DNA of 59,629 nucleotides from NCBI GenBank assembly GCA_016860845.1, contig BOKF01000050.1:1-59629 (forward strand). The letters run 5' to 3'. The notes beneath the pieces are model-generated. The model did not search any database. It was not told the origin of the DNA and was given only the letters and a program-made list of their open reading frames with translations. Numbering within the stretch: the stretch's first letter is position 1; each line of letters opens with the position of its first letter. Made by a program: the position numbers and the translations under genes. The DNA comes from Chloroflexota bacterium. GTDB lineage: Bacteria; Chloroflexota; Anaerolineae; 4572-78; J111. Positions 1 through 59,629 of the stretch are shown here, piece by piece.

Positions 1-23
1 TCATCCAATTGTTCTCACCGGCT

Positions 24-125
24 TGATGCGTGATACGTGATGCGTAAGAAATCTTGCCTGGATACCATCACGCATCACGCATTACGTATCACGGACTTTG
101 GATAATTATTTTCTTGGAGTTGCCT
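24..125. repeat. Heptamer hairpin, copy A, with shared 3' flank
   Basis: Positions 29-45 pair with 77-93 at 16 of 17 bases. Both arms are built from 7-bp units of the type TGATGCG/TGATACG. The loop lies at about 46-65. The flank at 88-125 reappears in the same orientation at 55229-55266 (32 of 38 identical), while segment 40-73 reappears reverse-complemented at 55183-55216 (31 of 34). The element sits 84 bp upstream of the E2 start. Nothing else recognisable lies in 1-208, although 135-190 has weak 7-bp periodicity. Confidence 0.85.
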
Positions 126-208
126 TATCTAAAACAAACTACTATCCTGTACCTCTGCTGCTACCTTTATATCCTGCAACCCTGTCACTTTGAAAGGGAG
201 AGTCAGCT

Positions 209-1930
209 ATGACGGAATTTAAGCTACCCGAACTGGGTGAAAATATTCAAGCGGGCGATGTAATCAATGTCCTGGTCTCAGTCGGCGACACGGTTGCCCC
301 CGACCAGCCGGTGCTGGAGCTTGAAACCGACAAGGCAACCGTGGAAGTGCCCTCTTCCGTCGGCGGTGTTGTCCAGGCCGTCCATATCAAGCCCGGCGAC
401 ACCATAAAGGTCGGCCAATTGATTCTGACCTTAGAAGGCAACGGTCCGGCTACCCAGCCGGCAGCCGCGCCCCAAGCTCAGCCAGAGACTCCCCAGCCAG
501 AACCCACACCCGCTGTGCCACCCTCTCCACCGCCGCAGCCTGTAGCGGAAGCCACTCCTCCCCCATCTCCTCAACCTGCCGCTCCTCCAACGCCTGTGAC
601 CATCGAGTTTAAGCTTCCGGATCTGGGCGAAAATATTCAAGCCGGAGATGTCGTCAACGTGCTCGTCTCGGCCGGGGATACGATTGCCGTGGACCAGCCG
701 GTGCTGGAGCTTGAAACCGACAAGGCGACCGTGGAAGTACCCTCTTCGGCAGCGGGTATAGTTAAAGCAATTCATGTCAAAGCGGGTGATACGGTTAAGG
801 TAGACCAGCTCGTTCTGACTCTGGAAGGAACTGAGGCCGTAGCCGCGCCGGTCAGCCAGCCAGCGCCAGCCGCCCAACCACCTGCGCCCGAAGCCGCAGC
901 AGAAGTCGAACCTGAACCAGCACCGGAAGTGGCTGCGCCAGATCAGCCAGAAATTACCCCAGTGGACTCACCGACCCCGGCAGCGCTACCGCCCGCCTTT
1001 TACCGGCCCGACGCCGCCTATAGCTCCGTGCCGGCTGCACCCAACGTGCGGCGGCTGGCCCGTGAAATCGGAATTGAGGTAACCCAGGTGCCAGGCTCGG
1101 GGCCGGGCGGCCGGATTACAATAGCCGATGTTAAAAATTATGCCCGCCAGCGCAATCTAAGTGGACCGACAACCGCCCCTGTCACTCAGGCTGCGGCAGC
1201 GCCTCTGCCCGATTTTAGTAAATGGGGCCAGGTCGAACGGGAAGCGATGAGCAACATCCGCCGTAAAACCGCCGAGCATCTCGGCCAGGCCTGGGCGACA
1301 ATCCCCCACGTAACCCAATTTGCCAAGGCCGACATCGGCGAGTTGGAAGAACTGCGCAAGCGTTTCTCCACAATTGTGGAAGTCTCCGGGGCCAAACTGA
1401 CCATCACGGCTATCCTGCTTAAGGTCGTTACATCGGTGCTCAAGGCTTTTCCCCAATTCAACGCCAGCGTAGACATGGCCAAAAATGAGATTGTTTACAA
1501 GAAGTATTACCATATTGGCGTAGCGGTTGACACGGACCGGGGGCTGCTGGTGCCGGTTATCCGCAATGTGGACCAGAAAAATATCCTCGAACTGGCCGTG
1601 GAATTAAATGAAGTTGCCGAAAAGGCCCGGAATAAAAAGTTAACCCTGGAGGACATGCAAGGCGGCACTTTCAGCATTTCCAACCTGGGTGGCATTGGCG
1701 GCTCCTACTTTACCCCGATCATCAATGCGCCGGAGGTGGCGATTTTGGGCGTGGCCCGGGGCGAAATGGAACCGGTTTACAAAAACGGCCAGTTCGAGCC
1801 TCGGCTGAGGCTGCCACTGGCCCTCTCCTACGACCACCGCCTCATTGACGGGGCCGACGGGGCGCGTTTTCTAAAGGCACTGGTCGAGCACTTGGAACAG
1901 CCATTTTTGACAGCATTACAAGGGTGGTGA
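209..1930 (+). CDS. Dihydrolipoamide acyltransferase (E2) of a 2-oxoacid dehydrogenase complex
   Basis: E2 core of a pyruvate or related 2-oxoacid dehydrogenase complex; it passes the acyl group from E1 to CoA on swinging lipoyl arms. The 573 residues hold two lipoyl domains (about 1-77 and 132-208) with the lipoylation motif ETDKATVEVP at Lys42 and Lys172. A Pro/Ala-rich linker follows each one. A peripheral-subunit-binding domain lies at about 278-312 and the catalytic acyltransferase domain at about 345-573, with the active-site motif DHRLIDG (His543, Asp547). An RBS (GAAAGGGAGAG) precedes the ATG. The two lipoyl domains are almost identical at DNA level around the lysine codon. E1 and E3 genes are not in the window, so the substrate cannot be assigned. 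The family call is secure. Confidence 0.95.
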   Translation: MTEFKLPELGENIQAGDVINVLVSVGDTVAPDQPVLELETDKATVEVPSSVGGVVQAVHIKPGDTIKVGQLILTLEGNGPATQPAAAPQAQPETPQPEPTPAVPPSPPPQPVAEATPPPSPQPAAPPTPVTIEFKLPDLGENIQAGDVVNVLVSAGDTIAVDQPVLELETDKATVEVPSSAAGIVKAIHVKAGDTVKVDQLVLTLEGTEAVAAPVSQPAPAAQPPAPEAAAEVEPEPAPEVAAPDQPEITPVDSPTPAALPPAFYRPDAAYSSVPAAPNVRRLAREIGIEVTQVPGSGPGGRITIADVKNYARQRNLSGPTTAPVTQAAAAPLPDFSKWGQVEREAMSNIRRKTAEHLGQAWATIPHVTQFAKADIGELEELRKRFSTIVEVSGAKLTITAILLKVVTSVLKAFPQFNASVDMAKNEIVYKKYYHIGVAVDTDRGLLVPVIRNVDQKNILELAVELNEVAEKARNKKLTLEDMQGGTFSISNLGGIGGSYFTPIINAPEVAILGVARGEMEPVYKNGQFEPRLRLPLALSYDHRLIDGADGARFLKALVEHLEQPFLTALQGW

Positions 1931-1937
1931 AAAGAAA

Positions 1938-2228
1938 GTGGACGTTAACAAGGTTCTCGCAGGTAAGCGTGAGGCAATCCTAAAAATTGCGGCTCAACAT
2001 GGAGCCAGGAATGTGCATGTCTTTGGCTCAGTGGTGCGCGGTGAGGCCAAGGCTGACAGTGATTTGGATCTCTTGGTAAAGCTTGATCCAGGCCGGAGTC
2101 TCCTTGATCTAATTGCCATTAAACAGGACTTGGAAGACCTGCTCGGCTGTGAGGTAGATGTTGTGACCGAAGCGGCTATTAGTCCTTACATGAAAGAGCA
2201 GGTGCTCAAGGAAGCGGTTAGCCTGTGA
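1938..2228 (+). CDS. mntA: MntA-type minimal nucleotidyltransferase (antitoxin)
   Basis: A 96-residue nucleotidyltransferase of the MNT family, partner of a HEPN toxin. In characterised pairs MntA silences HepT by adding AMP to a tyrosine next to the HEPN active site. The fold signature is visible: GSVVRG at 30-35, then SDLDL with Asp42 and Asp44, and a third acidic residue at Asp74. It starts with GTG 8 bp after the E2 stop, and its stop overlaps the next start (GTGA), so the two are translationally coupled. Its insertion downstream of a housekeeping E2 gene is typical of accessory TA modules. Confidence 0.9.
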   Translation: MDVNKVLAGKREAILKIAAQHGARNVHVFGSVVRGEAKADSDLDLLVKLDPGRSLLDLIAIKQDLEDLLGCEVDVVTEAAISPYMKEQVLKEAVSL

Positions 2229-2569
2229 AGGGCGACGAGATTTATCTCAAGCATATTTTGGATGCTATTGACAAGATTGAAACCTATGTTTCGGTTGGCT
2301 ATGAAACTTTTGTTTCTACTTCTCATTGGCATGATGCTGTTATCCGCCAGCTTGAGATTGTTGGAGAAGCAACCAAAAGACTGTCACCTGATTTACGCTC
2401 CCAATATCCTGAAACTCCATGGCGTCGTATTGCTGGCCTACGAGATGTATTGATTCACAATTATATGGGAGTTGATCTTGATGCAGTGTGGGAAATTACC
2501 CAAAAGGACTTGCCAGCCTTAAAGAATAATATTTTGATCGTACTGGCAGATTTCTTGAGCAATGAGTAA
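2225..2569 (+). CDS. hepT: HepT-type HEPN ribonuclease toxin (DUF86)
   Basis: An all-helical HEPN-domain protein of 114 residues, the toxin half of the MntA/HepT pair. The RNase motif R-x4-H is intact as RDVLIH (Arg73, His78), followed by Asn79 and Tyr80. In studied homologues a tyrosine at this place is the AMPylation target. The GTG start overlaps the mntA stop by 4 bp. The stop overlaps the ATG of the following glycosyltransferase, so the module is fused into a polycistronic arrangement. The intact motif suggests a functional toxin. Antiphage activity is known for some relatives but cannot be inferred here. Confidence 0.9.
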   Translation: MKGDEIYLKHILDAIDKIETYVSVGYETFVSTSHWHDAVIRQLEIVGEATKRLSPDLRSQYPETPWRRIAGLRDVLIHNYMGVDLDAVWEITQKDLPALKNNILIVLADFLSNE

Positions 2570-3524
2570 TCTACTCCTCTCTATCGTCATTCCTCACTAC
2601 AACGGCATTTGCCACCTAGCTACCTGCTTCAATGCCCTACGTGCCCAGACTTACCCCTGCCTGGAAATCATCCTGGCCGACAACGGCTCTACTGACGACT
2701 CGGTCGCGCTGACCCGGCGCAACTTTCCTGAAGTCAAGATTTTGGAATTAGGGCGCAACTTGGGCCTGACCGGGGCGATCAATCGGGGCATTGAGCTAGC
2801 CCAGGGAGAGGTGATTGTCCCACTCAACAACGATACCGAGGTCGCCCCCGGCTGGGCGCAGGCGGTGGTTGACACCCTGCACGCCCACCCCGAAGCCGGG
2901 ATTGTCGCCTGCAAGATGCTGCTGTTCGACCAACGTGACACCCTCCATTCCGCCGGCGATGGCTTTGGCGGGGATGGCATCCCCATCAATCGCGGTGTGT
3001 GGCAGAAAGATACCGGTCAATTTGATCGGGATGTCTACATTTTTGGTGGCTGCGGCGGGGCGGTCGCATATCGCCGGGAGATGCTGGCAGATATCGGCCT
3101 GTTTGACGAAGAGCTGTTCATGTACCTGGAAGATGTTGACCTGAACTGGCGGGCGCAACTGGCCGGCTACCGGGCGGTGTTTGCCCCCCAGGCCGTTGTT
3201 TACCATCAGCTCAGCGCCACGGGCGGTGGGGTGATTGCCAGTTTTTACACCGGCCGCAACACCCTTTTCATTCTGGCCAAAGATTTGCCCGGCTCGATTT
3301 TTCGCCGCCACTGGCCGGCTATCGTCGGGGCACAGCTCAAAATTGCCGCTAATGCGCTCCGGGCCTGGCGGGGCGAGGCGGCCCGCGCTCGGCTGCGGGG
3401 GCAATTAGCCGGGTTGTGGGGCCTGCCCCGATGGTTAGCCAAACGAAAGCCGGTGCAGCAAAAGAAGCGGGTGGATGACACTTATATTGCGGGTTTGTTG
3501 ACCAATCATGGACGTGGTGCGTAA
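2562..3524 (+). CDS. Glycosyltransferase family 2
   Basis: A 320-residue GT-A glycosyltransferase of the WbbL/rhamnosyltransferase-like type, likely acting in cell-surface polysaccharide synthesis at the inner membrane face. Visible motifs are the N-terminal SIVIPHYNG, DNGSTDDS near residue 42, the nucleotide-binding LNNDTEV near 88, and the acceptor-side motif MYLEDVDLNWR near 190. The C-terminal 60 residues are basic. The ATG overlaps the hepT stop. The last codons and the stop lie inside a heptamer hairpin (3511-3553), so the extreme C-terminus (HGRGA) is repeat-derived. The acceptor sugar is unknown. Confidence 0.88.
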   Translation: MSNLLLSIVIPHYNGICHLATCFNALRAQTYPCLEIILADNGSTDDSVALTRRNFPEVKILELGRNLGLTGAINRGIELAQGEVIVPLNNDTEVAPGWAQAVVDTLHAHPEAGIVACKMLLFDQRDTLHSAGDGFGGDGIPINRGVWQKDTGQFDRDVYIFGGCGGAVAYRREMLADIGLFDEELFMYLEDVDLNWRAQLAGYRAVFAPQAVVYHQLSATGGGVIASFYTGRNTLFILAKDLPGSIFRRHWPAIVGAQLKIAANALRAWRGEAARARLRGQLAGLWGLPRWLAKRKPVQQKKRVDDTYIAGLLTNHGRGA

Positions 3525-3553
3525 CTAAACGGAACACGCACCACACAACACGT
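3511..3553. repeat. Heptamer hairpin over the glycosyltransferase stop codon
   Basis: Positions 3514-3522 pair with 3536-3544, and the right arm continues in 7-bp steps (CACGCAC, CACACAA, CACGTGG) to 3553. The TAA stop (3522-3524) of the preceding gene is inside the left arm. It is one of the dispersed heptamer arrays of this window. Confidence 0.7.
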
Positions 3554-3573
3554 GGCTTATCTAGGAGGAACTC

Positions 3574-4362
3574 ATGGAACTGACCATTTCCCTGGCCCAA
3601 ATGCAGATTGCCCTGGGCGATACAGCAGCTAACTTAAAAAAAGCGGCCGAATGGACCGCGGAGGCCGCCCGGCGCGGCTCTGACCTGATTGTTTTCCCGG
3701 AAATGTGGACCACCGGCTTCGACTGGCCGAATATCGAAAAATTGTCCAGCCAGCAGGCCGAGGTGATTAAAAAAGTCGGGCTGCTGGCCCAAAAGCATAA
3801 CGTCTGGCTCAACGGCTCGATGCTGGCCCTGGACGAATCCGGGCGTCCCAGCAACACCTCTATTCTGTTCGACCCAAACGGCCAGCCGGCGGGTCTTTAT
3901 CGCAAGATCCATGTCTTCGGGGTGATGAACGAGGATGAACATCTTGCGCCCGGCCAACACCTGACCACCGTCGAGACCGCCTGGGGGCAGAGCGGCTTAG
4001 CCATCTGCTACGATTTGCGCTTTGCCGAGATGTTCCGCACTTATGCGCTGAGCGGGGTCAATATGGTCTACCTGCCCGCCGAGTGGCCCCACCCCCGCCT
4101 GGCCCACTGGCAAACCCTCTTACGCGCCCGGGCCATCGAAAACCAGATGTATATGGTCGGGGTCAATGCCGTTGGCAGCGATGGCACCTATACCTTTTTC
4201 GGCCACTCCGCCATCATTGATCCGTGGGGTAACGCCGTCGTCGAAGGCGGCGAGTCGGAACTGCTGCTGACCGCCCCCATCGAAACCGACATGGTTGCCG
4301 AGGTCCGCGCCAAAATCCCCGTTTTCAAAGATAGGCGACCTGAGTTGTACCGGTTGAGCTAA
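3574..4362 (+). CDS. Carbon-nitrogen hydrolase, omega-amidase-like
   Basis: A nitrilase-superfamily amidohydrolase of 262 residues. The catalytic triad is complete: Glu43 (VFPEMWTTGF), Lys111 (YRKIHVFG) and Cys145 (LAICYDLRF). The PEMWTTGF and CYDLRF contexts resemble omega-amidase (NIT2/YafV type), which hydrolyses 2-oxoglutaramate and 2-oxosuccinamate in glutamine transamination repair. Other carbamoyl or amide substrates remain possible. A strong RBS (AGGAGG) lies 7 bp before the ATG. A rho-independent terminator follows at 4377-4421. Confidence 0.88.
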   Translation: MELTISLAQMQIALGDTAANLKKAAEWTAEAARRGSDLIVFPEMWTTGFDWPNIEKLSSQQAEVIKKVGLLAQKHNVWLNGSMLALDESGRPSNTSILFDPNGQPAGLYRKIHVFGVMNEDEHLAPGQHLTTVETAWGQSGLAICYDLRFAEMFRTYALSGVNMVYLPAEWPHPRLAHWQTLLRARAIENQMYMVGVNAVGSDGTYTFFGHSAIIDPWGNAVVEGGESELLLTAPIETDMVAEVRAKIPVFKDRRPELYRLS

Positions 4363-4376
4363 AAGTAGGAACTAAA

Positions 4377-4421
4377 ACAAAAGAGGTCAGGCCGGTCTGA
4401 TGACGCCTCAACCTCTTTTGT
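4377..4421 (+). terminator. Rho-independent terminator after the amidohydrolase
   Basis: ACAAAAGAGGT (4377-4387) pairs with ACCTCTTTTGT (4411-4421), an 11-bp stem ending in a T-rich 3' arm. A second short pairing (AGGC with GCCT) extends the stem inside. From here to 4655 I see no further gene or repeat. Confidence 0.75.
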
Positions 4422-4655
4422 ATGGGGAGAAATTTTATTCAAACCCTGAGCAAAATTTGTTTGCCGTGGACCTACTCAGGATTATTTAGGAATTTATCCT
4501 GGAACTCAGCGAAAAATTGGCTTTATGCCATCGCTTATTAATGCACACAGTTGCCATTTTTTCCTGGGTTCAACTTCTTTGAGCTTATCACACCTTGGTT
4601 TGAATCCCGTTTGAAAAGCCCCGTAGTTGCCGATCATTTCCATATTTTAAGTATA

Positions 4656-7600
4656 TTAATAGCCAGTATCCGGCAAGAGGGCCGGCCAGTTTGCCGGAGG
4701 AGCGGGTGTAACGCTGTTGATAATCAAGTCGGTTTGGTAGCGGGGCAGCAGCCGGTAATCGTTGCGAGATGGGGCATCTTTGTCCGAATATTGGCTGACA
4801 ATTCCGACTATTGTTAGCGGGTCGCCGCGGTGGAGGAAAGGTTTTTTGATACCGGTCGTCTTGCGGATATAGGCTTTGGCCCAGCCGGTGCCGTCGTCCA
4901 GCCAGATAGTTGTCCGCCCTCTGAAGTCAACGGCCTGACCTTGCAGCATGACCAGCATGCCCTCGTACGGCTCCAGTAGTGAAGTTGTCGCAATCGGCAG
5001 GGGTGACAGGGGCATGCCGTGCTCCAACAGCTTTACGTCGCTGCGCTCATCCACCACAATCTCAAATTCCTCGTGGAATGTACGCAGATTGCCAACCACC
5101 TCAACCCGGTCTCCCAGGATGAGGGTGTCCCGAAAATCTTTAGGCAGATAGATCAAAATACCGCTGGTATTATCCTGGATATACATCATGCGGGCGCCCA
5201 AAATACCGGGTGGGGCAGTCACATGCCCTTTGACTCGCACCCAGGCGTTATAGGTCAAGCGCTTGGCGTCAAAAATCTTGACCGTCAAGGGTCCCGCTGG
5301 CGCTTTTTCCCAGTTAGCTGCCTGAGGTGACGGTCCGCAGTTGTCGCTCCAGGCCGCGCCGCCATCCGGCAAGCGGCAATAGGTTTCATCATAGCCGGGA
5401 GAGTGGTCGTAACTGAACCTGTCTACGACTGTGCCATTGGGATGAATTACAGTGACCGTCTCCTCGCTGTTGTTGAGTGAGAAACCAGTGCTGGCCTGGT
5501 AGAAGGTGGCAAAACCATGCGCGGGAATAACTTTACCCAGCGGGATGTTATAAACTTTGCCGGAGCCGTCTACCAGTTGCCAGCCACCCAGACCTATAGG
5601 GCGATTGGTGGGGTTATAAAGTTCAATCCACTCATCTTGATAATCTGCTGTGCCGTTGCCATCCCAATCCCAATCGTGAGGCGCTGGCAAAATTTCGTTG
5701 ATAACCAAGGTTTCAGGGGACAACCTGCCTTCGATCCAAACCGGGGCCGTGTAGGCGGCATTACCGTCGGCCTGGACAACTTTGACCCAAAAGAAGTGGC
5801 CGGGTCGGGCTTCGACCGTCGTCGCCCACTGGCCGGTCGAAGCCGCCAGCGGTACCTTTGCCAGCGGCAGATTGCTGTCGTAGAGATAGAGGGTGAGCGG
5901 CTCCGGGTCGGGGTCTACCATATTAACGGTCAGCGACATCGGGCCGGTGGCGGTCAAAGTGCTGCCCATCCAGGCCCCGTTGACCCGCAAGGCCACGGCC
6001 AAATTACTATCCTCAGTAGCAAAAACACGCCGGGCGCGCATCGCTGCCAACAGATCGCTCTCGGTCAAGGCGGGGGCGACCAGGCCGGTGCGGGCGGCGC
6101 CATGAGTACCCCAATCGGCGGCATGCGTATCGGTATTGTTGGTTGGGGCGGTTCTCCAGCCAGCCGTGTTGCTCTGCACAAAAGAGGGTTCGTAGGTGAC
6201 GTAGCCCTGAGCGTTGTTCCCGATTTCCTGCATAAACATCACCTGGGCGGCGGCGGGATGGTAGGTAAAGTTAGAAAAGTTGCCGTCATAGCTGGGGTCG
6301 GGGTGGTTGAATTGAGCAACGGCATTCGGGTTGGCGGCCAGCCAGTTGTAAAAAGCGGGCAGTGTATTAAAGAGAGGGTCGGTGCGGCTGTTGAGCAGTA
6401 CATCCATATTAAAAACATTGATGTGTCCCACTTCAGCATGCGTCCATTCCACCCCACGCAGGGCGACAAATTGGCCGGGAACTGTCGCATTCATAGTTTG
6501 TGTCAGAATTTTGGCCCATTCAAGGGAGGTCAGCCACCAATCGTGGTCTGTAATAGACTGAAAGTGCACCCCTGCGGCCCGAGCCAGAGCCAGGGCATAG
6601 TAGGGAGGCCCGGAGCCGTCGGAGTAGGTAGTGTGAGCGTGCAAATCACCCCAGTAAGCATACATGCCATCCGGCAGAGCGGCCGGTGGCGGGGGAATGG
6701 TCGGAGGCGGCGGGGGAATGGTCGGAACGCCGGGATTGGGGTCAGTATGGGCAAAGTCGTGGGGCATGGAATTGGTATCAGTAGGCCAGATGCGCTGGAG
6801 GCTGTACGGCTCCGGGGCAGAAGCATCAGCTTCAAGGCCCAGGGTGGCGTAGCCACCGTTCCGGTAGGCAACGCTATCGAGAATTTCATCGTTGGGACCC
6901 AGAATAACCAGTTCGTCCCCGTTATTTGCCAGCGACCAGCTTCCACTCCCCCAGGCTGGGTATTTGCTTAAATCAGCTACCGCAAAATCAGGCAGGTAGC
7001 CAAAGCGGGCCTGAAAGTGAGCCGCATTTTTGGCAATGACCAGACAACTATTGGCGGCGAGGGTGGTGCTAATCGGCAGCAGGTACATGCTCTCGCCGCC
7101 GCCCCTTAGTTCTTCATCCCCGACCTTGTAGCCGGTCAGGTCAACCGAGGTTCCATTCGGGTTGCACATCTCGACAAATTCGTCACCCTCGGTCGAGGGG
7201 GTGAGGCCATCATACAGAAATTCGCCAATGAGAATGGGTGGCGGTGGTGTAGGCGGTGGCGGCGGTGGATAGGTGGTAGAATTGGCTTGCTTGGGCGTGC
7301 CATTGATGAAGCTGAGACCATCACGGGACAGACCGTTGCGGTGAATGAAGTCGTTGCTGGCCCAATTACTATCGGTATCCGGGCCAAGAGGATTGATCCG
7401 TTCCATACTGCGGTAATCAGGCGAACCTGTGCCGTAGGGCCACGGACCACCATCGCCGTTGGCAGTATCAATTACTATACCGCCCCCTGATAAGAACAGA
7501 GTCGTGCCGCTGTTGACTAAACCGCTACCAAAACTAATCGTCAGCTCTGCGGCAGTATCGGTAATGACGCCATCATCTGTTCTCTCGATGAGATAGTAGT

Positions 7601-8768
7601 AGTTAGGGTTAATAACTCCATTCAGACCAATATTCAAACCACTTGTACTGGTGATAGTCCAGCCGGTCAATGTGATAGTCTGGGTGGTTACATTTAGGAG
7701 TTCAATCCATTCGTCGGAGGAGCTAGCCAGTGTGCCCCCCCAGGCAACTTCGTTAATCACTACAGAGCCAGGAACGGGTGGGGGTGTGGGGGGAGCATAC
7801 ATCGAATTGGCTTGTTTAGGAGTACCATTAATCGGATTGCCGTCTCGATTTAAGCCGTTGCGTTGAAGAGTATCATTGCTACCCCAGTTGGCATCACTAT
7901 CTGGCAAATATGGATTGATACGTTCCATACTCGGATAATTGGGTGAAGTTCCTCCACCCGGCCAGGAACCTCCATTGCCATTTGCTGTATCAATTACCAA
8001 CCCACCTGTTGATAAAAATAAAGTGGTCCCGGCATTAGACAAACCAGTACCAAAGCCAGACGTTAACTCGGCTACCACATCAGTAATGACGCCGTTATTT
8101 GTTCTTTCAATCAAAAAGTAACAATTCGGGCCAATTTCACCATTCAAAGAGATATTCAGGCTGCCACTGGTATTCGTAATCACCCAACCACTTAAGGTAA
8201 TAGTTAGAGAGGATGTATTGTAGAGTTCTATCCATTCATCACCGGTCCTACTTGCAGATGTACCACTCCAGGCCAATTCGTTAATGACCACATAACCCGG
8301 TGCAGCCAGAGCAGTGATGGGCATCTCAGCGGCAGGCAAGGGCGTAGGAAGTGGTGTATCTGTCGCTACGGGTGTAACAGTGAGAGTTGGCGTATCCGAT
8401 GCCAGGGGCGTTGCAGTGAGCGTTGGCATCGGTGTAGCCGTGACGGTTTCCGTTGGCGTCGCGCTGGGGAGAAAAGCTGGCGTCGGTGTATCACTGGGGA
8501 GGGGAGTAGCGGTTAGGGTTTCGGTCAAGGCCGGCGCAGCCGTAGCCGTGCCGGTCAAGGTGAGAAGCGGCGGGGTTGGGGTGGAAGTTTCAGATGGTTC
8601 AGCCGGTGAGGTTTCAGCCGGGGTGAGGGTTACGGGTGGGGTGTCAATGATGTCGGCCCTGGCAGGAGAATTAGGGAGATTAATGATAAACAAAAAGCCA
8701 CTGCTTAACAGGAAAAGTAATAGAGTCGCGGCGGTGTGAAGTGATATATGATTGGGCAAAAGTTGCAT
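4656..8768 (-). CDS. Giant secreted lamin-tail / PHP-domain protein
   Basis: A 1370-residue exported protein. It has an N-terminal hydrophobic signal (about 12-32), a Thr/Pro-rich low-complexity spacer (about 40-150), and three lamin-tail domains (about 155-280, 335-460, 505-650) with the repeated core VVINE.AW.G...DEWIEL.N. A PHP/CehA-like metallohydrolase domain follows (about 700-925, starting YWGDLHAHTTYSDG), then a fourth lamin-tail domain (about 1020-1145) and an OB-fold-like region (about 1160-1350). PHP domains of this type hydrolyse phosphoesters with bound metal; the substrate is unknown. It ends in LPDTGY with no hydrophobic or charged sorting tail. Lamin-tail modules suggest surface binding or DNA/carbohydrate association, which is inference. 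Its leader (8769-8957) shows no certain promoter. Confidence 0.85.
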   Translation of the reverse strand: MQLLPNHISLHTAATLLLFLLSSGFLFIINLPNSPARADIIDTPPVTLTPAETSPAEPSETSTPTPPLLTLTGTATAAPALTETLTATPLPSDTPTPAFLPSATPTETVTATPMPTLTATPLASDTPTLTVTPVATDTPLPTPLPAAEMPITALAAPGYVVINELAWSGTSASRTGDEWIELYNTSSLTITLSGWVITNTSGSLNISLNGEIGPNCYFLIERTNNGVITDVVAELTSGFGTGLSNAGTTLFLSTGGLVIDTANGNGGSWPGGGTSPNYPSMERINPYLPDSDANWGSNDTLQRNGLNRDGNPINGTPKQANSMYAPPTPPPVPGSVVINEVAWGGTLASSSDEWIELLNVTTQTITLTGWTITSTSGLNIGLNGVINPNYYYLIERTDDGVITDTAAELTISFGSGLVNSGTTLFLSGGGIVIDTANGDGGPWPYGTGSPDYRSMERINPLGPDTDSNWASNDFIHRNGLSRDGLSFINGTPKQANSTTYPPPPPPTPPPPILIGEFLYDGLTPSTEGDEFVEMCNPNGTSVDLTGYKVGDEELRGGGESMYLLPISTTLAANSCLVIAKNAAHFQARFGYLPDFAVADLSKYPAWGSGSWSLANNGDELVILGPNDEILDSVAYRNGGYATLGLEADASAPEPYSLQRIWPTDTNSMPHDFAHTDPNPGVPTIPPPPPTIPPPPAALPDGMYAYWGDLHAHTTYSDGSGPPYYALALARAAGVHFQSITDHDWWLTSLEWAKILTQTMNATVPGQFVALRGVEWTHAEVGHINVFNMDVLLNSRTDPLFNTLPAFYNWLAANPNAVAQFNHPDPSYDGNFSNFTYHPAAAQVMFMQEIGNNAQGYVTYEPSFVQSNTAGWRTAPTNNTDTHAADWGTHGAARTGLVAPALTESDLLAAMRARRVFATEDSNLAVALRVNGAWMGSTLTATGPMSLTVNMVDPDPEPLTLYLYDSNLPLAKVPLAASTGQWATTVEARPGHFFWVKVVQADGNAAYTAPVWIEGRLSPETLVINEILPAPHDWDWDGNGTADYQDEWIELYNPTNRPIGLGGWQLVDGSGKVYNIPLGKVIPAHGFATFYQASTGFSLNNSEETVTVIHPNGTVVDRFSYDHSPGYDETYCRLPDGGAAWSDNCGPSPQAANWEKAPAGPLTVKIFDAKRLTYNAWVRVKGHVTAPPGILGARMMYIQDNTSGILIYLPKDFRDTLILGDRVEVVGNLRTFHEEFEIVVDERSDVKLLEHGMPLSPLPIATTSLLEPYEGMLVMLQGQAVDFRGRTTIWLDDGTGWAKAYIRKTTGIKKPFLHRGDPLTIVGIVSQYSDKDAPSRNDYRLLPRYQTDLIINSVTPAPPANWPALLPDTGY

Positions 8769-8957
8769 GGTAATAACCTATCAAAGTCCTTAACCTAGAT
8801 AAAGATGTTCCAACAGCCCAGGTATCGGCTAAACCAGCGCATTATTAAATTTGAAAGACCAGGGGTTCAGGGCCAGAGGTTTTGGCGCTTAATGATAGTA
8901 AAGTTATACCTTAAAAATCGAAAAAGGAACACCCCAAAAATTGGGGGTAAAATAAAA

Positions 8958-8977
8958 GCCCCGCTTCGCGGCGGGGC
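8958..8977 (-). terminator. Terminator of the short-chain dehydrogenase gene
   Basis: GCCCCGC (8958-8964) and GCGGGGC (8971-8977) form a GC-rich 7-bp stem with a 6-nt loop. On the minus strand it is followed by TTTTATTTTA, directly after the dehydrogenase stop. A separate weak palindrome (CCCCAAAAATTGGGG) lies at about 8932-8945. Confidence 0.85.
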
Positions 8978-8983
8978 AAAAAT

Positions 8984-9712
8984 TTATTCCCAGGGGCTTC
9001 GATAGGGTTTGATCATCACCTCGTCAATTTGAATCCGGCCAGGCTGGGTCAGCACCCAACGGACCGCGTCGGCAACTTCTTCGGGCCGGATCATCTTACG
9101 CTTGATCTCATCCGGCTGAGGGTTCCGATTTGTTTCCCACCAGGAAGTCGCCACTGAGCCGGGGCAGATGAGGTGGAAACGGATATTGCGGCTGCCCAGT
9201 TCTACCCGCAGGGCTTCGGTGAAGCCATGTACGCCCCATTTGGCGGCGCAGTAGGCAGAGCGATCCTCAAAGCCGTACTTGCCCGCCACCGAGGAGATAT
9301 TGAGCACCGTACCTTCTCCCTGCTTCAACATCACCTCAACCACCGCCCGTGTCATCAAGTAGACCCCTTTGAGACAGACATTGAGGGTGCTGTCCCAGAT
9401 GTCTTCAGTTGTATCGAGCAAACTGGCCGGCGGGGCATAGCCGGCATTGTTGATCAGGACATCCACCCGACCAAAGGCATCCAACGTTGCTCGAACCAGA
9501 GCCTGGCAATCGGCCTCGCGGGTCACATCGGTGGGCACGACGATCAAGGGCACGCCGGTCGCCGCTAATTCCGCAGCAACACCTTCCAGTTTATCCATCG
9601 AGCGGGCAGCCAGGGCCAGCCTGGCCCCTTCGGCAGCCAGGGTGTGAGCAATTTCCAGGCCGATACCAGAACTGGCTCCGGTAATGACAACAGCTTTATT
9701 TTGTAGTTCCAT
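8984..9712 (-). CDS. Short-chain dehydrogenase/reductase
   Basis: A classical SDR oxidoreductase of 242 residues. The cofactor motif TGASSGIG is at 11-18, NNAG at 88-91, and the catalytic tetrad is Asn111, Ser141, Tyr154 and Lys158 (YCAAK). Arg37 after the second beta strand (AARS) hints at NADP(H) preference. The C-terminal region (IRPEEVADAVRWVLTQP) resembles 3-oxoacyl-reductase-like SDRs of broad substrate range. The gene stands alone between the lamin-tail gene and the cytochrome gene, with its own terminator. The substrate is not predictable from sequence. Confidence 0.92.
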   Translation of the reverse strand: MELQNKAVVITGASSGIGLEIAHTLAAEGARLALAARSMDKLEGVAAELAATGVPLIVVPTDVTREADCQALVRATLDAFGRVDVLINNAGYAPPASLLDTTEDIWDSTLNVCLKGVYLMTRAVVEVMLKQGEGTVLNISSVAGKYGFEDRSAYCAAKWGVHGFTEALRVELGSRNIRFHLICPGSVATSWWETNRNPQPDEIKRKMIRPEEVADAVRWVLTQPGRIQIDEVMIKPYRSPWE

Positions 9713-9755
9713 TTAAGTAGACCTCGGTTATGGGATTAGATGCGAGATAGCGTCT

Positions 9756-10574
9756 TCATTGGGAACGAGATAAAAAGCGGTGAGCCAGAAAAATAGCAGA
9801 GATTCCCCCCAGGGCGATAAGAGATATCCACAAGAGAGCCGGGTAGCTGAAAGCAGCTATTTGGGGATCAGGGGTCAGAGGTCGGGGCTCAGAGGCTAGT
9901 TGGATAGCCGAAGTTATCGTTTTAGAGGGAAGCGGCTCTACTTTTCCAGAGGTTTCAATTTGTTGCTCGGAAGTTCCTTCCATCTGGAGATGAGGGGATA
10001 GGTAAACGGCGCTCAAATCCTGAGACAAGCCTTCCGGTACCGGCAAATCTCTGGCGCCATAGTTTGCTTTGACCAGAAAAATAGTGATTGCCTGGTATTC
10101 GTCGTCAGTTAGCAGGTTGGGCGACCAATAGGGCATTGTAGCTCGGGCGTAAGCATACAAATCCTGAGCCGTGGAAAACTTAGCCAGGGTGTCCGGGCCA
10201 ATAAGGGCCGGGACCTGTTTTGGAAAGGAAAAACCATCGGGGGGATGGTTGGTGGCGTGACACTTGGACTGCCAGCAATTCTGCTTGCCTTCCGGCCATT
10301 CGGCCCGCCATTCAGCGGTGAGGCCCTGGCCTTGATCCCCGTGGCAGGTAGAACACCAGAACTCATAGAGTTTGGCCCCGTCATCAGTAGACGGTAGACG
10401 GCCTGTGTCCGTAAGGGTATAGACGGTAGACGGGGAGGGGAGGATGGAGGGTGGAAGATAGAGGATGGAAGATGGTGAGCGGTCCGCGGACCACGGACCG
10501 TGGTCATCATTTATAGCAAAGGCATTGCCGGTGCAGAGCAGGATAAGTCCAAAGGTAATAATCCAGCGTTTCAC
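9756..10574 (-). CDS. Exported membrane-anchored c-type cytochrome with repeat-derived linkers
   Basis: A cytochrome c protein of 272 residues: signal peptide (1-20), a canonical heme site CSTCH (Cys74-His78), a second CX4CH site CWQSKCH (Cys100-His106), a likely axial Met in RATMPYW, and a C-terminal transmembrane helix (about 243-262) with a short basic tail. It probably carries electrons on the outer face of the membrane. CX4CH heme sites are known in tetraheme cytochrome c3, so a diheme protein is plausible but unproven. Residues about 23-64 and a stretch just before the membrane helix are encoded by heptamer arrays and look like spacers. It lies 22 bp downstream of oppC on the same strand. 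Confidence 0.88.
   Translation of the reverse strand: MKRWIITFGLILLCTGNAFAINDDHGPWSADRSPSSILYLPPSILPSPSTVYTLTDTGRLPSTDDGAKLYEFWCSTCHGDQGQGLTAEWRAEWPEGKQNCWQSKCHATNHPPDGFSFPKQVPALIGPDTLAKFSTAQDLYAYARATMPYWSPNLLTDDEYQAITIFLVKANYGARDLPVPEGLSQDLSAVYLSPHLQMEGTSEQQIETSGKVEPLPSKTITSAIQLASEPRPLTPDPQIAAFSYPALLWISLIALGGISAIFLAHRFLSRSQ
9865..9899. repeat. Heptamer array inside the cytochrome gene, 3' part
   Basis: Five consecutive 7-bp units (GGATCAG, GGGTCAG, AGGTCGG, GGCTCAG, AGGCTAG) run in register. They are read in frame as the Pro-rich linker before the membrane anchor. Confidence 0.8.
10385..10504. repeat. Heptamer array inside the cytochrome gene, 5' part
   Basis: About 17 consecutive 7-bp units are in one register, falling into three word groups: CGGTAGA/TAGACGG, GGATGGA/AGATAGA, and CCGCGGA/CCACGGA/CCGTGGT. 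The array encodes the region between the signal peptide and the first heme site without breaking the frame. Confidence 0.85.
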
Positions 10575-10596
10575 GTTTCAGAGCCGAAGTCACGTT

Positions 10597-11691
10597 TCAT
10601 TCTGACCCCTTCAAACGGGGATCAAGGGCGTCGCGCAGACCATCGCCTAAAAAGTTGAAAGCAAACATGGTAATAGCCAAAGCCAGGGCTGGAAAGATGG
10701 CTTGATGAGGGTAGGTACGAATAGCCGAGGCCCCATCCACAATCATTGCGCCCCAACTGGGGGTAGGCCGTAACACTCCCAGGCCAATGAAGCTGAGAAA
10801 GGCTTCCGTAGCAATGTAACGGGGAATATCCAGGGTTTGGTTGACCACAATCGGGCCGAGAATATTGGGCAAGATATGTCGGGTCATTATGCGGAAATCA
10901 AAGGTGCCAATAGAGCGGGCGGCTTCGACAAACTCTTTTTCTCTAAGGGAAAGAATCTGTCCCCGAGTGAGACGGGCCATAGACATCCAGGCGGTCACGC
11001 CCAGGCCAACGAAGATAAAGAACATGCCCCCCATCGCGTTATCAATGGCCGTTAAGGCTGATCGGAAGGTGCCTGTTTCTGCTGCGCTTGTGGTGGAACG
11101 GAAGAGGGCCATGAGCAAAATAATAAACAGAATATCGGGAAAGCCATACATAACGTCTACGAAGCGCATCATCAAGTTATCCACGCGTCCGCCAAAGTAG
11201 CCAGAAATGGTCCCATAAGTCACCCCAATCAACAGGCTGACTAATGGCCCAACCAAGGCCACAGCCAACGAAACACGGGTACCGTAGATCAGGCGGCTTA
11301 ACAAATCACGGCCATTGTAATCGGCGCCCAAAATGAACTTGTCGCTGATTTTGGCATATCCCCCTTCTTCACCCACCGGTTTGAGGGAGGGAAAAACAAC
11401 GGTTAGCCAATAGGGCACTACATTATTTTCAACCAGGCTTTGTTTGGCGTAATCTTGCGGAGCGAGTAGGGGTTGGGGTTCACCGCCAGTGAACAAGGTA
11501 AAGATGGAAGTATCGGCAAAGGTAGCTACCAGAACAATAATAATAATGATCACCCCGCCAATGACCGCCGCTTTGTTCCTGAGTAAGCGACGCCAGGCAT
11601 CAGCCCATAGCCCAGCTTCACGCCGGCGGGGCTGCATGGCTGCTCCTGCTGTACCTGCCACTCTGGATGCTGCTTGGGGTTGAACCGCCAT
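10597..11691 (-). CDS. oppC: Oligopeptide/dipeptide ABC transporter permease (DppC/OppC family)
   Basis: Inner-membrane permease subunit of a peptide-type ABC importer, 364 residues. It has a basic cytoplasmic N-terminus, a first helix around 40-62, a long periplasmic stretch to about 125, then five helices. The ATPase-docking EAA loop reads EFVEAARSIGTFDFRIM...NILGP, followed by the typical C-terminus FNFLGDGLRDALDPRLKG. A heptamer repeat (11703 onward) separates it from oppB upstream. It belongs to a minus-strand peptide-transport cluster spanning 10.6-19.1 kb. Confidence 0.95.
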   Translation of the reverse strand: MAVQPQAASRVAGTAGAAMQPRRREAGLWADAWRRLLRNKAAVIGGVIIIIIVLVATFADTSIFTLFTGGEPQPLLAPQDYAKQSLVENNVVPYWLTVVFPSLKPVGEEGGYAKISDKFILGADYNGRDLLSRLIYGTRVSLAVALVGPLVSLLIGVTYGTISGYFGGRVDNLMMRFVDVMYGFPDILFIILLMALFRSTTSAAETGTFRSALTAIDNAMGGMFFIFVGLGVTAWMSMARLTRGQILSLREKEFVEAARSIGTFDFRIMTRHILPNILGPIVVNQTLDIPRYIATEAFLSFIGLGVLRPTPSWGAMIVDGASAIRTYPHQAIFPALALAITMFAFNFLGDGLRDALDPRLKGSE

Positions 11692-11702
11692 GTCACACCT
11701 CC

Positions 11703-11822
11703 GATTTTAGATTTTAGATTTTGGATTTTGGACTATCCCTTCAAGCGAGGGTTTTGGATCTTAGCCATCATCCCAATCGCAGATCGTCCTAAAGGATACC
11801 CTTGCGGTATAAATCTAAAATC
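11703..11822. repeat. Heptamer array and inverted arm between oppB and oppC
   Basis: Nine 7-bp steps from 11703 (GATTTTA twice, GATTTTG twice, GACTATC, CCTTCAA, GCGAGGG, TTTTGGA) are followed by an inverted arm TAAATCTAAAATC at 11810-11822. The block 11724-11758 matches 31888-31922, inside glycerate kinase, at 29 of 35 bases in the same 7-bp register. Confidence 0.8.
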
Positions 11823-11831
11823 GTGAATTTA

Positions 11832-12839
11832 TTATGTGTATCGAATCCGTGGATCGAGCCAGGCATAGACTAAATCAACGGCCAGGTTCGCCAGCACAAT
11901 AATAATAGCGAAGAATAAAATCGTACCCATAATAACCGGGTAATCACGGTTGGTAATACTGGTCACAAAGTATCTGCCCATACCGGGCACACCGAAAATA
12001 GTCTCGGTGACCAGGGTCCCGGTGACCAGGAAGGCAAAAATCGGCCCCATAATGGTCACCACCGGAATAAGTGAATTCCTCAAGGCATGCCGGACGACAA
12101 TCACATTCTCCCGTAAGCCCTTGGCTCGGGCTGTGCGAATATAATCTTCGCGGACAACCTGAAGCAAGCTGGCCCGGGTTAAGCGGGCAATCACCGCCGA
12201 ACTGCCCACGCCCAGGGCGATGGTGGGTAATACATTTTGCCGCCAACTTCCCCAACCCGTCGGTAAAAACCAATTTACTTCGACGGCAAAGAGCCAGATA
12301 AAAATAGGCCCCAGCACAATCACCGGCACCGAGACCCCAAAAATGGCTATGGACATAGCCAGGTAATCTATAATGGAATTTTGTTTGAGCGCGGCCAGGA
12401 CTCCCAGGGGGAGGCCGATGATGGTAGCCACCAGAAAGGCATAGAAACCCAGTTCAAATGAAACCGGCAAGTTCTCACGGAAAATATCGTTAACAGAGCG
12501 GGCCTGATTTTTATAAGAGGGGCCAAAGTTCATCCATTGGAGAGTATAATTGGCATTCAGGGGGATGTTGATCAAGTAATCCTCCTGGAGTGATGTACCC
12601 ACCGGGCCGCCAGTAACTCTGGGGATGAGAATATCGCCCATGTAACTGAGGTACTGCTGCCATGCCGGCGCGTCGAGGTTGTACTTCTTCTCCAACTGGG
12701 CGAGGATAGGTTTGGGTAATTTCTTTTCAGTCGAGAAGGGGCCGCCGGGCACGGCGTGGGCAAAAGCAAAGGTGATGATCGAAACAAAAAAAACTACCAC
12801 AAACAGCCACAACAAACGGCGGGCAATATAACGGGCCAT
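11832..12839 (-). CDS. oppB: Oligopeptide/dipeptide ABC transporter permease (DppB/OppB family)
   Basis: Second permease subunit, 335 residues. It starts with the family's MARYIARRLLWLFVVVFFVSI first helix, has a periplasmic segment of about 100 residues, and then five helices. The EAA loop reads YIRTARAKGLRENVIVVRHALRNSLIPVV. The C-terminus NLAVDLVYAWLDPRIRY is typical. It forms the channel with OppC, powered by the two ATPases at 15-17 kb. A heptamer hairpin (12855-12914) separates it from the binding-protein gene upstream. Confidence 0.95.
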   Translation of the reverse strand: MARYIARRLLWLFVVVFFVSIITFAFAHAVPGGPFSTEKKLPKPILAQLEKKYNLDAPAWQQYLSYMGDILIPRVTGGPVGTSLQEDYLINIPLNANYTLQWMNFGPSYKNQARSVNDIFRENLPVSFELGFYAFLVATIIGLPLGVLAALKQNSIIDYLAMSIAIFGVSVPVIVLGPIFIWLFAVEVNWFLPTGWGSWRQNVLPTIALGVGSSAVIARLTRASLLQVVREDYIRTARAKGLRENVIVVRHALRNSLIPVVTIMGPIFAFLVTGTLVTETIFGVPGMGRYFVTSITNRDYPVIMGTILFFAIIIVLANLAVDLVYAWLDPRIRYT

Positions 12840-12854
12840 AAAATCTCTCCAAAA

Positions 12855-12914
12855 CGTGTTGCGTGTTGCGTCTTCCGTTCAATTGAATCTCGACAAGACG
12901 CAACACGCAACGCG
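12855..12914. repeat. Heptamer hairpin between a binding-protein gene and oppB
   Basis: Arms 12855-12874 and 12895-12914 pair at 19 of 20 bases with a 20-nt loop; the units are GTGTTGC. It lies in the intercistronic gap of the transport cluster, where such a stem could stabilise or attenuate mRNA (inference). Confidence 0.85.
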
Positions 12915-12923
12915 AAAGACAAA

Positions 12924-14741
12924 CTACTTATTCAGCGTCCACTTCTCAAAAGCTTCCTGACCACCGGCACCATGAGTGCGGGTGACATACGGCTTGGTCA
13001 ATTCGACGCGGGTATACCAGTAAAGCGGGATGATCGCGGCATCCTCCTCAACCAGAATCCGCTCTGCCTGCAAGTACAGTTCCTTGCGTTTTCCCAGGTC
13101 GGTTTCGCGAGCCGCCTCATCCACCAGTTTATCGAACTCCTCATTTGCCCAGCGCGTATCATTGTTCGGGGAATCGGAGCGCAGGACCACGCGCAGGAAA
13201 TTATCGGCGTCAGGGTAGTCCTGGCACCAGCCATTGCGGGCGATTTGAGGCGGGTCATTATGCCGGGTCTCCAGGAAGACTTTCCACTCCTGGGTGACCA
13301 GATTAACTTTGACCCCGAAAGCCTCTTGCCACATTTGCTGAATAGCCTCGGCGATTTTCACATGACCTTCGACCTGGTTGGTCATGAAGGTAATTTCACC
13401 CAGTGCTTCAGCATCAGGATACTTGGTAGAGGCAGCCAGGAATTCCTTGGCTTTCTCCAGGTCGGCGGTGAGCGGTGGGCCAAAATCAACCTCGTCGGGA
13501 TTGGGGGCGGCCGCCAAACCGGGGCGGGAGAAATAGTTGGCCGGCTCCTGGCCGCCTTTGGTTACATTCTCTACCAGGGCGGTGCGGTCAATTGCCCAAG
13601 AGAAGGCTTTGCGCACATTGACGTCGTCAAAGGGCGGCTTGGTCACGTTAAAGCCGTAGTAGTAGGTACAGAGGATACCGGGGGTGTCCAATTCTTGGGA
13701 GAGAGTGGCATCGGCCCTGATCCGGTCCAGTTCAGTTAGCGGCACATCCGAGACATCGTTGAGGCCAGCTTCGTAGTTGGCGAATTGAGCCGACTGATCC
13801 AGGAATTGGGAATGAACATACTTGATCGAGGGCTTGGGGACGGCATCGGAGCCGGGCCAGAAGGGGTTGGCAATCAACGTTACCGATACATCATGTTCCC
13901 ACGATTTTAAGGCATAGGGGCCATAGGTGTGGATGATACCGGCCTCGACCCAGCGGTCGCCTTTTTCTGCAATCAGCCATTCCGGCAAGGCCCAGTTCAT
14001 CCACATGCTGGCAACAGCCGGGAAGAAGGCGGCCGGCTGCGTTAATGTAAACTCAACGGTAAAATCATCAACGGCTCGCACCCCAACTTCTTCCACCTTG
14101 CCATAGAGCGGATCCTCTGCGCCCTTTTCTCCGCCGCCATTTACTTCCGCGGCATTCTTAACAATATAGTTAACGTAGGCATAGATAGCGGCGGTCGCGG
14201 GATCCTGGGTGCGCCGGATGCCATAGATAAAGTCGTTGGCATTGACGATGCGCGGGTTGCCTTCGTCGTCCATAACCTGCTCGACTTCGCCAGTGGCGTT
14301 GTTGTATTTCACCCAGGGCACGTCGTCGCGCAGCTTAAAGGTGTAAACCAGGCCATCGTCCGAGACTTCCCATTCGGTGGCTATACCGGGTTCGGTTTCG
14401 TTGGTTTCCTCACTCAGGTGGGTCAGGCCAATAAACAGTTCACTGGCGAACTGAATGCTGACGCTGTCTTCAATCCGCGAGGGGTCCAGGGTGGGGATAT
14501 CGCCGACGCCGGCATTAGAACCGCCGTAGAAGAGAGTTTCTTCGGGCGGCAGGGCGTCGGGATCAGTGGCTACTTCTTTGACGACTTCTACTTCTTTGGT
14601 AACAACTTTCTCAACCTCTTTTTCAACCACTACCGTCTCCACAACGGTAACCTGCTGAGGCTGAGCTGCGCTGCACTGAGCAGCAATGAGGCTTAACAAA
14701 GCGATAGTGAGAAACAATAAAACTACTTTTTTAGAAAACAT
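12924..14741 (-). CDS. oppA: Peptide ABC transporter substrate-binding lipoprotein 1
   Basis: Extracytoplasmic solute-binding protein of family 5 (SBP_bac_5), 605 residues. The signal peptide ends near Cys23 in LIAAQCSAAQ; Gln at -1 is an unusual lipobox residue. A Val/Glu/Lys-rich spacer (about 30-56) follows, of a kind I associate with Chloroflexota binding proteins. The family signature YTFKLRDDVPW and the C-terminal peptide-binding lobes are present. It delivers peptides to OppBC. A second family 5 binding protein lies at the other end of the cluster. An RBS (AGGAGGAG) sits before the ATG. The 256-bp upstream gap holds a heptamer hairpin. Confidence 0.93.
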   Translation of the reverse strand: MFSKKVVLLFLTIALLSLIAAQCSAAQPQQVTVVETVVVEKEVEKVVTKEVEVVKEVATDPDALPPEETLFYGGSNAGVGDIPTLDPSRIEDSVSIQFASELFIGLTHLSEETNETEPGIATEWEVSDDGLVYTFKLRDDVPWVKYNNATGEVEQVMDDEGNPRIVNANDFIYGIRRTQDPATAAIYAYVNYIVKNAAEVNGGGEKGAEDPLYGKVEEVGVRAVDDFTVEFTLTQPAAFFPAVASMWMNWALPEWLIAEKGDRWVEAGIIHTYGPYALKSWEHDVSVTLIANPFWPGSDAVPKPSIKYVHSQFLDQSAQFANYEAGLNDVSDVPLTELDRIRADATLSQELDTPGILCTYYYGFNVTKPPFDDVNVRKAFSWAIDRTALVENVTKGGQEPANYFSRPGLAAAPNPDEVDFGPPLTADLEKAKEFLAASTKYPDAEALGEITFMTNQVEGHVKIAEAIQQMWQEAFGVKVNLVTQEWKVFLETRHNDPPQIARNGWCQDYPDADNFLRVVLRSDSPNNDTRWANEEFDKLVDEAARETDLGKRKELYLQAERILVEEDAAIIPLYWYTRVELTKPYVTRTHGAGGQEAFEKWTLNK

Positions 14742-14801
14742 AAGTTTTCTCCTCCTAACATTAAATTTACTCTCAACTTTGAAAACAAATTGAAATTATC
14801 A

Positions 14802-14878
14802 GGTGCGTAAAACGTAATAGTCACTTATCTAAAGCAATTTTACCTTCCACCATTACGTTTTACGTTTCACGTTTTATG
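14802..14878. repeat. Heptamer hairpin upstream of binding protein 1
   Basis: CGTAAAACGTAAT (14806-14818) pairs perfectly with 14852-14864. The right arm continues in 7-bp steps (TTTACGT, TTCACGT, TTTATG). It lies between oppF and the binding-protein gene, in a 256-bp gap with no other recognisable element. Confidence 0.8.
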
Positions 14879-14997
14879 TCTTTCCTCGACGCCTCCTTTC
14901 TGCGTTTCTCAGTATAACCGACAAAAGCGCCCAAGTTTAGTGATAAAAATCCTCACTTAACAGGACAAATGACACATAATCGCTGGTTCCCCATACC

Positions 14998-16041
14998 CTA
15001 ATTGGGCCGGGAAGGCGCGTATAGATGACAGGCTGCCCAATGGCCGGCCTCTACTTCGGCAAATTTAGGCTCAACAACGTTACAGTCTATCTTATAATCT
15101 CGCAAGACCCGCTCTTTGGCCGGGCAGCGGGTGCAGAAATTGCAGCCTTTCGGGGGATTGGCCGGGCTGGGCACGTCGCCCTGCAAAATAACCCGCCGCT
15201 TCTCCCGTTCCGCTTCGGCCACCGGATCAGGGATGGGCACCGCAGAAAGCAAAGCCTGGGTATAGGGGTGGAGAGGATTGCGATAGAGGGTATCGCGGTC
15301 GGTCAGTTCCATAATTTTGCCCAGATACATCACGGCCACCCGGTTACTAATGTGGCGGACGACGGCCAGATCGTGGGCAATGAACAGGTAGGTGAGATTA
15401 AATTCTTCCTGAAGTTTTTCCAGCAGATTGATTACCTGGGCCTGAATGGAAACATCAAGGGCAGAGATAGGCTCATCACAAACAATAAAATCTGGCTGAA
15501 CAGCCAGGGCACGGGCAATACCAATGCGCTGGCGCTGCCCGCCAGAAAATTCGTGGGGGTAGCGGTTGATAAAATAAGGGTTCAAGCCGACTACATCCAA
15601 TAACTCTTTGACCCGCTCGCGGCGCTCTTTGCCGTTGGAGATATTATGGACTTCCAACGGTTCGCCGATAATGTTGCCGACCGTCATGCGCGGATTGAGC
15701 GAAGCGTAAGGGTCTTGAAAAATCATTTGCATGTTGCGGCGCATTTTACGCATCGCTTCGCCCTTGAGCGTGGTCAGTTCCGTATCTTGGAACGTTACCG
15801 ACCCACCCGTAGGGCGATAAAGCTGCAAAATTGCCCGGCCGGTAGTGCTTTTGCCGCAGCCGCTCTCACCTACCAAACCGAGCGTTTCGCCCCGTTTCAC
15901 CTCAAAGTTAATACCATCTACAGCTTTTATGTCTCCGATATGGCGCTGGAAGATGATGCCCTGGGTAATAGGGAAATACATCTTCAGGTCCTTAACCCGC
16001 AGGAGAACATCATTTTTTTGTTTGCCATTGGTGGTCGTCAT
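14998..16041 (-). CDS. oppF: Peptide ABC transporter ATPase (OppF/DppF family)
   Basis: A cytoplasmic ATPase subunit of 347 residues. It has Walker [10 protein letters not shown] (about 58-66), the signature FSGGQRQR, Walker [13 protein letters not shown], and an H-loop [11 protein letters not shown]. The C-terminal oligopeptide-transporter extension carries the four-Cys pattern [21 protein letters not shown] that may bind an Fe-S cluster in this family. It pairs with the OppD-type ATPase just upstream. Confidence 0.95.
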
Positions 16042-16077
16042 CTCTCATCTTCCTCTTTGCGAAAATTATAGCAGTAT

Positions 16078-16109
16078 AAAATAGGTCACGTTTTAAACGT
16101 GACCTATTT
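16078..16109. terminator. Near-perfect palindrome between oppD and oppF
   Basis: A 15-bp perfect stem (16078-16092 with 16095-16109) has a 2-nt loop. A/T-rich ends make it terminator-like in both directions. It lies 6 bp after the oppD stop, so it may cause partial termination or protect the upstream message. Confidence 0.65.
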
Positions 16110-16114
16110 CTGGA

Positions 16115-17125
16115 TTAAGCTTCTTGATAGGGATGCTCGGTGGTTGGCTGAGCAACGGAAATATCTACGTGACATGCTGCCTTGTGACCTACGCTCACCG
16201 TTTTAAGCGGCGGCATTTCGTGGGCGCAGATGTCAATCCGGTAGTTACAACGCGCATAGAAGGGACAACCCTTGGGATAGTTGATCAAATCCGGGGGCAG
16301 CCCCTCAATGGAATTAAGCTTCTCCGGACGATCCGCATCCAAACGCGGCAGGGAGCCGAGCAGCCCCAGGGTATAGGGATGGCGGGGGTTTTGGTACAGC
16401 TCCTTGACCGGCGCTTCTTCGACAATACAGCCGGCGTACATCACAATCACCCGGTTGGCCAGGCCGGCCACCACCCCTAAATCGTGGGTGATCCAGATGA
16501 TGGCCATGCCGATCTCATCTCGCAGGCGTTTAACCAGGTCAACAATCTGAGCTTGAATGGTCACATCCAGCGCCGTGGTTGGCTCATCGGCGATGAGGAG
16601 CTGCGGGTTACACGACAGGCCCATGGCGATCATCACCCGCTGGCGCATGCCGCCGGAAAATTGGTGCGGGTAATTGTTAAGCCGATCCCTGGCCAGGGGG
16701 ATACCCACCAATTCCAACAATTCGATGGTTCGCTCGCGAGCCTGCTTTTTATCCATCCCCAGGTGGAGTTCCAGCGCCTCGCCAATCTGGCGGCCAACCG
16801 TTAAAACGGGGTTCAAGGAGGTCATGGGATCCTGGAAAATCATGGCGATTTTGTTACCCCGAATAGAGCGGATTTCGTCGTCGTTGAGTTTCAGCAGGTC
16901 TTGCCCATCAAAAATAACCTGGCCGTCAACGATTTTACCGGGAGGGGAGGGGATCAGGCGGATGAGTGACATCACTCCCACGCTTTTACCAGAACCACTC
17001 TCACCCACAATCCCCAGCGTTTCACCTTCATTCAAGGTGTAACTGATCCCATTCACCGCACGGACTATCCCGTCCTGGGTAAAAAACTGGGTTTTTAAAT
17101 CTTTCACTTCCAGCAGTACGGGCAT
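16115..17125 (-). CDS. oppD: Peptide ABC transporter ATPase (OppD/DppD family)
   Basis: A cytoplasmic ATPase subunit of 336 residues. It has Walker [10 protein letters not shown] (about 39-47), signature [15 protein letters not shown], Walker [15 protein letters not shown], and H-loop [11 protein letters not shown]. The C-terminal part has the family extension with [15 protein letters not shown] cysteines. The neighbour order (binding protein, oppD, oppF, binding protein, oppB, oppC) makes a complete importer. Confidence 0.95.
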
Positions 17126-17168
17126 GCTCTCTTATCCTCTCAGCTTTAATTTAGGATTGTGATACTAT

Positions 17169-17224
17169 GTGAAACCTGAAATGTATTAGGTGTTGCGCAG
17201 CACGTGAAACCTGCAACTTGCTCC
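17169..17224. repeat. Heptamer array after binding protein 2
   Basis: Eight consecutive 7-bp units are in register (GTGAAAC, CTGAAAT, GTATTAG, GTGTTGC, GCAGCAC, GTGAAAC, CTGCAAC, TTGCTCC). It ends 5 bp from the stop codon of the binding-protein gene. Confidence 0.75.
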
Positions 17225-17229
17225 TTGTT

Positions 17230-19080
17230 TTAATGTTCGGCAAGAGATATATACTGAAATTTGGGCACATGTAAGGGCGGAATCCAAAAATTTTGAACGT
17301 ACGGTTTGACCAGCCAATTTTCCACCGAAAAGTAGAGCGGAATCCAGGCGGCGTCCTCCAAAATCATTTGCTCGGCCTGCTGGTACAGGGCCAGGCGCTC
17401 TTCCGGGTCTTGAGCGCCGCGTGCTTGATCCAGCAGCGCGTCCACTTCCGGGTTGCTGTACCCGCCCTGATTTTGGCTGCTGGTAGAATAAAAAAGAACT
17501 TCCAAAAAATCTTGGGGATCAGGATAATCGGCGACCCAGCCAAGCGAGTACATCTGATACGGCATGTCCGCCTTGCTGAGATCGGCCAAAAATTCAACCC
17601 AGGGTGTTTGTTCAACCGAAATTTCAACCCCCAGATTCTCTTTGTAAGACTCGACCATAGTTTCGACAATCGGCCCAGCCTCACTGCCCTCACCCGGCAC
17701 ATTCAGAGTAATATCGGGCAGTTCGGTCACATCGCCGTAGGAGGACTCGGCAATCAACGCCTGGGCGCGTTCCGGATCGAACTCATAATCACTTAAGTCA
17801 GGATTTTCGTAGCCCGGCATATTAGGCGGGACAATGCCATTCGCCACCGGCACGGTATCCTGAAAGACCAGCTTGACCATGCGCCGTTTATCGAGGGCCA
17901 GGTTAAACGCCTGCCGAATTTTAGGGTCGTCAAACGGCGGCTTTTCAACATTGAAGCCGACATAAGAAACACTCAAGGTAGGCGCAGAGACAAATTCTTT
18001 GCTGAGCGGATTGTTGGGGTCGGTTGCCCGGCTCAAGTCACTGATGCTCAACGGAATCGCATCGTAAGTTACCCCGGCCGAGGCTCCCAACGAACTCAAC
18101 CCCTCTTCGTAGCCGCTCATAGGGATAATCGGCGCACTGATCAGGTAAATTACTCGCTCCAGGGTGGGCTTGGGGTCGCCGTAAAAGTTCTCGTTGCGAT
18201 CTAAAACGATGGTATTTTCTTCGGGAGAATATTCGGCCAGTTTGAAAGGACCGCTGCCGTTGGCTTGCTTGAACCACTCCGCGCCGCCGCTTTCGACATT
18301 CTCCCGGTCAAGGGCATAGGCGGTGGGATAGGTCATCTTGGCCGGGAAAAAGCCTTTTGGCTCGTCAATCGTCAACTGGAGGGCCAGGTCGTCAATGACC
18401 TCCACCCCTTTGACCTCGTTGGCTTTATTTTGCAGCTTGTCCCGGCAGCCGACCACATCGCCCAGGTAGGTATCAGCCGTGGTCGAGCCGGTCGCCGGGT
18501 CGCAGGCGCGTTCAAAAGACCATTTAAAGTCCTCGGCACGGATGGGCCTACCGTCTTGAAAAACGGCGTCATCCCTCAGCTTGAAGGTATAAACCAGGCC
18601 ATCCTCGGAAACATCGTAGCTTTCGGCAATATCGGGCACCAATTCCAGCTCTCGATTGTACTTCAATAAGCCGCTGAAAATCTCGACAACATATTCGGAC
18701 GAGGTCGAGTCGCCGCTCAAATGAGGATCGAGGGTAGTCGGCTCCGCGCCGGGTAAAATAAAAATCTGGTCTGAAGCCAGTTCAGCCGCGCCGGAACTTC
18801 CCTCAGCCGGGGCATTATCGTCCTGAGACTCTGGGGCCGCTTCAGTCGGCGCAGGGGCGGGCGTGGATTCACTCTGCTCAATGGTGTTGGCCTCATCGCC
18901 GCTATTTTGGGTGGAACCCACGTCTTTATCTAAATCAACTGCCGGGGTGCTCTCTTGACGACCAAAACCGGGGACAGGAATGCCTAAACCACAAGCGAGG
19001 CTAAAACTCAACAAAAAAACAATCAAAAAGGGGATAAAACGAGCTTTATAGCGCATCAACTTCTCTTCTCTAAAGGTCAA
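17230..19080 (-). CDS. Peptide ABC transporter substrate-binding lipoprotein 2
   Basis: A second family 5 solute-binding protein, 616 residues. It has a signal peptide with a proper lipobox (SLACG), then an acidic Ser/Glu/Pro-rich tether to about residue 105, and the binding lobes from LPGAEPTTLDPHL onward. Family features include YTFKLRDDAVFQDGRPI and VGFNVEKPPFDDPKIRQAF. It is the first gene of the transport cluster on the minus strand and differs enough from binding protein 1 to suggest a different peptide spectrum. Upstream of 19080 a plausible A/T-rich promoter region exists, but no clear -35/-10 pair was found. Confidence 0.92.
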   Translation of the reverse strand: MTFREEKLMRYKARFIPFLIVFLLSFSLACGLGIPVPGFGRQESTPAVDLDKDVGSTQNSGDEANTIEQSESTPAPAPTEAAPESQDDNAPAEGSSGAAELASDQIFILPGAEPTTLDPHLSGDSTSSEYVVEIFSGLLKYNRELELVPDIAESYDVSEDGLVYTFKLRDDAVFQDGRPIRAEDFKWSFERACDPATGSTTADTYLGDVVGCRDKLQNKANEVKGVEVIDDLALQLTIDEPKGFFPAKMTYPTAYALDRENVESGGAEWFKQANGSGPFKLAEYSPEENTIVLDRNENFYGDPKPTLERVIYLISAPIIPMSGYEEGLSSLGASAGVTYDAIPLSISDLSRATDPNNPLSKEFVSAPTLSVSYVGFNVEKPPFDDPKIRQAFNLALDKRRMVKLVFQDTVPVANGIVPPNMPGYENPDLSDYEFDPERAQALIAESSYGDVTELPDITLNVPGEGSEAGPIVETMVESYKENLGVEISVEQTPWVEFLADLSKADMPYQMYSLGWVADYPDPQDFLEVLFYSTSSQNQGGYSNPEVDALLDQARGAQDPEERLALYQQAEQMILEDAAWIPLYFSVENWLVKPYVQNFWIPPLHVPKFQYISLAEH

Positions 19081-19232
19081 CCTTGAACCTTAACCTAATT
19101 TAACATTTTAAACGATAGAATCTTCGAAAGTGGGCGATATTTTACGAGGAAAAAGGGTAAAAGTCAAACAACCTTCAGGTAAGACTCGTTTCTAAAGTGC
19201 AATAACGCCGGGCATGGGGTAGAATATAAAAA

Positions 19233-19934
19233 GTGCAAACATTGGATTGCTCTATGTCTATCCGCCAATTTGTCAGCGAATTAATCACGCAAGCAAAGAG
19301 GACTGCGCCCCAAGAGTTGGACTGGTTAGTCGCGCAGGTCAGTTCTGCTCCTTTTGCTGAGGACCTCCTGGAAGTTGACGAGCCGCTGTGGGGTGGCTTC
19401 TGGCAGGGGGATGTCATCGCGCCCGGCTACAGCCTGCCCGCCGTCGAGCTGGCCCTGCTTCGGGCCATCCGTCTCGACGGGACCTGGCCGGAAGGAACCT
19501 CTATCCCTCAATTCCTGGCCGATTTACAGCAAGCCATCTCCGACCCGCACGCCGGGGTCTGGGTGCTGGCGGTAGCCGGTGAGCCGTGTGTGGCCTTTGT
19601 TTCACGCGGTCAGTCGTCGGCGGTCGGCGGTCAACCCCTGGCGACGGTAGTCTGGTACTGCGCCACGACGGAACGGCTGCATGCCGGGTATCGAACCCCT
19701 CTTGAGACCTTGAATTTTAGCGGGGCAGTTGAGCAGCGTCCCCTTACCTTTTTAGATAGCCGGCCACTTGGAAGTGCATCCCACCAGGACAGTCAAAGTC
19801 AATCAAGCTGGCTGGAGCAAGCAACGGAACAGGTTAAAATTGGCAGCGGTCAGCCGTCTGCGGTCGGCGGTCCTGGCCTGGCCGCCCGGTTAGACACCGA
19901 GATTTTGCGGCTGCGTTTTACTTCTTCAAAATAA
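19233..19934 (+). CDS. Protein of unknown function containing two GGCGGTC-type repeats
   Basis: A 233-residue predicted soluble protein that I do not recognise. It has no signal peptide or membrane helix. An alternative ATG at 19254 (MSIRQFVSEL) is equally possible, and no convincing RBS precedes either. The middle region is Trp- and Pro-rich. Two heptamer arrays (19607-19634 and 19847-19874) are translated in frame as near-identical GQSSAVGG and GQPSAVGG segments. A TAGAAT at about 19219 could be a -10 box. Codon use resembles the neighbours, so it is probably a real gene. Confidence 0.65.
   Translation: MQTLDCSMSIRQFVSELITQAKRTAPQELDWLVAQVSSAPFAEDLLEVDEPLWGGFWQGDVIAPGYSLPAVELALLRAIRLDGTWPEGTSIPQFLADLQQAISDPHAGVWVLAVAGEPCVAFVSRGQSSAVGGQPLATVVWYCATTERLHAGYRTPLETLNFSGAVEQRPLTFLDSRPLGSASHQDSQSQSSWLEQATEQVKIGSGQPSAVGGPGLAARLDTEILRLRFTSSK
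19607..19634. repeat. GGTCGGC-type heptamer array, copy 1
   Basis: Four 7-bp units are in register (CGGTCAG, TCGTCGG, CGGTCGG, CGGTCAA), translated in frame. Related arrays lie at 19847, 49749 and 56721. Confidence 0.75.
19847..19874. repeat. GGTCGGC-type heptamer array, copy 2
   Basis: CGGTCAG, CCGTCTG, CGGTCGG, CGGTCCT: the same gene and reading frame as copy 1, 240 bp downstream. Confidence 0.75.
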
Positions 19935-20055
19935 CCGGCAAATTATAAGCGAATTAAGCGGTCAATCCTCCATGCACCAGCGACAAAAGTGACTTGCTCC
20001 CTCTGTCATTCGTGGTAGAATTCTCCCACGTCAAGCGGAACCTGAGGGAAAACCA

Positions 20056-21924
20056 ATGCCAAAAACCAATAAAAGAATGCGGGTGGCCATGCCCGCCTGG
20101 GAAATTGGCCGGGTCGGGAGCGGGCTGGGGGCGAAAATTGGCGGGCTGGGGGTCGTGGTCGAGGAACTGCCGCCGGAACTGGTCAAAGCGGCCGCCAGGC
20201 AGGGGATTGACCTCGAAGTCGAAACCCTGACCCCCTGCTTTGCTCACTACGATAAAAGCCAGTTGACCCGGCTTGACCTGCGCCTGCCGGTGACCATCGA
20301 AGGGCAGACCTTTGCCTTTGACGTCTACGAGCATGTTTTCCCCGACGGGCAAAAAGTCGTCTACTTTTGGGATGAGTGGCAGTTGAGCTGGACCAACGCC
20401 AGCGCCATCTACCCCGACGACCCGCAGCTCGGTCTCAAGTTGTACGCCGCTGTCGGCCAGGCCATGGCCGGCTATATCAAACAGGGTAACTTTGATTCGG
20501 TTCACCTGCACGATTACCACGTCGGCCTGATCCCTTTTTACCTGGGCGACGAGTACCTGCGCCATGTGCCGGCCCACCTGACCATTCATAACGCCACTTA
20601 CCAGGGCGTCACCCCGCTCATCGGCGGCGGCTATCACTCGCTGGATCGGCTGAATCTGCCGGGTGAAAGGCTGTTTCACCAATATTTCGACTTCTTTGAC
20701 AACCTGAACATCATGAAAGCCTGCATGCTCAAAGTCCACGAAACCGGCGGCAAGATTACCACCGTCAGCGGCGACATTGCCGGCACGTGGGGTTACGCGG
20801 CGGAGTTGAAGGAGGGCCACGCCGCGGTGTGGGCCAAAGCCTACGCCCAAAAAGGCAGCCCGCCCGGCGAAGTCTTTGTGCCGAACCGCCACCTGGACCT
20901 GTTTGAGAAGCTGCCAATTGCCGGCATCACCAACGGCATGAGCGACATCAATCGCCCGGAAAATCTCCCGGAACTCAAGGCTGAACCGCTCCGCCGCATG
21001 CAGGACCGGCGTGGCCCGCATAATCCCATCTTCAAAAATCCAACGACTCAAACCGAGATGCTGGCCCGCGACCACAGTTTTGATGTGAACCGCCTGGACG
21101 TAAAGGCCGACTTGAAGCGGCTGCTCCACCTGGAAACCTTCGGTACCGAGCCGGTGTGGGACCCCATTTTGATTACCGGTGTGGGGCGGCTGGTGGACCA
21201 AAAAAATTTCGGGCTGGTTGCCGACATCATCGAACGCACCCTGGCTTACGACGGCGGAATCAAGTTCATCATCCTGGCCTCGGCCCCGGAAGGCGACGCC
21301 GGTGGCAAGGCTACCGAAGCCAATTTTTTCCGATTGGCCGCCATGTATCCCCAGCGGGTCTACTTCAACAACACCTTTAACCTGCCCCTCTCCAAGCTCA
21401 TCCTGGCCGGGGGCGATTTTACGCTGATTCCCTCCCGCTTTGAGCCGTGCGGCCTGGTGGATTACGAAGCCTCGCTGTTGGGCAATATCGTCATTGGCCG
21501 GGCGATTGGCGGGCTGGTTAAGGTGCGTCACTGCGCCTACCTGTACGATTGGCTCGACATCAGCGACCGCTGGGGCGAGGCTGATGCTTTCTTTGGACAA
21601 ATCAGAGCTGCCGTTGATGCCTATCGTTACAACCATGCCCACCACGATTATCTCGTCCGCACTGCAATGGCTATCAACAGCAGTTGGGATGCGTCCGCAG
21701 CCAAGTACGTCGAGATGTATCATTACAGCTTGTTGGCTCAAAAGTGGCAGGCCGACCGCCGCCACCTGATTGAAAGTTTCATTCGTACGCTCAAAGCAGA
21801 TCGGGCCATGTTTGCCGAGTTCTTTATCCCCGGCCAACAAGAGTACGCAGATCGCTTTGACTGGGAACTGAAGCAGGCGCTGTTATCAGGAAACTGGGAG
21901 GGCTTGAAGGCTGGAAAAAGGTAA
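20056..21924 (+). CDS. Glycogen/starch synthase-like glycosyltransferase (GT5)
   Basis: A GT-B glycosyltransferase of 622 residues related to ADP- or UDP-glucose-dependent glycogen synthases. The N-terminal acceptor/nucleotide motif is AKIGGLGVVVEELP (about 24-37). The C-terminal half has GVGRLVDQKNFGL (a KTGGL-like partner loop) and the catalytic SRFEPCGLVDYEA. It is about 130 residues longer than typical GlgA, with insertions in the N-terminal half and an extended C-terminal helical tail, so a non-glycogen alpha-glucan or other product is possible. GlgB and a phosphohexomutase elsewhere in the window fit glycogen metabolism. Confidence 0.82.
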   Translation: MPKTNKRMRVAMPAWEIGRVGSGLGAKIGGLGVVVEELPPELVKAAARQGIDLEVETLTPCFAHYDKSQLTRLDLRLPVTIEGQTFAFDVYEHVFPDGQKVVYFWDEWQLSWTNASAIYPDDPQLGLKLYAAVGQAMAGYIKQGNFDSVHLHDYHVGLIPFYLGDEYLRHVPAHLTIHNATYQGVTPLIGGGYHSLDRLNLPGERLFHQYFDFFDNLNIMKACMLKVHETGGKITTVSGDIAGTWGYAAELKEGHAAVWAKAYAQKGSPPGEVFVPNRHLDLFEKLPIAGITNGMSDINRPENLPELKAEPLRRMQDRRGPHNPIFKNPTTQTEMLARDHSFDVNRLDVKADLKRLLHLETFGTEPVWDPILITGVGRLVDQKNFGLVADIIERTLAYDGGIKFIILASAPEGDAGGKATEANFFRLAAMYPQRVYFNNTFNLPLSKLILAGGDFTLIPSRFEPCGLVDYEASLLGNIVIGRAIGGLVKVRHCAYLYDWLDISDRWGEADAFFGQIRAAVDAYRYNHAHHDYLVRTAMAINSSWDASAAKYVEMYHYSLLAQKWQADRRHLIESFIRTLKADRAMFAEFFIPGQQEYADRFDWELKQALLSGNWEGLKAGKR

Positions 21925-22077
21925 AACCAGTCTCCAATCTTCCAGCCTTCCCCTCGCCTTACTAATCTTTTGCCATCAAAATTTCGGAACGTGCCATGTA
22001 GCGGGGTTAATAGTGACATTTATCACTAACAAGAAGGGGACTTATAGGCTATACTCATAGTCGGCCATTTAATGCCT

Positions 22078-22106
22078 TTGACTCCCAGAAATACATCGTC
22101 TATAAT
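22078..22106 (+). promoter_or_regulatory. Sigma-70-type promoter of the YvcK-family gene
   Basis: TTGACT (22078-22083) and TATAAT (22101-22106) are separated by exactly 17 bp, 38 bp upstream of the start codon. It is a near-consensus housekeeping promoter. Confidence 0.8.
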
Positions 22107-22144
22107 GCCAGCAAATTAAAATCTTACCAGCAGGTATAGACTCG

Positions 22145-23443
22145 ATGCTCGCCAGCCTCAAATCTGCTTCACGCTGGCTTCACCCCGGCCTTGGTCTAAA
22201 ACGATGGTTGGCGCCACTCTTATTAGGGGTCATTATTTTGGCCCTGGGCATTGCCTTGTTTCTACGGGATTTGTACGCTGAAAGCAGCTATCCCGCTTTT
22301 CTGCATCTCCTTTTATTGCAAGGTTGGCCGCGCTGGCTGAGAGCCATTTTATTTGGCGCGATTGGTCTGGGCTTAGTTGCATTCAGTATTTACCAACTTA
22401 ATAAAACGCTCCTGAGCGCATTTTTGCCCCATAAAGTTACCGCAGCTTACGTCGCCGAACAGGTTTACTTCCGGCAGCGGCAGCGTCAAGGTCCCAAAGT
22501 AGTGGCTATTGGCGGGGGCACCGGCCTGAGCATTCTCTTGCGCGGGTTAAAACGCCATACCGATAACATCATTGCCCTTGTCACCGTGGCCGATGATGGC
22601 GGCTCTTCCGGCAAACTCCGGCGGGAGCTAGGTGTGCTGCCTCCCGGTGATTTTCGCAACTGCATTGCCGCCCTGGCCGACGACGAGGCGCTGACCACCC
22701 AGCTTTTTCAGTATCGTTTTCGCAGTGGGCAGGGGTTGGAGGGACACAGCTTTGGTAACCTGTTCATCACGGCTATGGCCGAAGTGACCGGCACATTTGA
22801 GAAGGCCCTCTATGAGAGTGGCCGCGTCCTCAATATTAGGGGGACAATTTTACCGAGCACCCTGGAAAACGTGATTCTCATGGCCGAAGTTAGCGAAGGC
22901 GCCCAAACCCGCAAAGTCGAAGGCGAAAGCGCTATTCCTGCGGCCAAGTTACCGATCGAGCGGGTCTATCTTGAGCCGGACACGCCGCATGCCTTTCCGC
23001 CGGCGCTGCAAGCTCTCTTAAGCGCCGATCTCATTGTCGCCGGGCCGGGCAGTCTCTACACCAGTATTATTCCTAATTTACTGGTGGCTGAAATTGCCGC
23101 AGCCATTCGCGCCAGCAGCGCACCCAAAATTTATATTTGTAATGTCGCCACACAGCCGGGTGAAACCGATGGCTACTCGCTGGACGATCATGTACAGGCC
23201 ATCGAGGCTCATGCGAACCTCAATTTCAATTTCGTTCTGGCAAATAACAATCTCGCCCACTCCATTCCCGAAGACATGAGCCACCTGCAAGCTATCATGC
23301 CCATTCCTCCCAGCGATAACCGCTACGCCGTCATCGCCGCCGACGTAGTTGACGAACAACACCCCTGGCGTCACGACCCGGTCAAACTGGCTGATGAATT
23401 AATGAGCTGGTATAAGAAAATTAAGCGACAGGCCGCAGAGTAG
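22145..23443 (+). CDS. YvcK/CofD-like protein (UPF0052) with N-terminal membrane anchor
   Basis: A 432-residue protein of the YvcK family, which binds UDP-sugars and is needed for gluconeogenic growth and cell-wall homeostasis in Bacillus. Two membrane helices (about 25-45 and 62-85) precede the CofD-like Rossmann domain. Its motifs are VVAIGGGTGLSILLRGLK (about 119-136), TVADDGGSSGKLRRELG and LPPGDFRNCI. Bacillus YvcK lacks such an anchor. It lies just upstream of GAPDH, in keeping with a central-carbon role, but a hairpin array separates the two. Confidence 0.88.
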   Translation: MLASLKSASRWLHPGLGLKRWLAPLLLGVIILALGIALFLRDLYAESSYPAFLHLLLLQGWPRWLRAILFGAIGLGLVAFSIYQLNKTLLSAFLPHKVTAAYVAEQVYFRQRQRQGPKVVAIGGGTGLSILLRGLKRHTDNIIALVTVADDGGSSGKLRRELGVLPPGDFRNCIAALADDEALTTQLFQYRFRSGQGLEGHSFGNLFITAMAEVTGTFEKALYESGRVLNIRGTILPSTLENVILMAEVSEGAQTRKVEGESAIPAAKLPIERVYLEPDTPHAFPPALQALLSADLIVAGPGSLYTSIIPNLLVAEIAAAIRASSAPKIYICNVATQPGETDGYSLDDHVQAIEAHANLNFNFVLANNNLAHSIPEDMSHLQAIMPIPPSDNRYAVIAADVVDEQHPWRHDPVKLADELMSWYKKIKRQAAE

Positions 23444-23450
23444 GGTATCA

Positions 23451-23537
23451 GGTAGCAGGGTAGCAGGTCGCAAAATATTGTTTGCGACCTGCTACCTTGC
23501 TACTCTGCAACTTGCTACTCTGCAACTTGCTACTTTG
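23451..23537. repeat. Repeat hairpin between the YvcK-family gene and gap
   Basis: Arms 23451-23474 and 23481-23504 pair at 22 of 24 bases with a 6-nt loop; the units are variants of GGTAGCA. The right arm runs on into a 15-bp tandem repeat (TGCAACTTGCTACTC) to about 23535. It ends 40 bp before the gap start codon. Confidence 0.88.
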
Positions 23538-23545
23538 AAAATTAA

Positions 23546-24592
<1,047 letters not shown>

Positions 24593-24604
24593 ACAGAATA
24601 GCTC

Positions 24605-24642
24605 TAATCTGGTTCCCAAACTGAGGTTTGGGAACCAGATTA
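24605..24642 (+). terminator. Hairpin terminator after gap
   Basis: A perfect 17-bp stem (24605-24621 with 24626-24642) has the 4-nt loop TGAG. The 3' tail is A/T-rich but has no long T run. The core CCCAAAcTGAGgTTTGGG resembles the core of the element at 29381-29461. Confidence 0.75.
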
Positions 24643-24693
24643 ATATTCAAAGACTCGATTGCCAGATCATTCAAAAAACTACCATCAAATAAG

Positions 24694-24722
24694 TTGACGA
24701 CCTACTTGAAAGATGCTATAAT
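24694..24722 (+). promoter_or_regulatory. Sigma-70-type promoter for rho
   Basis: TTGACG (24694-24699), a 17-bp spacer and a perfect TATAAT (24717-24722). Transcription would start near 24729, giving a leader of about 525 nt before rho. Confidence 0.8.
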
Positions 24723-24728
24723 CTCTGA

Positions 24729-25253
24729 CGAAATCTGATGTATAAGATTGTCTCCGCGCGGTTTCGGGCAATTTTAACCCTACCCCCTCAAGGCAAAACT
24801 TAAAAATCCAGTTTCTATAAAAACAATCTATAAAGCAGATAATTCTAGCCGCGTCCCCTAAATTACCACTAAACCGGGCTTACCATAGCGTATAAATCCA
24901 TATAAATTAAAAATCTAGAACCTTCAATAGATTACGCTTTTTCTGTAATTAAATTTTGTTATATATCCATGACTTGCCAGTCAGTCTAACCAGGGCGCCA
25001 CTTTAAAGCAGTTTTTAACGGTAACAGTCCCTTTGGCGATTGCCCTCATCAGGCATACTAAAAAGCACGATCCAATCAGGTAACAAGTAAATTCAGCAAC
25101 CTTAGTTTTGGTATGAGGAGTTTACTTGTTCCAGACTGAAGCTAACGGGCTCGATCTTCATCCATTGATCTCAGTCCATTATCTGTTTCCGTTTGCTCAA
25201 AATAATCCCTATTAGCACTCATATTTTAGGCAATCATTTTAGGAGCTTTTACT
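24729..25253 (+). promoter_or_regulatory. Long untranslated leader of rho
   Basis: A 525-nt region without a coding sequence, A/T-rich in its middle (24830-24990). It contains a stem AACAAGTAAA (25082-25091) with TTTACTTGTT (25121-25130). Rho is autoregulated through its leader in Escherichia coli. Whether this leader serves the same purpose is inference. No known riboswitch fold was recognised. Confidence 0.45.
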
Positions 25254-26507
25254 ATGAACATGGCTCAACTCGAGGCCAAAACCCTTGAAGAACTGCGCGG
25301 TTTGGCCAGGGAATTTGAAATTTCCGGCTACAGTAAGCTTAAAAAAGACGATCTCATCCTCAAAATTCTTAAAAACAATGCCGAAACGCAGGGTTTTATC
25401 TTTGGCGGCGGCGTGCTCGAAATTATTCAGGATGGTATTGGTTTTCTGCGCTCGGTAGACCTGTTGCCCGGCCCGGACGATATTTATGTCTCGCAGAGTC
25501 AAATCCGGCGCTTCGGCTTGCGTACCGGCGATATGGTTATCGGGCAGGTGCGCCCGCCCAAAGATACCGAGAAGTATTTCGGCCTGCTGCGCGTCGAGGC
25601 CGTCAATGGGCTTGACCCGGAAACGGCTAAACAGCGCCCCGTCTTTGAACGGCTTACCCCTATTTTCCCGCACCAGCGACTCAGACTGGAAACACAACGC
25701 GATATTCTGTCTACCCGGCTCTTAGACATCCTGGCCCCTATTGGCCGGGGACAGCGCGGCCTGATTGTTTCGCCGCCCAAAGCCGGCAAGACGACCATCC
25801 TCAAACAAATCGCCAACGGCATCAGCGCCAATCACCAGGATGTGCATATGATGGTCGTCCTGATTGGCGAGCGCCCCGAAGAAGTCACCGATATGGACCG
25901 CTCCGTGGACGCCGAAGTGATGGCCGCTACTTTTGACGATCCCGAATCTGACCAAACCCGTGTGGCCGAAATGGCTCTGGCCAAAGCCAAGCGCCTGGTC
26001 GAAGGTGGGCGTGATGTGATCATCCTGATGGACTCGCTCACCCGCCTGGCTCGGGCCTACAACCTGGTCGTGCCGCCCAGCGGTCGAACCTTATCCGGCG
26101 GTATTGATCCGGCGGCTCTGTATCCACCCAAGCGTTTCTTTGGCGCTGCCCGCAATATCGAAGAGGGGGGCAGCCTGACCATTATCGCCACCTGCCTGGT
26201 AGATACCGGCAGCCGTATGGACGACGTGATCTACGAAGAGTTCAAGGGGACGGGCAACATGGAAATGCACCTCAGCCGCAAGTTGGCCGAACGGCGCTTC
26301 TTCCCGGCCATTGACATCGAGCGCTCCAGCACTCGCCGTGAAGATTTGTTGTTACCCCCCGAAGACCTGGCCAAAGTCTGGACCCTGCGCCGGATGATTA
26401 CCGCAGTTGGCGGTGGCCCTGAAGCAACCGAAATGATTTTGGAGCGCTTACCCAAAACCGATAACAATGCCGAATTTTTAGCCACCCTGAATAAAGAGAT
26501 TTATTGA
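25254..26507 (+). CDS. rho: Transcription termination factor Rho
   Basis: A hexameric RNA helicase that ends transcription, 417 residues, standard length. An N-terminal Rho_N helical domain (about 1-45: [26 protein letters not shown]) is followed by the RNA-binding OB fold (about 50-120), the P-loop PPKAGKTT with Lys179, Walker [17 protein letters not shown], and the Q/R-loop region [19 protein letters not shown]. An RBS (AGGAGC) precedes the ATG. A second ATG two codons later could also serve. It is followed by an intrinsic terminator. Confidence 0.98.
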
Positions 26508-26536
26508 TCTACGGCAGTCGGCTATTTGACATATTC

Positions 26537-26575
26537 AAAGAGGTCCGCTATCATGCGGACCTCTTTTGTGTTTAG
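26537..26575 (+). terminator. Intrinsic terminator of rho
   Basis: AAAGAGGTCCGC (26537-26548) pairs with GCGGACCTCTTT (26555-26566), with a 6-nt loop, followed by TTGTGTTT. Confidence 0.92.
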
Positions 26576-26637
26576 GCCGATTTTTTAGGCATATCTGCCT
26601 AAGCAATGTTGCTTAGAATGTCTGTCACCTAAAGGGT

Positions 26638-27840
26638 ATGCAGCAACCGCTTAGCAAAAAATATCCCAAGAGCAGTCCCCCGGCAACTCCGCCAGCCCAG
26701 GCTGTACCCGATGCCTCTGGCGTATCTAGCCTGGCCGGTCTGGTCAATCCACCCCAGTTCAATCTCATGCGGATGGTCGAGATAACTTCCTATTGGCTCA
26801 AAAATTCTGCCAGCAGCGAAGCACTCTTTAGCCGCACCTCGGCTCACCTCATCGTAATTTTGCTGGTAGCCCTGACCCTCGGTGTGGGCAGTATGCAAAT
26901 TCAGTTGGGCCGGATTAGCGCGCTGCGCCCCTTTCAACAGACCGCCCCCAGTGATCCTGTTGCAGCGGCTCCCAGCGTTGACGAAGAAACCGGTGCTCCT
27001 CTAACCTTGCCCAGCCAGTTGAATGATTTCCTGGACGATGTGCTAGTCTCAGCAGCAGTGCCCCACACCATCATTCCCGAACGCGCCCGCGAACAAATCT
27101 CTACCTATGAAGTGCAAAGCGGCGACACCATCTACGGTATTGCCGGCAAATTTGGCCTGGACCCGGAAACGATTATGTGGTCGAACCCGGACCTGGAAAA
27201 AGCGCCTGACTTGTTGAGTATCGGCCAGCAGTTAACCATCTTGCCGACTAACGGCGTTTACCATCAAGTCGGCCAAGGCGACACCTTGCAAGGTATCGCC
27301 GATACTTTTAAGGTAGATCCTTCCGTTATTTTAAATTACTCGCTCAACGAGCTCGACCCGGATAACCCGGTGATAACACCGGGACAGTGGCTGGTGGTGC
27401 CGGGTGGCAGCAAGCCCTTCATTCCCCGGACGGTGGTGGCCTACTACACCGGCGAAATCCCCGAAGGAGCCAACGAAGGAACCGGCACATTTGCCTGGCC
27501 GGCCAGCGGCACAATTTATCAAGGATTCTTCCCCTGGCACCCGGCTGTTGACATTGCCGCCTATATTGGCGCGCCGGTGCTGGCTGGCGATTCCGGCTAC
27601 GTCATTGTCGCCGGTTGGAGCGATGTTGGCTACGGTTACCATATCGTCATTGATCACGGCAACGGCTATCAAACTCTATATGCCCACCTTAATTCCATTT
27701 ACGTGAATGTGGGCGATAATGTGGCTCAGGGCCAGCAAATCGGCGAGATGGGCAACACCGGCAACGCCACCGGCCCACACCTTCATTTTGAAATTCGTCA
27801 GAACACTGTAGTGCGCAACCCGATTGGGATTTTACCGTAG
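26638..27840 (+). CDS. LysM/M23-family peptidoglycan endopeptidase, membrane-anchored
   Basis: A 400-residue cell-wall hydrolase with a Pro-rich cytoplasmic N-terminus, one membrane helix (about 65-85), a linker, two LysM modules (about 158-203 and 207-255) that bind peptidoglycan, and a C-terminal M23 metallopeptidase (about 280-398). The zinc ligands are visible in HPAVDIAA and GPHLHFEIR. It may act as an endopeptidase, or as an activator if degenerate; all expected ligand motifs are present. It has no operon partner and lies convergent with the phosphohexomutase, 4 bp apart. Confidence 0.92.
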   Translation: MQQPLSKKYPKSSPPATPPAQAVPDASGVSSLAGLVNPPQFNLMRMVEITSYWLKNSASSEALFSRTSAHLIVILLVALTLGVGSMQIQLGRISALRPFQQTAPSDPVAAAPSVDEETGAPLTLPSQLNDFLDDVLVSAAVPHTIIPERAREQISTYEVQSGDTIYGIAGKFGLDPETIMWSNPDLEKAPDLLSIGQQLTILPTNGVYHQVGQGDTLQGIADTFKVDPSVILNYSLNELDPDNPVITPGQWLVVPGGSKPFIPRTVVAYYTGEIPEGANEGTGTFAWPASGTIYQGFFPWHPAVDIAAYIGAPVLAGDSGYVIVAGWSDVGYGYHIVIDHGNGYQTLYAHLNSIYVNVGDNVAQGQQIGEMGNTGNATGPHLHFEIRQNTVVRNPIGILP

Positions 27841-27844
27841 GTTT

Positions 27845-29278
27845 TTACACTCCGGCCAGTTCTTTCCCCTTTTCTAGCATTGTCTTCACTGCCTCTTCAT
27901 TGCCCGCTTCGGCGTAGATGCGTAACAGCGGTTCGGTGCCGGAAGGGCGAATAAGCAGCCAGCTATCGTCAGCCAGGTGATACTTGACCCCATCGTAACT
28001 ATCTACTTTGACCACACTCTCGCTGGCAAGCTGGGCTGGAGCCAGTTCCACCAGGCGTTTGACCATGTCCTCTTTGGAAATAGGGTTTTTTAGGTGGATA
28101 TCGCGGCGTTGGTAACAGGTAGGTCCAAACGTTCGCTGCAAATCGGCAATTAACTCCGTTAAGGATACGCCGGCCTCGGCCACAATCTCCAACAGCAGCA
28201 GGCCCATCAAGATCCCATCCCCTTCGGGAATGTGGCCTTTGATGCTGATCCCGCCGGACTCCTCGCCCCCTAACAGTACATCGTCATTCAACATGAGCTG
28301 GGCGATGCCGTCAAAGCCGACTGGAGTTTCGTGCAGAACCAGCCCATATTTTTTGGCCATGCGGTTGAGCAGCAGGGTACTGCTGATAGTTTTGGCAATC
28401 GCCCCGCTCATCTTCCGCTTCTCGACCAGGTAGCGCACCGAGAGGGCCATAATCGTATGAGGATCAACAAAATTACCTCTTTCGTCCACCGCGCCGATGC
28501 GGTCGGCGTCGCCGTCAGTGGCCAGGCCCAAATAGGCATTTTCGGTCTGCACCATGCTGATTAACTCGCGCAGGTTTTTGCCCAGCGGCTCCGGGTGAAT
28601 TCCCCCAAAACCGGGGTTACGGTCGCTGTGTAGTTCATGGATTCTCGTATGAGTCCGCGATAAAATTTCTCGGAAGACGCCGCGCCCTGCCCCGTACATC
28701 GAGTCGACCACTACTTTCAGTTCACCGTTGGAGATAATATCCATGTTAATCAGGTTGGTCGTCAGATGTTCATAATAGGGCCAGGCAGGGTCAAATTTGC
28801 GAATCAAGCCTCGCTCTTCGGCCAGCTTAAAGTCCATCAGGTTGACCCCGTGCGGCTCGTGAACGGAATAGAGTTTTTGGGCAATCGCCTGGGTTTGATG
28901 CTTAGGGGCTGATCCGCCATAAGCGGCTTTAACCTTAAAACCGTTGTAGCGCGGCGGATTGTGGCTGGCTGTAATCATCACCCCGCCGACTGCTTTTTTA
29001 TGAACAATATTGTAACTGATAGCCGGAGTGGGGGCGTCGGCGCGGGCCAGGTAAGCGGTAATGCCGTTGGCAGCCATAACTCTGGCTACCTCGGCCGCAA
29101 AGCGATCCGAGAGGAAGCGGGTATCAAAACCAATCACGATCTCCAGCGGCCCGCCGCCCGGTTCAGCGGCATCCAGTAAATGGCTGGCCACGGCCTGACT
29201 CACCAGGCGCACATTTTCAAAGGTAAAGCTCTCAGCGATAACAGCTCGCCAGCCGTCAGTGCCAAAGCGAATGGTCAT
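27845..29278 (-). CDS. Phosphoglucomutase/phosphomannomutase
   Basis: An alpha-D-phosphohexomutase of 477 residues interconverting hexose-6-phosphate and hexose-1-phosphate. The phosphoserine loop is GGVMITASHNPPRYNG (Ser105), the metal loop is DGDADRIG, the sugar-specificity loop is GGEESGG, and the phosphate-binding loop is RPSGTEPLLRIYAEA. GEESGG fits both glucose and mannose substrates, so the specificity is open. It lies downstream of a glycosyltransferase and glycerate kinase on the same strand, separated by a 213-bp gap with a MITE-like element. Confidence 0.94.
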   Translation of the reverse strand: MTIRFGTDGWRAVIAESFTFENVRLVSQAVASHLLDAAEPGGGPLEIVIGFDTRFLSDRFAAEVARVMAANGITAYLARADAPTPAISYNIVHKKAVGGVMITASHNPPRYNGFKVKAAYGGSAPKHQTQAIAQKLYSVHEPHGVNLMDFKLAEERGLIRKFDPAWPYYEHLTTNLINMDIISNGELKVVVDSMYGAGRGVFREILSRTHTRIHELHSDRNPGFGGIHPEPLGKNLRELISMVQTENAYLGLATDGDADRIGAVDERGNFVDPHTIMALSVRYLVEKRKMSGAIAKTISSTLLLNRMAKKYGLVLHETPVGFDGIAQLMLNDDVLLGGEESGGISIKGHIPEGDGILMGLLLLEIVAEAGVSLTELIADLQRTFGPTCYQRRDIHLKNPISKEDMVKRLVELAPAQLASESVVKVDSYDGVKYHLADDSWLLIRPSGTEPLLRIYAEAGNEEAVKTMLEKGKELAGV

Positions 29279-29320
29279 AGGGGAAATCTCCTCTTAAACA
29301 GTAGCGATTATTGGGTTTCG

Positions 29321-29348
29321 TGATACCTAATGCGTAAAACGTAACGGC
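29321..29348. repeat. Short heptamer array
   Basis: TGATACC, TAATGCG, TAAAACG, TAACGGC in register. A possible partial inverted arm (CGCGTTTTAC) lies at 29480-29489, so the MITE-like element at 29381-29461 sits between the two arms. Confidence 0.55.
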
Positions 29349-29380
29349 TTATTAACAAAGGTGCATTTCATCGAGAAATC

Positions 29381-29461
29381 GGTTGTGGTTGCAAAGTAAG
29401 TGATGGAGTCCCAAAGCTGAGCTTTGGACTCCGAAACCATCACTTACAATCTAACCACTAC
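29381..29461. mobile_element. MITE-like inverted-repeat element with direct-repeat flanks
   Basis: An 81-bp imperfect palindrome. The ends GTTGTGGTT and AACCACTAC match inverted at 8 of 9 bases, AAGTGATGG pairs with CCATCACTT, and the core is CCCAAAGCTGAGCTTTGG. Identical 9-bp direct repeats CGAGAAATC flank it at 29372-29380 and 29462-29470, as expected of a target-site duplication. It encodes nothing. Confidence 0.65.
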
Positions 29462-29491
29462 CGAGAAATCTAAGGCTTCGCGTTTTACATT

Positions 29492-30805
29492 TCAGACAGA
29501 CTGGTAGGCCTGCCAACGGTCCTTCAAATAGGATCGAGTTTCTTCAAACTCGACAGCCTGAGCTGCGACCGTGCCTTCATAGCCTACTACCGACAAGCCA
29601 GCAACCTCTTGGCCAAATGCAGCCAGGCGGCCCTGGTAAAGCGGCCAGAGCGAACTGACAACCTGGCTCGGGTCACACTCCCCTTTGTTAAAAACAACGG
29701 CAAAGTCATAAACAATCCGCGCCCACAAATCAGCCGGGAAGTAGAAGAGATCGGGGGGAAGGGCAGCTAAAGCTTCAATCGAAGCCAGATTTATGGGGGT
29801 CAATATCTGCTGCCACAACAGCCGGTACTCCATCCAGCCCAGGGCCAAATCGTCCAACAGAGGCGCCGGATCTACTTCAGATGCGGTAAGGGAGCGGGCT
29901 GCAGAGGAGGTCAAAGGGGAAACAAACTCGGTCAATGTCGAGAGAGAGTCAAATGTTGACACATCGAGCCAGTGCTGCTGGTAATCATAAACCAGGCGCA
30001 GCATCGCGCTGACCACCGTTTGAAATTGAGTTTGCCACTGTGCCGTCTGGCGTTGGATCGCTCTTTTCTCGGCCTGGCGGGTACGAGCAGAAGGCAAGAC
30101 AGGAAATAACTGTTTTTCACCCAAAGCTGACTGGGCCACGCGCCAGGGGCCTAAAAGTGCGTAGGTAGCCAACCAGGGGGGCAGGCCAAATGTAGCCACC
30201 TCGGTTTCCCAAATATCTTCATCCAGGATCGCTGCGGCCAGGCGCGGGGAGAGGGCAAAATCAGGCGCGGCAGGATGGCGCACACTCCAACCCCATAAAG
30301 CCCGAAAGAGCGGGTAGACAATCAAATCGCTCAAAGCGCCATAGGGCCAAGACCAGCGATACCGTGAGGTAACCAGATCGGCCTTATCTTCCAGAATCAA
30401 GTGGGCCAGCCCGGCCAGCCAATTGGGGGTGATGGTCTGCGTCTGGCTGTCCAAAATCACCATGGCTTTGGCATCCAGGGCCAGCGCCGCATCGAGGATG
30501 GCGGCAGTGGCGCTGCCCTGCCCCAACAAACCTTCATACCGGCTCGTAACCACCATATCCCTGGAACCATTGTTAGCTGCTTGGGCGGCAACCGCCCGGC
30601 GCGTCGCCGCTTCATGGCCGGCATCGGCATTGATCAGGACTGTCCGCAGGGCCGGGTAATAGTGGTGGGCGCCTGCCAGGGCGGTGCGGGCGACATGGGC
30701 CGCAGCCGGCCCATTTTTGAAAGTCGGCAAACCAATCACCAAATCAGCTTCACCGATATTTTTCAGTTGGCGCTGCCCGCTAGGGCGCAGAATCGAATGG
30801 TACAT
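29492..30805 (-). CDS. Glycosyltransferase resembling mannosyl/glucosylglycerate synthases
   Basis: A GT-A-type glycosyltransferase with layout like GT78/GT81 enzymes: ADLVIGLPTFKNG at the start, then GLLGQGSATAAIL (a GKG-like loop), the metal site ILDSQTQTITPNW, and DFALSPRLAAAIL. An upstream in-frame TTG at 30817 would add four residues, but those codons lie in a heptamer array, so ATG 30805 is chosen (437 residues). The usual DxD is DSQ (Asp123, Gln125 counted from the TTG), and the usual GGE before ALS is replaced by APD. Activity is therefore uncertain. It lies in a row with glycerate kinase and phosphohexomutase, which suggests glycosylglycerate chemistry (inference). Confidence 0.65.
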   Translation of the reverse strand: MYHSILRPSGQRQLKNIGEADLVIGLPTFKNGPAAAHVARTALAGAHHYYPALRTVLINADAGHEAATRRAVAAQAANNGSRDMVVTSRYEGLLGQGSATAAILDAALALDAKAMVILDSQTQTITPNWLAGLAHLILEDKADLVTSRYRWSWPYGALSDLIVYPLFRALWGWSVRHPAAPDFALSPRLAAAILDEDIWETEVATFGLPPWLATYALLGPWRVAQSALGEKQLFPVLPSARTRQAEKRAIQRQTAQWQTQFQTVVSAMLRLVYDYQQHWLDVSTFDSLSTLTEFVSPLTSSAARSLTASEVDPAPLLDDLALGWMEYRLLWQQILTPINLASIEALAALPPDLFYFPADLWARIVYDFAVVFNKGECDPSQVVSSLWPLYQGRLAAFGQEVAGLSVVGYEGTVAAQAVEFEETRSYLKDRWQAYQSV

Positions 30806-30807
30806 AC

Positions 30808-30835
30808 TAATAGTCAATAATCAATGGACAATAGC
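30808..30835. repeat. Heptamer array between glycerate kinase and glycosyltransferase
   Basis: TAATAGT, CAATAAT, CAATGGA, CAATAGC fill the whole gap between the two minus-strand genes. Confidence 0.7.
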
Positions 30836-30836
30836 T

Positions 30837-32201
30837 TTACCCGACCAAAATAAAAGTCAGGTCGTTGACATTGGTGTTGGTTGGCCCGGTTAGAATCAGG
30901 TCATCCAGGGCGGCAAAGAAATTATACGCATCGTTGCGCTGCAGGTACTCTACGGGCACTAAACCTATGGCTTGTGCTCGGCCAACGGTTTGGCCGTCGG
31001 CAAAAGCGCCGGCGGCATCGGTCGGACCATCGCTGCCGTCGGTGCCGAAACAGGTGATCAAGAGGTTAGACCAACCAGCCAGAGCCAGAGCTGCGGCTAA
31101 GGCCATTTCTTGATTACGCCCCCCGCGACCATGCCCCCGGAGAGTCACCGTCGTTTCGCCACCCAGAACCAGGCAAGCTGGACGCAGGAGGGAACCTTCG
31201 TCGCGGGCCAGCCCTTTGGCCAGAGCGGCGATAACTTTGCCGACCTCTCGCGCTTCACCTTCTAAAAAAGTGGTTAATAAGCGGGCCTCAAATCCAGCCT
31301 GCTGGGCCGCCTTGACCGCCGCCTGGGCGGCCAGCCGATTACTGCCAATGATAATATTGTGAACCCGTTCGAAAATCAAGTCACCCGGTTTGGGCGTGTC
31401 AGCTACTTCAGCGGCAAGGCCCGCTCGAAGCCGCCGGATGACTGCCTCAGGCAGCGTATGCTGAAGCTGAAATTGTTCCACAATGGCCCAGGCATCGGCA
31501 AAGGTTGTGGGGTCGGGCACGGTTGGCCCGGAGGCAATTACTTCCAACGGGTCGCCGACGACATCCGACAGGATCAGGGCGTAAACATTGGCAGGAGCAG
31601 CTATTTGAGCCAGCCGCCCGCCTTTGACAGCGGACAGATGTTTGCGGAGGGTATTGACCTGGTTGATGGTCGCTCCGGCCGCCAGCAGAGCCGTGGTGGC
31701 GGCTTGCAGATCGTTCAAGGTCAGCGGCTCGGCCGGGAGAGTCAGCAGGGCAGACCCGCCGCCTGAAATCAGGCAAATGATGGTATCGTCCGGCCCGGTT
31801 TCCCGGAGTAGGCTCGCTATTTCTTGGGCTGCCCGCAAACCGGCCTCGTCTGGAATGGGATGTCCGGCCTCCACGACAAAGATTTTAGATTTTGGACTGC
31901 CCCTTCGGGCGTGGATTTTGGATTTTGGAGAGGCATAGCCATACTTGACGATGACGTGGCCGGTTGTAATTTTGTCGCCAAAAATTTCCTCGATTGCTGC
32001 GGCCATCGGCGCGCCGGCTTTGCCGGCCCCAACGACGATGAGCCGGCCCGATGTTGCCTTGATCTGGCTGATGAGATCAGGCCGGCTGCCAAAGTAATTT
32101 TTGACGGCAGCCGCCGGCTCTACTGCTTCCAGCGCGGCGCGGATCATTTGCCAGGCAACCTGGCGGAGGTCACCAGAGAGAGCAGATGGGGGCGTATTCA
32201 T
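30837..32201 (-). CDS. Glycerate 2-kinase (DUF4147/MOFRL type) with in-frame repeat insertion
   Basis: A class II glycerate kinase of 454 residues that phosphorylates D-glycerate to 2-phosphoglycerate. Motifs include VVGAGKAGAPMAAAIEE (about 57-73), FVVEAGHPIPDEAG, CLISGGGSALL, and the C-terminal MOFRL segment ending TNTNVNDLTFILVG. An 18-residue segment (SPKSKI...SPKSKI) between VKYGY and FVVEAGHP is not expected in the family and is encoded by a heptamer array (31881-31934). It sits in the surface region just before the active-site strand. The start overlaps the stop of the upstream binding-protein gene by 4 bp (ATGA). Confidence 0.92.
   Translation of the reverse strand: MNTPPSALSGDLRQVAWQMIRAALEAVEPAAAVKNYFGSRPDLISQIKATSGRLIVVGAGKAGAPMAAAIEEIFGDKITTGHVIVKYGYASPKSKIHARRGSPKSKIFVVEAGHPIPDEAGLRAAQEIASLLRETGPDDTIICLISGGGSALLTLPAEPLTLNDLQAATTALLAAGATINQVNTLRKHLSAVKGGRLAQIAAPANVYALILSDVVGDPLEVIASGPTVPDPTTFADAWAIVEQFQLQHTLPEAVIRRLRAGLAAEVADTPKPGDLIFERVHNIIIGSNRLAAQAAVKAAQQAGFEARLLTTFLEGEAREVGKVIAALAKGLARDEGSLLRPACLVLGGETTVTLRGHGRGGRNQEMALAAALALAGWSNLLITCFGTDGSDGPTDAAGAFADGQTVGRAQAIGLVPVEYLQRNDAYNFFAALDDLILTGPTNTNVNDLTFILVG
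31881..31934. repeat. Heptamer array inserted in glycerate kinase
   Basis: Units GATTTTA, GATTTTG, GACTGCC, CCTTCGG, GCGTGGA, TTTTGGA, TTTTGGA are in register. The array shares a 35-bp block with 11724-11758 (29 of 35). It is read in frame as a repeated SPKSKI peptide. Confidence 0.85.
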
Positions 32202-33592
32202 GGCGCTAAAGCGTCCACAGCAGTGGCGGTGGCTTCATCAGGGGTAGCCTCGCCCCGAATTACCTGCTCGACAGCTTGCTGGAGAATCCGGCCCAATTGA
32301 TCGTAACCGGAGAAACCGGGCTGCGGTTGGGCTGAATTCAGTTGCTCGGTCAAAAAAGCCCAGTAGGGATCATTGCCAGCCAACTGCTGGAAGGCGCTGT
32401 CCCTGGAAGGGATGGATTTGTTCAGGTTGTTCCAGGTGGCGTTGTTGCTGGTTGATAAAAACCACTCGATCAAACGCAAAGCTGCTCGCTGCCGATTAAT
32501 ATCATCAGTAATCAAAACCAGAGTCCAGCCGTGGGTAATCGCGACCGGGGTATCCTTCTCCGCTTGGACGGGGATGGCGGCAAAGGTCGAATTATTGAAC
32601 GAGTCTTGATCGGTCAGGTATTGGCGGACACTCACCTGGGTCAGCCCCGCCCTGCCTTCCAAATAGGCCGGCCAGAGTTCTTCGGTCGTGGCCGCTTCTA
32701 GGAGGGTTGGGTCAATCACGTCGTTCTCAAGCGCTTGCTGATAAAAGGTCAGCACATTCCGCAAAACCCGGTCGTCAATTTTAAGCGTCTCTTGATCGGT
32801 GTGGAAGACGCCGCCCGCCGAAAAGTATTGGGATAGGGTGGTATCGTTAACCAAGCCGTTGGTCCCTTTAGCCGGAAAAAGGTAGCGGGTATTACTACTC
32901 AAAACAGCGCTCCAGAGCATAGGCGCCGCCGTAAAAACCCTGGTGTTATAAACCAGGTGTTCCATTTCCAGGCTTAGAGGGGCACCCACCAATCGCTGGT
33001 CAACCGTGCCCATTTTGCGGGCGGCGGGGAGTAAATCCTGGACAATGGACCGGTCCAGCCGGTTATCAAGCGTCTGCAACAAACCCGCGGCATAGGCTTG
33101 ATTGAGGTCCGTCGCATTCATTATCGCCACATCCGGCAAAATGGAAGGGGCTACCCCTCTAGCTGTTCTTAGAAAATCCAGGACACCCCCCTTACCACTC
33201 GGTTTTTTCAACAGGAGTTCAACTTGAATATCAGGATTATTGGCCTCAAACGTTTTCAGGCTGTTGGCCATGAAATTGCCTGCTTCGCCCTCGGCTTTAG
33301 GCGACATGGCTTCAATGGTCCAAAAAGTGAGGGTCAAGACTTCGCTTTCCGAGGTTGTCGTCGTGGTAATCGTGGGCACTGATTCTACAGGGGGAGTATT
33401 GACGCGCTGAAGCGTAGCGGTTGGTTGAACAGGTGCTTGAGTTTGACCCGTCTGGCCCGCAGGGCTAGCCATTTGACAGCCAGGGGCGATAATTAGAGTA
33501 AGACCGGCAGTTAGGGGGATAAACCAGCCCAACCAGCGGGCAAAGTAATGATACAATAAATTCATCTCGATTCCTACTATAAGCATTATCAA
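32198..33592 (-). CDS. Extracellular solute-binding lipoprotein, family 1 (sugar type)
   Basis: A binding protein of the MalE-like SBP_bac_1 family, 464 residues, with a signal peptide, lipobox LIIAPGC, then a Pro/Thr tether (to about 70). The mature domain starts LTLTFWTIEAMSP and has the family's FEANNPDIQVELLL. The expected permeases and ATPase are not adjacent, so its transporter must lie elsewhere or it acts alone as a sensor or scavenger. It overlaps glycerate kinase by 4 bp, suggesting that a glycerate-related or sugar ligand is worth testing. The promoter is a TGGTATAAT extended -10 at 33607-33615. Confidence 0.88.
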   Translation of the reverse strand: MIMLIVGIEMNLLYHYFARWLGWFIPLTAGLTLIIAPGCQMASPAGQTGQTQAPVQPTATLQRVNTPPVESVPTITTTTTSESEVLTLTFWTIEAMSPKAEGEAGNFMANSLKTFEANNPDIQVELLLKKPSGKGGVLDFLRTARGVAPSILPDVAIMNATDLNQAYAAGLLQTLDNRLDRSIVQDLLPAARKMGTVDQRLVGAPLSLEMEHLVYNTRVFTAAPMLWSAVLSSNTRYLFPAKGTNGLVNDTTLSQYFSAGGVFHTDQETLKIDDRVLRNVLTFYQQALENDVIDPTLLEAATTEELWPAYLEGRAGLTQVSVRQYLTDQDSFNNSTFAAIPVQAEKDTPVAITHGWTLVLITDDINRQRAALRLIEWFLSTSNNATWNNLNKSIPSRDSAFQQLAGNDPYWAFLTEQLNSAQPQPGFSGYDQLGRILQQAVEQVIRGEATPDEATATAVDALAP

Positions 33593-33606
33593 AAAACTGC
33601 CCCCGT

Positions 33607-33615
33607 ATTATACCA
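33607..33615 (-). promoter_or_regulatory. Extended -10 promoter of the binding-protein operon
   Basis: On the minus strand the sequence reads TGGTATAAT (TG-n-TATAAT), 14 bp upstream of the start codon. There is no good -35, as is usual for extended -10 promoters. It is divergent from the apt promoter. Confidence 0.55.
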
Positions 33616-33625
33616 CAAAAGAGCT

Positions 33626-33654
33626 TTGCTGATTCTACGGGGTTCTGCTAGAAT
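33626..33654 (+). promoter_or_regulatory. Sigma-70-type promoter of apt
   Basis: TTGCTG (33626-33631), a 17-bp spacer and TAGAAT (33649-33654) preceded by TGC (extended -10), 39 bp upstream of the apt ATG. Confidence 0.75.
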
Positions 33655-33693
33655 GGGCTTGCAGCTTAAATTTAGCAGGAGGGGAGCAATTTA

Positions 33694-34212
33694 ATGGATT
33701 TAGCAGCGACTATTCGGAGCGTGCCGGATTTTCCCATCGCGGGCATCTTGTTTTACGACATTACGACATTGCTAAAAGATCCAGATGCTCTCAAAGAGAG
33801 CATAGATCGTTTGACGGGGCAGTATCAATCCGCCGGGGTGGATGTGGTAGTTGGGATTGAGTCCAGAGGCTTTATCTTCGGTATTCCCTTAGCTTACAAC
33901 TTGGGGGTCGGCTTTGTGCCGGTACGGAAGCCGGGCAAACTCCCCGCGGCAACCCTCGCCGAAAGTTATGCCCTGGAATACGGAGTAAATACCCTCGAAA
34001 TCCACGAGGATGCCATTGCCAAGGGCCAAAAAGTTTTGGTGGTAGACGATTTGCTGGCTACGGGCGGCACGGCCAAGGCTACATGTAACCTGGTCGAAAA
34101 ACTGGGCGGAGAAGTGGTTGGTCTGGCCTTTGCCATCGAGTTGACTTTTTTGAAGGGTCGTGAAATTTTAAAAGGTTACGAAGTTTACTCTTTGCTCCAA
34201 TACGACCAATAA
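33694..34212 (+). CDS. apt: Adenine phosphoribosyltransferase
   Basis: A purine salvage enzyme making AMP from adenine and PRPP; 172 residues, standard length. Family features are [18 protein letters not shown] at the N-terminus, [10 protein letters not shown], the hood region [10 protein letters not shown], and the PRPP loop [16 protein letters not shown]. An RBS (AGGAGGGGAG) is present. It is a stand-alone gene with its own promoter. Confidence 0.97.
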
Positions 34213-34264
34213 ATGCCCCCCTTCCTTCCCCCTAAGTAAGCATCTAAAATTAACTTCCCGTTTT

Positions 34265-34319
34265 GAGTTCTTATGAGTTCCCTCAGTTCCCTGGGAACTC
34301 GTAGGAACTTCGGGGAACT
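34265..34319. repeat. Degenerate inverted repeat between apt and glgB
   Basis: Left-arm units GAGTTC/CAGTTCC and right-arm units GGAACTC/GGAACTT meet at the centre TTCCCTGGGAA. The spacing is 9-10 bp rather than 7. It lies in the convergent gap of apt and glgB and could act as a bidirectional terminator. Confidence 0.65.
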
Positions 34320-34369
34320 TATTTTTGGATAATCACTAAGAGGAGGAGGTTTAGGGCGGGTCACGGTCA

Positions 34370-36313
34370 TCAGGCTAATTTAAGCATAATTGTCGCCATA
34401 GGCGGCAATGTTAGCGACAACGACTGCCCATGTCCGTGCCACGGCGTCTCTTCGGTCGTTCTGCCGCCGCTGTTTCCCATATTACTGCCCCCGTAATGGG
34501 CCGAGTCGCTGTTGAGAATTTCCCGATAGTAGCCTGGTTTGGGCACACCAACCCGATAGTTCTCACGCGGCACCGGAGTAAGATTGCTCACGACCACCAC
34601 AAATTCATCCACAGACCTGGCATTGCGAATGAATGAAAAGACGCTGTTATCGCTGTCATTGGCGTCAATCCAGGTGAAGCCCATCCAATCAAAATCAATT
34701 TCATAGAGGGCCGGTTCGTGTTGGTAAAGCTGGTTCAAATCTTTAACAAAACGCTGCACGCCCTGGTGCATTGGCGCACTTAAGGCCGCCCACTCCAGGC
34801 TGGTGTTAAAATTCCACTCCTGCCACTGGCCAAATTCCCCGCCCATAAAGAGCAGTTTCTTGCCTGGGTGTCCCCACATAAAACCATAATAGGCCCGTAG
34901 ATTGGCAAACTTCTGCCATTCGTCGCCCGACATCTTATTGAGCAGCGATCCTTTGCCATGCACCACTTCATCATGGGAGAGGGGCAGGACAAAGTTCTCG
35001 GTAAAGGCATACAGCAAGCTAAAGGTCATATCGTTGTGATGATATTTACGGTAGACAGGTTCCTTACTCATGTACCTCAAGGTGTCGTGCATCCAACCCA
35101 TATTCCACTTGAGGCTAAAACCCAGACCGCCCATATAAGTAGGCCGGGAGACCATAGGCCAGGCGGTTGACTCCTCCGCGATGGTAAGCACGCCGGGGAA
35201 GAGGCCGTGGATCGCTTCATTGGTCTTGCGTATAAAGCTGACCGCAGCCAGGTTTTCGCGGCCCCCGTACTCATTGGGCAGCCACTCACCCTCCTCGCGG
35301 GAATAATCGAGATATAACATAGAAGCGACCGCATCCACGCGCAGCCCGTCGAAGTGATACTTTTCCAGCCAAAACACGGCATTGGAGATGAGAAAAACTC
35401 GGACTTCGTTGCGGCCATAATTAAAAATTAACGTTCCCCAATCCTGGTGCTCACCCTGGCGCGGGTCGGCATGGGAGTAGAGATGTGTCCCATCAAAGTA
35501 GTTGAGGCCGGAGCCGTCCTTGGGAAAGTGAGCTGGCACCCAATCCAGGATAACGCCGATATTGTGCTGGTGGCACTGGTCAATGAAATACATCAAATCT
35601 TCTGGAGTACCAAAGCGGCTGGTCGGCGCATAGAAGCCCAACACCTGATAACCCCACGAGGCATCCAGGGGATGCTCGGCGATGGGCAGTAATTCGATGT
35701 GGGTGTAGCCCAGTTCTGCTACATAGGGAATTAACTCCGTGGCAAACTCGCGATAACTCAGGTAGCGCGTGCCCCACTTTTCATCGGCTACCTTACGCCA
35801 CGACCCCAGGTGGACTTCGTAAACGGACATGGGCCGGTCAAAGTTTTGTCGGTCATGGCGATGGCTGATCCAGTCGCCGTCACCCCACTGGTAGCGGTCG
35901 AGATTGGTCACGACCGAGCCGGTTTTGGGACGCTGCTCCATGGCAAAGCCGTACGGGTCAGCTTTGTCAAAACTCTCGCCGCGCTGGCTGACCACCCGAT
36001 ATTTATAAACGGCATATTCCTCCAGCCCCGGCACAAACAGGCTCCAAATCCCGCTGTTGCTGGAGTGCATGGGATGGCTTTCGCCGTGCCAGCCGTTAAA
36101 ATCGCCCATCAGATAAACCTGCCGGGCGTTGGGCGCCCAAACGGCAAAATGGACGCCTTTTTCGCCGTTCATTTCGGTCAGATGCGCCCCCATTTTTTCG
36201 TAGGCGCGTTCGTGAGTCCCCTGCCCAATCAGGTAAAGATCAAAATCGGTTAAAAATGGGGCAGAGCCAGCAGACGACATTTCTTTAGCAGAAACCGTTT
36301 TTCGCTTGGTCAT
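34370..36313 (-). CDS. glgB: 1,4-alpha-glucan branching enzyme
   Basis: A glycogen branching enzyme of 647 residues, GH13 subfamily 9: CBM48 domain (about 40-135, [23 protein letters not shown]), catalytic barrel with WVPAHFPKD, nucleophile region [15 protein letters not shown], acid/base region [11 protein letters not shown], and third acidic region [13 protein letters not shown], then a C-terminal all-beta domain. It makes alpha-1,6 branches in glycogen. The glycogen-synthase-like gene is 14 kb away. The C-terminal segment before the last strand is Gly/Ser/Thr-rich and looks inserted. Confidence 0.97.
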
Positions 36314-36400
36314 GCTTTATTTACTCTTTCTAGTTTCGGATAAGGTCATATTAACACAATCACTGCCGGGGGGCAATTTGGGCAGGAGGCAGCCAAAGAG

Positions 36401-36455
36401 TAGCCAGTTATCAGTAGTCAGAAAATGCTAAGGTCTGGTTACTGGCTACTGGCTA
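36401..36455. repeat. Heptamer hairpin in the glgB upstream region
   Basis: Left arm TAGCCAG, TTATCAG, TAGTCAG (36401-36421), right arm CTGGTTA, CTGGCTA, CTGGCTA (36435-36455), loop 13 nt. It is the main feature of the 308-bp gap 36314-36621, which otherwise holds a promoter and a small palindrome (36497-36514). Confidence 0.85.
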
Positions 36456-36520
36456 CTCAAATTACTCTTCTTAGAACAAATTAGCGTAGGGATTGCGTAG
36501 GCTAAATCGCCTACTTATAG

Positions 36521-36550
36521 TTGCCAAGCCGTAAGCCATCATGCTATAAT
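36521..36550 (+). promoter_or_regulatory. Promoter of the small membrane protein
   Basis: TTGCCA (36521-36526), an 18-bp spacer and TATAAT (36545-36550) preceded by TGC (extended -10). The palindrome GTAGGC...GCCTAC just upstream (36497-36514) could be an operator. Confidence 0.75.
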
Positions 36551-36621
36551 CGGCAATTAGATAGTAAATTATTGCCTACCTGGGGAACAGTTGGCAATAA
36601 AAAATTTGGAGGAAGGTTAAG

Positions 36622-37188
36622 ATGACCGCAACAACACAACGACGCCAGGGAGAATTTGCTTCATCTCCACGCCGCCAGCGTCTCGCCCGGCGAACGCAGC
36701 CTGCCGGTTCAACGGTTACTTCTAGTTTAAAGGCGGGCCTGGTAGGCGGGTTCGGTATTTTTCTCTTAATGTTGATCAGTCTGGTACCCTTCGAGTTTCT
36801 GGCCTGTTTGGTCATACCGGGTTTTCTGGTAGTCTGGTTGACCACCGGCCTGCTGGCTGGTATTTTTGCCGGTGACAATGTGCAAAACAGTCACCAGGGC
36901 GGCAAAGTGGGCTGGATGGCCGGTTTTTGGGCCGGCGTTATTGGGGGTATTGTGGCAATGGGTATGGCCGCCTTTGGGGTCATTATGGGAAATTTCGGTC
37001 AGAATGTAGCTAATCAATTTACCCCCGACCAGCTAACCGGATTGGTTAATTACGGTCTCACCCCCGAAGTCATTGCCCTGGCGGGGCGCGTCTCCGGGGC
37101 GCTGCTGGTATATGGGGTCATTGGCTCACTGGTTTCCGGCCTCTTTAGCTCTATCGGCGGAATGATTTATCCCAAACTGAGCAGCTAA
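36622..37188 (+). CDS. Small Gly/Ala-rich integral membrane protein, unknown function
   Basis: A 188-residue protein with a basic, Gln/Arg-rich cytoplasmic N-terminus (about 1-35) and about four hydrophobic segments (about 40-62, 64-83, 98-122, 152-180). The glycine-zipper-like pattern (GVIGGIVAMGMAAFG, GSLVSGLFSSIGG) suggests packed helices. I do not recognise the family. It has its own strong promoter, RBS (GGAGGA) and intrinsic terminator, so it is an independently expressed gene. No catalytic motif is seen. Confidence 0.8.
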   Translation: MTATTQRRQGEFASSPRRQRLARRTQPAGSTVTSSLKAGLVGGFGIFLLMLISLVPFEFLACLVIPGFLVVWLTTGLLAGIFAGDNVQNSHQGGKVGWMAGFWAGVIGGIVAMGMAAFGVIMGNFGQNVANQFTPDQLTGLVNYGLTPEVIALAGRVSGALLVYGVIGSLVSGLFSSIGGMIYPKLSS

Positions 37189-37218
37189 GCCGATCATTCC
37201 TGTTTTGCTTATCCCAAA

Positions 37219-37244
37219 AGCTCCCGCCCAACGGGGGCTTTTTT
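37219..37244 (+). terminator. Intrinsic terminator
   Basis: AGCTCCCG (37219-37226) pairs with CGGGGGCT (37232-37239; one G-U), followed by TTTTTG. It ends the membrane-protein transcript. Confidence 0.9.
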
Positions 37245-37262
37245 GTTACCTAAATCAGGGTT

Positions 37263-37297
37263 TGACAATTGACAATTAACTGTGGACCACTAATAAT
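37263..37297. repeat. Heptamer array upstream of the UbiE/MenG gene
   Basis: TGACAAT, TGACAAT, TAACTGT, GGACCAC, TAATAAT in register. It ends 9 bp before the start codon, leaving no room for a normal RBS. Confidence 0.65.
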
Positions 37298-37305
37298 TCG
37301 CCTCT

Positions 37306-38061
37306 ATGACTTTCAAATCCGCCGCCGAAAAACATCAGTACGTTAATACCATGTTTGCCCGCATCGCTCACCGTTATGATACCATGAACCGGATCATGAC
37401 CGGCGGGCAAGATAAGCGCTGGCGCAAATTGTTAATCCAACAAGCTCATCTGCCGCCGGGCGGCAAGCTGTTAGATATAGCCACCGGCACGGGCGACATC
37501 GCTTTTGAAGCCCTCCGGCAGCACCCCGACCTGGGCCAGGTCGTTGGTGCGGATTTTACCCTGCCAATGCTGCGCGAAGCGGGGCGAAGAGCAGCAGAGA
37601 ACCCAAAAGATATTGCCAACACCTCCTCGCCTCTTCGCCTCCTCGCCTCTTCGCCTCTCAGTTGGAGTGGAGCCGATACTCTGCACCTGCCTTTTCCCGA
37701 TAATACCTTTGATGCGGTGGCCAGCGGCTTCTTGCTGCGCAATGTCACCAGCGTCTCATTGGCTCTGGCCGAGCAGCGGCGAGTCTGTAAGCCGGGAGGC
37801 CGGGTGCTGATTTTGGAAATTCCGCGCCCGGCGGACAATTGGTTTGGCCGCTTGTTCCGTTTCTATTTTCACCGCCTGGTGCCGCTCATCGGTGGCTTGA
37901 TCAGCGGCCAGCGCGACGCTTACACCTATTTGCCGGCTTCGGCCGATGTTTTTTTGCGGCCGGATGAACTCAAAGCCGAAATGGAAAAGGCCGGTCTGCG
38001 GGAGGTGTGCTATACCCTGCTGATGTTTAACACCGTGGCTTTGCATGTGGGGGTAAAATGA
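37306..38061 (+). CDS. ubiE: Demethylmenaquinone methyltransferase (MenG/UbiE) with repeat insertion
   Basis: A SAM-dependent methyltransferase of 251 residues performing the last step of menaquinone (or ubiquinone) synthesis. Motifs are FARIAHRYDTMNRIMTGGQDKRWR, KLLDIATGTGDIAFEA (SAM loop), and LPFPDNTFDAVASGFLLRNV. Between MLREAGRRAAE and GADTLHLPFPD lies an extra Ser/Leu-rich stretch of about 20 residues encoded by octamer repeats (37623-37654) and a facing arm. Because Chloroflexota mostly use menaquinone, MenG is the likelier role. No SD is seen. Confidence 0.93.
   Translation: MTFKSAAEKHQYVNTMFARIAHRYDTMNRIMTGGQDKRWRKLLIQQAHLPPGGKLLDIATGTGDIAFEALRQHPDLGQVVGADFTLPMLREAGRRAAENPKDIANTSSPLRLLASSPLSWSGADTLHLPFPDNTFDAVASGFLLRNVTSVSLALAEQRRVCKPGGRVLILEIPRPADNWFGRLFRFYFHRLVPLIGGLISGQRDAYTYLPASADVFLRPDELKAEMEKAGLREVCYTLLMFNTVALHVGVK
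37573..37654. repeat. 8-bp-period repeat hairpin inside the UbiE/MenG gene
   Basis: Four tandem octamers (CTCCTCGC/CTCTTCGC alternating) at 37623-37654 face a shorter inverted arm at 37573-37591 (GCGAAGCGGGGCGAAGAGC). All of it is in frame. The left arm may simply be native coding sequence. Confidence 0.75.
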
Positions 38062-38083
38062 GCATGGGAGCAGAGGGGCAGGT

Positions 38084-38845
38084 GTGACTAAAAAATTTGA
38101 ATTGACCCCTGCCCAGGAATTCAACAAAGCTGACGAGCGAGGGGTACCCAGCCTCGTTTGGCGAGCCGGGCAGGACCGGCGGCTGGCCATGATTCAGGCG
38201 GCGGCCGGCGGGCGGCTTGCGGCAGAGAGCCGGGTGCTGGTGGATGGCTGCGGCGTGGGTTTGTATATCCGGGCGCTGCGCCAATTTACGCCGCACGTCT
38301 TCGGGCTGGATATTGAGCCGGAGCGTGTTGCGGACAGCTATGTACACTCACCGCTCGTCCATGTGGCTGCCGGAGAACACCTGCCCTATCCGTCCAACCA
38401 TTTTGACCTGGCGCTCAGCCACGAAGTTATTGAGCACGTGCAGGACGACGCCCTGGCCCTGGCTGAGATGGTGCGGGTGCTCAAAAAAGGAGGCCGGGCC
38501 ATCATCTTTTGCCCCAACCGGCTCTATCCGTTTGAAACTCACGGCCACTACTGGCGCGGTCAATACTATTTTGGCAACACCCCGCTCATCAACTATCTGC
38601 CCAATGCGCTGCGGAACCGGCTGGCTCCACATGTGCGAGCTTACACGGCCGGCGATTTGCGAAAGTTGATTGCCACTCTGCCCGTCGCCGTGATAACCCA
38701 TACCCAAATCTATCCAGGCTACGATAACATTGTCGCCCGCAGTCCCACCCTGGGTCGCGTCCTGCGGCGAGTCACTTATGCTCTGGAGCAAACTCCCTTG
38801 AGACAATTCGGCCTATCCCATTTTTTGGTGATCGAGAAGACTTGA
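38084..38845 (+). CDS. Class I SAM-dependent methyltransferase
   Basis: A methyltransferase_11-type protein of 253 residues. Motif I is RVLVDGCGVGLYIRAL, motif II is VFGLDIEPERV, and the post-motif is LPYPSNHFDLALSHEVIEHV. The C-terminal region is typical of small-molecule or lipid/glycan methyltransferases. GTG start 22 bp after ubiE, with the purine-rich GCAGAGGGGCAG as RBS, so probably co-transcribed. The substrate is unknown. Confidence 0.88.
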   Translation: MTKKFELTPAQEFNKADERGVPSLVWRAGQDRRLAMIQAAAGGRLAAESRVLVDGCGVGLYIRALRQFTPHVFGLDIEPERVADSYVHSPLVHVAAGEHLPYPSNHFDLALSHEVIEHVQDDALALAEMVRVLKKGGRAIIFCPNRLYPFETHGHYWRGQYYFGNTPLINYLPNALRNRLAPHVRAYTAGDLRKLIATLPVAVITHTQIYPGYDNIVARSPTLGRVLRRVTYALEQTPLRQFGLSHFLVIEKT

Positions 38846-38930
38846 CGCCCGCCCTCGCACGTTGGAAAAACGACGGCCTAGCACTGCCTATTTTTCATCT
38901 TCAAATCATCTTTTTGGTATTAAGTAAAAA

Positions 38931-38961
38931 GACCGCAGAGGTTTAAAAAACCGCTGCGGTC
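38931..38961 (-). terminator. Hairpin terminator of the response-regulator gene
   Basis: GACCGCAGaGGTTT (38931-38944) pairs with AAACCgCTGCGGTC (38948-38961). On the minus strand it is followed by TTTTTACTT. The same CGCAGAGGTTT word forms a hairpin at 39514-39538. Confidence 0.82.
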
Positions 38962-38982
38962 CGCTCATCAGGCTAAATATTT

Positions 38983-39408
38983 TTACTCTACCTCATCGTC
39001 GTGTAATCTTACGGCTCGTCTTGCCAGAACCGCCGAACCTACTTCCAGGTACCGGTCAATAATGTCGGTTAAATCATCGGGAAGGACCGTTTTTATCAAG
39101 TAATCGTCAGCCCCGGCTTGAATGGCCTCATCAATGAGCGCCTGCTCCTGGTAGGCTGAAAGCACTAAAATAGGAATATCTTTGGTCACTTTTAATTTAC
39201 GCAGCCGTCTGATGGCGTCAACCCCGCTCATCCGGGGCATCATCATATCCATTAAAATCAACGCCGGACGCCAGGCTTTAGCTTTTTGAATCCCCTGGTG
39301 ACCATCGTCGGCGGTGATAACTTCATAGCCGGCCTGAGTTAGCAGAAAACTCAACATTCGCTGCGTATCGGGATTGTCTTCAACACAAAGAATCTTAAAT
39401 TTCGACAT
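38983..39408 (-). CDS. Single-domain response regulator (CheY-like)
   Basis: A receiver-domain protein of 141 residues with acidic pocket Glu10/Asp11, phospho-acceptor Asp54 in LILMDMMMPRMSG, Ser/Thr switch in LVLSAYQ and conserved Lys in YLIKTVLP. There is no output domain; the last 20 residues are a short basic/acidic tail. No kinase is adjacent, so it is an orphan. It has its own promoter (TTTACA-17-TAGAAT) and terminator. Confidence 0.95.
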   Translation of the reverse strand: MSKFKILCVEDNPDTQRMLSFLLTQAGYEVITADDGHQGIQKAKAWRPALILMDMMMPRMSGVDAIRRLRKLKVTKDIPILVLSAYQEQALIDEAIQAGADDYLIKTVLPDDLTDIIDRYLEVGSAVLARRAVRLHDDEVE

Positions 39409-39434
39409 TAGGAAGCCCTCCGCTAACCCTATTT

Positions 39435-39463
39435 ATTCTACCACATGGGCAACGGTGTGTAAA
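39435..39463 (-). promoter_or_regulatory. Promoter of the response-regulator gene
   Basis: Minus strand: TTTACA (39463-39458), a 17-bp spacer, TAGAAT (39440-39435), 27 bp upstream of the start codon. Confidence 0.75.
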
Positions 39464-39513
39464 CTTGATTGCTCGATATTCTGTTAAGTTTTTAACAATT
39501 GGGGGAGAAAGAG

Positions 39514-39538
39514 CGCAGAGGTTTTTGAAACCTCTGCG
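39514..39538. repeat. CGCAGAGGTTT hairpin upstream of PBP1A
   Basis: CGCAGAGGTTT (39514-39524) and AAACCTCTGCG (39528-39538) form a perfect 11-bp stem with a 3-nt loop. It shares its arm with the terminator at 38931-38961, so the word is a dispersed repeat. Confidence 0.85.
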
Positions 39539-39621
39539 GTCTACCCCTAAACTTTAAGACTTGCCCAACCTCCCCCTTTCTGCTAACATGACGCTTTGGT
39601 AGTCAAAGGATCAGGAGAGCT

Positions 39622-42600
39622 ATGCTAACGAATCGTAAAGTGATGATTACGCGCCGCCGCCGCCGCCGGCTGCTGGAACAAAAACCGAAAATTTTTCTCT
39701 ATCTTCTAAACGCAGCCATTGCCCTGGTGGCTGTTGTCGTCGTCACTATTCTGGGGATCATTCTCACCGGCGTTGGTTCGGCCTACGCCTTTTACGAGAG
39801 CTTCGCCCGGCAGTTGCCCGACCCAACCGCCATCGAAACAGAGCAGGAGGATTTTGAAACCACCAAAATCTTTGACCGCACCGGCAAAACACTGCTCTAT
39901 GAAATCTTTGACCCATATCGAGGCGACCGCAGCTATATTAGCTTGAGTGAAATACCCGAATTTTGCCGCGAATCCACGATCATTCTGGAAGATAAGAACT
40001 TTTACAATAACCCCGGCTTCGACCCGGAGGGCATTGGCCGCGCCTTTGTTCAAAATCTCCGCGGCGAACGAATTCAGGGCGGCAGTTCCATCACCCAACA
40101 GCTCATCAAAAATATTTTGATTAACGAGGAAGAAAGGACCCAGCTTTCTTACACCCGCAAAGTCAAAGAAGTCATCCTGGCCATCGAAATTACCCGCCGC
40201 TTTAGCAAAGATCAAATTCTGGAATGGTACTTTAACACAAACGGTTACTTTAACCTGGCGTACGGCATTGACGCGGCTGCGCGGGTCTACTTTGACAAGC
40301 CGGCCAGCGCCCTCTCTAAAGCCGAATGTGCCATGCTGGCGGCCATCCCTCAAAATCCTTATTACAACCCCATTGACAACTTCGATATCGCCAAGAACCG
40401 CCAGCGGATTACGCTGAACCGGATGGTTGAGGAAGGGGCGATTACGGCGGAAGAGGCTGACCAGATTTACAACGAACCGCTCAAAGTCAGGCAGGAAGAG
40501 GAACAACGTTTCGACATTGTCGCGCCCCATTTTGCCGTGCATGTCCGCAAAGAGTTGGAGCGCACCCCCGAACGCTACAACATTGCCGACCCGGAAATGA
40601 TTTATCGCGGCGGTCTAAAAATCTATACCACTCTTGATCTTGACTTGAACAAAAAAGCCCAAGAAATTGCCGCTGCGCACATCAAACAACTCCTGGAAGA
40701 GGAGCACAACGCCAGCAATGCCTGCGTGGTTTCGATCCGGCCTAAAACCGGCGAGATTCTGGCTATGGTGGGCAGCGTGGATTACTGGGACGAGGAAAAT
40801 GACGGCAATGTTAATGTTTGCACGGCTGACCCTGGCCGCCAGCCCGGCTCGTCGTTTAAGCCCTTCAACTATATGACCCTTTTCTCCCAGGGCGTTTACA
40901 ATGCCGCCACGATGGTCATGGATGTGCGGCAATCCTTCCCCGACGACCCCAACCCGCCCTACGTGCCCGAAAATTACGACCCGACCGGCCTGGGTAAATA
41001 TCACGGGCCGGTCCGCCTGCGCAATGCTCTGGCCAGCAGTTACAACATTCCGGCAGTCTGGGCTTTGAGCAAAGCCGGGGTTAAGAATGTCATTGCTACG
41101 GCCCACCGCATGGGCATCACCACCCTTAACCAGGATTATTATGGGCTGGCGCTGACCCTGGGCGGGGGTGAAGTCAAGCCCCTGGACATGGCCTATGCTT
41201 ACAGCGTTTGGGCTAATCTGGGGATTATGGCCGGCCAGCCCGTACCCGAAGTATATCGCCGCCCCGGCCATCGTACCCTGGACCCGGTCTCGATCTTGCG
41301 GATTGAAGATAATGCCGGCAATGTAATTTACGAATATAAACAACCCACCACCGAGCAAATTGTTGACCCCGCCTTGGCTTACCTGATGGTGGACATTTTA
41401 TCTGATAATAACGCCCGCACCCCCGGTTTTGGGGCCAACAGCGTGCTAAAAAAGGATTTTGAAGACCGGCCCATCGCCGCCAAAACCGGCACGACCAACA
41501 ACTTTAGAGACAACTGGACGGTCGGCTTTACCCCGCAGCTCGCTACGGCGGTCTGGGTCGGCAATAATAACAACGAGGAGATGAAGGATGTCACCGGCCT
41601 CTCCGGCGCAGCGCCGATCTGGCACGATGTGATGCTCTACTACCTGCAAGATAAGCCGGTGGAAGAGTGGCAGCGCCCGCCCGGCCTGGTAGATGTCCGG
41701 GTGGACTCGCTTTCCGGCCTCCTGCCCAGCGACTACACGCCCGGCAGCGTGACCGAGCTTTTCCTCGAAGGTACTGAGCCGACCCAGCGCGACAATGTCC
41801 ACCAGATGTTCCGCATCAACCGCGAGAACGGTAAGCTGGCCACGGCCTACACCCCGCCTGAAAAGGTAGAGGAGCGAGTCTACGAGATCTACCCGCCTGT
41901 GGCCGCCGATTGGGTGCGTGAGAACGCCATCCCGCAGCCGCCGACGGAGTATGACGACAGCACCGGCCCGGCCGTCAACGTGGGGCCGGTCGCCATTATC
42001 AGCCCGCGCCCTTACGAGTACATCAAAGGCGGTCAAATTATTACCGGCAACGCCAAAGCCGACAATTTCCAACTCTACCGCCTGGAGGTGGGCAAAGGGC
42101 TTAACCCCGCCGAGTGGCGGCAGTTGGGCCAGGATTACAATAATCAAGTTGAAAACGCGCCCCTGGAATTTTGGGATACGGCGGCTGAGGAAGAGGGGCT
42201 GTATACTTTGCAGCTAACGGTTGTTAAAGGCGATCAGGGCCTCGAGCGCAAAGCCGTGCAGGTTACGGTGGACAACACCCCACCCACGGTAGAATTGATC
42301 AATCCGGAAGCCGATAAAACCTATGTGCAGGAAGATGACCTGTGGGTCAATATTCAAGCCGACGCTGTGGACAACTTCTCCATGAACCGGGTGGAGTTTT
42401 TCCTGGACAATCAAAAAATCGGCGAAAGTACGGTCGCCCCCTATACCCTGCGCTGGAACATCGTTATGACGGATACCCCCATTCTCTATCAAGAAGCGCC
42501 GATTGTTCAGCCGGTCGTCATTACCCAGCCGGACGGCTCCATCACCACCACCGGTGTTATGACCATCAGCGAAGTGATCAGCGTGACCCAAACCATCACC

Positions 42601-42978
42601 GACCCGGCGGAACTGGCCACCTGGCCCGCCGGCTTTGCCCCCGAAAAGTGGATCGGCTATCAAAAAGTCTATTCGGGCGGCTTTAGCATCATCAGCACCA
42701 CCCTCAACTACACCGAAACCCACCTGATCCATGTCGTCGCTTACGATTCGGCAGGGAACGAAAGCAAGACCGAACCCATCCGCATCCAGGTCAGGCATAA
42801 AGAGGAGGAAAAGGAAGAGGAAGAAGGCGCAGACCAGAGTCAAGGCTACCTTTTACCGCCCATTTATCGGGAGCGCAACCCATTTGCCGCCCCCATTGGC
42901 TTACGACAGACCCCGCTTGAAGGGCGCTATGCCAGGAGCGATATACACTATTTCAGCTATAAAGCGGCTCCAGGTTAA
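39622..42978 (+). CDS. Class A penicillin-binding protein (PBP1A-like) with long C-terminal extension
   Basis: A bifunctional peptidoglycan glycosyltransferase/transpeptidase of 1118 residues. It has a basic cytoplasmic tail, a membrane helix (about 28-52), a GT51 domain (about 95-270; EDKNFY, GGSSITQQL), and a transpeptidase with SxxK at Ser410-Lys413 (GSSFKPF), SSYN, and KTG at Lys621. After about residue 720 come roughly 400 extra residues: two Ig-like beta domains (AIISPRPYEYIKGG..., TPPTVELINPEADKTY...), a Glu/Lys-rich stretch (about 1056-1070) and a polar tail. The extension probably contacts wall or surface polymers. RBS AGGAGAG. surE follows 9 bp later. Confidence 0.95.
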   Translation: MLTNRKVMITRRRRRRLLEQKPKIFLYLLNAAIALVAVVVVTILGIILTGVGSAYAFYESFARQLPDPTAIETEQEDFETTKIFDRTGKTLLYEIFDPYRGDRSYISLSEIPEFCRESTIILEDKNFYNNPGFDPEGIGRAFVQNLRGERIQGGSSITQQLIKNILINEEERTQLSYTRKVKEVILAIEITRRFSKDQILEWYFNTNGYFNLAYGIDAAARVYFDKPASALSKAECAMLAAIPQNPYYNPIDNFDIAKNRQRITLNRMVEEGAITAEEADQIYNEPLKVRQEEEQRFDIVAPHFAVHVRKELERTPERYNIADPEMIYRGGLKIYTTLDLDLNKKAQEIAAAHIKQLLEEEHNASNACVVSIRPKTGEILAMVGSVDYWDEENDGNVNVCTADPGRQPGSSFKPFNYMTLFSQGVYNAATMVMDVRQSFPDDPNPPYVPENYDPTGLGKYHGPVRLRNALASSYNIPAVWALSKAGVKNVIATAHRMGITTLNQDYYGLALTLGGGEVKPLDMAYAYSVWANLGIMAGQPVPEVYRRPGHRTLDPVSILRIEDNAGNVIYEYKQPTTEQIVDPALAYLMVDILSDNNARTPGFGANSVLKKDFEDRPIAAKTGTTNNFRDNWTVGFTPQLATAVWVGNNNNEEMKDVTGLSGAAPIWHDVMLYYLQDKPVEEWQRPPGLVDVRVDSLSGLLPSDYTPGSVTELFLEGTEPTQRDNVHQMFRINRENGKLATAYTPPEKVEERVYEIYPPVAADWVRENAIPQPPTEYDDSTGPAVNVGPVAIISPRPYEYIKGGQIITGNAKADNFQLYRLEVGKGLNPAEWRQLGQDYNNQVENAPLEFWDTAAEEEGLYTLQLTVVKGDQGLERKAVQVTVDNTPPTVELINPEADKTYVQEDDLWVNIQADAVDNFSMNRVEFFLDNQKIGESTVAPYTLRWNIVMTDTPILYQEAPIVQPVVITQPDGSITTTGVMTISEVISVTQTITDPAELATWPAGFAPEKWIGYQKVYSGGFSIISTTLNYTETHLIHVVAYDSAGNESKTEPIRIQVRHKEEEKEEEEGADQSQGYLLPPIYRERNPFAAPIGLRQTPLEGRYARSDIHYFSYKAAPG

Positions 42979-42987
42979 TAAACAATT

Positions 42988-43812
42988 ATGCTTATCTTAA
43001 TCACCAACGACGACGGCATCAACGCCCCGGCCCTGTTCCCGCTGAAAAAGGCACTCGACACAGTAGCCGAGACGCTGGTTTTTGCCCCTGACCACAACTG
43101 GTCGGCCTCCGGGCATCCCAAAACCATGCATAAACCCCTCCGGGCCGATCCGTATACCCTGCCCGACGGCAGCCAGGCCTTTGTCTCTTCGGCCCCGCCG
43201 CCCGACTGCGTGGCCCTGGCCATGCTGGGCGTGGTCGAGCGCCGGCCCGATCTGGTGGTCTCCGGCATTAATCACGGGGCCAACCTCGGCTACGATGTCT
43301 TTTACTCCGGCACGGTCGCAGCGGCGGTGGAGGCGACCATCGAAGGGCTGCCGGCTATCGCCATTTCCCGTGATTTTGAAGAAAAAGAAATGGACCTGGC
43401 CATCTCGCGCGGCTTCAGCGATGAGGCCCTGCGGATGGAACATGCGGAAATTGACTACAGCCCGATGGCGGCCTACTGCGCCAGGTTAGCTCAAAAAGTG
43501 CTGGAACACGGCCTGCCGGCTAACATGCTGCTCAATGTCAATATTCCCAGCGCGCCTTGGGAACATATAAAAGGGGTTGAACTGACCCGCCTGGGCCAGC
43601 GGGTTTACCGGGATGAATTGGTCGCCCGGCAGGACCCGCGCGGGCGGGCCTACTACTGGATCGGCGGCCTGCCGCCGCGGGGCGTCCCCGATCACGGCAC
43701 AGACATCTGGGCGCTGGCCAATAACCTGATTTCCATCACCCCCATCAACCTGGATTTGACCGCCTATCGCTTCATGGACGAATTGAAACGCTGGAAGCTG
43801 GAGGAACTATGA
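42988..43812 (+). CDS. surE: 5'/3'-nucleotidase SurE
   Basis: A metal-dependent nucleotidase/exopolyphosphatase of 274 residues. The metal site is LILITNDDGINAPA (Asp8, Asp9), the catalytic Ser region is PDHNWSASGHP, and the third ligand is SGINHGANLGYDVFYSGTVAAA. It removes phosphate from nucleoside monophosphates, with roles in stationary-phase survival and damage repair in other bacteria. Length is standard. It is tightly spaced after PBP1A and likely co-transcribed. Confidence 0.96.
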   Translation: MLILITNDDGINAPALFPLKKALDTVAETLVFAPDHNWSASGHPKTMHKPLRADPYTLPDGSQAFVSSAPPPDCVALAMLGVVERRPDLVVSGINHGANLGYDVFYSGTVAAAVEATIEGLPAIAISRDFEEKEMDLAISRGFSDEALRMEHAEIDYSPMAAYCARLAQKVLEHGLPANMLLNVNIPSAPWEHIKGVELTRLGQRVYRDELVARQDPRGRAYYWIGGLPPRGVPDHGTDIWALANNLISITPINLDLTAYRFMDELKRWKLEEL

Positions 43813-43820
43813 AAAGAGAC

Positions 43821-43908
43821 GAAGACGCGAAGACGCTAGGAAGCGAAGAAATCAAAACCTACTCACCGCTTCGCGTCCCTACTCCCTACTCCCTACTCCC
43901 TACTCCCT
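43821..43908. repeat. Heptamer array abutting a start codon
   Basis: The left part (GACGAAG, ACGCGAA, GACGCTA, then GAAGCGAAG) faces an inverted CGCTTCGCGTC at about 43867-43877. Then four perfect tandem ACTCCCT units (43881-43908) end 1 bp before the ATG at 43910. Confidence 0.9.
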
Positions 43909-43909
43909 T

Positions 43910-44797
43910 ATGAACTTTCTGCCCTATCCCACACGCAGCGGTTTTGTTTCACTAGGGTTTGCGCTGATTACCTGCGCCGCTGCCATTGTGCTCGTCAACC
44001 TGCTGCCCCGCCAAAATAATCTGGCCGATATATTCAAACTCCTGGTCGGAATTTTGGTTGTTTTGGGCGTGATGCTGCTGGTCCTTTATTGGGCCGTCGT
44101 TGCGTTTAAACTCCACTATCACCTTAGCCGCAACGGTCTGGCTATCCAGTGGGGACTGGCGCAAGTGCTCGTCCCCATTGAAAGCATCAAAGAAATTGTC
44201 CCAGGCAAAACGCTGCCAGCTCTCCCCACCTTTAGAGGTTTAAATCTGGCCGGACTGCGCTTCGGCTGGGGCGAGTTGGCTGAGTACGGCAAGCTAAAGT
44301 TTTTGGCCACGGCCGGCCCTACCGAAAGCCTGCTGGTAGTCACGCCCCAGCAGACGTATGTCATCTCGCCCCGGCAGCCTGATGATTTTCTCGCAGCCTG
44401 GCAGGCTCGCCAGGCGCTTGGCCCCACCCAGCACTGGTCGGTGGGCCTGCGCCGCAGTTGGCCCTTCAGTTACCCTCTCCTGGCCGATCCGCTGACGTGG
44501 TGGCTGTTTGGTCTGGGCGCGCTGGCCTGTTTCTCACTTTTGGGTTATCTCTGCCTCAACTTTGCCGAGTTACCGCGTTCCCTGCCCATTCATTTCAATG
44601 CCTTTGGTGTGGCCGACCGCATCGCCGATAAATCGGCCCTCTTCACCCTGCCGTTGGCCGGGGCAGCCGTGCTGTTAGTTAATACCTTGTTTGGCGGCCT
44701 GGTTTATCGCTGGGAAAAAGTGGCGGCTTATCTGTTATGGGGCAGCACTGTGGCTGTACAGATTTGCCTGTGGATCGCTGTCATAACGTTAACGTGA
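43910..44797 (+). CDS. PH-domain / DUF1648 membrane protein
   Basis: A 295-residue membrane protein with two N-terminal helices (about 14-34 and 42-66), a bacterial-PH-like beta domain (about 70-165; LAIQWGLAQVLVPIESIKEIVPG, TYVISPRQPDDFLAAW), then helices at about 190-215, 245-265 and 270-292, with a DUF1648-like motif RSLPIHFNAFGVADRIADKS. The role is unknown; DUF1648 proteins are often linked to sporulation or stress regulation in Gram-positives. No SD is present because a CT-rich heptamer array occupies the upstream bases. The stop codon lies in the target duplication of a MITE-like element. Confidence 0.82.
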   Translation: MNFLPYPTRSGFVSLGFALITCAAAIVLVNLLPRQNNLADIFKLLVGILVVLGVMLLVLYWAVVAFKLHYHLSRNGLAIQWGLAQVLVPIESIKEIVPGKTLPALPTFRGLNLAGLRFGWGELAEYGKLKFLATAGPTESLLVVTPQQTYVISPRQPDDFLAAWQARQALGPTQHWSVGLRRSWPFSYPLLADPLTWWLFGLGALACFSLLGYLCLNFAELPRSLPIHFNAFGVADRIADKSALFTLPLAGAAVLLVNTLFGGLVYRWEKVAAYLLWGSTVAVQICLWIAVITLT

Positions 44798-44935
44798 CAG
44801 GACTTACGCATGTCATTCTGAACGGAGCGGAGCGGAGCGGAGTGAAGAATCCCTCAAACATCTGCTTGCAAACGTAGGTTTTAGGGATTTTTCGCTCCTT
44901 CGTCGCTCAAAATGACATGATTTGCGTAAGTCCTG
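44798..44935. mobile_element. MITE-like element with inverted ends and 5-bp target duplication
   Basis: A 138-bp non-coding element. The left end CAGGACTTACGCA...TGTCATT pairs with the right end AATGACA...TGCGTAAGTCCTG, the right arm having 5 extra bases. It is flanked by direct repeats CGTGA at 44793-44797 and 44936-44940. The inside holds a GGAGC pentamer run and a TCATTCTGA/TCAAAATGA pair of a kind common in dispersed bacterial repeats. The left target duplicate contains the TGA stop of the upstream gene. Confidence 0.85.
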
Positions 44936-44953
44936 CGTGATTTAGGAAAAAGC

Positions 44954-46402
44954 ATGGACAACCAAAAACGCAACCGGCTGTTGGCAGTCCTTTTTGTGGG
45001 CGTGCTGATGGCCGCTCTGGACATCGCCATTGTTGGCCCAGCCCTGCCGACCATTCGCGATTATTTCAAAGTAGATGACCGGGCTGTGACCTGGCTGTTT
45101 ACCACGTATGTCTTTTTTAACCTGATCGGTACGCCCTTAATGGCAAAACTGTCGGACCTGTGGGGGCGGCGCTCCGTCTACCTGGCCGATATTATCCTGT
45201 TCGCCCTGGGGTCCCTTATCGTAGCGGCGGCCCCCTCTTTTGCGGTCGTCCTGCTGGGGCGAGCGATCCAGGGCTTAGGCTCCGGCGGAATTTTTCCGGT
45301 AGCCTCTGCCGTCATCGGCGATACCTTTCCACCGGAGAAACGCGGCGGCGCCCTGGGCTTGATTGGCGCCGTTTTTGGCGTGGCTTTTATCGTCGGGCCT
45401 ATTATCGGCGGGGTGCTGCTGCTGGCGCATTGGCGCTGGCTTTTTGCCATTAACCTGCCGATTGCCCTCGGCGTGCTCATCATTGCCCCGCCCCTTTTGC
45501 CCAACATTCCCCTGCAAAACCGCCGGTCGTTCGATTGGGCGGGGATGCTGGTCCTGGCCTTGATGCTAAGTTTCTTCACCTACGGCCTGACTCAGATTAA
45601 CACGGCTCATTTCTGGGCCAGCGTCACCGGTCTGCGGGTGTGGCCCTCACTGCTACTGGCTCTTATTTTGCTGCCCCTTTTTCTGCTGCTAGAACGCCGA
45701 GCAGCCTATCCGGTGCTGCACCTGCGCCTGTTTGGCTCGCGGCAGCTCGCGCTGGCCAGCTTGCTTTCTTTTGGCGCCGGTCTGGGCGAGTCCGGTGTTG
45801 TCTTTATTCCGGCCCTGGCCGTGGCTGCTTTTGCGGTGAGCGACTCAAATGCCAGCTTTTTATTAATGCCCGTTGTTCTGGCCCTGGCAGTCGGCGCGCC
45901 GGTTTCCGGGCGGATGCTGGATAGATTAGGCTCCAAAATTGTGATCGTCAGCGGCATTAGTCTGCTCGCGCTGGGCATCTTCTTACTCAGTCTCTTCCCA
46001 CAGAATTGGATTATCTTTTTTGCCGCCGGTGTGCTCATCGGCCTGGGGCTGTCAGCTTTGCTGGGCGCACCTATTCGCTATATTATGCTCAACGAAGCCT
46101 CTCTCGAGGATCGGGCGGCGGCCCAAGCCCTTATCACCATTTTCACCGGCGTCGGCCAATTGATCAGCGGGGCCTTGGTGGGTGCGATCGCGGCCAGCTT
46201 TGGCGGCGGCGTAGCCGGGTACAGCTCGGCCTACGGCGTCATCGGTCTGGTGACTCTGGGCATGATTCTTCTGGCCGCCGGCCTGAAGAGCCGCAGCGCC
46301 GAATTAGCCACAATTGCCCAGAGCGCTGTCACCCCACCCGCTGTTCAACACCCCGATAAAATCACCGAGTTGGCCAGTCCCTCAATTTCAGGTAAATTGT
46401 AA
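44954..46402 (+). CDS. MFS transporter, DHA2-type drug exporter
   Basis: A proton-coupled efflux permease of 482 residues with about 14 predicted helices. It has motif A LMAKLSDLWGRRSVYL between helices 2 and 3, and antiporter motif C GAVFGVAFIVGPIIGGVL in helix 5. The first helix GVLMAALDIAIVGPALPTI is the DHA2 (EmrB/QacA) signature. The substrate is unknown. It starts 19 bp after the MITE-like element; no regulator is adjacent. Confidence 0.93.
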   Translation: MDNQKRNRLLAVLFVGVLMAALDIAIVGPALPTIRDYFKVDDRAVTWLFTTYVFFNLIGTPLMAKLSDLWGRRSVYLADIILFALGSLIVAAAPSFAVVLLGRAIQGLGSGGIFPVASAVIGDTFPPEKRGGALGLIGAVFGVAFIVGPIIGGVLLLAHWRWLFAINLPIALGVLIIAPPLLPNIPLQNRRSFDWAGMLVLALMLSFFTYGLTQINTAHFWASVTGLRVWPSLLLALILLPLFLLLERRAAYPVLHLRLFGSRQLALASLLSFGAGLGESGVVFIPALAVAAFAVSDSNASFLLMPVVLALAVGAPVSGRMLDRLGSKIVIVSGISLLALGIFLLSLFPQNWIIFFAAGVLIGLGLSALLGAPIRYIMLNEASLEDRAAAQALITIFTGVGQLISGALVGAIAASFGGGVAGYSSAYGVIGLVTLGMILLAAGLKSRSAELATIAQSAVTPPAVQHPDKITELASPSISGKL

Positions 46403-46425
46403 TTGCCTGTTCCTCATGTTATAAT
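46397..46425 (+). promoter_or_regulatory. Promoter of the TPR protein gene
   Basis: TTGTAA (46397-46402, overlapping the MFS stop), a 17-bp spacer and TATAAT (46420-46425) preceded by TGT (extended -10). Confidence 0.7.
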
Positions 46426-46489
46426 TTTGCTAGACCGAGCTGCACACCCCACCTAAAAGCAACCCCTGGCCCCAACCCGGCTCATTGAC

Positions 46490-48187
46490 TTGAGGTACTC
46501 ACTGTTGAGCGAAACCAAACTTAAACGATACCTCAAAATTCTCCAAAAAGATTTGAATATCCTCCGGGAGCGCGAGGCCAAGTATGGCGGCAATGCGCCG
46601 GTCGAGCTGCTGAACCAGATTGAAGACCACCAGACGGCCATTGAGCTGGTACAGGCGCGTCTGGCCGGCAGCATCTCGGATGAGCAGCTTAACGAGCAAC
46701 TGGCCCCCCTCAATATCAGTCACGACTACAGCCGGGCCAATGTCATTCCCGTTCCAACCTTACCCTTGATCTTCGTTGCGGTCAGTGTGCTGGGGCTGTT
46801 GAGCTTCATCTCCTATCGCCTGGTTGCGCCCACCCTGCCGCCCACTGCTACGCCAACGCCTATTCCTACTCCATCGCAGATGAGCGGCGATTTCAATATT
46901 GCCGTGGCCGAAATTGGTCAGCTTGACCCTGACGGTCAATTAATCTCCTCACCGGACGGCCAGCAGCTCGGCCAGTGGATTTTTAGCGAATTAGAGAATG
47001 AGTACAAAAACCTGCCTCAAGAGTTCAATGTGCAGGTCTGGCACGACGGCCCGGAGCTGGCCGCCAAAAATGTCAAGATTGGTCTGGTCGCCGACGACGA
47101 GGCCGCAGCCAATCTGGCCAGGACGATTAAAGCCAACCTGGTCATTTACGGCAACCTAGACGGCAGCCAAAATCCGGCCAGTTTTGTCCCCAAATTCTAC
47201 GTGAAACCGCTGCAAGGTGAAACCGGCGAGCTGGACGAGTTAAAAGGCCCCTTTCAATTGGGCGCACCCATCTCCATCCCTATCCCGCTCGATCCCACAG
47301 ACCCGGTGCTGATCGCTTCGCTGAAGCCGGAGGTCAGCCTGCGGGCCAGGGCGCTGCGCTGGTTCACCATCGGCTTGATCTGGGATCTGGCCGGCCAGAC
47401 GGTCAGGGCTTTGGAAACCTTTCAGCAGGCTGAGCAGGAATTGCAGGATTGGGGCGAAAAAAATCAGGGCAAAGAAATTCTGTATTACTTCATTGGCCGG
47501 GAGGCGCTTTTTCTGAGCCGGGATGAGCAGGAGGCCAAAAAGGTTTTCGAGTCGGCGGAAGCAGCCCGCGCCGACGCTGAAGCCTACTTTACAAAGGCCC
47601 TGAACAGCAATCCTGACTATGCCAGGGCTTACATGGGCCTGGGCGGCGTTTACTTTCAGCGGGCGCAGCGCCAATCACCCGAAGAACGCCTGGCCGGTTC
47701 AGAGTTAGAGCAGGCCATCAAGAATTATGAACACGCACTGGCCAATGCGCCTAAACTGCCCGGCGACCAACTTCAACTGGAAGCCCGTTTCGGCGTGGCC
47801 GGCGCCTACCAACTCAAAGGCGACGCCTATTTCCAGTTGGGATTTTATGACGAAGCCAATCCTTATTTCGACTCGACCATCCAGGAAATGCAGGCCATCA
47901 TTCCACCCTTAACCGCCGCCAAACAGCAGCGGTCGCTGGGGCACGTCTTCCTGGCCCTGGGCGTAGCCTACAACCAGCAGGCCATCATCCGGCAAAAGCA
48001 GGGCGACAAGCAGGGCAGTCTTAATCTGTATCAAAAAGCGCAGGAGGCTTACGCCAACTGCATGGCCCAGGGTGACAGCCAAAAAGGGGGCAACCCGGCT
48101 GACAAGCTGCTGAAAAACATAATTGACCGTTACTGCCAGCCTTATCACGACAGGGTGGAGCAGGCGCGTCGGGCCTTGGAGGGATAG
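46490..48187 (+). CDS. Membrane-anchored TPR protein with helical N-terminal domain
   Basis: 565 residues. An N-terminal helical domain (about 8-72; LQKDLNILREREAKYGGNAPVELLNQIEDHQTAIELV) resembles the small effector-associated helical domains seen on STAND/caspase-like proteins (low confidence). A membrane helix (about 86-108), a Thr/Pro linker, an alpha/beta domain (about 130-235; FNIAVAEIG...NLVIYGNLDG) and TPR repeats (about 295-560) follow. A TTG start is used; an alternative TTG lies five codons later. It precedes the SH3 lipoprotein by 5 bp, so the two form an operon. It probably scaffolds or senses a ligand; the function is unproven. Confidence 0.78.
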   Translation: MRYSLLSETKLKRYLKILQKDLNILREREAKYGGNAPVELLNQIEDHQTAIELVQARLAGSISDEQLNEQLAPLNISHDYSRANVIPVPTLPLIFVAVSVLGLLSFISYRLVAPTLPPTATPTPIPTPSQMSGDFNIAVAEIGQLDPDGQLISSPDGQQLGQWIFSELENEYKNLPQEFNVQVWHDGPELAAKNVKIGLVADDEAAANLARTIKANLVIYGNLDGSQNPASFVPKFYVKPLQGETGELDELKGPFQLGAPISIPIPLDPTDPVLIASLKPEVSLRARALRWFTIGLIWDLAGQTVRALETFQQAEQELQDWGEKNQGKEILYYFIGREALFLSRDEQEAKKVFESAEAARADAEAYFTKALNSNPDYARAYMGLGGVYFQRAQRQSPEERLAGSELEQAIKNYEHALANAPKLPGDQLQLEARFGVAGAYQLKGDAYFQLGFYDEANPYFDSTIQEMQAIIPPLTAAKQQRSLGHVFLALGVAYNQQAIIRQKQGDKQGSLNLYQKAQEAYANCMAQGDSQKGGNPADKLLKNIIDRYCQPYHDRVEQARRALEG

Positions 48188-48192
48188 CAACT

Positions 48193-49653
48193 ATGAAACT
48201 ACGCTTGAGCCGAATAATTTTTAGTTGGGCCTGGTTGGGGATATTTATCGCTGCCTGTAATTCGCCCGCCCCACCTCCTACCCCCGACCTTGTCGCTACC
48301 CAGGTAGCCGTAGAAAAAGCGGCCGCGGCCACGCTCACTGCTGAAGCAGCGGCTTCTCAACCGGCCACTTCGACCTCTATCCCCACCTCCGGCGAAGCCA
48401 ATCCTACCCCGGCACAGCTCACCGCTACGCCTGTCCCCCAAACAACCGGCGATACCCTGGCTCAACCAACGCCAACATCAACCGGCACGCCTGTCCCCGC
48501 CGCGCCGGTGTGTACCGTCGTCGCCGCCTCGCTAAACGTGCGCCCTGGTCCGGGCGTGGCCTACGTGCCCCCGCTCGCCTCAGTTGCTCAAGGGACAACG
48601 CTGACCCCCATCGGCTATAGCGCTGTTGGTTATCCCGGCGGGCAGTGGGTCCAGATTCAGACACCGGATGGTCAAACCGGCTGGGTCAGCACCGACCCCC
48701 AATTTGTGAGCTGTAACATAGACCCGGCCACTCTGCCGCCGGTCTCGGTTCCTCCCCCGCCTACCCCTACCCCAACATCTACGCCCATACCCGCCCAGCC
48801 TACTGCGACCCCGTCGCCCACTCCTGAACAACTTGCCTTTTTTGAGCCGCCCGGCGGCGGCAACGACAACATCGGTGGGTATGTCGTCTTTCCCGGTTAC
48901 ACCGAGGGGCAACTAGATTTCAACAACCTCGTTTTCCGTAACAGGTTAGTCTTTCGCGTGGTAGCATTTGATAAAAATAAGGGGCAGTCAGATGGGGCCG
49001 GGATTGAGAGTGTCCGCTTTGAGATACTGGGCGACCCGGGGACCGCCCATGAGCGAACCGAGCGAACGGCAGGCTACTGTGTTTTTGGCGGCGGCGAGCC
49101 TACCTGCAACGTCTGGAACTTTGCCGAGCACAATTATCGCTGGCCTGAGCCGCATCAGAACGAATTGATTACCGACGGCCTCTACAGCGCGCAAATCGAG
49201 ATCAACCCCACCTCAGGCGATTCGGCAAATTGGAACTTTGACTTCAGGATTGAGGGATCGCCGGCGGAGCTGCAACTTCCTGCCCAACCGTCAAATTTGA
49301 CCGCTCAGATTCTCCAGACCGGGCCGGGCACAACCTCAGATGAAGTGAGCGGCGCACTGGTCTTCCAGGTCTTCGCCTCGAGCGATGGGGTCAACGATGG
49401 CGCCGGGATTGACCGGGTTGACATGGAGATTATCGGCCCCAACGGCCAGGTCCACCAACGGACGGAGCGAACCGTGGGTTACTGCGCCTTTGGCGGCGGC
49501 GAGCCGGATTGTAACATCTGGGATTTTGCCGAAAACGGCAACCAATGGCCTAACGGCGACTCGATTGAGCCGGGGGATTATACCTTGCGGGCTACCGTCC
49601 ACGCCGAGGATGGTAACAGCACGACTGTGGAAATGGATATTCAGATTCAGTAA
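48193..49653 (+). CDS. SH3-domain lipoprotein with duplicated C-terminal domain
   Basis: A 486-residue exported lipoprotein with lipobox FIAACNS (Cys about 18), a Thr/Pro-rich tether, a bacterial SH3 domain (about 104-176; VCTVVAASLNVRPGPGVAYVPP), a second Pro/Thr linker, then two homologous domains of about 100 residues (about 235-345 and 370-486). Both share FEI/MEI, RTERT.GYC.FGGGEP.CN.W.FAE and a C-terminal strand pair. I do not recognise this domain; the Cys pair suggests a disulfide. It is co-transcribed with the TPR protein. Confidence 0.85.
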   Translation: MKLRLSRIIFSWAWLGIFIAACNSPAPPPTPDLVATQVAVEKAAAATLTAEAAASQPATSTSIPTSGEANPTPAQLTATPVPQTTGDTLAQPTPTSTGTPVPAAPVCTVVAASLNVRPGPGVAYVPPLASVAQGTTLTPIGYSAVGYPGGQWVQIQTPDGQTGWVSTDPQFVSCNIDPATLPPVSVPPPPTPTPTSTPIPAQPTATPSPTPEQLAFFEPPGGGNDNIGGYVVFPGYTEGQLDFNNLVFRNRLVFRVVAFDKNKGQSDGAGIESVRFEILGDPGTAHERTERTAGYCVFGGGEPTCNVWNFAEHNYRWPEPHQNELITDGLYSAQIEINPTSGDSANWNFDFRIEGSPAELQLPAQPSNLTAQILQTGPGTTSDEVSGALVFQVFASSDGVNDGAGIDRVDMEIIGPNGQVHQRTERTVGYCAFGGGEPDCNIWDFAENGNQWPNGDSIEPGDYTLRATVHAEDGNSTTVEMDIQIQ

Positions 49654-49668
49654 GTAGAAATACAAAAA

Positions 49669-49698
49669 AGGAGTGAAAAAGTGCACTTTTTCACTCCT
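49669..49698. terminator. Perfect palindrome terminator
   Basis: 15 bp plus 15 bp with no spacer (49669-49683 with 49684-49698), arms AGGAGTGAAAAAGTG. A/T-rich on both sides of the centre. It lies 16 bp after the lipoprotein stop. Confidence 0.75.
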
Positions 49699-49748
49699 GA
49701 ATATCAAGAAGGCCTTATATCCCCGTAATCTCTGCTGCTACACTGTTC

Positions 49749-49776
49749 GGTGGTCGGCGGTCAGACGTCGGCAGTC
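49749..49776. repeat. GGCGGTC-type heptamer array, copy 3
   Basis: GGTGGTC, GGCGGTC, AGACGTC, GGCAGTC: 26 of 28 bases match the array at 56721-56748. It lies 4 bp downstream of the glyQS stop. Confidence 0.85.
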
Positions 49777-49779
49777 CCC

Positions 49780-52700
49780 CTAAAACCCTTGCAGTTCGCT
49801 GAAATCAGCATACCCTTTGGTCAAATCCCGAATATCCTGCAACAGCGCCAGCCGGTTTTGCCGTACCGCCATATCTTCATCCATGACCAAGACCGCCTCA
49901 AAAAAGGCATTGATCGGCTTGACCAGGATTTCGCGCAGCGCGCCAATCACCGCGGCCATCGTGGAGGCCGGGGTCAGGCTGGCCCGAGCCTGTTGGTAGG
50001 CGGCGTACAGCTCTTTTTCTGCCGGGACAGCGAATCGGCCGGGCTGAACCGTATTACGCTCCTCGACACCCCGCACAATCCGCACGCAGCGGGCATAGGC
50101 GTTCAAGGTCTGCTGCCAATCGGCGCGAGCCGTCGCCTCGGCCAGGTCACGGGCAGCAGCCAGGGCCAGCCAGGGGTTGTCGCCGCGCTCAGCCAGGACC
50201 GCCTGCACCACATCGTGTGGCAGATGGTAATCCTCTTTCAAGACCCCTTCCAGCCGCCGTTTGATAAACTCGCCCGTTTCCGCCAGGGGCTCACTGGAGA
50301 CTTCGACCGGCATCAGCGCCGCTGCCAGCTTTAGCCCCTCGTTAAGGTTGAAATTGGTTTCCGTTTCTAACAAATTAGTGACCAAGGCCAGCCCATCTCG
50401 GCGCAGGGCAAAGGGATCGGCGGAGCCGGTCGGCGCTTTGCCGACGGCAAACAGGCCGCACAGACTGTCGAGCCGGTTGGCCAGGTTGAGGACCAAGCCG
50501 GGCCGGCTGATTTTCTCATGCGGCAGCTTAGTCTGAGGATAGTAATGCTCGACAATCGCCGCGGCGACGGCCTCGCTCTCACCGGAATGCTTGGCGTATT
50601 CATAGCCCATAATGCCCTGCAAGCTGGTCAGTTCGACCACCATGTGGGTCGCCAGGTCTGCTTTGCTCAAATGGGCGGCCCGCTCAACCGTTTTTATTTC
50701 TGCGCCAGTCAGTTGCAGCCGCTCGCCAATTTGCGGAGCCAGCCTTTCCAGGCGCTTGCTCTTATCCAGCATCGAACCGAGCTTCTCCTGGAAGGTCAAC
50801 GTATCCAGACGCGGCAAAAACTCTTCCAGCTTCTTTTCGGTATCCGCTTTGAAGAAGAATTCGGCGTCGGCATAGCGCGCCCGCAGTACGCCTTCATTGC
50901 CCCGGCGCACCATGTCGAGGTGCTCTTTGCCGCCGTTACGCACGCCAATAAAATATGGCAGTAGGGACGAGCTGTCAGCTTGTCCTACCACCGGGAAGTA
51001 ACGCTGGTGTTTTTTCATCACCGTAGTCAGCACCGGCTGAGGCAGGTCGAGGTACTTTTCCTCAAAATGTCCCAGGAAGGCTGTCGGCTGCTCGACCAGA
51101 TGAGTCACTTCTTCCAACAAAGCCGGCTCGTCCGGGACCTGCCCGCCAGCCTGGGCAGCGATAAGTTCGAGCTGCTGTTTGATTTCAGCGCGGCGGGCAG
51201 CGGGGTCAACCGAAACCCGGTGCGTGCTCATCGTCGTCAGGTAGGAGGTGGCGCTGGCAATCTCGATGTCGGGCGATCCCTCGGGGCGCAGGCCGCGTGT
51301 CACCCGCCCGCTGCTCAAACCGGCGTAGTCAAAGGGGATAACCTGATCTCCCAGGAGCGCGACCAGCCAGCGAATGGGCCGGCTGAAGGTTGTTTTGGCC
51401 ACGCTCTCGCCCACCTGGGCCGAGGCCAGCCAGCGCATAGACTTGCCAAAGCTGATGCTGCGAATGAAATCGGGCAGGGCATCGGCCAGTGCTTCCAGCG
51501 TGGGGCGGCCTGCGGTGCGCACCGCAGCGACAACATACTGGCCCCCCTCCATATCACGGACCTCCAGGGCTGACACGTCTACCCCTTTGCTGCGGGCAAA
51601 GCCCTGGGCCGCTTTGGTCGGCTTGCCTTCGGCGTCGAAGGCTACTTTAACCGAGGGGCCGCGGGCGATTTCCTCCAAATCTTGCTGGCGGGGAGCCAGG
51701 CCTTCCACCAGAACGACCAGGCGGCGCGGCGTCCCCAAAACCCGCAGGCTGTCGTAGCTCAGGCGCAGGTTGGCCAAGAATTTCGGCGCAGCCTCCTGCA
51801 AATAAGCCAGCGCATCGGTCACATCGTGGGAGGGCAATTCTTCGGAGCCGATTTCTAGCAAAAAGGGTGCGGGAACATCAGTTTTCTTGCTGTTGACTAT
51901 CTTCGATCCACTATCTTCTATCTTCCGCTCTGGCATATACTTCAATAACGGAAAGCCCGCCTTCTCCCGCTGTTCCACAAACGCTTTGGCCACATCGTGC
52001 GACATGCGGCGCATGCGGGCGAAGTAGCCGGCCCGTTCGGTCACGCCAATCGCCCCCCGCGTGTCGAGGATGTTGAAAGCGTGGGAACATTTGAGCACGT
52101 AGTCGTGGGCCGGGATGACCAGGCCGTGAGCCAGGCAGCGCTTGGCCTCGGCTTCGTAAAAATTGTAGGCGGCCTTCAGCCCCTCGACATCGGCCACATA
52201 AAAATCGTACTCGCAGTGCTCGATCTCCTGGCGTAATAAGATGTCGCCATAGGTCTGACGGCCGTCCCAGTCAATGTCCCAGACTCGCTCCACGCCTTGC
52301 AGATACATAACAATGCGCTCCAGGCCGTAGGTCAGCTCGACGGCCACGGGGTCGAGCGGGAAGCCGCCGGACTGCTGGAAGTAGGTGTACTGGGTGATTT
52401 CCATCCCATCCAGCCAGACTTCCCAGCCCAAGCCCCACGCGCCCAGGGCTGGGCTTTCCCAGTTGTCTTCGACAAAGCGGATATCGTGCTCCTCCCGCTT
52501 GAGGCCGAGGGCCAAGAGGCTGTTGAGGTACAGCTCCTGCGGGTTGCCGGGATCGGGCTTGAGGATGACCTGATACTGGTGGTGCATCTGCATGCGGTTG
52601 GGGTTTTCGCCAAAGCGGCCGTCGTCGGGCCGGAAGGAGGGCTCGACATAGCCGACCAGCCACGGCTCCGGCCCCAGCACCCGCAGAATTGTGCCGGGGT

Positions 52701-52815
52701 TGGCTGTTCCCGCCCCGACCGTCTCGTGGTAGGGCTGCCAGATGGTCGCGCCCTGGTCGGCCCAATATTTTTCCAGGGTCATAATGATTTGTTGAAAGTT
52801 CAGGGGTTTAGACAT
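49780..52815 (-). CDS. glyQS: Glycyl-tRNA synthetase, fused alpha and beta subunits
   Basis: A single-chain bacterial-type GlyRS of 1011 residues charging tRNA-Gly. The alpha part (about 1-290) has [46 protein letters not shown] and [20 protein letters not shown] variable linker (about 297-325) follows, then the beta part (about 326-1011) starting [11 protein letters not shown], with an HD-like region ([16 protein letters not shown]) and a C-terminal anticodon-binding helical domain. In most bacteria the two parts are separate genes. The linker is partly encoded by a heptamer array (51893-51927), and a hairpin insertion lies in the beta part (50961-50988). Confidence 0.97.
50961..50988. repeat. 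Small hairpin inserted in the beta part of glyQS
   Basis: Arms GTAGGGACGAGCT and AGCTTGTCCTAC pair imperfectly around GTC. It encodes GQADSSSL, a few residues longer than the usual loop before LPYF. Confidence 0.6.
51893..51927. repeat. Heptamer array in the GlyRS interdomain linker
   Basis: Five 7-bp units are in register (TTGACTA, TCTTCGA, TCCACTA, TCTTCTA, TCTTCCG), translated in frame as Ser/Lys/Ile-rich linker residues. Confidence 0.82.
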
Positions 52816-52833
52816 TGAGTCCTCTTAATTTTT

Positions 52834-52909
52834 AGGACACAGATGAACACAGATTTCACAGATTAAAATAAATTAGAAAATCTGTGTTTATCTGTGCAAT
52901 CTGTGTCCT
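52834..52909. repeat. ACACAGAT inverted repeat
   Basis: Left arm 52834-52864 and right arm 52879-52909, each with three degenerate CACAGAT words, inverted to each other with a 14-nt A/T-rich loop. Its right edge includes the stop codon of the GxxExxY remnant. Confidence 0.88.
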
Positions 52910-53070
52910 ATTTTCTTATCCAGGCTAAAGAGCCTTTGCGTTCGTTGTCGTAAGTTTTGCGTTTGGTTTCGGCTTTGAGGCCGAAGTTGAGCAGCAGGCC
53001 AACTTCAATGGTGGTGGCCTTGAGATAGTTAAGTAACTGCGCTTCGGTTGCTGCTTGCCAATCAATAGAT
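52908..53070 (-). pseudogene. 3' fragment of a GxxExxY-family gene
   Basis: On the minus strand a frame different from that of the helicase fragment reads EAQLLNYLKAT, EVGLLLNFG and KRKTYDNERKGSLAW, then TAG at 52910-52908. This is the C-terminal part of GxxExxY proteins (normally about 120-140 residues). The N-terminal two-thirds is missing, replaced by helicase sequence. The family function is unknown. Confidence 0.75.
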
Positions 53071-53635
53071 TTCTACAGCCATAGGCCGGCGCATGATGGG
53101 CTTCATCTAATATGACAAACAATCCTGTCTGTCTGCAATGCTCGATGAACTTTCCGAATTTGGTTATCTTTGTATGACCGTAATTATCCAGAGCGTCGGT
53201 ATAAAGGTTCTTAATAGCCGTTTGTGTCGTCATTATGACAATATCATCAGTCGTTGGCTCAATTGAAGAAACATTGTCATGGGCAGGGTTGCTTGAAACT
53301 AATCTGATATTCAGAGTTTTTCTTGACTCCGGTATCCATTTGGCATATTTGCAAAATTCATCAAAAGCCTGATTCAGCAGATAAAATGAATGAGCAAGCC
53401 AGAGAATTCTTAAATTTCGCGGAAGGGCATTATCACATAGCCATTTTACAGCAGTAAAAGTTTTGCCAGCACCGGTAGGCAACACCAAAAGTCCACCTCT
53501 GAACCTGTTATCGTTAATGGTGAAAACTCGACTAAGGGCTTCAAAAGCATCAATCTGGTGTTGAAATGGCTCTTTTGGTAACCGGTCTTGATCTTTTTTC
53601 CTAATATCGTTGAGGTCAAGTGGATAGTAACCCAT
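53069..53635 (-). pseudogene. Truncated superfamily 2 helicase / restriction-type ATPase
   Basis: About 190 residues of a DEAD-like helicase: QHQIDAFEAL (Q-motif region), Walker A LVLPTGAGKT, motif Ia, and motif II ILDEAHHA. The homologous sequence stops just after AYGCRN and runs into the GxxExxY fragment, so the second RecA lobe is gone. The open frame continues to 52925 through foreign sequence. It is lower in GC than its neighbours, which suggests acquisition from elsewhere. Probably non-functional. Confidence 0.8.
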
Positions 53636-53662
53636 TGGTAAACCTCCGTGCAGTCATTTCTT

Positions 53663-54238
53663 TTAACCCTCCCACTCCACCCGCTGATACACCCGGCTCA
53701 ACGGTATCTCCACGCCAACCGACTCCAGCATCAGCACCCCCTCCAAGTTATTGAATTCGGTTAGCAGCCAGCGGCCATCCTCCAACTTGTGAAAATACTC
53801 TACGTGAACGCGGGACTGGTCAACCAGCACATAATCTTGGAGAGTCTCAACCGCCCGGTAAAACTCGAATTTTGCGCCCCGATCGTAGGCTTGGGTTGAT
53901 TCTGATAAAACTTCAAAAATCACAACCGGGTTGGTAATTGTATCGGTTCGCCCCTTGACGTACTCAATCCGGCCACACACGATCATCACGTCAGGGTAGG
54001 TGTATAAGCTATTTTTCCTGACATGCAGACGCATATCAGTGACAAAGGTTTCACAGGGCTTACCTTCGAGGGCCGCATCCAAGGTGATTATCAGATTCTT
54101 GATAATGCGATTGTGATTAGCCGACCCGCCGGACATCGCAAAAATTTCACCACGGTAATATTCACTGTGATAATCCGCCGTTTCCTCCAAAGCCAGATAT
54201 TCTTCGGGGCTGTAGCGTTTCTGTGGCTGGGCGACCAT
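53663..54238 (-). CDS. Uma2-family putative endonuclease (DUF820)
   Basis: A PD-(D/E)XK-fold protein of 191 residues. The start YSPEEYLALEETADYHSEYYRGEIFAMSGGSANHNRI is typical. The catalytic pattern is YPDVMIVCG, then VIFEVLSEST, then DRGAKFEFYRAV (Asp, Glu, Lys). Uma2 proteins are abundant in Chloroflexota and cyanobacteria; their substrate is not established. It lies just upstream of the helicase remnant, suggesting an accessory pocket. Confidence 0.92.
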   Translation of the reverse strand: MVAQPQKRYSPEEYLALEETADYHSEYYRGEIFAMSGGSANHNRIIKNLIITLDAALEGKPCETFVTDMRLHVRKNSLYTYPDVMIVCGRIEYVKGRTDTITNPVVIFEVLSESTQAYDRGAKFEFYRAVETLQDYVLVDQSRVHVEYFHKLEDGRWLLTEFNNLEGVLMLESVGVEIPLSRVYQRVEWEG

Positions 54239-54251
54239 TTAGCTCTCCTAT

Positions 54252-54294
54252 CGTGATGCGTAAGAATAACAATCCTCACGCATCACGCATCACG
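54252..54294. repeat. Heptamer hairpin overlapping the recO 3' end
   Basis: Left arm CGTGATGCGTAAG (54252-54264). The right arm (54274-54294) is three CGTGATG-type units on the minus strand. The recO stop (54285-54283) and its last residues KRDA are read from the right arm. Confidence 0.8.
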
Positions 54295-55059
54295 TTTCAC
54301 GCCTTCTCTTTTTAACTGCCGCAAAAACTCCGCGCTCTTTAACCGCCGTTCGAGTAGGAAGGTGATGTAATTAAACAGCAGGCTTTCGACGTGCTGCCGC
54401 GTGGCCGGGGTAAGCTGCAACTTGGCAATCTTCTCCCATGGCTCCGTTTGCAGGTAGCGCAGCACTTTGAGCACCGGCAGGGGCAGCGGCTCGGCGTTGG
54501 GACGAGCTTCGCCGTGCCGGGGGCAGAGCGCGCCGCCATCTACAAAGTGGAAAAAGTTAGTCACCGGCTCCAAGGCTTCGCCGCAGGCCACACAGAAGTG
54601 AAGCTGCGGCTGAAAGCCGGTCAAGCTGAGCAAGTGCAGCTCAAAATAACGCAGGGCCAGGAAGGGATCGTCGGAGTGGCTGAGATGAGCCAGGGTCAGC
54701 GTCAGCAGTTGAAACAAAGGCGCGTTGGCATCGTGCTCCTCGGTGAAGCGATCCACCAGTTCGGCCAGGTAGTAGGCGTGGCTGGTCTTCTCCAAATCTT
54801 CGCGCAAATCCCGGTACGGCTCGACAATTTCGGCCTGGGAAATAATGTCCCAGGTGCGTCCCTGGGCCACCAGCATATCGGTCAGCATAAACAGCTCGAC
54901 ATGCCCTGCTTTGCGGCTAGTCGTTTTGCGGACACCTTTGGCCAGCAAGCGCAGTTTGCCGCGTTCCGGGGTCAACACGGTTAGCAGCCGGTCGGCCTCG
55001 CCAAAGTCGCTGCGGCGTAGAATGACAGCATCGGTACGGTAAAGACGTTCATTAGCCAT
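54283..55059 (-). CDS. recO: DNA repair protein RecO
   Basis: A recombination mediator of 258 residues that loads RecA and anneals strands with RecF/RecR. It has an N-terminal OB fold (YRTDAVILRRSDFGEADRLLTVLTPERGKLRLLAKGVRK), a helical domain, and a zinc-type cluster CVACGE...ALCPRHG near 150-180. The C-terminal few residues come from a heptamer array. Standard length. Its promoter region (55060-55170) contains no clear elements. Confidence 0.96.
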   Translation of the reverse strand: MANERLYRTDAVILRRSDFGEADRLLTVLTPERGKLRLLAKGVRKTTSRKAGHVELFMLTDMLVAQGRTWDIISQAEIVEPYRDLREDLEKTSHAYYLAELVDRFTEEHDANAPLFQLLTLTLAHLSHSDDPFLALRYFELHLLSLTGFQPQLHFCVACGEALEPVTNFFHFVDGGALCPRHGEARPNAEPLPLPVLKVLRYLQTEPWEKIAKLQLTPATRQHVESLLFNYITFLLERRLKSAEFLRQLKREGVKRDA

Positions 55060-55170
55060 AAGCAGGAATTATACTCTGGGCAGGGGGGATGAGCAAGGAT
55101 AATGTAATTAGTCCCGGTTTAGGTTACGGGTGATTTGACAAGCACCTAAAAATGATATTTACTTTCCGAC

Positions 55171-55266
55171 ATGATACGTAATGCGTGATGGCTTCCAGGT
55201 AAGATTTCTTACGCATCACGTACCACGCATCACAGATCTTGGATAACAATTTTCTTGAAGTTGCCT
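55171..55266. repeat. Heptamer hairpin, copy B, with shared 3' flank
   Basis: The left arm (about 55171-55190) and right arm (about 55209-55233) use the same TGATGCG/TGATACG words as copy A. The loop segment 55183-55216 is the reverse complement of 40-73 (31 of 34), but the flank 55229-55266 matches 88-125 directly (32 of 38). It ends 19 bp before the ROK-like gene. Confidence 0.85.
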
Positions 55267-55285
55267 GAGCTACAAGGAACCGACG

Positions 55286-56671
55286 ATGACCTTTCATCTG
55301 GCGAAACCCAAACTGGTCCCCCCGCTCGACCAGGACTTCTGCCCGGCAGTTTTAGCCAACCACGCCTTTACCCAGGAGGTTGAAGAGGCGGGTGTGCCGT
55401 TGGTGATGGGTCTGGAGCGGGCCGACGGCAGTGTATCTCGTTTTGAGACCAGGGTTTTTCCTGACCATCACCCCCGCGCCGAAGCCAATCTGATGTATGT
55501 CGAGCGACTGCTTAAATTTCTGCTCTGGCAGCGCGGCGGCTGGAAGGTTTATGTCGGCGGCCCCCCATCCGTTGGGCATTATCTCAAACAATGTTATGCT
55601 CCTGAAGGCGCTCGTTCATTCGATTTTCACTTTATGGGCGAGAGTGTTTACCAAAAACCCTTCACCGTAGTTGAGTGCGCTGCGGCTGACGTCCCGGCTG
55701 AAAAGGAAAGCGAGCAAGCTTTAGGCCGGCACCTGGAAGGATGCCGCATCGGCTTTGATTTAGGCGCATCCGATCTCAAGATAGCGGCTGTGGTTGACGG
55801 GCAAGCCATCTTTAGCGAGGAGATTGTCTGGGAGCCGCGCCGGCAGACCGACCCGCACTATCACTACCATCACATTATGGCCGCTCTGAAACTGGCCGCA
55901 TCGAAAATGCCCCGCGTAGACACCATTGGGGGCAGTTCAGCCGGGGTCTATATCAATAATCGGGCCATGGTCGCTTCCCTCTTTCGCGGTATTCCCCCGG
56001 ATCGGTTTGATGAGGTCAGAAACATGTTCCTGCGCATTCGTGAAGAAATGGGCGTGCCTTTGGAGGTTGTCAACGACGGCGAGGTCACCGCTCTGGCCGG
56101 CTCGATGTCGCTGGAGGATAATGCGATTCTGGGGATCGCCCTGGGATCGAGCGAGGCGGCGGGTTATGTCACGCCCCAGGGCAACATTACCGGCTGGCTC
56201 AACGAATTGGCCTTTGCGCCGGTTGACTACAGCCCCGCCGCTCCTGTTGACGAATGGTCGGGTGACAGAGGCTGCGGCGCGCTTTATTTCTCGCAGCAGT
56301 GTGTCTTTCGCCTGGCCCCTAAGGTGGGGCTTGAGCTGCCCAACGATCTAACCGACGCCGCCAAGCTCAAGCTGGTCCAGGAAAAACTTGAAGCAGGACA
56401 CGCCGGGGCGAGACAAATCTGGCAGAGTATGGGCTGCTACCTGGGCTATGGTATTGCCCACTACGCCGACTTTTACCCGTTGAAGCACGTCCTTATCTTG
56501 GGCCGCTGCACTTCAGGCAGCGGCGGTCCCCTGATGCTGGCCGGGGCCAATGAAGTCCTGGCGACAGAGTTCCCCGAATTGGCCCGGCAAATCAATCTGC
56601 ACCTGCCGGACGAAAAGAGCCGGCGGGTGGGGCAATCCATCGCCGCCGCCAGCCTGCCAGCACTCAGCTAA
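55286..56671 (+). CDS. ROK-like sugar kinase/actin-fold protein
   Basis: A 461-residue protein with an N-terminal module of about 140 residues I do not recognise, followed by an actin-like ATPase fold. The phosphate-1 loop is CRIGFDLGASDLKIAAV (about 152-168), the sugar/Asp region is EVVNDGEVTALAG, and the phosphate-2-like segment is AILGIALGSSEAAGYV. This resembles ROK kinases, but the typical CXCGXXGC zinc motif is missing. Followed 96 bp later by a PIG-L deacetylase. Amino-sugar metabolism is a reasonable guess. Confidence 0.75.
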   Translation: MTFHLAKPKLVPPLDQDFCPAVLANHAFTQEVEEAGVPLVMGLERADGSVSRFETRVFPDHHPRAEANLMYVERLLKFLLWQRGGWKVYVGGPPSVGHYLKQCYAPEGARSFDFHFMGESVYQKPFTVVECAAADVPAEKESEQALGRHLEGCRIGFDLGASDLKIAAVVDGQAIFSEEIVWEPRRQTDPHYHYHHIMAALKLAASKMPRVDTIGGSSAGVYINNRAMVASLFRGIPPDRFDEVRNMFLRIREEMGVPLEVVNDGEVTALAGSMSLEDNAILGIALGSSEAAGYVTPQGNITGWLNELAFAPVDYSPAAPVDEWSGDRGCGALYFSQQCVFRLAPKVGLELPNDLTDAAKLKLVQEKLEAGHAGARQIWQSMGCYLGYGIAHYADFYPLKHVLILGRCTSGSGGPLMLAGANEVLATEFPELARQINLHLPDEKSRRVGQSIAAASLPALS

Positions 56672-56720
56672 AGGTGTGTTCACGCGCCTGTGGCACGCCA
56701 CCAACAATGAAAATCCTTTT

Positions 56721-56748
56721 GGCGGTCGGCGGTCAGCCGTCGGCAGTC
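56721..56748. repeat. GGCGGTC-type heptamer array, copy 4
   Basis: GGCGGTC, GGCGGTC, AGCCGTC, GGCAGTC, in the gap between the ROK-like and deacetylase genes. 26 of 28 bases match 49749-49776. Confidence 0.85.
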
Positions 56749-56767
56749 TATTTACAAGGAGTAGTCC

Positions 56768-57628
56768 GTGAAATTTAATCGTGATACCGCCCAAATTTTT
56801 GTTCCCGATGGCCTGCCCGTCGAGCCGGCTTTGTCACGAACCACGCACCTGGCTGTGGGCGCTCACCAGGATGATCTGGAAATTATGGCCGTTGACGGGA
56901 TTTTGGCCTGTTTTCAGCGTGAGGATAAATGGTTTACCGGCGTCGTCGTCACCGACGGGCGTGGGTCGCCGCGCAGCGGGGTGTACCAAAATTACAGCGA
57001 CGACCAGATGTGGGCTGTTCGCAACAAGGAGCAGCAGAAAGCCGCCCTCATCGGCGAGTATGCGGCTCAGGTTTTGCTCGATTATCCCAGCAGCGCGGTT
57101 AAGGACGGGGCTAACAAGCTGCCGGTTGCAGATATAGCCCAGCTTTTGAAAATCGCCCGGCCTGAAGTGGTCTACACCCACAACCTGGCCGATAAACATC
57201 CCACCCATATCGGTGTGGCGCTAAAGGTCATCGAGGCTATTCGCAGCCTGCCGGAGTCAGAGCGTCCTCAAAAATTGTATGGCTGCGAAGTCTGGCGTGA
57301 CCTGGATTGGATGGTGGACGAGGATAAAGTGGTCTTTAATTGTTCCACCCATGATAATTTACAAACAACCCTGGTCGGTGTGTTCGACTCACAGGTGAGC
57401 GGCGGCAAGCGGTATGACCTGGCTACGCTGGGCCGCCGCCGGGCGCACGCCACGTATCACGCCTCGCACGAAACCGATGTCACCACCGGCCTGACCTTCG
57501 CCATGGATCTGACCCCGCTGATCCAAAATACGGCCCTGGATATTTCCGCTTATGTGCAAAACTTCATCCATCGCTTTGCCGAGGATATCAAGCAGCGCAT
57601 TAACCAAATGGCTCCGGCCGGTTTGTAG
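56768..57628 (+). CDS. PIG-L/LmbE-family deacetylase
   Basis: A zinc-dependent N-deacetylase of 286 residues. The metal motif is LAVGAHQDDLEIMA (AHxDD, about 29-42) and the third ligand is in THNLADKHPTHIGVAL (HxxH). Family members deacetylate GlcNAc-linked lipids, bacillithiol/mycothiol precursors or antibiotics. The ROK-like partner upstream fits a GlcNAc-type substrate, but that is inference. GTG start; RBS AAGGAG. Confidence 0.9.
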   Translation: MKFNRDTAQIFVPDGLPVEPALSRTTHLAVGAHQDDLEIMAVDGILACFQREDKWFTGVVVTDGRGSPRSGVYQNYSDDQMWAVRNKEQQKAALIGEYAAQVLLDYPSSAVKDGANKLPVADIAQLLKIARPEVVYTHNLADKHPTHIGVALKVIEAIRSLPESERPQKLYGCEVWRDLDWMVDEDKVVFNCSTHDNLQTTLVGVFDSQVSGGKRYDLATLGRRRAHATYHASHETDVTTGLTFAMDLTPLIQNTALDISAYVQNFIHRFAEDIKQRINQMAPAGL

Positions 57629-57630
57629 GT

Positions 57631-58044
57631 TTACAGGATTTCCAGGTTTTCCGGCCCGAAACCGTGAGGAAGTAAATCGTTAAGGGTCACGACTTGATAG
57701 TTGCCCTTGATGTCCCCTATAATAACCGTCAAATTGGGAGCGAATTCGCGCATCACCTGGCGGCACACCCCGCACGGAGCGCCGCCGTTGCCGGTCACCA
57801 CGGCAATGGCAGCAAATTCACGCTCTCCTTCGGAGACAGCCTTAAAGATAGCCGTCCGTTCCGCGCAATTGGAGGGGGTGTAGGCCGCATTTTCGATATT
57901 GCAGCCGGTATAAATTTTACCCCTTGTGGTCAGCAGCGCTGCCCCCACTTTGTAATGGGAGTAGGGTGAGTAGGATTTTTCTCTGGCTTCAATCGCTGCC
58001 TGGAGCAAATGATCCCACTGGGAAGTTTTAGGTGAGTCGGTCAT
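57631..58044 (-). CDS. cdd: Cytidine deaminase
   Basis: A pyrimidine salvage enzyme, 137 residues, homotetrameric three-Cys type. The zinc ligands are in SNCAERTAIFKA (Cys, with catalytic Glu) and GGAPCGVCRQVMREF (two Cys). The N-terminus YSPYSHYKVGAALLT is typical. It converts cytidine and deoxycytidine to uridine forms. Convergent with the deacetylase, 2 bp apart. Followed upstream by the CorC-like gene on the same strand with a 59-bp gap. Confidence 0.97.
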   Translation of the reverse strand: MTDSPKTSQWDHLLQAAIEAREKSYSPYSHYKVGAALLTTRGKIYTGCNIENAAYTPSNCAERTAIFKAVSEGEREFAAIAVVTGNGGAPCGVCRQVMREFAPNLTVIIGDIKGNYQVVTLNDLLPHGFGPENLEIL

Positions 58045-58103
58045 AGTTCACCTGTAAAGAGGGGAAGGTTGGAAGAACGGCATTTTGCCCATTCGTCCCT
58101 GGC

Positions 58104-59495
58104 TTATGAAGAGCTGGAGGTGACATTACGGGGATTGTTGACAAACGCGGATGATTTTTTAGCGGCGGCTGTGAGTTCATTTTTCTCTTTGTTGGTCTGC
58201 TTACCATTTTCCTCTTCATGCTTGATGCGCTGCGCTTTCACCTTGACAATCCGCCGCCCCTCAACGGCTAACACCGTCAACTGTAAATTGGCCACCTCCA
58301 GTGAGTCGCCCACCACCGGCACCCGGCCCAGCATTGAATAAACCAGCCCGCCCAGTGTATCGCTCTCATCTGTTGGCAACTCTACCGACATAATATCGTT
58401 GACGTCATCCAGGTCTATCCGGGCGCTAAAAATATACTCGTCGTCGGAGATGCGATCCATGAGAAACTCTTCGGTATCATACTCATCCTGGATTTCGCCG
58501 ACAATCTCCTCCAAAATATCCTCAATGGTGACCAACCCGGCCGTGCCGCCATACTCGTCAACCACAATCGCAATATGGACCTTTTTCGATTGCAGTTCCC
58601 GCAGTAAATCACTCACCGGCTTGGTTTCAGGCACATAATAAACCTCCCGCTCCAAGCCTCGCACGGGGCGAGGTTCACCCCCGTTCCGCCAGTGGGCCAG
58701 CAAATCCTTGGCATAGAGAATGCCGATGATATTATCAATATTATCATCGTAAACCGGTACCCTCGAATGACCGGCTTCCAAAATCGTATCGAGAGCTTCA
58801 ACCACTGCTGTATCGGCCTCAACTGCTACAACGTCAATGCGCGGAACCATTATTTCTCGCGCCAGCGTGTCGCCCAAGTCGAAGATAGAGTAAATCATCT
58901 CCTTTTCTTCTTCCTTAAGCAGCCCACCCTCCTCGCCGGCGTCCACATAAGTCCGCAAATCTTCTTCGGTGATGGTCCCCAGGCCGTAATCCCCCGGCTC
59001 ATCCCACCGCCCCGTCAACCCCCGGCCAATCTTCGTAATCAAGCGAGCTAACGGAGCCGCAACGTAAGACAGGAGATTAAAAGGGTAAATTGACCAGAGA
59101 GCTATCGGTTCAGCATAATTGCGCGCAATTTCTCTGGGAATAAGTTCGCCAAAGATGAGCGTAGTCAAGACAGCCACAACAGTCACCATGATCATGGCGG
59201 CAAAACTGTTAATGGACATCAGTTGGGCCAGAGGAAGGGTGTACACAAAGGCGGCAAAGCCGATGAAGAAAAATCCCAGGAACTTGAGGATTAACTGTTC
59301 AGTGGTCAGCAAACGTGTGGCGTCTTCGGCCAGATTATTGACCAGTTCCGCGGCGTGATTGCCTTCCTCCACCAACTGCAAACGCCGAGACCTACGCATG
59401 GATACGATGGCCTCTTTAACCATCGCGAAAAAAGCATGAATAGTCAGTAAAACGGCCAAGACAATTACAGGCGTTGAACTCGCAGGATCTAACAT
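58104..59495 (-). CDS. CNNM/CorC-type membrane protein (hemolysin-like, DUF21-CBS)
   Basis: A 463-residue membrane protein: a DUF21 transmembrane domain (about 1-190, four helices; signature FGELIPREIARNYAEPIALW), a CBS pair (about 210-330; REIMVPRIDVVAVEAD, LRELQSKKVHIAIVVDEYGGTAGLVTIEDILEEIVGEI), and a C-terminal CorC_HlyC domain (about 350-430). Members are implicated in Mg/Co efflux or sodium-coupled magnesium transport. The Lys/Asn-rich tail is variable. Confidence 0.93.
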   Translation of the reverse strand: MLDPASSTPVIVLAVLLTIHAFFAMVKEAIVSMRRSRRLQLVEEGNHAAELVNNLAEDATRLLTTEQLILKFLGFFFIGFAAFVYTLPLAQLMSINSFAAMIMVTVVAVLTTLIFGELIPREIARNYAEPIALWSIYPFNLLSYVAAPLARLITKIGRGLTGRWDEPGDYGLGTITEEDLRTYVDAGEEGGLLKEEEKEMIYSIFDLGDTLAREIMVPRIDVVAVEADTAVVEALDTILEAGHSRVPVYDDNIDNIIGILYAKDLLAHWRNGGEPRPVRGLEREVYYVPETKPVSDLLRELQSKKVHIAIVVDEYGGTAGLVTIEDILEEIVGEIQDEYDTEEFLMDRISDDEYIFSARIDLDDVNDIMSVELPTDESDTLGGLVYSMLGRVPVVGDSLEVANLQLTVLAVEGRRIVKVKAQRIKHEEENGKQTNKEKNELTAAAKKSSAFVNNPRNVTSSSS

Positions 59496-59507
59496 AACTC
59501 CCTAGTA

Positions 59508-59629
59508 TTACAGCGCAATGTTGACCACGGCTGAGAGACCAAGTTGAGCCAATTTGGATTTACGATGAGACAGATAAGCGACATGATTGCGTTTTTGATA
59601 GTAGCGCACCAAGTGCAGGGCGGCCGCGG
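59508..59629 (-). CDS. 3' end of a gene cut by the window edge
   Basis: The minus strand is open from the window end to TAA at 59510-59508 and encodes about 39 residues, including [17 protein letters not shown] and [11 protein letters not shown]. The basic composition and codon pattern look like real coding sequence. The residues upstream are outside the window, so the family cannot be named. It ends 12 bp before the CorC-type gene start. Confidence 0.55.

What the first reader, a model, noticed from the sequence alone, without database searches (positions are those of the whole stretch)
24..56748. A family of degenerate 7-bp tandem arrays, often hairpins, saturates the window
At least 17 loci (for example 24, 3511, 9865, 10385, 11703, 12855, 14802, 17169, 19607, 30808, 31881, 36401, 37263, 43821, 49749, 51893, 54252, 55171) are strings of related but non-identical 7-mers kept in strict register. 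Several are paired as inverted arms around a short loop. Different loci use different words (TGATGCG, GTGTTGC, GATTTTA, GGCGGTC, ACTCCCT, CTGGCTA), so this is a shared architecture rather than one repeat sequence. Heptanucleotide STRRs of heterocystous cyanobacteria are the nearest named class I know. Word turnover within a fixed 7-bp period, combined with hairpin pairing, suggests an active process such as slippage plus templated arm correction, or an unknown enzyme.
Basis: partly seen in the sequence, partly recalled or inferred. Interest (0 to 1): 0.85.

Follow-up and report, generated by a model that had tools for sequence, protein, structure and literature searches.

The report
Seven-base DNA hairpins that keep changing
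In a group of uncultured Chloroflexota bacteria many gaps between genes, and some loose linkers inside proteins, carry hairpins built from seven-letter repeats whose spelling changes while the seven-base step and the matching arms persist, which points to an unexplained copying process rather than to one repeat sequence.

Summary
Lag 7 gives 14 strong segments in the window against 0.33 in shuffles; lags 5, 6 and 8-13 give 0-3. The host is an Anaerolineales bacterium, Chloroflexota. Lag 7 also leads in its relatives G001 and G002, in G004 of their family, and over 78 further loci; 100 kb of E. coli gives none. Sites are often kept while words change. Seven is the commonest indel size near arrays between the window and G001. 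A dispersed hairpin family shows partly in-register covariation between arms. New here: the 5' arm is G-rich in 71 hairpins, C-rich in 4, tied in 5, and 23 of 80 glycyl-tRNA synthetase linkers carry such arrays with differing words. Tests for RNA pairing and terminator features were negative. Best explanation: DNA-level slippage by 7-8 nt plus fold-back template switching, with some spread of finished hairpins. The enzyme and the reason for seven are unknown. Heptanucleotide repeats are a known kind; this is a new variant.

The parts
24..93 (.). heptad hairpin, word TGATGCG / CGCATCA, 5' of the 2-oxoacid dehydrogenase acyltransferase gene
   Evidence: loop and tail shared with 55171 and with two G002 loci
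3511..3551 (.). weak array; member of the dispersed hairpin family with loop ...AACGGAAC and arm word GTGGTGC
9864..9883 (.). weak lag-7 array (GGTCAGG type) inside a called gene, reduced in G001
10387..10499 (.). GTAGACG, GGAGGAT and GCGGACC arrays inside a called gene; unit number and words differ in G001 and G002
   Evidence: a 7-nt unit absent from G001 at 10449
11703..11732 (.). GATTTTA/GATTTTG array in an operon spacer; TTTACGA hairpin at the same place in G002
12855..12917 (.). GTGTTGC hairpin in an operon spacer; GTGGTGC on both arms in G002
14806..14882 (.). TTACGTT array with inverted arm, word kept in G001 and G002
17169..17227 (.). degenerate TGAAACG-type units (weak); 21 nt more in G001; TTAGAAA hairpin in G002
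19616..19632 (.). GTCGGCG array in a called gene; TTCAACG array at this place in G002
19844..19872 (.). CAGCGGT array in the same called gene
30809..30825 (.). weak TCAATAA-type array; five-unit array in G001, AATTGTG-type array in G002
31880..31929 (.). ATTTTGG units on both sides of a small hairpin, inside a called gene; the units read ATTTTCG in G001
36398..36458 (.). AGTAGCC/AGTCAGT hairpin; 7-nt indels against G001; CAGTAAT hairpin in G002
37262..37280 (.). TTGACAA array (score 9.5), same in G001
43820..43908 (.). 8-bp CGAAGACG array followed by TCCCTAC x4.7 ending one base before a start codon; CCTACTG/CCTACTA in G002
49744..49762 (.). weak GGTCGGC-type array
51896..51925 (.). CTATCTT array inside glycyl-tRNA synthetase, in the linker between the alpha and beta domains
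54252..54301 (.). GTGATGC hairpin, identical in G001; GTGACAC-type array in G002
55171..55233 (.). TGATACG-type hairpin (weak by score), absent in G001; loop homologous to the array at 24
56721..56748 (.). GGCGGTC array; absent in G001; weak GTAATCA-type units in G002

Best explanation
These are tandem arrays and hairpins written by a DNA-level mutational process. Step 1 (shown as a pattern): sequence is gained and lost in steps of about 7 nt, less often 8, so a short word becomes a tandem array. Step 2 (inferred): the 3' end of the purine- and G-rich strand folds back and is extended, or corrected, on itself, giving an inverted arm with the same words in mirror order. Step 3 (shown as a pattern): unit variants spread along an array and across to the paired unit, so the word changes in concert while period, place and pairing stay. 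Step 4 (shown for a few families, cause unknown): some finished hairpins with a conserved loop are copied to new sites. Arrays survive where insertions do little harm: short spacers between genes of one operon, and disordered protein linkers. What sets the 7-8 nt ruler is not known.
For: Period: lag 7 leads in the window, G001, G002, G004 and the pooled other loci. Step: between the window and G001, 7 nt is the commonest indel size near arrays, 5 of 23, against 1 of 39 elsewhere, p=0.023. Word change at kept sites: 15 of 18 G001 arrays with collinear flanks have an array (score >=7) at the place in G002, nearest-word distance 2.33 against 3.6 for random pairs; in 50 orthologous spacers arrays co-occur, 9 both, 3 and 10 one only, 28 neither, p=0.005. 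Arm covariation: of 43 copies of the loop family 23 had both arms recognisable; the variable base pairs with its partner in 16 of 23 (9.1 after re-dealing, p=0.0016) and 15 of 23 (9.9, p=0.012), whereas one unit off register gives p=0.17 and 0.11. Mirror order: in-register arm identity 0.852 against 0.825 (sd 0.006, maximum 0.841 of 200) for unit-shuffled arms. Polarity: 5' arm G-rich 71, C-rich 4, tied 5, against 156 and 117 for non-heptad stems; 18 of 20 word families; 24 to 4 in other loci. Against an RNA function: GU 42 and AC 35 mismatches, p=0.49. Tolerance: 23 of 80 glyS linkers carry arrays, shuffles 0.54, 26-fold denser than the rest of the gene.
Against: No event was watched; everything is comparative. 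In the other direction only 23 of 48 G002 arrays with collinear flanks have an array in G001, and only 10 of 20 G002 hairpins have any stem there, some of them unrelated. The word distances take the nearest array at a site but one random array as control, which favours low values. Much of the pairing comes from a shared word alone: 18 of 57 hairpins pair better, and 2 equally well, when shifted by a unit; the sixth base of the loop family covaries off register too; over all 43 copies pairing slid one unit towards the loop (0.626 of 602 cells) is not below pairing in register (0.602 of 903 cells, other columns), and the best of 1000 re-dealings reaches the observed value (0.606 against 0.602; 0.784 against 0.782 for 19 better copies). 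The permutations ignore kinship among copies. Thresholds (lag score, heptad fraction 0.6) were chosen while looking at the data. The polarity is weak in G004 (9 to 3). Lag 8 is not second in G004. The fold-back step and the ruler are inferred; ordinary slippage gives no reason for a peak at 7. The rarity in convergent spacers is not explained by tolerance, and it does not hold for the loop family (5 of 18 placed copies).
Confidence: 0.55

Rival explanations
1. The hairpins are small mobile elements of the REP/REPIN type, moved as single-stranded hairpins by a Y1 (HUH) transposase or another enzyme; tandem units are a secondary decoration.
For: Loop motif CGTAAANNNAACGGAACACGC (up to 2 mismatches): 38 matches in G002, 10 in G001, 2 in G004, 1 in G003, 0 in the 8 other family genomes; the reversed control gave 0 in these four and 4 matches in all in two others. 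The window arrays at 24 and 55171 share loop and tail with G002 loci. At 1 of 7 sites aligned the insertion is clean. Words are shared between genomes. Y1 domains occur in G001, G002 and G004.
Against: Most arrays share no flanks or loops with others: after masking heptads 88 of 236 array regions joined one of 33 clusters, and among the 12 clusters printed many joins are orthologues or neighbours. 20 word families against 3 Y1 matches in G002. Two of these were inspected: one sits among other, non-heptad palindromes, with heptad arrays about 1.1 kb away; at the other the nearest heptad hairpins lie 2-3 kb away. No conserved foot tetranucleotide is seen by eye around the loop family. Mobility does not explain the 7-bp period or 7-nt indels.
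Confidence: 0.2
2. The arrays are functional RNA elements of operon spacers (mRNA stabilisers, translational uncouplers or regulator binding sites, as proposed for TAACTGA repeats), kept by selection.
For: 56 of 73 heptad hairpins counted lie in co-directional spacers, median 11 nt after the upstream stop codon, 30 of 56 within 12 nt. Few lie in convergent spacers: 4 of 73, against 67 of 274 for other stems, p=0.00014. Array presence is conserved at sites.
Against: No preference for GU over AC mismatches in transcript orientation (42 against 35, p=0.49). The same arrays sit inside glyS coding linkers. 4 of 12 window arrays have none in the closest relative. The loop family is not rare in convergent spacers (5 of 18) and shows no clear strand preference. 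The arm polarity is the same on both strands, so transcription direction is not needed for it.
Confidence: 0.15
3. Plain replication slippage at heptamers, as for other bacterial simple sequence repeats, without any fold-back step; the inverted arms come from chance or from old palindromes.
For: Heptameric repeats are over-represented in many bacteria, and this was linked to the size of DNA at the polymerase active site (PMC4692102, passages). 7-nt indels.
Against: Stems of score >=10: 5 of 11, 7 of 34 and 31 of 69 arrays against 0, 1 and 0 in one shuffle of each; in-register covariation at the variable base; polarity 71 to 4.
Confidence: 0.08
4. Assembly or binning artefact.
For: G001, G002 and G004 are labelled as metagenome assemblies.
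Against: Arrays at 11703, 43876 and 54252 recur unchanged in G001; no stop codon appears in the glyS linkers that I translated, arrays included.
Confidence: 0.02

Closest known systems
Short tandemly repeated repetitive (STRR) heptanucleotides of heterocystous cyanobacteria (name recalled and in the finding)
   Same: 7-nt unit, three words in one Calothrix strain; heptamer excess in intergenic DNA of Nostoc (PMC4692102, passages)
   Different: other phylum; here with arm polarity, arm covariation and coding-linker arrays. The original papers were not read. On one Trichormus plasmid lag 7 is the commonest lag, but at 3.6 per 100 kb
[quoted passage not shown]
   Same: degenerate heptanucleotide repeats that pair into a hairpin, copy-number changes and repeat classes (PMC3488679, passages)
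   Different: one locus in an intron RNA; here spread over genomes and also in protein-coding linkers
TAACTGA direct repeats of Beggiatoaceae, Cyanobacteria and Bacteroidetes (MacGregor 2015)
   Same: 7-nt units, many upstream of start codons; indels mostly in 7-nt increments between two Cyanothece strains (PMC4679880, abstract, part 1 of section 5 and section 10)
   Different: one favoured word; related heptamers rarely repeated; one inverted repeat in the main genome; here many words and many hairpins
GGGNATC heptamer repeats of Xanthomonas and Nostoc
   Same: intergenic heptamers, some as inverted pairs, length and sequence variation between close relatives (PMC4692102, passages)
   Different: one G-rich word with quadruplex potential; here word-independent
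REP elements and REPINs with RAYT transposases
   Same: dispersed intergenic hairpins (PMC3116915, abstract and passages)
   Different: REPs are fixed sequence groups linked to a RAYT gene; here 20 word families, a 7-bp period, and no heptad hairpin directly at the two Y1 genes inspected
Quasi-palindrome correction by template switching
   Same: creates reverse-complement arms and can fix pairing; an intrastrand switch copies the 5' base and was offered to explain an excess of G-C over C-G pairs in RNA stems (PMC8794818, abstract and passages)
   Different: there mutations in RNA genes, and U-A is also in excess over A-U; here tandem-unit arms, with A in excess of T in the 5' arm in G001 and G002
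Tandem repeats of archaeal Borg elements
   Same: fast-evolving, independently arising repeats in intergenic DNA and as disordered protein stretches, with base-composition bias (PMC9879509, abstract and passages)
   Different: direct repeats, near-perfect copies, in-gene units divisible by three; no 7-bp rule in what I read

Membership tests
Heptanucleotide STRR | tandem units of 7 nt, above chance | tested here: met
Heptanucleotide STRR | mainly intergenic | tested here: met
   lag-7 arrays mostly intergenic: 36 of 49 and 11 of 22 in two G001 regions, 108 of 159 in G002, 6 of 9 in the window, where intergenic sequence is 12, 16, 19 and 11% (genes called by my own hexamer model)
Heptanucleotide STRR | found in heterocystous cyanobacteria | tested here: not met
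   host is Anaerolineales, Chloroflexota
TAACTGA repeat system | one favoured word TAACTGA | tested here: not met
   TAACTGA is not among the most frequent array words printed for five sets, and many words occur
REP/REPIN | dispersed hairpins of conserved sequence | tested here: inconclusive
   met for the AACGGAAC-loop family and a few others; not for most arrays
REP/REPIN | linked RAYT gene flanked by the same element | tested here: not met
   two of three Y1 matches in G002 inspected; no heptad hairpin directly beside them, heptad arrays about 1.1 kb from one
Intrinsic terminator | T-run after the stem | tested here: not met
   at least 5 T in the next 8 nt: 5 of 56 heptad hairpins, 19 of 161 other stems, co-directional spacers only
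Intrinsic terminator | frequent between convergent genes | tested here: not met
   4 of 73 against 67 of 274 other stems; but 5 of 18 placed copies of the loop family
Known structured RNA | match to an Rfam family in the window | tested here: not met
   0 matches at gathering score
Template-switch (quasi-palindrome) product | arms copied from each other in register | tested here: inconclusive
   for: variable base in register, not off, mirror order above unit-shuffled arms; against: sixth base and all-copy pairing do not separate the registers
Template-switch (quasi-palindrome) product | single-event origin seen in descent | not testable with these tools
   no closely timed genomes at hand

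The most novel reading that the evidence does not exclude
A replication or repair activity common in Chloroflexota, with a built-in 7-8-nt ruler and a preference for folding back the purine-rich strand, continually writes, re-words and repairs hairpins, and thereby makes part of the intergenic DNA and of the disordered protein linkers of these bacteria, the glycyl-tRNA synthetase linker among them. Words are inherited and drift like a vocabulary, while the architecture is imposed by the enzyme.
Probability: 0.3. Interest if true: 0.85.

Novelty: new variant of a known kind. Interest (0 to 1): 0.62.

Why it matters
The excess of heptameric repeats in bacteria has been noted, with polymerase slippage offered only as a hypothesis (PMC4692102, passages). 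These genomes offer three handles on it: the 7-nt step in recent indels, the arm polarity, and arrays in the coding linker of an essential enzyme, where a regulatory-RNA explanation does not readily apply. If the fold-back step is right, it would also show how paired stems can change on both sides together without selection on RNA, a warning for anyone who reads covariation as proof of RNA function.

Tried and rejected
Rejected: transcription terminators (few in convergent spacers, no T-run excess). RNA-level selection on pairing (GU equals AC). Known RNA family. A required reverse transcriptase: one match each in G001 and G002, none in G004, which has arrays at a like density. End joining by Ku: no match in 3 of 3 genomes. 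Loss of SbcCD or MutS as a permissive cause: SbcD and MutS1 present in 3 of 3. Transcription-direction bias of the loop family: of 20 loci, spacers ++ 8, -- 5, +- 5, undecided 2. The idea, from inspection only, that each word forms a stable 7-nt mini-hairpin: several words contain no self-complementary tetramer, so I dropped it.

Led nowhere: G001 C1 1-320 kb and G002 C1 1-300 kb are not syntenic. The Trichormus plasmid had one heptad hairpin, too few to test polarity. The search for heptanucleotide, slipped and Nostoc together found 0 papers; that for STRR listed 25 of 77. Searches with heptanucleotide or heptamer and intergenic, hairpin, Chloroflexi or bacterial-genome terms listed no paper on heptads of Chloroflexota. 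One survey of repeats in prokaryotes covers Chloroflexi among other phyla (PMC4060949, passages); its main text does not use 'heptanucleotide', but its supplements, not seen, may hold counts. The PNAS survey of simple repeats is not held.

Limits: 'gene' and 'spacer' rest on my own hexamer gene caller, not on annotation. Of 80 glyS loci one is labelled Latescibacterota and one Entotheonella, the rest Chloroflexota or groups of it. L004 and L005 (G001 and G002) are among the 23 with arrays, and L023 among them is a C-rich low-complexity stretch. At least one stem (L019) is a G-run. The loop-family test used 23 of 43 copies; the 20 dropped had arms too far from the consensus. Window hairpins were left out of the word-family count because they repeat G001. 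That the window is of the genus of G001 and G002 is inferred from 94 and 87% identity; one search puts those two in one genus and one search puts G004 in their family.

Full report
WHAT WAS CHECKED. In the 59,629-bp window I scored ungapped self-identity at each lag (match +1, mismatch -1.5). Lag 7 gives 19, 16, 14 and 9 segments at scores of at least 8, 9, 10 and 12; the mean of 30 dinucleotide shuffles gives 1.27, 0.57, 0.33 and 0.03. At score 10, lag 8 gives 3; lags 5, 6, 9, 10, 11, 12 and 13 give 0-2; the multiples 14 and 21 give 4 each, and lag 15 gives 3. Tandem Repeats Finder lists period 7 more often than any other. Of 19 positions (the 18 listed plus 56721), 11 reach score 10 on a local rescan and 8 do not. 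Arrays of score 8 or more cover 0.82% of the window and 4.2% of its intergenic bases, so 'saturates' overstates it. Six window stretches folded as DNA gave z-scores from -1.50 (55165-55222) to -6.97 (12850-12920).

WHERE IT IS FROM. A scan of genome contigs with the fused glycyl-tRNA synthetase of the window finds Anaerolineales and other Chloroflexota assemblies; by identity the nearest are H5_CFX7 (94% in the best segment; G001 here) and H5_CFX5 (87%; G002). Both are collinear with the window over nearly its whole length. No whole genome is held for the window itself.

GENOME-WIDE AND BEYOND. At score 12 or more and after dropping simple repeats, lag 7 gives 9 segments in the window, 30 in 400 kb of G001 and 63 in 400 kb of G002 (15.1, 7.5 and 15.8 per 100 kb); lag 8 gives 1, 9 and 15; other lags from 5 to 13 give 0-3; one shuffle of each gives 0-1. 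With more sequence: 49 in 480 kb and 22 in another 320 kb of G001, 159 in 800 kb of G002; mostly intergenic in 36, 11 and 108. G004, of the same family, has 14.6 and 11.4 per 100 kb on two contigs, where lag 8 gives only 3 and 0; a Trichormus variabilis plasmid has 3.6 per 100 kb. In 78 other loci, lags 7, 8, 9 and 12 give 54, 23, 14 and 16; lags 5, 6, 10, 11 and 13 give 0-5. 100 kb of E. coli K-12 gives 0 at every lag from 5 to 13.

WORD TURNOVER AT KEPT SITES. Three-way comparison shows the same spacer carrying different words: 11703 GATTTTA in the window and G001, TTTACGA hairpin in G002; 12855 GTGTTGC hairpin, GTGGTGC hairpin in G002, both arms changed; 17169 TGAAACG-type, TTAGAAA hairpin in G002; 43876 CCCTACT, CCTACTG/CCTACTA in G002; 54252 GTGATGC, GTGACAC type in G002; 55171 and 56721 have no array in G001. 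Of arrays with collinear flanks, 8 of 12 from the window have an array (score >=7) in G001 and 10 of 12 in G002; 15 of 18 from G001 do in G002; 23 of 48 from G002 do in G001. Mean distance to the nearest word at the site is 0.5, 2.6, 2.33 and 2.83, against 3.6-3.67 for single random words, a control that favours the site somewhat. Over 50 orthologous spacers: both 9, G001 only 3, G002 only 10, neither 28 (odds ratio 8.4, p=0.005); where only G002 has an array its spacer is longer by a median of 53 bp. Between the window and G001, indels near arrays are most often 7 nt (5 of 23), against 1 of 39 elsewhere (p=0.023).

HAIRPINS, REGISTER AND POLARITY. Stems of score 10 or more: 5 of 11, 7 of 34 and 31 of 69 arrays in the window, G001 and G002; one shuffle of each 0, 1 and 0. 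Among 80 intergenic stems with heptad arms the 5' arm has more G than C in 53 and fewer in 2 (G002), 12 and 1, and 4 and 1 (two G001 regions), 2 and 0 (window), the rest tied; for other stems 98 and 66, 34 and 26, 16 and 22, 8 and 3; pooled 71:4 against 156:117. For a paired stem the measure is the same on both strands, so replication or transcription skew cannot make it. By word family it is 18 to 2, from 78 hairpins; in other loci 24 to 4 against 90 to 79; in G004 9 to 3. In-register arm identity exceeds that of unit-shuffled arms (0.852 against 0.825, sd 0.006), though 18 of 57 hairpins pair better one or two units off.

A DISPERSED FAMILY. Hairpins with GTGTTGC-type arms share a loop. The pattern CGTAAANNNAACGGAACACGC with up to 2 mismatches has 38 matches in G002, 10 in G001, 2 in G004, 1 in G003 and none in the other 8 of 12 family genomes; the pattern read backwards has none in those four and 4 in all in two others. 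With a looser match I collected 43 distinct copies, some of them doubtful. In the 23 with both arms recognisable the variable seventh base covaries with its partner in register (16 of 23, expected 9.1, p=0.0016; next unit 15 of 23, expected 9.9, p=0.012) and not significantly one unit off (p=0.17 and 0.11); the sixth base covaries both in and off register. Over all 43 copies 0.602 of cells pair, against 0.553 after re-dealing (sd 0.013, maximum 0.606 of 1000), while arms slid one unit towards the loop pair in 0.626 of fewer cells. So the arms change together by word, and in part by unit. Copies are paralogues, and the permutation ignores their kinship. Beyond this family, 44 of 71 array words of G001 occur exactly in G002, against 5.7 for letter-shuffled words (maximum 10 of 40 runs); 14 of 54 for G004 (3.9, maximum 8) and 9 of 54 for other loci (3.0, maximum 7); 0 of 13 for the Trichormus plasmid. 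Words are thus a shared vocabulary that fades with distance.

ARRAYS IN A PROTEIN LINKER. The window array at 51896-51925 lies between the alpha and beta domains of the fused synthetase (Pfam domains 7-284 and 318-875). Over 80 loci this linker of about 100-150 nt carries a lag-7 or lag-8 array (score 9 or more) in 23, shuffled linkers 0.54 on average and at most 2 over 50 runs; at score 10, lags 7 and 8 give 25 arrays in 9,489 linker bases and 23 in 231,568 bases of the rest, 26-fold. Linkers with arrays are not longer than the others (120 against 118 nt). Words differ between genomes, though AATCTCC recurs, and several linkers hold hairpins with a purine-rich 5' arm (L025, L034, L018, L066). 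A regulatory RNA role for arrays in general is hard to square with this.

PLACE IN OPERONS. Of 73 heptad hairpins in spacers of 30-1200 bp, 56 lie in co-directional, 13 in divergent and 4 in convergent spacers (715, 176 and 139 spacers). Other stems in convergent spacers: 67 of 274 (p=0.00014). The loop family departs from this, with 5 of 18 placed copies convergent. In co-directional spacers the hairpin begins a median of 11 nt after the stop codon. Mismatches in transcript orientation are 42 GU and 35 AC, which gives no sign that RNA pairing is what is kept.

MECHANISM. Shown as patterns: a 7-nt step, site persistence, concerted word change, paired arms in mirror order, partly in-register covariation, G-rich 5' arm, tolerance-linked places, partial dispersal. 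Inferred: fold-back extension or correction of the purine-rich strand, and the ruler. Intrastrand template switching that copies the 5' base was proposed to explain an excess of G-C over C-G pairs in RNA stems (PMC8794818, abstract and passages); the G-rich 5' arm here fits that idea in kind, but there U-A exceeds A-U, whereas here A exceeds T in the 5' arm in G001 and G002. RNA-DNA hybrids can start quasi-palindrome mutations in transcribed yeast DNA (PMC3820800, abstract), which could link the process to operon spacers; this link is mine. A reverse transcriptase or Ku does not seem to be required, and SbcD and MutS1 are present.

RELATION TO WHAT IS KNOWN. Heptameric repeats are known in cyanobacteria, Xanthomonas and Beggiatoaceae, and a paired degenerate form in the Nostoc tRNA-Leu intron. 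I saw no paper on heptads of Chloroflexota in the listings, which cover only the open library; a survey that includes Chloroflexi was seen in passages only. I therefore call this a new variant of a known kind.

CHANGES ON RE-CHECK. 

Noticed in passing
window 29380-29462: 83-bp inverted-repeat insertion absent from G001, flanked by the direct repeat GAGAAATC: MITE-like.
   Followed up: partly
window 44798-44937: About 140-bp insert with inverted repeats CATGTCATTCTGAACG / CGCTCAAAATGACATG, absent from G001.
   Followed up: no
window 52838-52906: Hairpin built of CACAGATT-type units of about 10-12 bp, shared with G001: a second repeat class with other spacing.
   Followed up: no
window 23442-23534: 15-bp (7+8) units of GTAGCAG/TTGCTACTCTGCAAC type as a hairpin; G001 has one 15-bp unit less.
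   Followed up: partly
window 53046-53670: The sequence between glyS and a Uma2-type gene differs between the window and G001.
   Followed up: no
G002 C1:373500-376000: A Y1 transposase gene stands beside several non-heptad palindromes of REP type.
   Followed up: no
G002 loci 341925, 514279, 799654: Three near-identical copies of a GCGAATG hairpin with shared flanks: a longer dispersed repeat.
   Followed up: no
window 37622-37658: 16-bp coding repeat CCTCCTCGCCTCTTCG, 2.2 copies; 8- and 37-nt indels against G001 lie just before it.
   Followed up: no
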